From NCBI GenBank assembly GCA_014695195.1, contig JACJNW010000004.1, positions 1 to 36,757 of the forward strand: a DNA stretch of 36,757 bases. The letters are read 5' to 3'. Both the position numbers and the translations under genes were made by a program. The DNA is from Cyanobacteria bacterium FACHB-DQ100 (lineage in GTDB: Bacteria; Cyanobacteriota; Cyanobacteriia; Leptolyngbyales; Leptolyngbyaceae). Under the pieces are notes generated by a model. That model ran no database searches and was not told where the DNA came from. It was given only the letters and a program-made list of their open reading frames with translations. Positions 1 to 36,757 of this stretch are shown one piece after another (positions within the stretch are counted from its first letter, which is position 1; each line of letters starts with the position of its first letter).

Positions 1-87
1 ACTGTCCCGGTAGCTCAACGGAAAGGTGTAATACAGCCAAACGCAGTAGCTAATAATTTCACCAGGGAAGCGATGACGGGAGTACAT
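1..87 (-). pseudogene. IS6-family transposase, N-terminal fragment cut by window edge
   Basis: Read on the minus strand from an ATG at 85-87, the 29 codons begin MYSRHRFPGEIISYCVWLYY and continue to SYRDS. This is the N-terminus of an IS6-family DDE transposase (the F-P-x-x-I-I-S-Y-x-V-W-L-Y-Y and L-S-Y-R-D motifs). The last codon departs from the usual SYRDIE, so it may already be truncated, but the window ends here. The same sequence type recurs at 35449-36089 and 36152-36642, so the two ends of the window carry related IS copies. Confidence 0.7.
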
Positions 88-154
88 GGGCAAGCAGTCG
101 TTCTTAAAGTTGAGCTAGTACGATTATTCTACGTTCCGGTTAACCTGACAATAC
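88..154 (-). mobile_element. Terminal part of the left IS6-type element with inverted repeat
   Basis: This is the leader of the fragment at 1-87. Positions 137-154 read CGGTTAACCTGACAATAC, the reverse complement of an IS6-type tip TATTGTCAGGTTAACCG. The copy at 36090 starts GGTACTGTCAGGTTAACCG and then shares a GTAGAATAATCG block, so the IS boundary is near 154. Just beyond, GTCGTTAACC at 160-169 partly repeats the tip in inverted orientation, possibly a second, decayed end. Confidence 0.6.
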
Positions 155-350
155 GCTCTGTCGTTAACCTAGAGTCTTTATCTGCGTTCAAATTGCAACA
201 AAATTGCAAACATGAGAAGTACAACTATTTTTCGTCTTTCTCATCCATTGCCGTATTCAAACTAAAATCACTTTAGAGTCTCTACCTAACCGGAGAGTCA
301 ATAGATAGGAGAAAGTTTTTTGAACCGATTAGGAAATACTTAACTGTCAG
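155..350. other. Intergenic stretch without recognisable gene
   Basis: AT-rich sequence between the IS6 remnant and the terminator downstream of the MerR gene. No open frame here has a recognisable product or a credible ribosome-binding site. Confidence 0.5.
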
Positions 351-381
351 CAAAAAGCACTCCCTAAAACACATAGGGAGT
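351..381 (-). terminator. Rho-independent terminator of the merR gene
   Basis: A perfect 8-bp stem, ACTCCCTA (359-366) and TAGGGAGT (374-381), encloses a 7-nt loop. On the minus strand it is followed by GCTTTTTG. It lies about 60 bp beyond the stop codon of the MerR gene. Confidence 0.8.
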
Positions 382-440
382 ACTAAACAGGGTGCACAGG
401 GTGCAGATGAAAAACTAAAAGGAAATCAGGAGGACTGACC

Positions 441-845
441 TCATTGAATGATGGGACAAATGAGGGTATCAGAATTCTCTAGAATGGCTGACTCAGAAAG
501 CAACCCTTGGAGTTCTGATTTCAGAATTTGGAGCTGCTGAATTTGACGATCAATGTCGGAAATCTTGTCCTGCAATTTGACTCGCACATGATCACACGGT
601 AGCTCACCTTGATCATGCACGGCTAAAAACTCTTTGATTTCTGCCAGGCTTAATCCAAGGCTTTGAGCCCGTTTAATGAAGCTCAATCGAGTAAACACAT
701 CGGAACCAAACAAGCGGTATCCTCCTTCGGTTCTGCCAACCGCCTGCAATAACCCTAATTCTTCGTAATACCGGATGGTTTTGATAGGAACCCCACTTTC
801 TTTGGCAATGGGACCAATCTGCTTGGGTCGCTCGTAAGACAACAT
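441..845 (-). CDS. MerR-family heavy-metal-responsive regulator
   Basis: The 134-residue protein has the MerR layout: a winged helix-turn-helix with IKTIRYYEELGLL (residues 21-33) and GGYRLF (41-46), then a dimerisation helix and a short metal-binding loop. Candidate metal ligands are Cys84 (LPCDHV) and Cys130 (LICPIIQ). MerR itself uses three cysteines and CueR uses two close together in the loop, so this two-Cys arrangement is atypical and the metal is uncertain; the neighbours argue for copper. The start is set at 845 rather than 923: GGAGG precedes this ATG by 5 nt, and a MerR-type promoter lies at 880-911, inside the longer reading. Its own operator suggests autoregulation. It is the last gene of the minus-strand copper block. 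Confidence 0.88.
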   Translation of the reverse strand: MLSYERPKQIGPIAKESGVPIKTIRYYEELGLLQAVGRTEGGYRLFGSDVFTRLSFIKRAQSLGLSLAEIKEFLAVHDQGELPCDHVRVKLQDKISDIDRQIQQLQILKSELQGLLSESAILENSDTLICPIIQ

Positions 846-879
846 GCGGACCTCCACTGAACATCTATTGCTGATTTCT

Positions 880-911
880 AGCTTAAACTCTCCAGCCAAG
901 TAGAGAGTCAA
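880..911 (-). promoter_or_regulatory. MerR-type promoter/operator of merR
   Basis: On the minus strand: -35 TTGACT (911-906), a 20-bp spacer CTCTACTTGGCTGGAGAGTT and -10 TAAGCT (885-880). The spacer holds the interrupted palindrome ACTCTC...GAGAGT. Long 19-20 bp spacers over a dyad are the hallmark of MerR-family promoters. The -10 lies 34 bp upstream of the ATG at 845. Confidence 0.75.
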
Positions 912-1011
912 GCGATCTCGCACTCGTGAAAGTAACGAATTTTTTCTGTTTTTCCAAAGGGTTGTACTGCCTTGCTACTGAGCAGTTTTGGGCGTGGGAT
1001 TAATTAATTGC

Positions 1012-1965
1012 CTAGGATGAGTACCTAGGTCTCACCTCAATGACCCCACGATTCATCTTCATGCCACACATAAACTCATACTCACCCGGCTGCTTCGGCA
1101 TAAATTCAACCTCAGTTGTTGTATCTAGTTCTAGATCAACTGCAATGTCAAATGCTGGGATCAGAAATTGGTCGTAGCAACTACTGGGATTGATGCGCTG
1201 AAGGTGCAACCGGACTGGAGCGCCGACTTCAACGATCACTCGCTTGGGTTCATATCCTTTTGCAACTGTTACGGTAACGTCCTGAACTCCCGCTTTGGTC
1301 ATGCTGGCTTCAAGACTCTCTGTTGAAGGTGGCACATGGTGAGCGTGATAATCAGCTTGGTTGGCATGAAGAACGCTTTGATCCAGTTGATAGGCTTGCT
1401 TAGAAGTTGATGGAGGTGTGTTTCTCGTTGCAGTATCCGTAGACTGTGCTTCAACGACACCGCGAAACATATTCATGCCACAAGTAAATTCGTAGCGACC
1501 CGGTTTATTTGGCAGAAACTCAATCGCGGTCGTTTGATTCAGTGGCAAAGATTGAGCAATACGAAAATCAGGAAAACGAACTTCTTCTAGACAGCTACTT
1601 GGGTCTTTGCGATCAAACTGTAATCGCACCGGCTGTCCTGCTTGTACAACAATTTGACTCGGTTCATATCCGCCATCAACCGTAATGGTTGCTTCCTGAA
1701 TATCGCCTTCTGCCTTTGCTTGCCGGGATTTAGGTTTACTGAGCAAAAACCACCACAACTCTAGACCAATGAGCCCTATTCCACCGAGTGTAACAGCGAC
1801 CTTATTGCTCAAGGGTTGCTCAATGCGTTGAAATTGACTGGCATCAGACGCAGGATGGTTATCCATCTCGCTCATTCTGGGTTCAGCCGCAACCGCCCCA
1901 GAGATTGCACCAAGGAGAAATCCCAATCCTGCTAATGTCCCCCAAAATGTTGCTTTTTTAAGCAT
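1012..1965 (-). CDS. Membrane-anchored protein with two cupredoxin-like domains
   Basis: The 317-residue protein starts with an export signal (LAGLGFLLGAISGAVAA, cleavage or anchor near 27) and has a second hydrophobic segment at about 56-75. Two homologous cupredoxin_1-type domains follow, about 90-173 and 228-312. Each keeps the same potential copper ligands: SSC (Cys125, Cys263) and C-G-M near the end (Cys162/Met164, Cys300/Met302). A His-rich linker (HANQADYHAHH, 200-210) joins them. The likely role is periplasmic copper binding or handover to or from the CopA ATPase encoded 26 bp upstream on the same strand. Electron transfer cannot be excluded. The duplicated domain is unusual; single-domain forms are common beside CopA. 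Confidence 0.8.
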   Translation of the reverse strand: MLKKATFWGTLAGLGFLLGAISGAVAAEPRMSEMDNHPASDASQFQRIEQPLSNKVAVTLGGIGLIGLELWWFLLSKPKSRQAKAEGDIQEATITVDGGYEPSQIVVQAGQPVRLQFDRKDPSSCLEEVRFPDFRIAQSLPLNQTTAIEFLPNKPGRYEFTCGMNMFRGVVEAQSTDTATRNTPPSTSKQAYQLDQSVLHANQADYHAHHVPPSTESLEASMTKAGVQDVTVTVAKGYEPKRVIVEVGAPVRLHLQRINPSSCYDQFLIPAFDIAVDLELDTTTEVEFMPKQPGEYEFMCGMKMNRGVIEVRPRYSS

Positions 1966-1991
1966 TTTCTTGTCCTCTTACATCAGTTGAA

Positions 1992-4250
1992 TTAACTCAA
2001 TGGTTTGGGCTGAAAGTTTCGCAGCCGTAAGGCATTCGTCACCACTGAAACTGAACTAAATGCCATTGCGGCTCCAGCAATAATTGGACTCAGCAACCAG
2101 CCAAACAGTGGGTAGAGAATGCCTGCGGCAATTGGAATCCCTGCCACATTGTAGATAAACGCAAAGAACAGATTCTGCTGAATATTGCGGATGGTCGCAC
2201 GGCTGAGTTGGATCGCAGTCACAATGCTCCGTAAGTCACCAGAGATCAACGTAATGTCGCTGGCTGCGATCGCAACATCAGTTCCGGTCCCGATCGCCAT
2301 CCCCACATCAGCTTGTGCTAAAGCAGGCGCATCATTGATGCCATCCCCCACCATTGCCACGACTTTTCCTTCGCGTTGAAGCGTTTCAACCGTGGCGGCT
2401 TTTTGATCCGGGCGAACCTCCGCAAATACTCTTTGGATATTGACTTCTCGCGCAATCACATCTGCGGTACGGCGATTGTCTCCGGTCAGCATCACGACTT
2501 CTAATCCAAGCTTTTGCAAAGCTCGAATTGCTGCGACCGACGAAGGTTTGACTGCATCTGCAATACCCATGATCGCTTCCGCTTTGCCATCAACTGCAAT
2601 CCAGATCACGGTTTTGCCCAGCGATTCGAGCTGATCCCACTGCTGCTGAAGCGGGCGAGTCTCAATGTTGAGTTCAGTCATCCAGCGATGGGTTCCGATC
2701 TGAATCCATTGATCTGAGACATAACCCTGCACCCCGCTGCCTGCAACAGCATTAAACTCCTGTGCGTCAGCTAAGATTGCACCCTGAGCCTGAGCATACT
2801 GAACCACAGCTTCAGCTAGGGGATGCTCAGAGTTGCGTTCAATGGAGGCAGCTATGCGCAGTAGATTCAATTCATTGTGATCGGCAGTGCCTCGAACGGT
2901 GACAAAATCGGTGACGGTCGGTTTGCCTTGGGTAATCGTTCCGGTTTTATCCAGCACGATCGTTTGTAATTTGTGCGCGAGTTCTAGACTTTCTGCACCT
3001 TTGATCAAGATGCCATTTTCTGCCCCTTTGCCCGTTCCCACCATAATCGAGGTGGGTGTCGCTAACCCTAACGCACAAGGACAGGCAATAATCAACACGC
3101 CAACTGTTGTAATCAGCGCCATTGTCACATTACCCATGACGTTGTACCAGAGAATGAATGTTGAGATCGCAATCGCAATCACCGCAGGCACAAACCATCC
3201 GGTCACTTGATCCGCTAACCGTTGAATTGGGGCTTTTGAGCCTTGCGCTTGTTGCACCAGTTTCACGATCTGAGCGAGAAAGGTATCCTTTCCAACCCGT
3301 GTGGCGCGGAACTTGAAGCTGCCGGTTTTGTTTAAGGTGGCTCCAATCACTTCATCGCCAATTTGCTTGGTCACAGGCACACTTTCACCCGTCACCATTG
3401 CCTCGTCGATCGTTGAGCGACCCTCAATAATCTCTCCATCCACCGGAATTTTTTCACCCGGACGAACGAGAATTACATCTCCAACAACGACTTGGGCGAT
3501 CGGTAAATCGATTTCTCGTCCTTGACGAATCACTCGCGCTGTTCTTGCCTGTAAGCCGCTCAGCTTACGAATCGCGTCCAAAGTTTGTCCTTTGGCACGA
3601 CCTTCGAGCAATCGACCCAGCAGAAGGAGTGTAATAATCACGGATGCTGCCTCAAAGTAGACATCTGGATTCAGTCCTTGAGCAATAAACCATTGTGGAA
3701 AGAAGGTAGGAAAGAGAGAGTAGAGATAGGCTGTGCCGGTTCCAACTGCTACCAACGTGTCCATCGTCGCCGTATGGCGCTTTAAAGCTTTCCAAGCATT
3801 CACGAAGAAAGAGCTACCTGCCCAAAACAGTACTGGAGCCGTCAGCACAAACTGAAGCCAGGGATGATGTAGCCACATGGGAAGCAGGGGAATCGATAGA
3901 CCTGTCATCGCAGGAAGCGAACCAATCACCAAAACTGCACTGATAATGCCGCTGACCCCAACTCTATGGGTCAACTCACGATGCTCCGCTTGTCGTACTC
4001 GTCGATCTGCATCATCTTCAGGCGCTAGTACGTTATCTTGTAGAGGCTGAGCCGAGTATCCAGCAGCATCAACTGCTTCCTGAATTTCAGCTACATCGGT
4101 TTTGCCAGGATCATAGGTGACAGCAGCTTGTTCAGCCCCAAAGTTAACGCTGCACGCTTCTACTCCGGGTACAGAGCGAATTGCATCTTCAATGTTATTG
4201 GCGCAGGAGGCACAACTCATGCCTCGCAATTTAAGAGTCGTATCTTCCAT
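1992..4250 (-). CDS. copA: CopA, Cu(I)-exporting P1B-type ATPase
   Basis: The 752-residue protein has one N-terminal heavy-metal domain with the GMSCASC motif (Cys13, Cys16), then the P1B core: actuator TGES (287-290), membrane CPC site (390-392), phosphorylation site DKTGT (434-438), the SEHP nucleotide-binding motif (474-477) and hinge GDGIND (635-640). The Cu+-specific residues of the last two membrane helices are present (Tyr700-Asn701; Met729 with Ser732/Ser733), which assigns it to P1B-1, Cu+/Ag+ efflux from cytoplasm to periplasm (or to the thylakoid lumen in a CtaA/PacS-like role). GAGGAG precedes the ATG. The start is 6 bp after the copZ stop, so the two are co-transcribed from the MerR-type promoter at 4490-4521. 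Confidence 0.95.
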
Positions 4251-4256
4251 GGTGAG

Positions 4257-4457
4257 CTACTCCTCTGCAACTGTATAGCCTGCATCGATAATGGCCTGTT
4301 TAATGACAGACTCAGAGGTTTGAGTTTCAACGTTGACAAGCTTTGTTTTAGGATCAGCATGAACCGTAGCAGTTGGATCAATTGCCTTTACGGCTTGAGT
4401 AATGGTTTCGCTACAGGCGGAACAAGCCATGTTAGGAACAGTGAGTTGAAGTGTCAT
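4257..4457 (-). CDS. copZ: CopZ-like copper chaperone (HMA domain)
   Basis: The 66-residue protein is a single heavy-metal-associated ferredoxin-like domain with the MACSAC motif (Met10, Cys12, Cys15) that binds Cu(I). C-terminal DAGYTVAEE is typical of the Atx1/CopZ fold. It should deliver Cu+ to the N-terminal domain of the CopA ATPase encoded 6 bp downstream. It is the first gene of the copZ-copA-cupredoxin unit, with AGAGGAT before the ATG and a MerR-type promoter about 33 bp upstream. Confidence 0.92.
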   Translation of the reverse strand: MTLQLTVPNMACSACSETITQAVKAIDPTATVHADPKTKLVNVETQTSESVIKQAIIDAGYTVAEE

Positions 4458-4489
4458 GATCTAAATCCTCTTGATGTGCAACTGATCCC

Positions 4490-4521
4490 ATCTTGGAGTG
4501 TCTAGCAAGCTGGAGAATCAA
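4490..4521 (-). promoter_or_regulatory. MerR-type promoter/operator of copZ-copA
   Basis: On the minus strand: -35 TTGATT (4521-4516), a 20-bp spacer CTCCAGCTTGCTAGACACTC and -10 CAAGAT (4495-4490). Spacing and the CTCCAG...GCT half-sites match the promoters at 880-911 and 5218-5249; the right half-site is less perfect. It lies 33 bp upstream of the copZ ATG. Confidence 0.7.
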
Positions 4522-4638
4522 GGGGATAACAACAGAAACTTTACAAGTATCTTGCAAAGCTTAAATCATGCAAAATTCTTCAACTATTCTGCTTGTAAAG
4601 AGCGGTTGAAGAATTTTGCCATCGTCGGTGAATGAGTT

Positions 4639-4992
4639 TTACGCCATTGCTGCTGCCATCTGACGGCAGGATTGGGCACAGCGACGACAAGACTCGGCAC
4701 AGCGCTTACAGTGGTCATGGTCATGCTTCTCGCACTCAGCGGCACAGCGGTCGCACGCTTCCGCACACACTCCGCATAATTGGGCATGAAGGTCAGAATT
4801 GCGAGCCATAAAACGGTCGCAGATGTCGCACGTATCGGCACAGTCGCGGCACAACTTAATGCATTGAGCCATCATTTGCACCATGTCACTGTCTAAGCAA
4901 GCAGTGGCGCAGTTCTTTCAATCTCGTAGACAGTCAAAACAAGCCTCAATGCAGGTTTCAAGTAGGGATTGGTGAGATTGCATTGAAATCAT
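4639..4992 (-). pseudogene. Cys-rich four-helix-bundle copper-binding protein (DUF326/Csp-like) with in-frame TGA
   Basis: Read from ATG at 4992 (GAGG 7 nt upstream), the frame encodes 117 codons in C-x2-C-x3-C-x2-C repeats typical of cytosolic copper storage proteins. Codon 25 is TGA (4920-4918). It sits in C-F-D-C-L-R-D-stop-K-N-C, exactly where the repeat calls for cysteine. The frame continues uninterrupted to TAA at 4639 with about 19 further Cys, among them CIKLCRDCADTCDICDRFM and CKRCAESCRRCAQSC. No export signal is seen. Three readings are possible: a recent nonsense mutation or sequencing error of TGT/TGC; translation restarting at Met37 (4884), giving a truncated 81-residue protein; or UGA recoded as selenocysteine. 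Cyanobacteria generally lack the selenocysteine machinery, so the first is most likely. Confidence 0.75.
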
Positions 4993-5114
4993 AGTTTGCC
5001 TCATGAGAACTAAGAACCAGAACCTGTTGGCTTTCTAGGCTTCACCCTAAAGTTGCATTGAAGCAATTACGCCTCTCCCCCGAAAGATAAAATCGCACTT
5101 TTGAGCGAAAGCGA

Positions 5115-5131
5115 TTTCATTCTGATTTCAT
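5115..5131 (+). promoter_or_regulatory. Direct repeat TTTCAT-N5-TTTCAT, probable CopR box
   Basis: TTTCAT at 5115-5120 and 5126-5131 are separated by TCTGA, giving an 11-bp period, one helical turn, typical of OmpR-family operators. A near-identical box is at 6011-6027. From memory, the CopR site of Synechocystis is a similar direct repeat. It lies between the divergent Cys-rich gene and copM and could serve either. Confidence 0.6.
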
Positions 5132-5217
5132 AATTCTGTGCAATATTTCGAAGAGATGTGCTGATCTGCCATCAACTCGCGCCTTTGCAGGGTTCTAGAT
5201 TTGGAAAATTTGACTGG

Positions 5218-5249
5218 TTGACACTCCAGCCAGCTGGAGCATCCAGAAT
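5218..5249 (+). promoter_or_regulatory. MerR-type promoter/operator of the copM-like gene
   Basis: -35 TTGACA (5218-5223), a 20-bp spacer containing the dyad CTCCAG-CCAG-CTGGAG (5224-5239), and -10 CAGAAT (5244-5249). This is the clearest of three matching sites in the window (also 880-911 and 4490-4521). Transcription would begin about 38 bp before the ATG at 5295. Confidence 0.78.
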
Positions 5250-5294
5250 AACAACATCACTTTTTTGACCCCTTATCTGAGGTACAACAAACAG

Positions 5295-5996
5295 ATGTCA
5301 CGCAACTTCTTCGCAAAAACAGGTTTTCTAGCTCTCACACTTGGAGCAATCGCCACCAGTAGTTTTCTGAATGCCTGCTCCACCTCTGCTCAAAACCAAG
5401 CCCAAGCCCCCAGTCCTGCTGCGACTGATGCTGGCTCAATGCGAGGCATGGATCACAGTAATATGAACCACGGCAACATGGGCAGCATGGCGATGGATCT
5501 GGGACCAGCCGACGCCGAATTTGATCCGCGGTTTATCGATGCTATGACTCCCCATCATCAAGGAGCCGTCGAAATGGCAAAAGAAGCACAGCAGAAATCC
5601 AAGCGTCCTGAAATCCAAAAGCTGGCGGCTGACATCATCAAAGCTCAAGACAAAGAAATCAGCCAGATGAAGCAATGGCGGCAGGCTTGGTATCCCAAAG
5701 CCAGTGCAAAGCCAGTCGCTTACAATCCAAAAACGGGTCGTTCCATGCCTATGTCTCAAGATCAGATGAAAGGCATGATGATGAACATGAATTTGGGTGC
5801 GGCAGATGATCAGTTTGATCTGCGGTTTCTCAACGCCATGATTCCGCATCACGACGGTGCAGTCGTGATGGCGCAGGAGGCTTTGAACAAGTCGAAACGC
5901 CCTGAAATCAAACAGCTGGCGCAAGAAATCATTGCCTCTCAGAATGCTGAAATTAAGCAAATGCAGCAGTGGAAACAAGCCTGGTACAAGCAATAG
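5295..5996 (+). CDS. copM: CopM-like copper-binding lipoprotein, two DUF305 domains
   Basis: The 233-residue protein has a lipoprotein signal ending FLNAC (Cys28), a Met/His-rich stretch (MRGMDHSNMNHGNMGSMAMD, about residues 49-68) and two DUF305 repeats. Each repeat carries PHH (TPHHQGAVEMA, IPHHDGAVVMA) and ends QMxQWxQAWY. DUF305 is a ferritin-like fold. In Synechocystis the DUF305 protein CopM binds copper outside the cytoplasm and confers resistance, and the gene context here is the same. A TTG at 5265 extends the frame by 10 residues, but the ATG at 5295 gives the cleaner signal peptide. The promoter region combines a MerR operator and a direct-repeat box, suggesting double control. Confidence 0.82.
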   Translation: MSRNFFAKTGFLALTLGAIATSSFLNACSTSAQNQAQAPSPAATDAGSMRGMDHSNMNHGNMGSMAMDLGPADAEFDPRFIDAMTPHHQGAVEMAKEAQQKSKRPEIQKLAADIIKAQDKEISQMKQWRQAWYPKASAKPVAYNPKTGRSMPMSQDQMKGMMMNMNLGAADDQFDLRFLNAMIPHHDGAVVMAQEALNKSKRPEIKQLAQEIIASQNAEIKQMQQWKQAWYKQ

Positions 5997-6010
5997 GTCT
6001 GGCTGCAAGA

Positions 6011-6027
6011 TTTCACGTTGGTTTCAT
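6011..6027 (+). promoter_or_regulatory. Direct repeat TTTCAC-N5-TTTCAT upstream of the RND efflux operon
   Basis: TTTCAC (6011-6016) and TTTCAT (6022-6027) are separated by GTTGG. It is the same spacing and orientation as 5115-5131. It lies 49 bp before the chosen adaptor ATG, with TAATTG at 6048-6053 as a possible -10 element. It fits an activator site for the CopR-like regulator encoded at 11504. Confidence 0.6.
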
Positions 6028-6075
6028 TACTCTGTGAAACGCTGGTAATTGAGTGCTATGCGAAGGAAGCCGCTA

Positions 6076-7731
6076 ATGACTTATCTCCCTCAACGATCGA
6101 CTGCGCAGGTGACAGTCTCCCTGCTAATGTTGTTGCTCCTAGCAACTCCAATTCGCATTTTTGCTCATCCTGGGCACGGCAACGAATTTCAGGGAGGAAG
6201 CCATTCAGCTCAATCGGCAGATGCCATTGAAGTCGATGCGGAAACGATGAAACAATTGGGCTTAAAAGTCGAATCTGTATCGCGTCAACGCTTGGCCTTT
6301 GGCATTAAAACCACTGGACAAATTGAATCTCTCCCCAACCAACAGGTTGAAGTGACCACTCCAGTCAGAGGAACGGTGACGCAGCTACTTGTTCAACCGG
6401 GAGATAAGGTGAGCGCGGGTCAGGCCGTGGCCATCATGACTAGCCCAGAATTGGCAGAACTGCGTACGGTTGCCTTAGACCGCCGATCAGAGGCGATCGG
6501 CTCTACCCAGCAAGCACAAGCTGATTTGCAACTGGCACAGCAAAACTTCGCTCAACAACAAAAAATCGCAGCAACAGACGTCGCTCAAACCCGAACCCAA
6601 CTGAACTTTGCTCAGGAGCGATTCGACAAAGACCGGGAACTGGCTAGCAGTGGTGCCCTCCCCCGACGCAGCTTTCTAGAATCGGAAACCAAACTGGCAG
6701 AAGCAAAAGCGGCTCTCACCAAAGCTGAAAGCCGCTTAGAGGTTTCAGAGGCATCGGCACAACTACGACGAGCTGAATCGGCTGTACAAGTCGCTCAATC
6801 ACGAGTGCAACTGAGTGAAGAAACCTATCAGGCTCGCCTGAGGCAACTGGGTGCAAGTGCAAACCAGGATGGCACAATCACCATAACGGCTCCGATTTCA
6901 GGCACCGTTGCCGATCGTGAAACTACTACGGGCGAATCGGGCGAGAACGCAGGCAAGAAGGTGATGACGATTATTAACGGCAGCAGTGTCCAGGTGAGCG
7001 CCAACATCTATGAGAAAGACCTCGATCGTATTCAGACTGGGCAGCAAGTCCAGATAAAAGTTGCCAGCTTGCCCGAGCGTACGTTTCAAGGACGCATCAG
7101 TGTGGTTGGATCAGTCGTCGAAGATGAAACCCGCATCGTGCCTGTAAAAGCGCAACTAGACAATCCGAATGGGGTGCTCAAACCAGGGATGTTTGCTGAA
7201 TTGGAAGTGTTAACTGATCGGACTCCCGCTGCCTTGTTAGCAGTTCCAAAATCAGCACTGGTCACCACAAACGATAAAAAGACAATTGTATTTGTGCAAA
7301 ATGGCACCGCGTTTCAACCGACAGAAGTCACATTAGGTAGAGACACAGGTGAATTGGTCGAGGTCAAGTCCGGGTTGTTTGATGGCGATCGCATTGTCAC
7401 CCAACGCGCTAATCAGTTATATGCTCAATCGCTACGAGGCGGCAGGCCAGCCGATGATCACGAGAAGGCAAATTCTGCATCAGCCTCTAACCCACAGCCT
7501 TCGATTCCTTTATGGATTGGAATTCCTATTGGAGGAGCAGTTATGGCAGGTACTTTTGGGGCTGGAATGCTATGGGCGAATCGTCGCCGTCGCAAAGCAT
7601 TCGTTCCATTCCCCAATGGGCACACAAGCCATGAGTCTCTCGATGGCTTGTGCCTAACTGATTATGACGCCCACCCGCCAACGCCTGCTTTGAAGTCAGA
7701 GGGTGATCATCATCCTCACCAACCGCGCTAG
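6076..7731 (+). CDS. Periplasmic adaptor subunit of a heavy-metal RND efflux system (CusB/CopB-like)
   Basis: About 551 residues: signal peptide (LLMLLLLATPIRIFA), HPGHGNE at the mature N-terminus, a biotinyl-lipoyl-like half (GTVTQLLVQPGDKVSAGQAV), a long Ala/Gln/Glu-rich coiled-coil hairpin (about 130-260), the returning lipoyl half (ITAPISGTVADRETTTGESG) and beta-barrel and membrane-proximal domains. It links the RND pump to an outer-membrane TolC-like channel, which is not in this window. Unusually, a C-terminal membrane helix (PLWIGIPIGGAVMAGTFGAG) is followed by RRRRK and a His-rich tail (DHHPHQP). ATG 6076 is preferred (GAAGGAAG upstream) over ATG 6058 or TTG 6049. The pump start is 10 bp past this stop. 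Confidence 0.9.
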   Translation: MTYLPQRSTAQVTVSLLMLLLLATPIRIFAHPGHGNEFQGGSHSAQSADAIEVDAETMKQLGLKVESVSRQRLAFGIKTTGQIESLPNQQVEVTTPVRGTVTQLLVQPGDKVSAGQAVAIMTSPELAELRTVALDRRSEAIGSTQQAQADLQLAQQNFAQQQKIAATDVAQTRTQLNFAQERFDKDRELASSGALPRRSFLESETKLAEAKAALTKAESRLEVSEASAQLRRAESAVQVAQSRVQLSEETYQARLRQLGASANQDGTITITAPISGTVADRETTTGESGENAGKKVMTIINGSSVQVSANIYEKDLDRIQTGQQVQIKVASLPERTFQGRISVVGSVVEDETRIVPVKAQLDNPNGVLKPGMFAELEVLTDRTPAALLAVPKSALVTTNDKKTIVFVQNGTAFQPTEVTLGRDTGELVEVKSGLFDGDRIVTQRANQLYAQSLRGGRPADDHEKANSASASNPQPSIPLWIGIPIGGAVMAGTFGAGMLWANRRRRKAFVPFPNGHTSHESLDGLCLTDYDAHPPTPALKSEGDHHPHQPR

Positions 7732-7741
7732 GTACACCGTC

Positions 7742-10700
7742 ATGCTAAGTTCCATCATTCAATGGGCGATCGCTCGCCGATGGCTCGTGATTCTAGGGGC
7801 GATCGTCATCACTATTTGGATCTTCCGCACTATCATTCAGATGCCGCTGGATGTATTTCCTACCTTTGCACCACCGCAGGTTGAAATTCAAACCGAAGCG
7901 CCAGGCCTTGCACCCGAAGAAGTGGAATCTTTGGTGACACTCCCCATTGAAAGCGCAATTAATGGCACACCAGGGGTGAGTGCAGTGCGGTCTTCGAGTG
8001 CAGCCAGTATTTCAGTAGTGCGAGTGGTTTTTAACTGGGGCACCGATATCTATCAAGCCCGGCAGCTAGTGACCGAACGGTTACAGTCTGCTCAAAGTAA
8101 ACTTCCAGAAGGGATTGAGACTCCACAAATTGCTCCCATCAGCTCACCCATTGGCACAATTGTCACTTACTCCTTTACCTCTAAAACAACCGACTTAATG
8201 GAAGTGCGGCGCATTGTCGATTGGCAGGTCACCAATCGCCTGCTGGCAGTGCCGGGAGTCACGCAAGTTATCGTGTTTGGTGGCGATGTGCGGCAATATC
8301 AAGTTCTCGTTGCGCCCGAAAAGCTACAAGCCTTCAATGTGTCGTTGCAACAAGTATCAGAAGCAGTGGCAGCGGCAAATGTGAATGCGCCAGGTGGTTA
8401 TTTAATTACGCCTGATCGCGAAAAACTGATTCGGGGCATCGGGCGAATCGAGGATATTGAAGCGTTGAAGCAATCGGTCATTACGGCTCGCAATGGAACA
8501 CCCGTTAGGATTACAGACGTCGCCGAGGTCAAAATTGGCGCAGCCGTGAAGCGTGGGGATGCCAGCGTTAACGCTCAGAAAGCAGTCGTTGCGATCGTCA
8601 ATAAGCAGCCGCAAGCCGACACACCCACGGTCACTCGTGCCGTTGAAGCCGCGATGGCTGAGGTAAAAGCAGGATTGCCAGAAGATATTCAGGTTGCCAC
8701 GACGTTTCGCCAAGAAACCTACATTGATGCCTCGATCGACAATGTGCGGGAAGCATTAGTTGAAGGCAGCATTATCGTTGCCTTAATCTTGATTCCATTC
8801 TTGATGAATTGGCGCAACTTAGCGGTATGTTTGGCGGCTCTACCTCTGTCTTTATTGATTGGGGTGCTAGCGCTCAACTGGCTAGGACAAGGGCTAAATA
8901 CTATGACCCTAGGCGGCTTGGCAGTTGCCATCGGGTCTGCTGTGGACGATGCGATCGTAGATGCCGAAAATGTCTATCGCTGCCTGCGAGAAAATAAATA
9001 TTCTCCCAATCCCCGCCCCGTTTTAGAGGTAGTGTTTGAGGGTTGTCAAGAAGTTCGAGATTCCGTATTTGGAGCCACTATCATTACGATCGTCGTCTTC
9101 TCGCCCATCTTTGCGCTCACGGGTGTAGAAGGCAGCATTTTTATCCCAATGGGGCTGGGCTACTTGGCGGCAGTGCTGGCATCTAGCGTCGTTGCCTTGA
9201 CCGTTACCCCTGCTTTATGTGCAATTTTACTGCCCTACGGTCGTCTACCTGAGCGAGAACCTTGGGTCGCTCGATTCTTCAAAAGACTTTATCTACCACT
9301 GCTCAGGTTTTCAATGCGCCGCTCGACCATTATTTTAGGTATCGCAGGCGCAAGTTTAGTAGCGGCAGCGATCGTTGTTCCGTCGTTTGGACGAATCTTT
9401 TTACCGGAATTTCAGGAGCAATCGCTGGTCAATACGCTACTGCTGTATCCTGGCTCATCGTTGGAAGCCACAAATAGCGCCGCATCGGTGCTGGAACATA
9501 AGCTGAAGGATAATCCCAGCTTTCAAAGCATTCAAGTGCGTTCTGGACGAGCGGCGGGAGATGCCGATGCCGCAGGGGTGAATCTGACTCACCTGGATGT
9601 GGAGTTGAGCGAGACGGGGATGAAAGACCGTAAAGCTAGCGTAGAGCTATTGCGGGAGGAGTTTAGTAAAGTGCCAGGGGCAGCACCTAACGTAGGCGGC
9701 TTCATTTCTCACCGCATGGACGAAGTGCTGTCAGGGGTCAGAAGCGCTATTGCCGTTAAAATCTTCGGTCCTGAACTGGAACAACTTCGCATCCTAGGAC
9801 AGCAAGTTAATGATGCCATGCAATCGGTTGAAGGCGTGGTCGATCTCCAACTAGAACCCCAGATTCCAGTGGAACAGATTCAGGTTCAGTTTGATCGTGT
9901 TGCTGCTGCCCGGTATGGATTAACGATTGGGCAACTTTCAGAAACGATTGAGACGGCATTAAATGGACGGGTGGTTTCGCAAGTTCTAGAGCAGCAGCAA
10001 ACCTTTGACCTAGTGGTGTGGTTAAAGCCTGAAGCGCGTCAAGGGGTGGATACCATCGGTAATTTAGTGATTGATACGCCCAGCGGCAAAAAAATTCCGT
10101 TGGCACAGGTGGCAACCGTTCAGGACGGTACAGGTCCAAACACAATTAACCGTGAAAATGTTTCTCGCTTGATTGTGGTGGCTGCCAATGCGCAGGGTAG
10201 AGATTTGCGATCGGTAGTGAGCGATATTCAGGCAAAGGTCAAGCAGCAAGTTCAAACTCCGCCCGGATATTACATCCAGTATGCTGGGCAATTTGAAGCC
10301 GAAGAGCGGGCATCCCAAAATATTTTGCTTTTCAGCGCGATCGCCTTTGTCATCATCACCATCATCATGTATCTCTCGGTGAAATCGGTTGCATCCACCG
10401 CCATGATCATGATTAACCTACCTCTAGCCCTCGTGGGGGGTGTGATTGCAGTGGCACTTACAGGAGGCATCTTGTCGATCGCCTCGCTGGTGGGATTTGT
10501 CACGCTGTTTGGCGTTGCAACCCGAAATGGGTTGCTGCTGGTAGACAACTACAACACCAAGTTTGTTGCCGGGATGCCGTTGAAAGATCTCCTGATTCAA
10601 GGGTCGATGGAACGGCTCAACGCTATCCTTATGACAGCGTTTACTTCTGCATTAGGGTTAGCGCCCCTAGTCATCGCTGGCGGACCCGGAAAAGAGCTTT

Positions 10701-10876
10701 TGCAACCCTTATCGATCGTTGTTCTGGGTGGACTTTTTACCTCTACAGCTCTGACGCTGCTGATATTACCTGCGCTCTACGCCAGGTTCGGCAAGTACCT
10801 ATTTCCGAAACGATTAATTGTTGAGAACGGCAAGGTCTCTCAACCAGAGATGAGGCATCTTCAAGGAGAGGCTTAA
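7742..10876 (+). CDS. Heavy-metal RND efflux pump (CusA/CzcA family, copper by context)
   Basis: The 1044-residue protein has the RND repeat architecture: an N-terminal helix (ARRWLVILGAIVITIWIF), a large periplasmic loop, six helices, and the same again. The HME subclass is shown by DVFP and QVEIQTEAPGL early in the chain and by the charged helix-4 motif VDDAIVDAENVYR (Asp402, Asp403, Asp407, Glu409), which forms the proton relay. It should be a proton-driven trimer exporting metal from periplasm or cytoplasm through an outer-membrane channel. Copper/silver is inferred from neighbours; the methionine relay of CusA cannot be confirmed without alignment. The frame extends to GTG 7703 within the adaptor gene, but ATG 7742 is the natural start. 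Confidence 0.93.
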   Translation: MLSSIIQWAIARRWLVILGAIVITIWIFRTIIQMPLDVFPTFAPPQVEIQTEAPGLAPEEVESLVTLPIESAINGTPGVSAVRSSSAASISVVRVVFNWGTDIYQARQLVTERLQSAQSKLPEGIETPQIAPISSPIGTIVTYSFTSKTTDLMEVRRIVDWQVTNRLLAVPGVTQVIVFGGDVRQYQVLVAPEKLQAFNVSLQQVSEAVAAANVNAPGGYLITPDREKLIRGIGRIEDIEALKQSVITARNGTPVRITDVAEVKIGAAVKRGDASVNAQKAVVAIVNKQPQADTPTVTRAVEAAMAEVKAGLPEDIQVATTFRQETYIDASIDNVREALVEGSIIVALILIPFLMNWRNLAVCLAALPLSLLIGVLALNWLGQGLNTMTLGGLAVAIGSAVDDAIVDAENVYRCLRENKYSPNPRPVLEVVFEGCQEVRDSVFGATIITIVVFSPIFALTGVEGSIFIPMGLGYLAAVLASSVVALTVTPALCAILLPYGRLPEREPWVARFFKRLYLPLLRFSMRRSTIILGIAGASLVAAAIVVPSFGRIFLPEFQEQSLVNTLLLYPGSSLEATNSAASVLEHKLKDNPSFQSIQVRSGRAAGDADAAGVNLTHLDVELSETGMKDRKASVELLREEFSKVPGAAPNVGGFISHRMDEVLSGVRSAIAVKIFGPELEQLRILGQQVNDAMQSVEGVVDLQLEPQIPVEQIQVQFDRVAAARYGLTIGQLSETIETALNGRVVSQVLEQQQTFDLVVWLKPEARQGVDTIGNLVIDTPSGKKIPLAQVATVQDGTGPNTINRENVSRLIVVAANAQGRDLRSVVSDIQAKVKQQVQTPPGYYIQYAGQFEAEERASQNILLFSAIAFVIITIIMYLSVKSVASTAMIMINLPLALVGGVIAVALTGGILSIASLVGFVTLFGVATRNGLLLVDNYNTKFVAGMPLKDLLIQGSMERLNAILMTAFTSALGLAPLVIAGGPGKELLQPLSIVVLGGLFTSTALTLLILPALYARFGKYLFPKRLIVENGKVSQPEMRHLQGEA

Positions 10877-10920
10877 CGGTCTAAAGCCAACAGTTTTGTT
10901 TATTAACAAGGAGAAACATC

Positions 10921-11409
10921 ATGCAATTGAAAATGAATGTAACAGCGATTTCAGCGATCGGGCTACTATTCTTAGGCGCTTGTAGCAGCGGCAACCAAGC
11001 AACTAATTCAACCAGTAGCCCTGCTCCTTCTGCGGAAACTCAACCTTCTCCCCCTGCTGGCAGTCCCGCTAAATCTACATCTGATGGGAATCACGGTAGG
11101 CAAGGCGGACAGGTGATTGAATCAGGACCCTATCATCTGGAACTTGTATCGAAAAAAGAGGCAGCGCAGACTCACATCGACTTTTTCTTACAGAAAGGCG
11201 ACAATCATGAACCAATTCCCAATGCAAAGGTAACAGCTCAAGTTCAATTGCCTGATGGCAGTCAGAAATCGTTAGATATGAAGTACGACGCAAGCGATAA
11301 GCACTATACAGCAATCTTACCCAGCGCCACGCCAGGAGAATACAAGGCTGTTATTCTCTCAGACATTAGCGGAGAAAAAGTGAATGGGCGCTTCAGCTTC
11401 AAGCACTAA
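10921..11409 (+). CDS. Small lipoprotein of the copper RND operon
   Basis: The 162-residue protein has a lipobox (LFLGACSS, Cys21), a Ser/Pro-rich linker (to about 60) and a beta-sandwich-like domain with GGQVIESGPYHLELV, PNAKVTAQVQLPDG and PGEYKAVILSD. This pattern resembles FixH/YtkA-type periplasmic domains. AAGGAG precedes the ATG and it follows the RND gene by 44 bp, so it is part of the operon, in the position taken by copC in the Synechocystis copBAC operon. No Cys or Met-rich metal site is evident. It may be an assembly or docking factor of the pump; the molecular role is unknown. Confidence 0.7.
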   Translation: MQLKMNVTAISAIGLLFLGACSSGNQATNSTSSPAPSAETQPSPPAGSPAKSTSDGNHGRQGGQVIESGPYHLELVSKKEAAQTHIDFFLQKGDNHEPIPNAKVTAQVQLPDGSQKSLDMKYDASDKHYTAILPSATPGEYKAVILSDISGEKVNGRFSFKH

Positions 11410-11503
11410 TACTGATTGGTATTTGATTTTGCTTAAGGTGTTTTGATCACCCCTCTGATTCACAGCCATATTACATAGGTAGAGTTATCTATCAAGCGAT
11501 CTC

Positions 11504-12208
11504 ATGCGAGTGTTACTGGTGGAAGATGAACCTGATTTAGGCACCGCGATTCATCGTGTTTTAAGTCGGGAGAAGTATGTGGTGGACTGGGTGCAAGATG
11601 GCAGCACAGCTTGGGCGTATCTCGACAACTCCGATGTTCACTATACCTTAGCCATTTTAGATTGGATGCTACCTGGACTATCCGGGGTAGAGTTGTGCAA
11701 GCGGCTCCGCTGTCAAAACAATCCACTCCCCATTCTGCTCCTGACTGCCAGAGATCGCATGGAAGATAAAGTAGCCGGACTCGATGCCGGAGCCGATGAT
11801 TACCTAGTGAAGCCCTTTGGCATGGCAGAACTGTTGGCGCGACTGCGGGCGCTACAACGACGATCGCCCGAACTTCACCCCCAACAACTCCAAGTCGGCA
11901 ATCTCATTCTCGACTACGGTGCCCACACCGTTTGCTGGCAACCCCTCGATGGGCACCAAATTCCTATTTCTTTGACTGCAAAGGAATTTCAGACACTGGA
12001 ATACTTTATGAGACATCCTAGTCAAGTGGTGACAAGCCATCAAATCATGAATCAACTCTGGGAAGTGGGTGCAGAACCAACCAGCAACGCGATCGCTGCC
12101 CAAATTCGGTTGCTACGGCGTAAGCTTGCAGAAGTCGGGTGTGACGGTCTCATTGAAACGATTCATGGAATCGGCTATCGATTCAACGTTCCTCATGCGT
12201 CAAAATAA
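11504..12208 (+). CDS. copR: OmpR-family response regulator (CopR/RppA-like)
   Basis: The 234-residue protein has a receiver domain with acidic pocket Glu8/Asp9, phospho-acceptor Asp53 (ILDWMLPG), Thr81 and Lys103 (LVKPF), and a C-terminal winged helix (about 130-230; SLTAKEFQTLEYFMRHPSQV, ending IHGIGYRFN). The gene overlaps the kinase gene by 14 nt, so the pair is translationally coupled. It resembles cyanobacterial RppA/NrsR/CopR regulators. The copper assignment rests on the adjacent RND operon and copM, and on the two TTTCAY-N5-TTTCAT boxes, which are its likely targets. The copR symbol is by context. Confidence 0.88.
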   Translation: MRVLLVEDEPDLGTAIHRVLSREKYVVDWVQDGSTAWAYLDNSDVHYTLAILDWMLPGLSGVELCKRLRCQNNPLPILLLTARDRMEDKVAGLDAGADDYLVKPFGMAELLARLRALQRRSPELHPQQLQVGNLILDYGAHTVCWQPLDGHQIPISLTAKEFQTLEYFMRHPSQVVTSHQIMNQLWEVGAEPTSNAIAAQIRLLRRKLAEVGCDGLIETIHGIGYRFNVPHASK

Positions 12209-13526
12209 GCTATTTAACCGCACTCGTATTCAGCTTGCAGGCTGTTACGCTGGGGTCATGGGATTAATCTTAAGCGTCAGCGGACTAATTACTTACCAGT
12301 TGTTATCAGCCGCTCATTGGCACGCCGTCGAGCAGGAACTAGAGTCCATTTCAGGAACACTGCACGACTCTTTAGAACCGAAGTTAAAGCAACCCAACCG
12401 GCTTGAGCCTGCGATTAGACAAGCCCTCCCAAGGCTATGTCTGATAGGAACAGATTGCTCAAATGACGCTCAAAAGCGGCATATTCTTGGCATTGTTCAA
12501 GAAGACAACTATTACGTGCGCTTTTTTACCCAATCTGGGCAACTTTTAGCAAGTTTGGACAAGCAACCTGCCAGCTTACCACCTCCAGTTACTAAAGAAG
12601 GTTGGACTACGTTGCACGATGGGAGTGGAACGCGCTGTCGCCAAACCACGCTACTACTAAAAACTGCCACCGGATCTGCTTGGGGCTACATGCAGATTGG
12701 GCGATCGCTAAAAGAATATGACGATCATCTCACCATGCTGCGGCTACTGCTTGCTGTTGGGCTACCGCTTGCCATGCTGCTTGTTGCGGGGGCAGGATGG
12801 TGGTTAGCAGGACTTGCCATTCGCCCCGTCTACCAGTCCTATCAACAGATGCAACAATTTACCGCTGATGCGGCTCACGAACTGCGCACTCCTATTGCCA
12901 CTATCCGCGCTACTATTGAGTCTGTCCAGGGTGTGGTGGATCTCCCAATGGAGGAAATGCAGGGAGCATTCAGTGTCGTGGATCGTCAAAACAATCGACT
13001 AGCACACCTAGTACAGGATCTTTTACTGCTCTCGCGAATGGATCAAAGAACGCTGGCAGAGAAACATCAGCCCTGTTGCATAAATGACCTAGTTCACGAT
13101 TTAGTGGAAAGCTTATCCATGTTAAAGATTGCAGCTCCCATCCAGTTAACAACGCAGTACAGAGTTAAAGAGCCGTTGTATGTTATGGGTGATGAAAATC
13201 AATTGAGTCGCTTATTCTCTAACCTCATCGTCAATGCCTTGCACTACACGCCTGCCGGTGGAGTGGTAACAGTGATTGTAAGGCGAGAGGACACTCATGC
13301 TCTCATTCAGGTAAAAGACGCTGGCATTGGCATTGCCCGAGAAGACCAGTCCCGTATTTTCGATCGCTTCTATCGAGTGAGTTCTGATCGCTCTCGTCAA
13401 ACTGGAGGAGCTGGATTAGGGTTGGCAATTGCAAAAGCAATCTCAGAGTCTCATCACGGCAGTATTCAAGTAAACACTGATTTGGGCAAAGGAAGTACCT
13501 TTGCCGTGCGATTGCCTTTAATTTAG
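12195..13526 (+). CDS. copS: Membrane sensor histidine kinase (CopS/RppB-like)
   Basis: The 443-residue protein has a first membrane helix about 12-38, an extracytoplasmic sensor domain 40-180 with Cys82, Cys88 and Cys148, a second helix about 183-208, then the kinase core: H-box DAAHELRTP (His228), N-box NLIVNALHYTP (Asn347), G1 DAGIGI (375-380), F-box FDRFYR and G2 GGAGLGL (404-410). It should sense periplasmic metal and phosphorylate the regulator encoded just upstream. The ATG at 12195 lies inside the regulator gene; a longer in-frame reading from 12069 is mostly overlap and was not used. The sensor cysteines are possible Cu(I) ligands. Confidence 0.88.
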   Translation: MRQNKLFNRTRIQLAGCYAGVMGLILSVSGLITYQLLSAAHWHAVEQELESISGTLHDSLEPKLKQPNRLEPAIRQALPRLCLIGTDCSNDAQKRHILGIVQEDNYYVRFFTQSGQLLASLDKQPASLPPPVTKEGWTTLHDGSGTRCRQTTLLLKTATGSAWGYMQIGRSLKEYDDHLTMLRLLLAVGLPLAMLLVAGAGWWLAGLAIRPVYQSYQQMQQFTADAAHELRTPIATIRATIESVQGVVDLPMEEMQGAFSVVDRQNNRLAHLVQDLLLLSRMDQRTLAEKHQPCCINDLVHDLVESLSMLKIAAPIQLTTQYRVKEPLYVMGDENQLSRLFSNLIVNALHYTPAGGVVTVIVRREDTHALIQVKDAGIGIAREDQSRIFDRFYRVSSDRSRQTGGAGLGLAIAKAISESHHGSIQVNTDLGKGSTFAVRLPLI

Positions 13527-13552
13527 AGTCGAAAGGTTACCTTTTAAAGGCA

Positions 13553-13632
13553 GTATCAACTTAACCATGTATGTTCAAAAATAAGCATAGTGATCCTTGA
13601 ACATTCAAGCGTTGCTCAATTTTATGTAGCAA
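13553..13632 (-). mobile_element. IS6-type right-end relic
   Basis: The stretch beginning ATCAACTTAACC, with TATGTTCA, CTTGAACATTC, TTGCTCAAT and AGCAATTTT blocks in order, matches the element end at 35381-35462 in the same orientation at roughly three quarters of positions by eye. It is a decayed terminal piece without coding potential and forms the right border of the copper island. Confidence 0.55.
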
Positions 13633-13995
13633 TTTTGTACAGTGACTTTTTATTTAGTCGTGGTGGCGAATTGATGTCATCAAACGTGTGCAGCTTGTCT
13701 CTACTAGAGTTTAGCTTTGAGTCTGAACAGGGAGAATTGTCGCTAATTAGTGCCTGTCTTCGCTACGAGAAGCATTGCCAGAGTTTCTGTGCCACAACTC
13801 TTTAGTAGCCCTGCTAAGGTCATCTTAGGGTTGAAGCCCTGAGTAAATTGCTACCTCTGGCTGTTCACCTAAAAGTATCCTGCATACTCATAAGTATGGC
13901 ATTTCCCTCTACCTCTCTCATTCATGCCCCAACGGCACTGGTTGCCGAAACGCATCTTGCCCTTGCCTCAAAAGAGATTGGGTACGCTTTCATTA
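13633..13995. other. Non-coding stretch between IS relics
   Basis: About 360 bp without a credible gene. Open frames across it are short, start inside IS debris and match nothing I recognise. Small hairpins such as AGGG-TTGAAG-CCCT (13828-13841) occur but none is followed by a T-run. Confidence 0.45.
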
Positions 13996-13997
13996 GC

Positions 13998-14132
13998 ATT
14001 GTCAACTTAACTAGATTTCGCGCTGATTGTTGAGAATGGGTGCACTTGGAGTTACGAAAAAGACAGCCTTTCCGCCTTTGAAAATCACCCACTTTCTCAA
14101 TAAGCAAGGTTGAATTGAGTTAAGTTGACAAT
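13998..14132. repeat. ~135-bp element with perfect 14-bp terminal inverted repeats
   Basis: ATTGTCAACTTAAC (13998-14011) is exactly inverted at 14119-14132. The tip GTCAACTTAAC matches the IS6-type end at 35383. The right end sits inside the IS6 transposase reading frame, which stops matching here. No 8-bp target duplication is seen. The best reading is a MITE-like or internally deleted IS derivative; recombination between two IS ends is an alternative. Confidence 0.6.
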
Positions 14133-14133
14133 A

Positions 14134-14618
14134 CCATTGGGTTTCAGCTTTCAACGTTTTCTCTTGCTTCAATTCATCCATCGCAACTGGATAAGCAGCA
14201 TTTTTATCGACCGTGATGACTCGTGGAATTTGAGTGTGCTTGGCTCCTAATACTTTGCGAAAAAAGCGGGCTGCCGCCTTCCCATCTCGCTTTGCACTCA
14301 ACATGAAGTCCACTGTATTGCCCTCCGAATCCACTGCTCGATATAGATATTTCCACTCACCTCGAATTTCGATGTAAGTTTCGTCCACCCGCCATGAGTC
14401 GTTCGTCGGATTCAGAAAGGGTCGAATGCGCTTGTCGAGTTCGGGAGCGAATTTCAAAACCCAGCGATAACGGTGGAATGATCGACTGCAACGCCCCTTT
14501 CTGCCATCATTTCCTCTAAATTCCGGTAGCTCAAAGAATAGCGGCAATACCAGCGCACGTTCAGCAAGATAATTTCAGGCAGAAAGTGATGCCATTTGAA
14601 CAGTGAGTCGGTCGTCAT
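14134..14618 (-). pseudogene. IS6-family transposase, frameshifted and truncated
   Basis: From ATG 14618 the minus strand reads MTTDSLFKWHHFLPEIILLN and on through SYRNLEEMMAERGV. One missing T near 14470 shifts the frame; the continuation is YRWVLKFAPELDKR, then DDE-domain motifs WRVDETYIEIRGEWKYLYRA, AARFFRKVL and RVITVDKNAAYP. The protein ends abruptly after LKAETQWY, where the small inverted-repeat element starts at 14135, so the last catalytic Glu region is missing. It is not functional. A fragment of the same transposase type lies at 35278-35376. Confidence 0.85.
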
Positions 14619-14676
14619 TTAGGGCAAAGCTAGAGAAAATTGAGCTTCCACACCTTACCATTTTTGCGACACAACC
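14136..14676 (-). mobile_element. IS6-family element, partial (left end to interruption)
   Basis: On the minus strand the element begins at 14676 with GGTTGTGTCGCAAAAATGG, similar to known IS6 tips (GGYWCTGTTGCAAA type). An identical leader layout occurs at 35220-35277. The other end is lost at the interruption near 14135. Confidence 0.65.
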
Positions 14677-14774
14677 GTAAATTTTACTTGGCAACCGATC
14701 GCGGAGTTTTCTACACAATTTATGACTGGATGCAGCGATCGGAATGGAAGGAACTGTACTTGGTTGAGCCGTAG
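14676..14774 (+). pseudogene. 3' fragment of an unknown gene cut by the IS
   Basis: Immediately outside the IS tip an open plus-strand frame runs to TAG at 14772-14774, containing KFYLATDRGVFYTIYDWMQ and ending YLVEP. The residue composition is protein-like and codon use resembles the neighbours, so it is probably the C-terminus of a host gene whose 5' part was removed by the IS. I do not recognise the family. Confidence 0.45.
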
Positions 14775-14927
14775 TAGCCGACTTATTCTAATCATTAAGC
14801 ACAGAGAAAACGAACTGAGTTCTGTTCTAGAGTATGTGACTTTCTCAAGTGCTTTGCTACGAATTGAATGATTGACACGGCTGCATCTTTTCGTTCCTTC
14901 AATCCTCTCTCAATCCCCTCAAACACT

Positions 14928-15131
14928 ATGACAGCTCCCTCTTCAAGCCATCGGAAAATCTACAACGATATTACGCAAATCCAAGTCCAGCTAGATGCAA
15001 CACTGCAAAGCATGTTAGAGCAGGCAGGCAGCAGAATTCACATCGATCGACAAACAGAACTCAAACAAAACATTGAAAGCACAAATCAGCGATTAGAAAA
15101 ACTCAAAGCGCAATACATTTGCCCAGCCTGA
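14928..15131 (+). CDS. Small hypothetical protein with coiled-coil tendency
   Basis: From ATG 14928 the frame gives 67 residues, MTAPSSSHRKIYNDITQI and on to KAQYICPA, rich in Gln, Glu and Lys with heptad-like Ile/Leu spacing. A start at 14868 would add 20 residues. No known domain is recognised. It lies 45 bp before the desaturase gene on the same strand and may share its transcript. It could be a small partner of the pathway, but nothing in the sequence shows a function. Confidence 0.5.
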   Translation: MTAPSSSHRKIYNDITQIQVQLDATLQSMLEQAGSRIHIDRQTELKQNIESTNQRLEKLKAQYICPA

Positions 15132-15176
15132 AACAGCAGAACCACTCACAGAAATTACAAGGAGCAATGAGACCCC

Positions 15177-16703
15177 ATGAGCAGCGAAACACAAACGCTT
15201 GAACGACAACTCCAGACCGAGAAAAATGCTTTTCAAGGTGAAGAGCATGAACTTCCCAAACGCCCTCCTAAAGCAATGGCTTCTCCTGAATACACCAGTA
15301 ACAATATGCCCAATGTCTGGGTGTACAACGGCGAAGCTTACGACCTCACAGATTTCATGAAGAAGCATCCTGGCGGCGAATTCTTCATTGGGCGCATGAA
15401 GAATCGAGACATTACCACTGTTGTTAATATCTTTCACCGCAACCCTGCAAAGGTGAAGAAGATGCTTCAGAAATACGCTTTGGGACGAAAAACAACGCCC
15501 GAAGACTTGCACCCAAAATACAATGCACCGCCTTTTCTCTTCCACGATACCTTTGATGGTCGCAGAGACACTCCTCAGTTTGATTTCGAGACCAAAGAGC
15601 AACTCCTTGATCGCATTAGAACTCGATTGAATACGAAAGAAATGCAAGCAAAGGTCGATCGCATGGATTTCCTCTTTGATGCAGTGACCATTACTCTAGT
15701 TCTTCTCTACATCTTGGTACAAGCACTTCGACTCACAGTGGCACAATTCATGCCGATTTATCTCTTTGCGCCATTGATGGTGATGCTCAGAATCTCTCTT
15801 TCAGGTGCAGGACATTACTACAATCACCGCCCACAAGTTCGATTCAATAAGTTCTTCGCTCATGTGTTTGACATTAACTATGTTCCGATGTCCTTTGTTG
15901 TGATTGATGGTCATTCTTTGATGCATCATCCCTACACCCAAAGCAAAGTTGATGTCAAAACCAATGTATTCACGGCAATGATGGAACTACCTCGTTATTA
16001 CCGAGTTCCACTCCATACCGTCCACAAGCTTGCTCATGTATTAACAGGGATGTTGGTTCGGACAGTCGAGATTTCATACTATGCCGTTCGATTTGGGGTA
16101 CACAACTTCTATGGCACTTGGCAACGCGGACTACCGCACTACATCGGTATGATCTTTATGCGAGTGTTGCTACTCGGTGAGCTAGTTCTCTTTGCCCTTC
16201 GTGGAGATTTCGTTGCTTGGTTCGTACAGTTTGTTCTCACAACTTGGATTAGTACGTTCATGATTGTGGCAAGTCACGATTTTGAAGTCGAAGATTCAGC
16301 CAACACGGAACAGATTGAGCAACAAGATTGGGCAGTATTCCAAATCAACAATTCCTACGACTTGACGATGATTGGCAACAAATATATTGATTGCTTCTTA
16401 TCAGCAGGTCTGAGTCCTCACCGAGTTCATCACGTCTTACCTTATCAACGCAGTGGGTTCGCCAACATTCTCAGTGAAGACATTGTTCGAGAAGAAGCTG
16501 CAAAGTTTGGTGTGCCCTGGTTAGCTCCTAAAAATTTCTTCCTCGATCGCTTACCGCTTCTGGTTAATCACTACTTGCTAGAGCGATCGCGCATGGCAGA
16601 TGAGAAAAACTTTGGACTGCTGACAGAGCATTTCCACCCCCAAGCGTTAAAGACTTCGTTCGACTACATTCTCAAAGGTTTCGCTGGCATTGGTTCTATC
16701 TAA
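15177..16703 (+). CDS. Cytochrome b5-fatty acid desaturase fusion
   Basis: The 508-residue protein starts with a cytochrome b5-like domain (about 45-110) with the heme motif HPGG (His64) and a possible second ligand His87. A membrane desaturase domain with three histidine boxes follows: GHYYNH (His213/His217), DGHSLMHH (His246, His250, His251) and HRVHH (His415, His418, His419). Such fusions are front-end or sphingolipid-type desaturases and hydroxylases that act on acyl chains at the membrane with electrons from the b5 domain. The first box, H-x3-H, and the third, HxxHH without the usual Gln, differ from classical front-end enzymes, so the substrate is open. The gene is 29 bp upstream of a type III PKS, suggesting joint action on a lipid-polyketide product. 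Confidence 0.85.
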   Translation: MSSETQTLERQLQTEKNAFQGEEHELPKRPPKAMASPEYTSNNMPNVWVYNGEAYDLTDFMKKHPGGEFFIGRMKNRDITTVVNIFHRNPAKVKKMLQKYALGRKTTPEDLHPKYNAPPFLFHDTFDGRRDTPQFDFETKEQLLDRIRTRLNTKEMQAKVDRMDFLFDAVTITLVLLYILVQALRLTVAQFMPIYLFAPLMVMLRISLSGAGHYYNHRPQVRFNKFFAHVFDINYVPMSFVVIDGHSLMHHPYTQSKVDVKTNVFTAMMELPRYYRVPLHTVHKLAHVLTGMLVRTVEISYYAVRFGVHNFYGTWQRGLPHYIGMIFMRVLLLGELVLFALRGDFVAWFVQFVLTTWISTFMIVASHDFEVEDSANTEQIEQQDWAVFQINNSYDLTMIGNKYIDCFLSAGLSPHRVHHVLPYQRSGFANILSEDIVREEAAKFGVPWLAPKNFFLDRLPLLVNHYLLERSRMADEKNFGLLTEHFHPQALKTSFDYILKGFAGIGSI

Positions 16704-16732
16704 TTTCACACACTCTATTGGAGCAGTACATC

Positions 16733-17926
16733 ATGACGACAATGATTCCTCTCAAACAATCCCTCTCGCAATCTGCGATCATTAAAGCTCAACCTTACTT
16801 CAGCAATTCTAAATCGATTCTTGCAACGATCGAGAGCATTGCAACTGGAACACCTGAACACTGTATTTCTCAAGTTGATGCTGCTCGGACTGTTGCCCAA
16901 ATGCCGAATCTGGTAAAAAACCAAAGCCGCATCGAAACGCTGTACCAAAACACGCGTATCAACACCCGTCACCTGGCTCTCAATTTGTTATCCGAGGATG
17001 CGCTGACCACTACTCAAAGCAGTTCGATTCAAGATCGAATGCAGATGTATCAATCGTATGCGATTCCTCTAGCTGAGAGAGTTGTCAAGCAGGCCCTAGA
17101 ATCTGCTACCGCAAAATCAACTTTCGGTTGTCCAGAACTGCTCAAAGATTCGATTCGTCAGATTGTCTTTGTGTCTAGTACAGGGTTTGTTGCTCCAGGC
17201 GTTGATACGAAAGTGATTAAGCGGCTTGGGCTGAGACGGGATATTTCCCGCGTTACGGTGAATTTCATGGGCTGTGCGGCAGCAATGAATGGCTTAAGAG
17301 TAGCGAGCGATCATGTGCGATCGCATCCTACGCATCGATCTCTAGTGATTTGCTTGGAGCTGAGTTCAGTCAATGCGGTTTTTGAAGATGACATCAATGA
17401 TGTGATTATTCATAGTATTTTCGGGGATGGTTGTGCGGCAGTGGTTGTGGGAGCTTGCGAAGAAGGGCAGGCGTTAGAAGGAAGAATTGTTATTCGAGAT
17501 TATCTGAGTCAGTTGATTGCTGATACAGAAGATGGAATTACTCTCGGTGTGCAGGACAATGGCATCACTTGTAAGCTATCCCGCCAACTGCCGGACTACA
17601 TTGAAGCGGGAGTTGATCCAGTGATTGAAAGCTTTCTGGAGCAAAATGGATTGACCAAAGAGCAGATTGATTTGTGGGCAATTCATCCAGGTGGGACTCG
17701 AATTGTGGAGCGATCGCAGCGTTCTCTCGGTCTAAGTGATGATCAGGTTGCCTATAGCTGGGAGATTCTGAGTGAATACGGAAATATGCTGAGTGCTTCA
17801 ATCTTATTTGTACTAGAGAGAATGCTATCGAAACAGGAATCTTCAGATGAAAGATTACTGACTGGACTGGCTTTTTCATTTTCGCCTGGAGTTGGAATTG
17901 AAGGCATCTTGTTTCAAAAACTTTAG
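16733..17926 (+). CDS. Type III polyketide synthase (chalcone synthase-like)
   Basis: The 397-residue protein is a complete type III PKS. The catalytic triad is visible: Cys181 in NFMGCAAAMNGL, His318 in WAIHPGGTRIVE and Asn351 in SEYGNMLSASILFVL, with FGDGCAA (230-236) and the C-terminal GxGxxxEG-type loop SFSPGVGIEGILF. It condenses malonyl-CoA onto a CoA- or acyl-loaded starter; with a fatty desaturase beside it, an alkylresorcinol, pyrone or acylphloroglucinol-type product is a reasonable inference. ATG 16733 with GGAG upstream is chosen over TTG 16718. It likely forms an operon with the desaturase gene (29 bp) and perhaps the ABC transporter gene (126 bp). Confidence 0.93.
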   Translation: MTTMIPLKQSLSQSAIIKAQPYFSNSKSILATIESIATGTPEHCISQVDAARTVAQMPNLVKNQSRIETLYQNTRINTRHLALNLLSEDALTTTQSSSIQDRMQMYQSYAIPLAERVVKQALESATAKSTFGCPELLKDSIRQIVFVSSTGFVAPGVDTKVIKRLGLRRDISRVTVNFMGCAAAMNGLRVASDHVRSHPTHRSLVICLELSSVNAVFEDDINDVIIHSIFGDGCAAVVVGACEEGQALEGRIVIRDYLSQLIADTEDGITLGVQDNGITCKLSRQLPDYIEAGVDPVIESFLEQNGLTKEQIDLWAIHPGGTRIVERSQRSLGLSDDQVAYSWEILSEYGNMLSASILFVLERMLSKQESSDERLLTGLAFSFSPGVGIEGILFQKL

Positions 17927-18052
17927 GGCGTACTTCAAAGGCTTCTCACTACATCTCTATATTTAGGGCGGACATGAAGAAGCCGAAGGGTGTTAAACAC
18001 GCTCTAGTATTGCAATCTATTCAAGACCAAATCATTCTATGAGGACACAAGC

Positions 18053-19768
18053 ATGAGATTCATTCGATTCCTGTTAGAAATTTCGTGGCGGAGTATCGTG
18101 ATTGCTGCGAGTGTGGGGTTTGTTAGTGGCTGCGGTAACTCATTGTTGATTGCACTTGTTAATCGTTCAATTCATGAATCTTCTGTGCCAAATGCGCTTC
18201 TCTATTTTGCTGGATTAGCAATCTTTACTTTACTCACAAGCGTTACCTCACAATTCATGCTGATTCACTTGGCACAGGGAGCCATCTATGAACTGCGATT
18301 AAAGCTCAGCCGCAATATTCTCTCTGCTCCACTGCAGCATTTAGAACAATTGGGTGAGAGTCGATTGTTGATGACTTTAACCGATGATATTCGAGTTCTA
18401 TCTCATGCCGTATCTGTTATTCCTAATCTGTTTATTGATCTCGCGACAGTCGCAGGTTGTTTGGTTTATTTAGCCTGGCTATCAAGTACAATCTTTGCTT
18501 TAACGGTTGGAATTAGCGCGATCGCAATCTGGGGAGTTCAGACCAAAGTGAATCAAGCTCGATCACTGTTCACCGTTGCACGAGACGAAGAAGATCATCT
18601 GCTTCAACATTTTCAAACGATTACTCACGGAACCAAAGAACTCAAACTTCATCGAGCGAGACGAGAAGATTTCATCTCAAAGAATGTACAAAGTAGTGCT
18701 TCTAAACTGCGGCAGAAAAATAGCAAAGCAATGAAAAGCTTTGCGGTTGCTAATGGATTAGGACAATCCTCTCAATTCTTCACAATGGGTTTTGTTCTGT
18801 TTGTTCTCCCGCTGTTCCTGCACGTTCCCCTGCCGATGCTTTCAACCTATGTTCTAACCAGTACATTTATTTCGATGCCGATGCAGAGTTTGTTAAATCG
18901 CCTTCCTGATATCATGCGCGGCAATGTGGCTTTGCGAAAAATTGAGCGACTGCGGCTCTCACTTACCAGTCAGCTAGAACATGAATCGATGCCTACTTTC
19001 AAAGTCAACTCTCACTGCCAAGTTGAACTCGACCAAGTCACCTATCTTTATCAACCAGAGCGCGAAGAAGAGGGGCCTCAGTTGCATCATCCGAGAGGAG
19101 ACCGACCAATCAGCAGCCGACCAGTCACGCCTCCTCCAATGATTGAAGAAAGAGGGTTTTTCTTGGGAGCTATCACACTATCTTTCAAACCTGGAGAAGT
19201 AACTTATATTGTCGGTGGTAATGGAAGCGGTAAATCAACCTTAGCAAAATTGATTGCAGGTTTATATACACCCCACGACGGCGCGATCTATCTGAATGGA
19301 GTTCGGATTACAAATCACAATCGCGAATGGTATCGGCAACATTTCTCGGCTATCTTCTCTGATTTTCATCTGTTCGATAGCTGTCTAGGATTTAACCGTC
19401 CTAACCTTGATGAAGAAATTGAAATGTACTTGCAACAGTTACGCCTCGATCATAAGGTACAAGTCAAAAACGGCATTCTCTCGACAACTCGCCTTTCTCA
19501 AGGGCAGCGCAAACGGTTAGCACTTCTGACCGCTTATCTTGAAGACCGACCGATTTACCTGTTTGATGAATGGGCATCGGATCAAGAACCGCTCTTTCGA
19601 GAACTGTTCTACAAAGAAATTTTGGTCAAACTGAAGCAGCAAGGTAAGACTGTGATTGTTATCACTCACGACGATCGATATTTCCATCTCGCAGACCACA
19701 TTGTTAAGCTCGACTACGGCAAGATCGAGTTAGATGAAAAGCCACTCTCTATCGGTCACAAAGCTTAA
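18053..19768 (+). CDS. ABC transporter of the cyclic-peptide-export (PvdE/SyrD) type
   Basis: The 571-residue half-transporter has a six-helix membrane domain (about 1-290) and an ATPase domain (320-571) with Walker A GGNGSGKS (388-395), signature LSQGQ (481-485), Walker B IYLFDEW (501-507, with DEWASDQEP) and switch His in ITHDDRYFHLADH. DEWAxDQ-P and THDDRYF are characteristic of the PvdE/SyrD exporters of siderophores and lipopeptides. A roughly 30-residue Pro/Arg-rich insert (PRGDRPISSRPVTPPP) lies just before the Walker A region. The likely role is export of the product of the preceding biosynthetic genes. GAGG precedes the ATG. Confidence 0.88.
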   Translation: MRFIRFLLEISWRSIVIAASVGFVSGCGNSLLIALVNRSIHESSVPNALLYFAGLAIFTLLTSVTSQFMLIHLAQGAIYELRLKLSRNILSAPLQHLEQLGESRLLMTLTDDIRVLSHAVSVIPNLFIDLATVAGCLVYLAWLSSTIFALTVGISAIAIWGVQTKVNQARSLFTVARDEEDHLLQHFQTITHGTKELKLHRARREDFISKNVQSSASKLRQKNSKAMKSFAVANGLGQSSQFFTMGFVLFVLPLFLHVPLPMLSTYVLTSTFISMPMQSLLNRLPDIMRGNVALRKIERLRLSLTSQLEHESMPTFKVNSHCQVELDQVTYLYQPEREEEGPQLHHPRGDRPISSRPVTPPPMIEERGFFLGAITLSFKPGEVTYIVGGNGSGKSTLAKLIAGLYTPHDGAIYLNGVRITNHNREWYRQHFSAIFSDFHLFDSCLGFNRPNLDEEIEMYLQQLRLDHKVQVKNGILSTTRLSQGQRKRLALLTAYLEDRPIYLFDEWASDQEPLFRELFYKEILVKLKQQGKTVIVITHDDRYFHLADHIVKLDYGKIELDEKPLSIGHKA

Positions 19769-19831
19769 TCTGAAGCCAGCAAAGTTTCAGCTTAAATAAG
19801 GAATGATGAGGCATTTGGAGAATTCCCACCT

Positions 19832-22800
19832 GTGCTTTCCGTAACTCGATTTCTCTTGCAAAGCAAATCTTGTCAGCTCGCAAGTCATTTGATTGGTTTG
19901 AGTTGTTTCTGGATGAGTTCTCTCAATGTCGCTGTTGCTCAATCGATTATTCCGGATCAAACCCTGCCGCCCAACGAGCGATCGCAAGTCTTGCCTATCT
20001 TTCCCTCTGAAGATCTGATCACAGGCGGTGCAACTCGCGGCAGCAATTTATTCCACAGTTTCCGACAGTTTAACATTGAAGCAGGGAAAGGTGTTTACTT
20101 CCTTGATCCTGGAAAGATTCAGAATATCTTTAGCCGAGTCACAGGTAATACTCGTTCTGAGATTTTTGGTACATTGGGCGCGATTCAAATCGTTAACGGT
20201 AATTTTGCACCTACTAACGCGAATCTGTTTTTGATCAATTCCAACGGAATTATTTTTGGTGCAGGAGCGCGGCTGAACTTAGCTGGCTCCTTTGCTGCAA
20301 CTACAGCAGCAGGAATTCAATTCGGCGACCAAGGTAGCTTTAGTGCCATTAATCCGACTGCTCCAGGTCTTTTAACGGTCAATCCTTCTGCCTTTTTATT
20401 CAACCAGATTGCAGCACAGCCGATCGTTGTACGATCGCTCAATCCAGATTTTACAAAGCCCGAGGATCTAGCCATCCTGGGAGTTAATCCAAATAGAAGC
20501 TTGCTGCTAGTTGGCGGAGATGTACGCTTAGAAGCAGGATTGCTCAGTGCGAACGGTGGTCGCCTTGAATTAGGAGGATTGGCAGGCTCAGGAGCGATCG
20601 GACTCACTACAGATAATGCTCGTTTGAGTCTGAATTTCTTGTCTGACAGTCCACGATCCAATGTTGCGTTTACTCAAGCTGCGGGTGCAAATGTAACGGG
20701 GCAAGATGGAACAATCTCAATTCAGGCTGGTAATCTCGATGTTCTTGATGGCAGTGTTCTTTTTACGGGTATCAATAGCGGAACTGATCCCACAGCACAA
20801 GCAGGAGATATTCGCATCAATACAACTGGAACAACCACGATCGCGGGTTCTGGAACTGTTCGCTTTGCGACTGGAACACTCCTGACTCGGAATTCCAATG
20901 TCTTGAACACAATAGGAACTGGAAGCACCGGAAATAGTGGCAATGTTGTTATTCAAGCGAGATCAGTTAAGATTCAAGATTCTGCTCTAGTTGGAACGAG
21001 TGTGACTGGAATTGGAAATGCGGGAGATCTAAGTATTCAGGCGAGCGATCGAGTTCTTGTTGACAATGCCTTTCTTAACACAGGCGTGTTAGGTGATGGA
21101 CAGGGAAAGAGTGGCAATTTGAACATTGTGGGGCAAACTTTGACCTTGAACAATCGCGCTCTGATTTCAGCGAGTTCATTTGGGCAAGGGGAAGCCGGAA
21201 ATGTTCTGCTGCAAGCGACGGGCGCAATTTCGGCAAAAGATTCGACTGTCGCTGCCACGTTTTCTGGAGAAAGAGGAAAAGGAGGTAATGTTAGTATAGA
21301 GGCTGGCTCTTTGCTATTGGATAATGCTCGATTTAACACAGGCACGTTTGGACACGGAGACGCAGGAAGTATTGCAATTCGCACACGCGATGCAACGTCT
21401 CTGACGAATGGCAGCCAAATCAGTTCTAGTGTCATCGCTTTCCCACAGTTTGGATTTGTTGGAATTGGAAATAGTGGCGCAATTCAAATCGATGCGGCTG
21501 CACTTTCTCTAAGTGGGGATTCTACCATCTCAACACTGACCTTTGGTGTTGGGAATGCGGGGAGCATTAAGATTCGAGCCAGTGATGCAGTTCGGATGGA
21601 TAACAGTAGTATTTTTAGCGATGTGAGTTTAGGTGCGATCGGTCGGGGTGGCGATACTCAAATTCAAGCACAGTCTGTCTCGCTGTTGAATCGCTCGCGA
21701 TTAACAACTGGAACACTAGGGCAGGGAGATGCAGGTCATCTCTCGGTGCAAGCCAAGGATTCTATTCAAATCAGTGGCGAAAGTCTGGTTTTGAGTGCTG
21801 TGCAGGCGGGTGGAATCGGCAAAGCAGGCGATGTATTACTTCAAGCCCGATCGCTGTCACTTTCCGATAGTGCTAGATTAGTCACCGGAACTTTTGGACG
21901 AGGTGATGCAGGCAATCTCTCTGTGCAAGCAAAAGACTCGATTCAGTTGAGTGGTAATAGTTTAATCTCTAGCTCCGTGCAGGCGGGTGGAATTGGTAAA
22001 GGCGGAGATGTCACAATTCAAACGAGATCGCTCTCTCTAACAGAAGGCTCACAAATTCAATCAGCAATTTTCCGCTCACTTGGCGGTCTACCTCCTGGAC
22101 AAGGACAAGGTGGAACGGTGCGAGTCAATGCTTCGGGCTCTATTCAGCTATTAGGAACCAATGTAGAAGGATCTCCGAGTGCGTTGACTACCACGGCTGA
22201 AGTCAGTACTCAGGGACGAGCAGGCGATCTGTATGTCACAACCCCAGATTTGACAATCCGCGATCGTGCCAGTATTGGTGCTGAAACCCGCAATGCTGAT
22301 CCAGGTGGAAAAATTGTCATGCAAGTCGGCAACTTGACGATCGCGAATGGTGGACGAGTGCAAACCAGCGCGACTAATTCGGGTAATGCAGGCACAATTG
22401 ATGTCCAGGCAAATTCGGTGCAACTTCAGAACGGAATCATTTCAGCCGACTCGGTTCAATCTGGCGGCGGAAGCATTGCCTTAAATGCACGGGATGTTCG
22501 ACTCCGAGATCGATCGCTCGTTAACACAAATGTTGCTCAAGGTGCAAGTGGTGGTGGTGACATTAGCATTAACGCCAATACTTTCTTAGCATTAGAGGAT
22601 AGTGATATTTTGGCGAATGCAAACCAAGGTCGCGGCGGCAATATTACTATTCGTTCAACGGCTTTTATTGCTGATTTTTTCTCAAGCAATCGATCAAATT
22701 CAGCCCGTTACACCGGAGATCTGACCCAGTTTCGAGGAAACGATCGGGTTGATATTTCTGCATCTTCTGCGTTGGGAATTAGTGGTACAGTCACAATCCC

Positions 22801-23098
22801 GGATTTTAGTTTCCTGCAAGACAATCTGACACAGCTACCACAAGCGTTAATTGATCCAACTACCTTGTTAGCTGATAGTTGTATTGTTCGGAATCGTCAG
22901 GCGGGTAACTTCATCATCACAGGTTCAGGCGGATTGGCAGCACGCCCAGGAGATACCGCGATCGCATCGTTCTCAACAGGTGAAGTTCACGCCCTTCAGC
23001 CAGAACCACACAAACAGAGCCGTGAACGCATTGTTGAACCCCAAAGAATTTATCGCCTGTCCAATGGTCAACTAATCTTGAGTCGAGATTGCCCGTAG
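19832..23098 (+). CDS. Two-partner-secretion exoprotein (TpsA, filamentous hemagglutinin N-terminal domain)
   Basis: The 1088-residue protein starts at GTG and has a signal peptide ending about VAVAQ. The TPS domain (about 40-290) shows FHSFRQFNIEAGKGVYFLDP, VTGNTRSEIFGTLGAIQ and NANLFLINSNGIIFGAGA. The rest is a right-handed beta-helix of degenerate repeats (GNAGSI, GDAGNLSVQAKDSI, GGIGKGGDV and similar), ending with CIVRNRQAGNFIITGSGGL, the typical C-terminus of cyanobacterial TpsA proteins. It is exported through a TpsB outer-membrane partner, here probably the convergent gene at 24567-26282. The role may be adhesion, aggregation or surface signalling. It starts 63 bp after the ABC transporter gene but is probably a separate unit. 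Confidence 0.93.
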   Translation: MLSVTRFLLQSKSCQLASHLIGLSCFWMSSLNVAVAQSIIPDQTLPPNERSQVLPIFPSEDLITGGATRGSNLFHSFRQFNIEAGKGVYFLDPGKIQNIFSRVTGNTRSEIFGTLGAIQIVNGNFAPTNANLFLINSNGIIFGAGARLNLAGSFAATTAAGIQFGDQGSFSAINPTAPGLLTVNPSAFLFNQIAAQPIVVRSLNPDFTKPEDLAILGVNPNRSLLLVGGDVRLEAGLLSANGGRLELGGLAGSGAIGLTTDNARLSLNFLSDSPRSNVAFTQAAGANVTGQDGTISIQAGNLDVLDGSVLFTGINSGTDPTAQAGDIRINTTGTTTIAGSGTVRFATGTLLTRNSNVLNTIGTGSTGNSGNVVIQARSVKIQDSALVGTSVTGIGNAGDLSIQASDRVLVDNAFLNTGVLGDGQGKSGNLNIVGQTLTLNNRALISASSFGQGEAGNVLLQATGAISAKDSTVAATFSGERGKGGNVSIEAGSLLLDNARFNTGTFGHGDAGSIAIRTRDATSLTNGSQISSSVIAFPQFGFVGIGNSGAIQIDAAALSLSGDSTISTLTFGVGNAGSIKIRASDAVRMDNSSIFSDVSLGAIGRGGDTQIQAQSVSLLNRSRLTTGTLGQGDAGHLSVQAKDSIQISGESLVLSAVQAGGIGKAGDVLLQARSLSLSDSARLVTGTFGRGDAGNLSVQAKDSIQLSGNSLISSSVQAGGIGKGGDVTIQTRSLSLTEGSQIQSAIFRSLGGLPPGQGQGGTVRVNASGSIQLLGTNVEGSPSALTTTAEVSTQGRAGDLYVTTPDLTIRDRASIGAETRNADPGGKIVMQVGNLTIANGGRVQTSATNSGNAGTIDVQANSVQLQNGIISADSVQSGGGSIALNARDVRLRDRSLVNTNVAQGASGGGDISINANTFLALEDSDILANANQGRGGNITIRSTAFIADFFSSNRSNSARYTGDLTQFRGNDRVDISASSALGISGTVTIPDFSFLQDNLTQLPQALIDPTTLLADSCIVRNRQAGNFIITGSGGLAARPGDTAIASFSTGEVHALQPEPHKQSRERIVEPQRIYRLSNGQLILSRDCP

Positions 23099-23222
23099 TT
23101 TTCTGCAAACAGATTGACAGAATCGTACAAGCACTTTCGCTGAAAGATTACTAGGAGTCAGTTGTCCAAATTTGTAGTAATAGAGTACAAACACAAAGTT
23201 ATTCCAAGCCATTCGCACTGTT

Positions 23223-24091
23223 ATGAAATTTCATCGTTTGTTCGCATCATTGTCACTGATCACGATCGGCTTCAGTTTGGGCTTTAGTTCTCTTCCCGCA
23301 ATCTATGTTCCTGTCTCTGCTCAAACACCTACGAATCGTGCAGCTAGATTAGTTGCTAGAGAACGAGGTAGCCAAATTAATGTACGATCGTCCCCCTCAA
23401 TCTCTGCGCCAATTAAACACTATGGATTAGATGGTGATACTGTGGCAGTCTTACAGGAATCAAAGGGATCAGACGGTTATAGCTGGTATTTTGTGAGATT
23501 TCCAAAATCACAAGCGATAGGTTGGGTACGAGGCGATTTCGTTGCATTTTCAAATCAATCCTCCGCTCCGAATTCTCCGATTCAAACGCTACCAGATGTG
23601 GAAATGTCCGCTTTCGGGCTGTCACTTATGAACGAGCAGAATCTGTCAATGCACCTGCACTAGAAGCAGCGATCGCGAAAGAGCTAGCTAGCGATACTGC
23701 TAATGTGCGCTATCTCTATAACCTGGTTGACCTCAATCAAGACGATCGCTATGAAGTCATCGCCTATTTACCGAGCGCCTGTGGAACTGGAGGATGTTCG
23801 ATGATGATCTTTAGAGCAACTGGGAATGGACACGCATTACTGTCGAGACACACTTTGATTCGGAATCCGATCGTAGTTAGTAATACAACAAAAAATGGTT
23901 GACGCGATTTAGTCGTGTATGTTTCGGGTGGCGATGCAAAGCCAAGCTACCACGTCTTGAAGTTTGATGGTTCAGAGTATCTGCTCAACCCTTCAACCGC
24001 GTCAGAAGTTCCACCGGGTACGATCATTTCAGGTCAGTCTGTGAGCGCAGATCAGATTTTTCCGAATATTGGACTAAGAATTTCTAATTGA
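23223..24091 (+). pseudogene. SH3-domain (SH3_3) secreted protein, broken by a frameshift and an in-frame TGA
   Basis: The 5' part (from ATG 23223) has a signal peptide and an SH3_3 domain: INVRSSPSISAPIKHYGLDGD, YSWYFVRF and GWVRGDFVAF. Near 23600 the meaningful frame jumps to AVTYERAESVNAPALEAAIA and on to SACGTGGCSMMIFRATG. At 23900-23902 a TGA stands in N-G-stop-R-D-L-V-V-Y-V-S-G-G, where homologous patterns have Trp (TGG). The frame then runs on to TGA 24089-24091 (LRISN). Two lesions in an otherwise clear gene indicate recent decay or sequence errors. The role would be an envelope-associated protein of unknown function. Confidence 0.8.
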
Positions 24092-24114
24092 TAGTAGCAA
24101 TACAAGCATCTCAT

Positions 24115-24143
24115 AGCCGTTAACCCAAGAGAGGTTAATGGCT
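24115..24143. terminator. Strong hairpin, possible terminator
   Basis: AGCCGTTAACC (24115-24125) pairs with GGTTAATGGCT (24133-24143): 11 bp including one G-T wobble, with a 7-nt loop. It lies 24 bp after the stop of the SH3 gene. The following TCAGTTGTCTG is only weakly T-rich. Confidence 0.5.
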
Positions 24144-24301
24144 TCAGTTGTCTGATTACCGTTTTCGGCAAAGTCAGTGACTTGATTGGGCAATATTCTC
24201 TACAACATTGTGTCATTAACTTGGTCGAAACAGGCCGTGTGTTCTTGGGAGGCTCGCTCTACTGTAAAAGTAATCAAGCAATACCAAAGGAGAACCGAAT
24301 C

Positions 24302-24565
24302 ATGTTACCCCCAATTCTTGACACGATCGCATCCAAACTCGATGCTCTCGAAATTCAAAGTTCAAACATGGCACATTTTTTCTGCCGGCTCATTCCTGCT
24401 CAATGTCCCTTTGAACGCACTATTTCCTGTTTTGGTCGAACCTTACTCTACATCCCACCGCTTTGCAAACTTAACCCATTCTACGAACAGCTAGTGAGCT
24501 TACGTTTTCGAGCATTGTGCTATCTTGCAGATAGTTGTGGTGAAGATATCACTACCTACTGCTAG
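24302..24565 (+). CDS. Mo-dependent nitrogenase C-terminal family protein
   Basis: The 87-residue protein shows the conserved pattern of this cyanobacterial family (Mo-nitro_C): CRLIPAQCPFERTI, FGRTLLYIPPLCKLNPFYEQ and SLRFRALCYLADSCGED, with six Cys downstream of residue 25. AAGGAG precedes ATG 24302, which therefore beats longer upstream readings. Despite the name, members are found in strains without nitrogenase and no catalytic role is known. The gene ends 1 bp from the TpsB stop on the opposite strand, and no nif gene is present here. Confidence 0.85.
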   Translation: MLPPILDTIASKLDALEIQSSNMAHFFCRLIPAQCPFERTISCFGRTLLYIPPLCKLNPFYEQLVSLRFRALCYLADSCGEDITTYC

Positions 24566-24566
24566 T

Positions 24567-26282
24567 TCAAAATGGTTGATACCGCACTGAAAAATACAAT
24601 CCATTCTCCTGCAAAGAATTTCCACGCCCAGAAACTGATTTGAGCGGAATCCCATAATCGATCCGAACATTCACACTAGAACTAGGATTCCATTCCAATC
24701 CCACCCCAATTCCCATCAGTAAAGAGTCTAGATCTGTTGCTTTGCGATTCCAACCTTTACCAATGTCAAAAAACGGGGCAATCTGCAAAACACTTGGGTC
24801 TTTTGTCAAAGGAAGGCGAAGTTCAATCGAACCTAAAACGCCATTATCTGTGACAAGCTGATTCTGACCATAGCCGCGGACTGTCCCAACTCCACCCAGA
24901 CTAAATCTTTCTAAAGATAGGAGCGAACCTGGTGTAATTTGAGCAGCAGTTCGCGTGAGCAACAACACTCGCGGCGACAGCTGTTGCACCCACTGAAACT
25001 GACCTAACCAGCTAAAGAATCGCCCATCCGTGCCTGTCTCATTAACTGTTGCACCCAAAGCATTAATTCCAAAACTGAACTGCGATCGAGCCGCCAAGAC
25101 TCGATTTGGCGCACGGCTCACCCAATCTTGAGAAACCCTCAGTACCGTCACCTTCGATTCTCCAGTCTCTGCACCTTCTGAAAACGAGAACGGAATATCA
25201 TCGAGCAGAAAGGTCTGACTGCGGCGTAAATCGAGAGAAAGCCCTAGTGCAAATTCGGTTTGAGGAGTGCGGACGATCGGTTGACGAAACGAGATCGCAA
25301 AGGTGCGCGTTTTGCTCCTAATCCCATAATCCCGAAAAATTTCATCGGTAATTCTGCTGCTATTATTGCCATAGCGAAGCGCGATCGTAGCATCATTAGC
25401 ACTAATCGGCACAGAATAGCTCAGGTCATATAAGTTCAAACCCTCAGTGCGTCCGTATTCTGCATTGAAGCGATCGCCGAGTCCCAATAGGTTATCGTGG
25501 TTCACAAGCACTGAACCTTGAAGCGAACCGATACTAGGGGATTGATGATTGTCTAGCCCAAATCCGATGTGGAGTGCAGGTGCTTCGAGAAGTTGCACGC
25601 GCAAAACATTGCGACCCGGAACACTGCCTGCACTCAGCTCTGCATTGACCCTGACAATTAATGGATTCAGTTGCAAAAGTTGTAAGGCACGTTCGAGTTT
25701 CTGCTGATTTAAGGGGGCGCTCACTGCGAGTTCTAAGCGCTTTCTCACATAGTGATCGTGCAATCGCCGAAGTCCACTGATCTCAATTCGTTCTAGCACA
25801 CCTTCAATCACTTGAATTTTAACAATTCCTTGATCCAAAACTTGATTGTTTGGAAGATATGCTCCTGATGTTACATAACCACTCTTGATATACAGTTGGG
25901 TAATTGCAGAACGCAATGCAATCAGGTCATCAAAGGTAATCTCTCGGTTCTCATAAGTAAGAATTAGGTTTGCAATTTCTTCTTTAAGAATAGTATTGCC
26001 TACAACTTCGATTTTTCGTGCTTTGAAGCGAAGGTCAGAATTTGCAGGAGTTTTAGATTGACTTAGAGTGGGGATCTGAAGCAGAGGTTGGGGCAGCGAA
26101 TCAATCGGCGCTGGTGGCGTTGACGGGAAGGGCTCTGTAGGCTTTGAAATGGTTTGTTCGATAATATTAGGGACTATGGGTGGAATTGAAACAGGAGAAG
26201 GTGAATTTTGCGCTGTTGCGATGTTATTGGAACTACTCAAAGCGATCGCGACTACTATGACAAAATGTGCCTTTTTTTCCAT
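24567..26282 (-). CDS. TpsB outer-membrane transporter (ShlB/FhaC/HecB family)
   Basis: From ATG 26282 the 571-residue protein has a signal peptide (MEKKAHFVIVVAIAL), a Pro/Ser-rich linker, a POTRA_2 domain (FKARKIEVVGNTILKEEI to LNPLIVRVNAEL) and a 16-strand ShlB-type barrel ending in SVRYQPF with a terminal Phe. VRGYGQNQLVTDNG is the VRGY/F-type motif of the barrel's loop 6, which protrudes into the pore. It secretes TpsA proteins across the outer membrane; the exoprotein at 19832-23098 is the obvious substrate. It is unusual that partner genes are convergent and separated by two others; TPS pairs are normally co-directional. A longer start at 26321 is possible but would precede the signal peptide. 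Confidence 0.92.
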   Translation of the reverse strand: MEKKAHFVIVVAIALSSSNNIATAQNSPSPVSIPPIVPNIIEQTISKPTEPFPSTPPAPIDSLPQPLLQIPTLSQSKTPANSDLRFKARKIEVVGNTILKEEIANLILTYENREITFDDLIALRSAITQLYIKSGYVTSGAYLPNNQVLDQGIVKIQVIEGVLERIEISGLRRLHDHYVRKRLELAVSAPLNQQKLERALQLLQLNPLIVRVNAELSAGSVPGRNVLRVQLLEAPALHIGFGLDNHQSPSIGSLQGSVLVNHDNLLGLGDRFNAEYGRTEGLNLYDLSYSVPISANDATIALRYGNNSSRITDEIFRDYGIRSKTRTFAISFRQPIVRTPQTEFALGLSLDLRRSQTFLLDDIPFSFSEGAETGESKVTVLRVSQDWVSRAPNRVLAARSQFSFGINALGATVNETGTDGRFFSWLGQFQWVQQLSPRVLLLTRTAAQITPGSLLSLERFSLGGVGTVRGYGQNQLVTDNGVLGSIELRLPLTKDPSVLQIAPFFDIGKGWNRKATDLDSLLMGIGVGLEWNPSSSVNVRIDYGIPLKSVSGRGNSLQENGLYFSVRYQPF

Positions 26283-26445
26283 AAATATTTGATTACAAAG
26301 ATTTATTGTTATTCTGCCCAACAGATTCGCGGTTCTACTCTGTTCGATACAGTATCGTTTTTACCTCGATTACGACAAACGTTCTTAAGCTTAGGATACT
26401 GCTTGCTTATCAGTCATGTTTAAACTTTAAAGCATAAGTGGTCAA

Positions 26446-26486
26446 AAACCGATCGCTTCTCCAGAGGATGGATCGACGATCGGTTT
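26446..26486 (-). terminator. Probable terminator downstream of the 26588 gene
   Basis: AAACCGATCG (26446-26455) is perfectly inverted at 26477-26486 and, read on the minus strand, followed by a TTTTT run. The 21-nt loop is long. It lies about 100 bp past the stop of the minus-strand gene at 26588. The rest of 26283-26587 holds no gene. Confidence 0.55.
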
Positions 26487-26587
26487 CTGTAGATATTTTA
26501 TAGCCTCACATTCGCATATTCTGCAATCTTGCAATTCTTGATCTCGTCTGGGAATTGCATTGATACAATACCTAATGCGAGAGCTGA

Positions 26588-26992
26588 TCAGTACGCACAA
26601 AAGCGTAAATCATAGTAATCTTTATCGCTAGCAAGTTGAATTCGATAGTCTCCAGTTTGAGGAACTGTGACTGATCCAACTTCTCCGGCTGACATGAGAA
26701 AATCTTGAACTTGTTGTCCTTGGGGATTAATCAAGGTAACTAAAGAAACATACTCATCCATATTGCGAACCTCAAAGCGCTGTCCAGCTTTCAAGCGCAT
26801 CATATACACTGGAAAGGGTTCTTGCTTGTTGTAGGCGTAAGAGACAGAATAGGGCTTGCAATGGCGTTTTGCCGGAATTTGTACTCGAATATCGGCTTTT
26901 GCAATGCTTGGAAATGCACAGAGCGCTACTGTGGCGGCGACCCCGATCGAGAGCAGTGAAGCGATAGTTTTGGATGTGTTTTCCATGAACAT
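26588..26992 (-). CDS. Small secreted protein, unknown function
   Basis: From ATG 26992 (GGAG 9 nt upstream) the protein has 134 residues with a signal peptide (IASLLSIGVAATVALCAFPSIAKA). The mature part reads as a small beta domain: VQIPAKRHCKPYSV, KAGQRFEVRNMDEYVSLVTL, GSVTVPQTGDYRIQLASD and a C-terminal RFCAY. The GDYRI pattern resembles bacterial pre-peptidase-type or cupredoxin-like beta-sandwiches. Cys66 and Cys132 (approximate positions) could form a disulfide. It is probably periplasmic or secreted, downstream of a second small secreted gene and a VOC gene on the same strand. Confidence 0.65.
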   Translation of the reverse strand: MFMENTSKTIASLLSIGVAATVALCAFPSIAKADIRVQIPAKRHCKPYSVSYAYNKQEPFPVYMMRLKAGQRFEVRNMDEYVSLVTLINPQGQQVQDFLMSAGEVGSVTVPQTGDYRIQLASDKDYYDLRFCAY

Positions 26993-27080
26993 TGAGAGTT
27001 CTCCTAGAGTGATGATGAGTTTGAGATAGATTCGAGCAGTTATGAGAGGGTTGCAATAGCCCACACAGGAAGGGGAGCAG

Positions 27081-27326
27081 CTACAACCCTGAATTTGCAA
27101 TGATTGAGAGCTTTACAAGTGCGGGGCTTCCTGACTGATTGGAGAGTTTGAGACAGAAAGATAGCAACCGAGTCGGTAACGATTTTGAACCTCCTAGATT
27201 CACAACCAAAGAACTTGAACTTTCACAATGACCCAAATTTGTATTGGCAAGAACATCCGTCGCACTGATAAGAACTGCGATCGATGTGGTTAAAATCATT
27301 GCTGTAGCAAGGAGATTGTATTTCAT
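27081..27326 (-). CDS. Small secreted protein, unknown function
   Basis: The 81-residue protein has a clear signal peptide (LLATAMILTTSIAVLISATDVLA) and a mature part of about 53 residues with two Cys (GHCESSSS, LSFCLKLSNQ) that may form a disulfide. AAAGGAAAG precedes the ATG, and the start is 12 bp after the VOC-gene stop, so the two are co-transcribed. No family is recognised. It may be a small exported binding protein or an immunity- or toxin-like peptide; nothing shows which. Confidence 0.55.
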   Translation of the reverse strand: MKYNLLATAMILTTSIAVLISATDVLANTNLGHCESSSSLVVNLGGSKSLPTRLLSFCLKLSNQSGSPALVKLSIIANSGL

Positions 27327-27338
27327 GAGTCTTTCCTT

Positions 27339-27809
27339 TTAGGCAGCAGCGGGTACTTCTTGATTCAGGAAAGCTTCGCATTTACCAGGCTGCATAAACT
27401 CCAAATACTTCGATATAATCTCAGGACTGAGAAATTCAAAGGCAAACTGATCCTCGACCCAGAATTCAATTACTTTGAATGGGCCTCGATCGCAGAGTCT
27501 AACGATCCATTCTTCTTGGACTCCGATCGCTTCAATTTCTTGCAGGCTGGTAGGAACCGAGAGTGCTGCGTGAACTGAGCCAAATCGGGGCGCGATCGGG
27601 GTTGTCTTAAATTCCACTTCTTCTAAGCCTGGAACAAGGCTTGTCCCAGCAGGTAGCAGTTCGATTGCAGTCCCATATTCATCACCTGCGACAACAATAT
27701 AGCTACCCTCATGTACCGGAAACGGAAAGACTTGTCCACGCATCACTTTGGCGAGCACTTCAGCAACACGGCGGGGATTTTTAACATCGATGGAAATGTG
27801 GTGCAACAT
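27339..27809 (-). CDS. VOC-fold (glyoxalase/bleomycin-resistance) family protein
   Basis: The 156-residue protein begins MLHHISIDVKNPRRVAEVLA, the standard start of a VOC domain with His3/His4 as possible metal ligands, followed by GDEYGTAIELLPAG with Glu as second ligand, FGSVHAALSV with His, and IEFWVEDQFAFEFLSP at the end. The full H-E-H-E set is plausible, so it may be a metal-dependent lyase or dioxygenase-like enzyme or a binding protein; the substrate is unknown. It heads a three-gene minus-strand unit with two small secreted proteins. Confidence 0.78.
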   Translation of the reverse strand: MLHHISIDVKNPRRVAEVLAKVMRGQVFPFPVHEGSYIVVAGDEYGTAIELLPAGTSLVPGLEEVEFKTTPIAPRFGSVHAALSVPTSLQEIEAIGVQEEWIVRLCDRGPFKVIEFWVEDQFAFEFLSPEIISKYLEFMQPGKCEAFLNQEVPAAA

Positions 27810-28012
27810 AGAATGAATTCCTCAATAGATAGGGTACTGATTTTTAGAAGCAATCGGTTGATATGTTGGATTGCTTAATTACTAGAGTAGAGAGATTGCT
27901 ACCCAGAAGCACGTACTGTTTCTGTAAATGCGATCGCACAAATTAGAGCAATTCGCTGCACAATTTCGCCAACTCAATTGCAGAAAACAACGCGCAATCT
28001 ATTCCAATTCTG

Positions 28013-30595
28013 TTAGTTCCAATTGCCGACTAGAACAAATGCTGCCCAATATGCTGGATGAGAATATTGACTATCAGATTCTAGTAGCGATCGCTGAGCC
28101 GCTCTTAAAGCCTCAGTCTTACTCAAATGGCTCCGTAATCCCTGATAAAACTGGCTCGATAGCTTAGCAGTCGCTGCGTCGTTAATAAACCAAAGCGAAG
28201 CTAATGCACTTTTTGCACCCGCTTGAATCGCGATTCCAGCTAAACCCAGTGCAGCCCGCTCATCTCCTGCGGCACTTTGGCAAGCGGTTAGTGTTAGCAG
28301 TTCCAAGGGATCATTCTGTCGAACCGTACTGCGAATTAAGACATCTAATTGATTGAGGGTGAGCTTCTGTCGATCGCCTGTGATCAAAAACGAATTTTCA
28401 GGATCGCTGCTAAATTCTCCGTGAGTCGCAATGTGCAAAATCGGATAACTTTCTTGAGTGAGTTCTTTCTGAAGTCGAGCGCGAGTAAAAGATTGATCTA
28501 AAAGCGGTTTACTTTCTGGAATCAGACGTTCTACATTTTGAATTTCCTGGGTCACGTAGGGGAGCGGTTGAAAAGTTCGTCCCGCGATCGTTGCTCCTTG
28601 AGTTAGCCCTAAAATCAAAGCGCGTAGAGGTCTCGTAGAAGGCGCTGATGCTTCGGTGAATGCCAGGCTTGGAGTTGTGACTACTGCATATTTTTGGATG
28701 AGAAACTGTTGACCATCGTGCAGTGCTGCCATCGGAACACTGCGTAAAATTCCATCTTGAACAAAGACTAATGTGGTTACTTTGGAGTTTGCGATCGACG
28801 ATGCAAAGGGACGAATCACCCAATCATAAAGCTGCTGAGCTGGCCTGGAATCATAGTCATCATAAAAGCGCTCTAGTCCCCGTCGAAACTCATTCACCGT
28901 TGCTCTTAGAGTGCGATTGTCCGTATCAATCCAAGCAATCTGGTGTGCTTGGTTGGGTAGACTGAGAATAATTGCAGTCCGACCCTCTAGAATGATTGAA
29001 CTAAAAACGGCTGTAGTTGACGTATCGATCGCTGATTTTTCGCTAATATTAGCAATCTTAATCACACAATCATTGCCGAAATAGTTCTGTAATTCTGCTA
29101 ATTTGAGCGAATCCATTGTTTTCAACACATCGCCTAACTCAGATGCCGTTGCTTTAGAACTAGATTTATCTGCTTGTAATCCTAATGCAATTCGCTCACG
29201 GTAAATCGGTTCAACAGTATCTCGAAAATCTAGCTGGAGTTCTCGATCGCTGGTGAGAATATCGCCGCGAATACTTTCTAGAGTTTTAATCGTGCGATCG
29301 TACATTGCGATCGCTGATTTTCGTTGATTTTGTGCTGTGAGTAATCGTGCTGCTTGCCATTCCCAGAGGTAAAGACTATCTTTCTCCTGTTCTGCTGCCC
29401 ACCGTGCTTGCTGCGTCAGTCGAGTTGCAGTCGCGAAATCGCCTTGACACTCCGCTAAATGACCCCACTCTCCTAAAGCAAATGATTCTGCGCGTGGATT
29501 GCGAATTCGACTAGCAACTTGCTGCGCTTGGTTCAGTAGCCGTTCTTCAGCGAGAATCGAAGCTTTGGATAAACAACGAGGTTTTACAAAAGACTCAGTG
29601 GGTTGGACTGGTTCAAGTAAATGAGCTAAGGTAATGCTGGCATAAACGCGATCGCGGTTTTCTGGAAGCTGTTGCAGTACCGTTATCGCCTGCTGATGTG
29701 TAGACTGTGCTGACTTTGGATCACCTATGCGATAGTAAATTGGGATCAGACCTTGTAAAACTTGCTGTCTGACAAGTGGCTGATTTTGAGGATTTAGAAT
29801 TTCTAAGCTTCTTTTGAGATAGGTAATTGCTTGTTGATCTGATTCCTTTCCGATTTGCTGATAGCGTTTTGCTTCGATTTGATCGTCTCGTTGCGATGAT
29901 GACTCAGCACGATGATAGTTAATTTGTGCTAAGTTACTATAACTATTTCCCAAGCTCAAAAGTGCGATCGCTTGATAGTCCTTGAGTCCCAAAGCTTGCG
30001 CTATCTTGAGTCCAGATTCAGCCGTTGCGATCGCAGCCTCATGGTTTCCTGTCAATCGATAAGCTTCTGCTAAACTCCCCAATGCAGCCGCTTCGACCGC
30101 TTGATTTTGACTGGCTCTTGCAAGTTGTAATGCGCTTCCTGGTTTACACAGTCCACTCGAATCTGATTGACAGACCAATGCGATCGCTTGTTTTGGTTGT
30201 CCGATTTGACTATAAAGCTGTGCTTTCTCGACTAGAATCCGTCCAACTTCACCCGATTGTTTGAGTCGTTGATAGAGTGCAATCGTTTGATCCCAGCTTT
30301 TGAGGGTTTGAGAGATATCGCCAAGTTGGTGATAGGCACGCGCAAGATTTTCTTGAACGATCGCCAACTCAGGGGTATTTTGTTCTCCTTGAAGCGCTTG
30401 GCTTGCAGTTTGCCACGCTTCGATCGCTTTTTGATAGCTGCCCGATCGATACTGACTCACGCCCTGTTGTACCCATTGCGAGGCATCTACTCTAGATTGG
30501 CTGTTTGCTGCCGTCCCAAACCAAAGACACAGAACTAACGTGCCTAAAAAAAGAACCCAAAGATGCCAACGAGGGTGGTTAAGGCGAATCGGCAT
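28013..30595 (-). CDS. Exported TPR-CHAT domain protein (caspase-like protease)
   Basis: The 860-residue protein has an N-terminal signal or anchor (WVLFLGTLVLCLWFGTAA), a tetratricopeptide-repeat superhelix (about 40-420; repeats such as AIVQENLARAYHQLGDISQ and AYRLTGNHEAAIATAESGL) and a C-terminal CHAT peptidase domain (about 540-860). The catalytic dyad is intact: His725 in HIATHGEF and Cys772 in LTACQSA. It ends HPAYWAAFVLVGNW, as most cyanobacterial CHAT proteins do. CHAT proteases are caspase relatives activated by partner proteins. Its signal sequence places it outside the cytoplasm, unlike immune CHAT proteins such as Craspase TPR-CHAT. It is 18 bp downstream of the DUF928 gene, hence the same transcript. 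Confidence 0.9.
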   Translation of the reverse strand: MPIRLNHPRWHLWVLFLGTLVLCLWFGTAANSQSRVDASQWVQQGVSQYRSGSYQKAIEAWQTASQALQGEQNTPELAIVQENLARAYHQLGDISQTLKSWDQTIALYQRLKQSGEVGRILVEKAQLYSQIGQPKQAIALVCQSDSSGLCKPGSALQLARASQNQAVEAAALGSLAEAYRLTGNHEAAIATAESGLKIAQALGLKDYQAIALLSLGNSYSNLAQINYHRAESSSQRDDQIEAKRYQQIGKESDQQAITYLKRSLEILNPQNQPLVRQQVLQGLIPIYYRIGDPKSAQSTHQQAITVLQQLPENRDRVYASITLAHLLEPVQPTESFVKPRCLSKASILAEERLLNQAQQVASRIRNPRAESFALGEWGHLAECQGDFATATRLTQQARWAAEQEKDSLYLWEWQAARLLTAQNQRKSAIAMYDRTIKTLESIRGDILTSDRELQLDFRDTVEPIYRERIALGLQADKSSSKATASELGDVLKTMDSLKLAELQNYFGNDCVIKIANISEKSAIDTSTTAVFSSIILEGRTAIILSLPNQAHQIAWIDTDNRTLRATVNEFRRGLERFYDDYDSRPAQQLYDWVIRPFASSIANSKVTTLVFVQDGILRSVPMAALHDGQQFLIQKYAVVTTPSLAFTEASAPSTRPLRALILGLTQGATIAGRTFQPLPYVTQEIQNVERLIPESKPLLDQSFTRARLQKELTQESYPILHIATHGEFSSDPENSFLITGDRQKLTLNQLDVLIRSTVRQNDPLELLTLTACQSAAGDERAALGLAGIAIQAGAKSALASLWFINDAATAKLSSQFYQGLRSHLSKTEALRAAQRSLLESDSQYSHPAYWAAFVLVGNWN

Positions 30596-30613
30596 GAGCA
30601 GCAGGAATTATTA

Positions 30614-31366
30614 CTATTTAAGGGTGGCAAGTTGTTGTAAACGAGCTTTTTGCTCTTGAATAATCGCTCCTAGCTGCGGCGTTTCTTTTTCCGACTTCGC
30701 TAAATCATTGAGCAATGAATGCTGCAATTGTTTGACCGCAATAGACGGATTAGGCTGTGTAACTTCAGCGATCGCATCATACCAAAAGCTATTTTTGGCA
30801 TACAGCTCGGCTCGTTCAATCTCACTCTTGGCGCTGTTAAGTTGCGATCGCAAGGTAGCCGGAAATGGCAAGATTTGCAGCGTTGCACCTGCAACCAAAT
30901 CTTGTGACGGATGATTCGGATTACACGTTAGGATGACTTGCCAACTGTAGAGTTTTCCAGGTTGTAATTCAGGCTGGCTTGGGGGCAGTGAAAACTTCAT
31001 CAGCCCAGATTGACTCTGCATTTGAACTTTTCTCAGCAGTTGACGCTTTCCACTACCCTCCTGATAGAGTCGAAACTCTAACGGGTAAGATTGCGTATCT
31101 GTTACAAACCAAATAAAGGCTGGACGGGTCGAGACGGTTTGACCCGCATAGCTTAGGGGTGCTAGAACCGTTAAGCCAGCTTCAGGGTTTCCAGAACACC
31201 CGCCGCGTGTCCCTGCCGTTGAAGTTCCTCCAGACGGTGCAGAAGGTTCGCTGGGAGGCTGGTAATCGGCATGGGCAGGTCGTGTTTCTAATAAGCCAAT
31301 GAAGATTAACCCGATCGCGGTTTGAACCGATGCAGTAAGTAACCGTTTTTTAAGAGCCAGAAACAT
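30614..31366 (-). CDS. DUF928 protein
   Basis: The 250-residue protein has a signal peptide (ASVQTAIGLIFIGLLETRPAHA), a Ser/Gly/Pro-rich linker with GGCSG, and the DUF928 beta domain (about 60-170): LTVLAPLSYAGQTVSTRPAFIWF, PLEFRLYQ, GKLYSWQVILTCNP. A helical C-terminus (LRSQLNSAKSEIERAELYAKN) resembles the tail of TPR-associated members. DUF928 is almost confined to cyanobacteria and often sits by CHAT, CHASE2 and hemagglutinin-type genes, as here. No activity is known. It shares a divergent promoter region with the pseudokinase gene. Confidence 0.85.
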   Translation of the reverse strand: MFLALKKRLLTASVQTAIGLIFIGLLETRPAHADYQPPSEPSAPSGGTSTAGTRGGCSGNPEAGLTVLAPLSYAGQTVSTRPAFIWFVTDTQSYPLEFRLYQEGSGKRQLLRKVQMQSQSGLMKFSLPPSQPELQPGKLYSWQVILTCNPNHPSQDLVAGATLQILPFPATLRSQLNSAKSEIERAELYAKNSFWYDAIAEVTQPNPSIAVKQLQHSLLNDLAKSEKETPQLGAIIQEQKARLQQLATLK

Positions 31367-31454
31367 CGTTTTCTCAATAGCGCTGACAATTTGTTTTCAC
31401 TTTACTAGATCGCTGCCCAACCTCCTAGACTGATAACAATAAATTTACAGGTTA

Positions 31455-31480
31455 AAAAGTGCAATTAGGTTTGCACTTTT
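31455..31480. promoter_or_regulatory. Perfect 10-bp inverted repeat between divergent operons
   Basis: AAAAGTGCAA (31455-31464) and TTGCACTTTT (31471-31480) with a 6-nt spacer, midway between the DUF928 start (31366) and the pseudokinase start (31558). In a divergent promoter region an operator is more natural than a terminator, although the T-run makes it terminator-like in both directions. Confidence 0.5.
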
Positions 31481-31557
31481 CTGCGATCGAAATTTCTACT
31501 TTATGACACTGCGTTAGCGTAAAAGGCTCGTGCAAATCACGTTTTCAAGTCCTTAAA

Positions 31558-32277
31558 ATGATTTTTGTAATTTACCCTTTTGGATCAAATTGTGTGAGCC
31601 TCATTCTTGGATTGATAGAAATGCTCTTATTAGGAGCATGGTTTGTTCTCCGGTGGCATCGACTTCAGCAAGCGTTGCAGTGGTGGTATCGGCAGCACGT
31701 ATTGCGATTATTTGATGAAGCGGAAGCTGCGCGGAACGGTGTTCTTCAAGATGCTTTTACCCTGAGACGTACTGTAGAACTATCGTTAATACAGCACCAA
31801 GCCCTAAAAAAAGCAGATGAAGAAAAATTGCTCATGACCTTGGGAGAACTGCACGATTCCCTCAAACGATTTAGTGATTTTCTATCGCCTCCTTACCTTG
31901 AAGATAGCTTTCCCATGTCGATCGAACATTTGCTGCGATCGCATCAACATCCCGATGTTGTGTTAGATTTCTCTCTTCCTAAAAAGTGGCAACCGAATTC
32001 CTATGAGCAAAGCCGCGTGGTTTGGATCGCCATCGATGAATTGCTCCGCATTGCGATCGCGCCCTCGGTTGAATCCATTTCAGCGTGTTTGACTCAGCGT
32101 ACTACAACTCATGAATTCATGATTCAGATTTTCTATTCAAACGACAATTGTCAAATCTTTCAGACTCAACTCACAGAACTGTCCCACCTGAGACGGGCTG
32201 CACAATTTTTAACAGCCGGAACCTGTACTTATCATTTCGATAATGCGACGCTGAAATGGTTACTACAATGGTCGTAG
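31558..32277 (+). CDS. Degenerate membrane histidine kinase (pseudokinase) of the CHASE2/RR locus
   Basis: The 239-residue protein has one N-terminal helix (VSLILGLIEMLLLGAWFVL), then EAARNGVLQDAFTLRR (residues 56-71). It aligns with TTIHNGALQTLAKMLR of the CHASE2 kinase downstream, with Arg59 in place of the phospho-accepting His421. The later stretch SRVVWIAIDELLRIAIAPS aligns with the kinase N-box but lacks its Asn, and no glycine-rich box is left. It should therefore not phosphorylate or bind ATP and may be a scaffold or regulator of the kinase-regulator pair. The ribosome-binding site is weak; ATG 31621 is an alternative that would lose part of the helix. Confidence 0.65.
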   Translation: MIFVIYPFGSNCVSLILGLIEMLLLGAWFVLRWHRLQQALQWWYRQHVLRLFDEAEAARNGVLQDAFTLRRTVELSLIQHQALKKADEEKLLMTLGELHDSLKRFSDFLSPPYLEDSFPMSIEHLLRSHQHPDVVLDFSLPKKWQPNSYEQSRVVWIAIDELLRIAIAPSVESISACLTQRTTTHEFMIQIFYSNDNCQIFQTQLTELSHLRRAAQFLTAGTCTYHFDNATLKWLLQWS

Positions 32278-32284
32278 TATATTC

Positions 32285-32324
32285 AAAAGGTTAGAAACAA
32301 AAGGTTAAACACGATAAAAGGTTA
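32285..32324 (+). repeat. Three AAAAGGTTA direct repeats before the response-regulator gene
   Basis: AAAAGGTTA occurs at 32285-32293, 32299-32307 and 32316-32324 (periods 14 and 17) in the 53-bp gap between the pseudokinase and regulator genes. The last copy holds the Shine-Dalgarno-like AAAGG 10 nt from the ATG. They could be regulator-binding or translation-control sites. Confidence 0.5.
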
Positions 32325-32330
32325 AACATT

Positions 32331-32981
32331 ATGGCAAGCTCGAAATTCGTGGTCATTGATGATCATGAAGCCGTATTAAGTGGAACGGTTGCGGTACTCC
32401 ATCAACACTATCCAGACGTTGAGATTGCGATCGCCCAGACGGGGCAACAAGCTCTACAACAGATTGAAGGCACTAAGCCAGATTTAGTCGTGATGGATTT
32501 AGCACTACCCGATGTGCCGGGAGCACCTGCTCGACCGGATGTAGGCATTCAACTGCTCAAAACCTTATTAAAGAACTATCCGAGCCTCAATATTGTGGTG
32601 CAGAGCGCTCATGTACGATCGCTCGTTCGTCTCAAGCCTGAAATTAGCACCCACGAAGGCGGTTTTGCCGTGGTAGATAAAAGCTTACCAATGAAGGATA
32701 TGCTGACGCGAGTCGATTGGGCACTGCAAGGATTACTCTACACGCCTAAGGAGATGCGAACCGGATTAGAGATTAAGCCAGAATGGTTAGAAGTGTTGCA
32801 GCTTGCATTTGGAGAAGGATTGCAAGACAAAGCGATCGCAGAACGAATGCGAGTGTCTGAACGCTCAGTCCGGCACTACTGGTCTAAAATCCAGGATGCG
32901 CTAGAAGTCTACCCCGATGCAGGTAAGAACATTCGGATTCAAACGGAAATGCGATCGCGTGAAGAAGGATTAATCGACTAA
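32331..32981 (+). CDS. Response regulator with LuxR/NarL-type C-terminal HTH
   Basis: The 216-residue protein has a receiver with Asp10/Asp11, phospho-site Asp56 (VVMDLALPD), Ser92 and Lys117 (VVDKSLP), and a C-terminal helix-turn-helix (LQDKAIAERMRVSERSVRHYW, about 161-181). The DNA-binding part is a divergent NarL/LuxR domain. The NarX-type kinase follows after 6 bp, giving a cognate pair. Likely targets are the nearby promoters, for example the 31455-31480 dyad or the AAAAGGTTA repeats; this is inference. Confidence 0.85.
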   Translation: MASSKFVVIDDHEAVLSGTVAVLHQHYPDVEIAIAQTGQQALQQIEGTKPDLVVMDLALPDVPGAPARPDVGIQLLKTLLKNYPSLNIVVQSAHVRSLVRLKPEISTHEGGFAVVDKSLPMKDMLTRVDWALQGLLYTPKEMRTGLEIKPEWLEVLQLAFGEGLQDKAIAERMRVSERSVRHYWSKIQDALEVYPDAGKNIRIQTEMRSREEGLID

Positions 32982-32987
32982 ACGATC

Positions 32988-34865
32988 ATGATTCGCAAAC
33001 TAAAAGCAGAACTGTTACTGTGGCGAGTCGGTGCAATTCCTGGATTAGCTGTGATTGCTAGTACGATCGCGCTTCGTGCCTTCGGATTTCTTCAACCTTT
33101 AGAATTAATGGCATTCGATGCCGCACTACGATCTCGGCCCGCAGAACCGATAGATGAGCGAATTTTGATTGTTGGCATTACCGATGAGGACATTCATCGC
33201 ATTGGCACTTATCCGCTTCCCGATCGCGATCTTGCAACGATCATTCAGCGAATTCAAGCAGATAAACCGAATGTCATTGGGCTTGACTTCTTACGAGATG
33301 TTCCCGTTTCACCGGGACGTGAAGCTTTTCTTAAAGCGCTTCAATCTCCGAATGTGATTGCAATTGAGAAAGCACTCCCTGTGCAAGGCGGATTTAGTGT
33401 TGCAGCCCCTCCGAACGTTCCCACAAAACAGCTCGGCTTTTCTGATGTGCTACCCGATCAAGATGGGAGATTGCGGCGTTGGTTACTGGGTGCAACGAAC
33501 CCAAAACGGCAGTACCGATTTTCTTTAGCACTTCAGTTAGCACGATCGTACCTATCAACTCAAGGAATTCAGTTAGAAAATGGTGTGCGCGATCGCGTCG
33601 CGATGCGATTCGGTCAAGCAGAACTGACAAGGTTTCAGCCGCATTCTGGGGGATATATTAATGCAGATGCAGGTGGAAATCAGGTTCTATTGTATCCACG
33701 GGCTGGGCGTAAACCGTTTCGGATCGTCTCCTGGCGCGACTTGCAATTGGGAACAGTAAATTCTGATTGGATTCGAGGACGAATTGTTTTGATTGGCTTG
33801 ACTGGAATTAGCACCAAGGATGTTGTTAATTCAGATGCCGTACCTAGTGCAATCTATGGCTTGGTTAATGGTGTAGAAATGCAGGCGCACGCTGTCAGCC
33901 AAATCTTGAGCGCTACTTTAGACGATCGACCACTCCTGCAGGTTTGGTCAGACGGGTGGGAATATCTTTGGATTGTTGCGTGGGGAATTGTTGGCATCAG
34001 TTTCGGACGAGTGGCACGATCGCCTGGGCGCATTTTACTAGGTGTCGCGCTCTCATCAGTTGGATTGATTGCGATCTCGTATGGGCTGATCTGGATTGGC
34101 TGGTGGATTCCAGTCGTCCCAGCATTGATCGTTCTAGTATTCAACGGTGCAGGATTAGCAGCAGCATCAATTTATCGTTACGAACAATCATTACGGGAGC
34201 GATTGCGCGATCGTCAGGCTGTGATAGATCAGACATTCACCACGATTCACAATGGAGCTTTGCAAACGCTGGCAAAAATGTTGCGGGATGTGCAAATGCA
34301 AAATGCAACTCATCCTCTGCTACCGGATCTAAAGCATCTCAATCAAGAATTGCGTTCCGTCTATGAAGTCATCCAGCGAGAAACTCTAGAGCAGGAAACA
34401 AGCTTTCAACTCGATGCGAATTCTATCCTAGATCTACAAGCGCCGCTCCATACGCTCCTGTATGAAGTCTACTTGCAGACAATGGAGCGAGATTTACCTT
34501 ACTTCAAAACGATTCGGACACGCATTGTAAAATTTGAACCCATGAACGATCTCGGTCTCAGCTTAGAGCAAAAGCGAAACTTGTGTCGATTTCTAGAAGA
34601 AGCATTGTGTAATGTAGGCAAGTATGCGATCAACACCACTCGAATTACAGTAATTTGCGCTGAAGAAAATAGCAAACAAGTCATTCGAGTGATTGATCAT
34701 GGCAACACTGATTTCAGTGGGAAGGCTTCTGCTGCTGGATTGGGTACTCGTCAGGCAGAGATTCTAGCACAAAAACTTCGAGGCACATTCCAACGGTTGC
34801 CCAACAAACCGAAAGGAATGCACTGTGAATTGAACTGGCAAGCACAAAAACTTCGGAGACTGTAA
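32988..34865 (+). CDS. CHASE2-domain sensor histidine kinase
   Basis: The 625-residue protein has an N-terminal helix (about 14-36), an extracytoplasmic CHASE2 domain (about 40-310; MAFDAALRSRP, ILIVGITDEDI, VIGLDFLRD), three closely spaced helices (about 325-395), then a NarX-like HisKA_3 region with His421 (TTIHNGALQTL) and an ATPase domain with N-box EEALCNVGKYA (Asn542), G1 VIDHGN (568-573) and G2 GLGTRQAE (584-591). The ligand of CHASE2 is unknown. The gene is 6 bp from the response regulator and forms a two-component system with it. Confidence 0.9.
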   Translation: MIRKLKAELLLWRVGAIPGLAVIASTIALRAFGFLQPLELMAFDAALRSRPAEPIDERILIVGITDEDIHRIGTYPLPDRDLATIIQRIQADKPNVIGLDFLRDVPVSPGREAFLKALQSPNVIAIEKALPVQGGFSVAAPPNVPTKQLGFSDVLPDQDGRLRRWLLGATNPKRQYRFSLALQLARSYLSTQGIQLENGVRDRVAMRFGQAELTRFQPHSGGYINADAGGNQVLLYPRAGRKPFRIVSWRDLQLGTVNSDWIRGRIVLIGLTGISTKDVVNSDAVPSAIYGLVNGVEMQAHAVSQILSATLDDRPLLQVWSDGWEYLWIVAWGIVGISFGRVARSPGRILLGVALSSVGLIAISYGLIWIGWWIPVVPALIVLVFNGAGLAAASIYRYEQSLRERLRDRQAVIDQTFTTIHNGALQTLAKMLRDVQMQNATHPLLPDLKHLNQELRSVYEVIQRETLEQETSFQLDANSILDLQAPLHTLLYEVYLQTMERDLPYFKTIRTRIVKFEPMNDLGLSLEQKRNLCRFLEEALCNVGKYAINTTRITVICAEENSKQVIRVIDHGNTDFSGKASAAGLGTRQAEILAQKLRGTFQRLPNKPKGMHCELNWQAQKLRRL

Positions 34866-34933
34866 ATTAAATTAGACTTTATCGGAAATAGCAGGGATGA
34901 GGATTCGAGGCAATGCCTTCCAATCAGCTTTGA

Positions 34934-35219
34934 TTAGGCGAACTTCGAGCGGTGGTCAAGACGGAAGTTGTGTAATCCACAAGCCGTCTCCGTCACTTGA
35001 TCCACGTAGTTCTCCTTGCAGTTGCGAAACGTCTGCATCACAATCTGTGAGCGCTTGGCCCCACCAATAGGTGTTCAATCACAACTCGTTGCTTTGAGAT
35101 GAGTCGATTCAGCAGTTTCTGGGCTTCGTTGAGTTCTTGCTTCCTGGGTTTCTTCTTCGGTTGCAGCACAATCACGCCGCTCGGTGCAAATCCTTGAAAG
35201 CCTGTATCCTGCCAAAAGC
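34934..35219 (-). pseudogene. IS5-type (DDE) transposase, C-terminal remnant
   Basis: On the minus strand the residues FWQDTGFQGFAPSG, LQPKKKPRKQEL, NRLISKQRVVIEH, then after a frameshift near 35055 IGGAKRSQIVMQTFRNCK and ACGLHNFRLDHRSKFA, follow the C-terminal half of IS5/IS1031-type transposases (PKKKPR, NR-x-IS-x-x-R-V-V-x-E-H and GLHNFR). The stop is at 34934-34936. Upstream it is cut at 35220 by the tip of an IS6 element. It has no N-terminal half and is not functional. Confidence 0.72.
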
Positions 35220-35376
35220 GGTTGTGTCGCAGAAATGATAAGGTGTGGAAGCTCAATTTTCCCTGACCTTGCTCTAAATGACGACTGATTCTTTGTTCAA
35301 ATGGCGGCACTTCTTGCCTGACATCATCTTGCTGAATGTGCGCTGGTATTGTCGTTATTCCTTGAGCTATCGAGAC
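35220..35376 (+). pseudogene. IS6-family element, 5' fragment (tip plus 33 codons of transposase)
   Basis: The tip GGTTGTGTCGCAGAAATG starts at 35220. A leader nearly identical to the one at 14676-14619 follows, and ATG 35278 opens MTTDSLFKWRHFLPDIILLN continuing to LSYRD at 35376. There it is replaced by GGCATCGTCAACTTAACC, the tip of another IS6 element. The transposase is therefore truncated after 33 residues. Confidence 0.75.
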
Positions 35377-36089
35377 GGCATCGTCAACTTAACCACTTAT
35401 GTTCAGAATTAAGCACGATAATGCTTGAACATTCGGCATTGCTCAATGTTACTCAGCAATTTTCAAGCAAGCGATCTCTCGCCACTCCTCAAAGCGTTGT
35501 TGTAGTTGTTCTCGGTAGCGTTTTGCACTCAGTTCATGTTGCTTCGGGTGGAAGTGTCCTCGGATCGGGTCAAATGCTGAAAGGAAACGTTGGGCTTGTC
35601 CAGGGGACTTGAATCGTCGCATTCGCCTTTCTCTGATTCGGGTAGGCGCGATTCTCGGCTCAGTTATTCAGCCCTTTATGCTGCCGATGCTCCACGCGCT
35701 TCATCACCTGCTTCTTTGCCGCTTCGTAGCTCTTGAGTTTGTCAGTGACCATTACCCGTGACACGAACCCTTGTTTCTTCAAAAGCTTACGCAAAAAACG
35801 TGCTGCTGCTTTTGTATCTCGATGCCGTTGCAGCAACACCTCCAGCACGTTCCCCTCTGAGTCCACCGCTCGCCACAAGTAGTATTGCTGCCCTTTGATG
35901 TTGACGACCACCTCATCGAGATGCCATTTATCCGCAATGTAAAGTCTTTACGACGCAACTGATTCGCGTATTGCTCCCAAACTTCTGACCCCATTCTCGA
36001 ATCGATTCGTACGTCACCTCGATCCCTCGGTACAACATCATCTTCTCGATGTCCCGATAGCTCAACGGAAACGTGTAATACAGCCAAAC
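35377..36089 (-). mobile_element. Second IS6-family element, degraded
   Basis: It runs from the tip GGCATCGTCAACTTAACC (35377-35394) to 36089, where the next IS6 tip begins. It carries the broken transposase described at 35449-36089 and lacks its own left end. Confidence 0.6.
35449..36089 (-). pseudogene. IS6-family transposase, multiple frameshifts and a stop
   Basis: Minus-strand reading begins within VWLYYTFPLSYRDIEKMM, then IEVTYESIREW, a frameshift near QKFG, EQYANQLRR, another frameshift, KWHLDE, YYLWRAVDSEGNVLEVLLQ, AARFLRKLLKKQGFV, VTDKLKSYEAAKKQ, HRQHKGLNN then TGA where the family has Arg, then a small deletion and MRRFKSPGQAQRFLSAF to AKRYREQLQQRF, ending at 35449-35451. It is the closest relative of the fragments at 1-87 and 36152-36642. 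It has no intact catalytic domain. Confidence 0.85.
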
Positions 36090-36642
36090 GGTACTGTCAG
36101 GTTAACCGAAGTGTAGAATAATCGCACTGATTCAACGTTGCCTGCTCGCCCATGTACTCCCGTCATCGCTTTCGGGAGCGAAATTATTAGCTATTGTGTC
36201 TGGCTTTATTACACTTTCCCTTTGAGCTACCGGGATATCGAGAAAATGATGTTGGTCGCTTTCAGCGTGGCGAAGCCAACGCGGCATTGAAGTGACCTAT
36301 GAAACAATTCGGGAGTGGTGTCAGAAGTTCGGGCAGGAGTACGCGAATCAGGTGGAGCGCAAGCGTCCCCATATCACTGACAAATGGCATCTCGATGAAA
36401 TGGTGGTGACGATTAAGAAGCAGCAATACTACCTGTGGCGAGCCGTAGACAGCGAAGGGAACGTGCTGGATGTCTCGCTGTCGTTGCAGCAAGACACTGA
36501 GGCAGCGAAGCGATTTTTCCGTAAGCTTTTGAAGAAACAGGGCTTTGTGCCACGGGTGATTGTCACCGACAAACTCAAGAGCTATGAAGCCGCAAAGAAA
36601 CAGGTGGTGCCAAGTGTGGAGCATCGACAGCACAAGGGATTA
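36090..36642 (+). pseudogene. Third IS6-family element with broken transposase
   Basis: The tip GGTACTGTCAGGTTAACCG (36090-36108) is followed by a leader and ATG 36152 (MYSRHRFRE). A frameshift near 36180 precedes ISYCVWLYYTFPLSYRDIEK, a 20-odd-bp insertion at 36260-36281 separates MMLVA from RGIEV, and the frame from 36292 then reads intact (VTYETIREWCQKFG, KWHLDEMVVTI, VTDKLKSYEAAKK, VEHRQHKGL). It ends at 36642, where unrelated sequence begins, so the C-terminal catalytic Glu region is lost. Confidence 0.82.
36260..36281. repeat. Short palindromic repeat inserted in the IS6 transposase
   Basis: GCGTGGC-GAA-GCCAACGC (36265-36282) is a near-perfect hairpin. It lies exactly where the transposase reading of relatives (MMLVARGIEV) is split. 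Similar GGCGAAGCC- or GGCGTAGCC-type dispersed palindromes are common in filamentous cyanobacteria. Confidence 0.5.
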
Positions 36643-36757
36643 TCGGTGGTGCTTCAAATTAATGTGGGATAGGTTGCGATATCGTGCCAAGTCCAAGAAC
36701 GAGAGGCTAATCCTGCCCGCTGTGCTGCGGTTGATTTGAATCGACTGTGCTGCCAAA
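36643..36757. other. Unassigned sequence at the right window edge
   Basis: This sequence follows the loss of match to the IS6 transposase. On the minus strand it allows a short reading with LSFLDLARYRNLSHINLKHH, which I do not recognise and cannot extend past the window edge. It may be a fragment of another mobile element or gene. Confidence 0.3.

Follow-up and report, generated by a model that had tools for sequence, protein, structure and literature searches.

CHASE2 is a widespread sensor domain, for which the accessible part of PMC10581220 gives the ligand as not known. Our literature search retrieved published caspase-CHASE2 systems as well as one strain in which DUF928 lies by CHASE2, and did not find the module described below. 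In the EACC2-caspase systems, as outlined in the sections of the original report available to us, a variable C-terminus (e.g., CHASE2) is accompanied by an ECF sigma factor and DUF1822 (eLife 2021, PMC8195603), and in Trichodesmium a metacaspase combines, according to the accessible text, a caspase-like domain and CHASE2 in a single protein (BMC Genomics 2010, PMC2853523). Regarding DUF928, the search found no function for this domain, and the portion of PMC5587647 (Sci Rep 2017) at hand reports one CHASE2-DUF928-WD40 gene cluster of Nostoc punctiforme, present in one of seven strains and read as WD40 signalling, and cites an acid-stress response for a Synechocystis DUF928 protein.

The locus considered here belongs to Cyanobacteria bacterium FACHB-DQ100 and lies in a window of 36,757 nt, i.e., the whole stretch of DNA analyzed, in which all coordinates are given; genes were called from open reading frames and Pfam domains. 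The TpsA, TpsB, TPR-CHAT and DUF928 proteins and the CHASE2 kinase-regulator set, on which the initial annotation had built a single 15-kb module, are all present. On the forward strand, a TpsA-type exoprotein with an N-terminal TPS domain (19832–23098; 1.7e-44) is followed by an SH3_3 protein (23223–23663). The reverse strand encodes TpsB, a ShlB/FhaC-type outer-membrane transporter with POTRA, barrel and VRGY motif (24567–26321; ShlB/POTRA 3.5e-35), adjacent and convergent to TpsA, then a small protein that looks exported by eye (26588–27100), a 156-aa protein, VOC-like by eye only (27339–27809), the TPR-CHAT caspase-like protein (28013–30595; 2.3e-65) and DUF928 (30614–31366; 1.6e-37). Both the small and the 156-aa protein, which like the SH3_3 gene lie within the stretch claimed as the module, are without Pfam or NCBIfam family. 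CHAT is encoded after DUF928 with a gap of 19 bp, and the strands bear out that the signaling set diverges from both. This set comprises three genes on the forward strand, namely a kinase-fold protein (31558–32277), a response regulator (32331–32981) and the CHASE2 sensor histidine kinase (32988–34865; CHASE2 at residues 23–337, 4.7e-57).

Judging by its residues, the histidine kinase is intact, since the phospho-accepting His421 and the N-box Asn542 occur in 71 of 71 aligned kinases, while the receiver residues Asp56, the phospho-acceptor, and Lys117 of the regulator are found in 83 of 83; the C-terminal LuxR-type HTH of the latter is a weak match. The 31558–32277 protein, probably membrane-anchored, resembles DesK-type histidine kinases in its predicted fold (Foldseek E 2.8e-7, TM-score 0.39) and differs from them in apparently lacking both the phospho-His and the N-box Asn. 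With Arg59 at the phospho-His position, where Arg occurs in 51, His in 5 and Gln in 1 of 57 (a placement taken from a weak profile alignment), it looks like a pseudokinase. His725 and Cys772 of CHAT stand where they had been placed, and the dyad is found in 33 of 33 open reading frames. An extracytoplasmic location of CHAT, as proposed earlier, is supported by its hydrophobic export-type start and by single proteins joining TPS and CHAT. Indeed, 19 of 80 TPS domains share one open frame with CHAT, counted among 155 of the 229 CHAT matches, the weakest being missing; CHAT is hence often a TPS passenger, which supports work outside the cytoplasm. DUF928 likewise has a hydrophobic, export-type N-terminus by hydropathy, and its predicted structure consists of an Ig/FN3-like beta-sandwich (~65–165) and a helical tail (170–248). 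Sequence searches returned no solved relatives, and its fold matches are generic Ig-like only (best E 5.2e-4, TM-score 0.30).

The repeated co-occurrence of these families, put forward in the initial annotation together with the proposal of a statistical check, was evaluated in 13 cyanobacterial genomes (that of the window and 12 others). They were selected for a low contig number from the 39 genomes with DUF928 in a set of 116, a sample thereby enriched for this domain; G060, G070, G077 and G113, which also have few contigs and DUF928, were not included, and two of these are same-genus partners of genomes used. It holds: DUF928 lies within 5 kb of CHASE2 in 32 of 56 cases, vs 0.8 expected, and in the 12 genomes other than that of the window in 26 of 50, a count reached by none of 2000 shifts. 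Conversely, both CHASE2 and CHAT are missing from the 15 kb around 17 of the 56 DUF928 genes, and DUF928 can therefore act elsewhere or in trans. Among the best 80 of at least 362 matching regulator loci, DUF928 is present at 38 and CHAT at 28; within these 80, DUF928 accompanies 38 of 70 kinases with CHASE2 vs 0 of 8 without. In the 56 window-type loci having 4 kb on both sides (again from the best 80 of at least 362), 22 contain CHASE2, DUF928 and CHAT, 7 CHASE2 and DUF928, 22 CHASE2 alone and 5 none of the three, and CHAT never occurs without DUF928. Links to TPS are looser than those between CHASE2, DUF928 and CHAT.

What changes from one CHASE2 protein to another is the output. Across the 13 genomes, 30 of 85 CHASE2 open reading frames have DUF928 (≥100 bits) no more than 2 kb away and 55 do not, counts that omit three divergent DUF928 matches (L126, L149 and L150, ~51 bits, iterated profile only). 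With output classes assigned by our own profiles, and Pfam run on 19 proteins besides that of the window, it accompanies 10 of 18 CHAT-CHASE2 proteins, 6 of 14 cyclases, 6 of 8 hybrid kinases, 5 of 6 window-type kinases and 3 of 39 others, one of the three being a Ser/Thr kinase. DUF928 thus adjoins CHASE2 whether the output is a kinase, a hybrid kinase, a nucleotide cyclase, a caspase-like CHAT or a Ser/Thr kinase. Moreover, neighboring CHASE2 and DUF928 co-vary (r 0.525 vs a within-genome permutation mean of 0.116; 0 of 5000 permutations reach r), as do DUF928 and CHAT (r 0.444; reached by 4 of 3000). Co-variation of this kind is equally expected from plain co-inheritance of linked genes. 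A phylogenetic test of joint CHASE2 and DUF928 loss was not significant, with four independent pairs, or three after filtering; for DUF928 and CHAT, the pair test gave a median p of 0.016 on 79 rows and of 0.5, with four pairs, once loci cut by contig ends were removed. The constancy of DUF928 despite the change of output, together with the co-variation, suggests at the level of sequence that it is an exported, input-side partner of CHASE2, helping to read something outside the cell. The earlier proposal that CHASE2 controls DUF928 is accordingly doubtful, an input-side partner fitting such different outputs better than a mere target.

Comparison with strain FACHB-63, the closest named relative, delimits the unit. 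A 10.7-kb block with sharp borders, 24132–34874, is 95.9% identical to L166:1792–12541 of this strain, where the small and 156-aa proteins have their counterparts, vs 88% and 80% for two pieces matching the left chromosomal flank. As the common block begins at 24132, TpsA and the SH3_3 gene are excluded from the unit; the 15-kb module of the initial annotation therefore survives in its part from TpsB to the CHASE2 kinase, and TpsB stands in the block without TpsA, a loosely linked neighbor. In FACHB-63 the block is flanked differently, by a ribosomal protein L10-like gene at one border and by C39-ABC and HlyD-like proteins at the opposite one, and the right end of the window carries a transposase fragment and repeated sequence. 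A megablast search detected no plasmid with a near-identical copy of this block. As an empty insertion site, the L10 region in FACHB-DQ100 itself was considered; the block is absent from it, but no counterpart of the FACHB-63 right flank turned up in the 19 kb examined, so that insertion there is at most a candidate event.

Taken together, we tentatively read the block, narrower than the 15-kb module, as a mobile envelope-sensing cassette in which an exported DUF928 would be the cognate partner of CHASE2 and an exported CHAT would work in the same compartment, a reading to which we grant slightly less than an even chance. Outside the inner membrane, DUF928 would contact CHASE2 of the receptor kinase as a co-sensor or ligand carrier, and the CHASE2 kinase paired with the membrane-anchored pseudokinase would bring about phosphorylation of the LuxR-type regulator. 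The exported TPR-CHAT would act as a protease in the compartment of DUF928, its likeliest target being a protein that is exported or exposed at the surface (a TPS exoprotein, DUF928 or CHASE2 itself), and the outcome of its action might be reported by DUF928 and CHASE2. An exported caspase-like protease in such a cassette would tie cyanobacterial caspase-type enzymes to envelope sensing or surface processing, and not to cell death, and a partner kept across output swaps makes the input of CHASE2 directly testable. That CHAT cuts an exported protein and DUF928 reads the product and signals to CHASE2, one outside front end being plugged into many inside outputs, is unlikely; if true, caspase-type proteolysis would be an extracellular sensory input. 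The outputs concerned would be a kinase, a hybrid kinase, a cyclase, a cytoplasmic caspase with a sigma factor and a Ser/Thr kinase.

A possible, if somewhat unlikely, alternative is that the CHASE2 kinase and regulator alone sense a small molecule and activate the DUF928-CHAT(-TPS) surface genes next to them. The classical kinase-regulator layout with intact residues agrees with it, as does the position of DUF928 downstream on the kinase strand in 28 of the 29 loci having it (of 56, from the best 80 of at least 362), and so do kinase-DUF928 gaps of 307–579 bp in four loci outside this set, which leave room for a promoter of its own. However, CHASE2-cyclases, CHAT-CHASE2 proteins and hybrid kinases, the majority of them without an adjoining window-type regulator, have DUF928 just as near or nearer, and a spaced-dyad search found no shared upstream motif linking the regulator to DUF928 or CHAT, and nothing but AT-rich signals upstream of the pseudokinase gene. 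Alternatively, CHASE2 might read a double-glycine-leader peptide released by a C39-peptidase ABC/HlyD exporter, with DUF928 and CHAT capturing or processing it. Indeed, C39-ABC and HlyD, identified by our own profiles, stand at 42 of the best 80 of at least 362 regulator loci, 12 of them also with DUF928, so that a peptide might be what is sensed; leader-like small open reading frames upstream of the transporter were seen by eye at 9 of 10 loci, the motif pattern flagging 1 of 9, and a C39-ABC transporter with a cNMP domain lies right of the FACHB-63 block. Peptide sensing is nevertheless improbable, as no C39-peptidase domain was detected in the 20 window proteins scanned and the complete pair is absent at 26 of 38 DUF928 loci (best 80 of at least 362).

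Contact-dependent killing or programmed cell death, in which CHAT or TpsA would be an effector against self or neighbors, had also been put forward. The VENN motif is a hallmark of contact-dependent inhibition (CdiBAI). In spite of an intact caspase-like dyad and of CHAT being a TPS passenger in other genomes, TpsA carries neither this motif nor a C-terminal toxin domain, PADLOC returned generic TPR and receiver-type matches only and no convincing assignment for the window, and CHAT has an export-type start; both proposals are left unsupported and appear highly improbable. Finally, the transposase fragment, the repeats and the variable flanks could be taken as signs of chance neighbors in an insertion-sequence-rich region, an explanation that is hardly credible for the locus at large: in 12 other genomes the association is found far more often than in shuffles, and it also appears in 5 of the 6 annotated plasmid records examined. 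It is refuted for CHASE2-DUF928-CHAT and possible for TpsA in the window.

Among described systems, two-partner secretion (type Vb) shares with this locus the TPS domain of TpsA and the POTRA and barrel of TpsB, and differs from it in that TpsA here is outside the conserved block. The succession of TPR and CHAT with a His/Cys dyad recalls Craspase (Csx29), to go by the available text of PMC10028731, whereas the CHAT of the window has an export-type start, and no Cas7-11 or CRISPR proteins of type III-E were detected among the 20 window proteins scanned. HetF, a divisome protein of Anabaena in the accessible part of PMC8406250, is likewise a cyanobacterial CHAT protein. The metacaspase described in the accessible text of PMC2853523 also associates a caspase-like domain with CHASE2, whereas in the window it is a kinase that is joined to CHASE2, and CHAT forms a protein of its own. 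A fused caspase-CHASE2 form with DUF1822 exists elsewhere in the FACHB-DQ100 genome (L057). The EACC2-caspase systems, on the available sections of PMC8195603, come close through the CHAT joined to CHASE2 in FACHB-DQ100 and other genomes, beside DUF1822 and a weak sigma-factor match; by contrast, CHASE2 in the window bears a kinase and no caspase domain, the output is a kinase and regulator, and CHAT is separate with an export-type start. Those sections make no mention of DUF928, and our search found it named only in PMC5587647, whose Nostoc punctiforme cluster shares CHASE2 near DUF928 and whose account, in the part available, is without CHAT, TPS, output exchange or statistics. New here are the retention of DUF928 beside CHASE2 through output exchange and the co-variation of the two.

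All the features named in the initial annotation are present in the window, a whole contig of 36,757 bases from a 5.5-Mb genome with cyanobacteria as its closest named relatives. ORF and domain searches recovered the TPS-domain exoprotein, the ShlB-type transporter, the TPR-CHAT protein (His725, Cys772) and the DUF928 protein, and likewise the divergent regulator and CHASE2 protein. The 15-kb module proposed from these genes stands as a CHASE2/DUF928/CHAT set, but the unit is narrower than claimed, TpsA and the SH3 gene falling outside the block conserved by BLASTN with strain FACHB-63 (L166), the nearest named relative used. This block is a single match (window 24132-34874; 10,759 columns, 95.9% identity) whose borders lie beyond the TpsB stop at one end and 9 bases past the kinase stop at the other. 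In L166, its left flank is an ORF reading by eye as ribosomal protein L10 and its right flank holds a C39-peptidase ABC transporter with a cNMP domain (Pfam) and two proteins judged by eye, one HlyD-like and the other small and HetP-like. In the window, the block is bordered by TpsA at left and by a transposase fragment at right, the sequence around which is repeated through the genome. In the genome of the window itself, the L10 region aligns with L166 (88% over 1050 columns, 80% over 271 columns) and lacks the block. Because of the sharp single match, the differing flanks and this L10 region devoid of it, the block seems to have travelled as one unit, probably through a recent transfer between lineages, as judged from one comparison. 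Elsewhere in the window, a cupredoxin-like protein, a heavy-metal P-type ATPase, HlyD/CusB-like and AcrB-family proteins, a response regulator with Trans_reg_C and a kinase (1012-13526) form, by domain make-up, a putative copper-type efflux island, and a cytochrome-b5-domain protein, a chalcone-synthase-like type III PKS and an ABC transporter in a row (15177-19768) form a possible small biosynthetic cluster.

The positions of five Pfam families (DUF928, CHASE2, CHAT, TPS and ShlB) were mapped in 13 genomes, a DUF928-enriched choice, and distances measured. Within 5 kb of the 56 DUF928 genes, CHASE2 was found for 32 (0.83 expected) and CHAT for at least 20 among the CHAT matches listed (1.56 expected); within 15 kb, TPS was found for 20 (2.03 expected) and ShlB for 10 (0.89 expected). 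At least 35 clusters contain three or more families and at least 10 all five, among the matches listed. The repeated co-occurrence stated in the initial annotation is borne out by the 12 other genomes, in which 26/50 DUF928 genes lie within 5 kb of CHASE2, against a maximum of 8 in 2000 circular shifts. By themselves, the TPS and ShlB links are weak at 5 kb: in the same 12 genomes, DUF928-TPS (3/50) was equalled by 66/2000 shifts and CHASE2-TPS (4/76) by 31/2000. As counter-evidence, 17 of the 56 DUF928 genes lack CHASE2 as well as CHAT within 15 kb, among the CHAT matches listed.

Plasmid neighbourhoods independently support above-chance clustering. DUF928 is present in 13 plasmid records, every one cyanobacterial by name, and in the six examined for neighbours its direct neighbour was CHASE2 in four, CHAT in three and either in five. 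Planktothrix agardhii p1 carries CHASE2, DUF928, CHAT and ShlB together, with a TPS protein one gene further; around the DUF928 gene of the Pseudanabaena PCC 7367 plasmid, no CHASE2 or CHAT was found over 8 kb in one direction and over 2.4 kb, up to the record end, in the other. In Nostoc NIES-3756, CHASE2 and DUF928 come after genes annotated as PP2C phosphatase, ATP-binding protein and anti-sigma-factor antagonist, a set which is a possible further CHASE2 output. The cassette is real and recurrent, with CHASE2, DUF928 and CHAT as its core and TPS components loosely attached, and it is apparently mobile. A Gloeothece PCC 7424 plasmid (L255) has CHAT-DUF928-CHASE2 flanked by two same IS5-like elements in opposite orientation, a composite-transposon-like layout.

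DUF928 accompanies CHASE2 and not a particular output. The 13 genomes hold 85 CHASE2 ORFs in total, of which 30 have a DUF928 neighbour (at least 100 bits, within 2 kb of the CHASE2 ORF); with outputs classed by our own profiles and by Pfam for selected members, these are 10/18 CHAT-CHASE2 proteins, 6/14 cyclases, 6/8 hybrid kinases, 5/6 window-type kinases and 3/39 others, one of the three being a Ser/Thr kinase. The GGDEF or GGDEF-EAL forms (four identified by Pfam) had no DUF928 within 2 kb. Across the 30 pairs, CHASE2 and DUF928 domain distances correlate (r 0.525), a value reached by 0/5000 reshufflings of partners within genomes (mean r 0.116, sd 0.070) and by 0/5000 within output classes (mean r 0.254). 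Correlations were also measured for DUF928-CHAT (r 0.444, equalled by 4/3000 reshufflings), CHASE2-CHAT (0.231, 19/3000), DUF928-TPS (0.301, 53/3000) and CHAT-TPS (0.300, 197/3000), the last two making TPS the loosest member. Linked inheritance alone can yield such co-variation.

A profile of five aligned regulators gave the best 80 of at least 362 matching loci, whose titles, as far as recognised, we take to be cyanobacterial. Counted per locus, many loci ending at contig ends, these 80 contain the window's kinase type in 78, CHASE2 in 72, the small first protein in 56, DUF928 in 38, CHAT in 28, TPS in 10 and TpsB in 4, the commonest order being small protein, regulator, CHASE2 kinase, DUF928. 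Where 4 kb are available on both sides (56 loci), DUF928 and CHAT occur together in 22, DUF928 alone in 7, neither in 27 and CHAT without DUF928 in none. Of the 29 with DUF928, 28 have this gene downstream on the kinase's strand, 17 have a convergent CHAT, 5 a CHAT on the DUF928 strand and 7 no CHAT; FACHB-63 alone among them shows the window layout (DUF928 upstream, divergent). Eight of the 80 (L180, L182, L190, L203, L205, L218, L231 and L232) have window-type kinases that have lost CHASE2, and all eight lack DUF928 and CHAT (DUF928 0/8 vs 38/70 with CHASE2-bearing kinases; Fisher 0.005). Controlled for phylogeny, joint loss of CHASE2 and DUF928 comes down to only 3-4 independent pairs, of which about one supports and none opposes it.

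In the signalling set itself, Asp56 and Lys117 of the regulator (32331-32981) are kept in 83/83 and His421 and Asn542 of the kinase (32988-34865) in 71/71. The small first protein (31558-32277) matched no Pfam or NCBIfam family, and its predicted structure (pLDDT 82) resembles DesK-type kinases, the Foldseek match having an E-value of 2.8e-7 and a TM-score of only 0.39. A weak profile alignment (probability 12%) places the protein's motif I-R-D/N-x-L-L-Q on the kinase I-H-N-G-P-L-Q; by this placement the phospho-His position is Arg in 51/57, His in 5/57 and Gln in 1/57, and the N-box Asn is absent. We read it as a putative membrane-anchored pseudokinase. Of the best 80 of at least 362 regulator loci, 42 carry a C39-peptidase ABC transporter paired with HlyD, and small ORFs with double-glycine leader-like starts lie upstream of the C39-ABC gene in L187, L188, L199, L178, L184, L213, L220, L183 and L172, recognised by eye in 9/10 loci inspected, our own motif pattern flagging only one of the nine.

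Regarding export, a hydrophobic export-type start, scored by hydropathy count and not by a signal-peptide predictor, was present in 50/57 DUF928 proteins, 19/25 separate CHAT ORFs (two of which are truncated at a locus border) and 127/439 control ORFs of the fetched loci, and in 0/18 CHAT-CHASE2 fusions. The predicted DUF928 structure (pLDDT 84) is an Ig/FN3-like sandwich followed by a helical tail, and sequence and fold searches found no close solved relative. DUF928 as an exported partner of CHASE2 is the best-supported new idea of this analysis. All 33 CHAT and TPS-CHAT proteins from the first loci set retain the His/Cys dyad of CHAT, as do 9/11 ORFs with a long region ahead of CHASE2, the remaining two having an AAA domain in that region. 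By hand count among the CHAT matches listed, at least 19 of 80 TPS-domain matches are frames ending in CHAT; because TPS and CHAT share single open frames, these indicate that CHAT could serve as a secreted passenger. One frame of ~1470 aa (G002:C1:1805008-1809201, L062) joins a TPS domain to the ShlB transporter and clusters with CHAT, two DUF928 and two CHASE2 genes. In L060, a metallo-beta-lactamase protein (2553-3353) matching Anti-Pycsar Apyc1 (77 bits, cut-off 50) sits between a CHASE2-cyclase and DUF928, and is perhaps a cyclic-nucleotide phosphodiesterase serving the cyclase.

No description of this CHASE2-DUF928-CHAT module was found in the open-access literature, most subscription papers lying outside coverage. 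DUF928 is named in PMC5587647, the only such open-access paper found, a metacaspase with CHASE2 is listed in PMC2853523, a survey of cyanobacterial Ser/Thr kinases mentions CHASE2 (PMC2176072) and CHASE2 ligands are termed unknown (PMC10581220). A caspase-CHASE2 system with a sigma factor and DUF1822 is described in PMC8195603. In three loci (L057, L068 and L075), a CHAT-CHASE2 protein occurs with DUF928, DUF1822 (called by Pfam in L057 and L068, by our own profile in L075) and, close by, a weakly matching ECF-sigma-like gene, a logic that recalls Craspase, whose CHAT protease links to a sigma factor. For the rival reading of peptide sensing, the nearest precedent is Synechococcus elongatus, in which small proteins exported by a C39-type transporter drive biofilm formation (PMC9260433).
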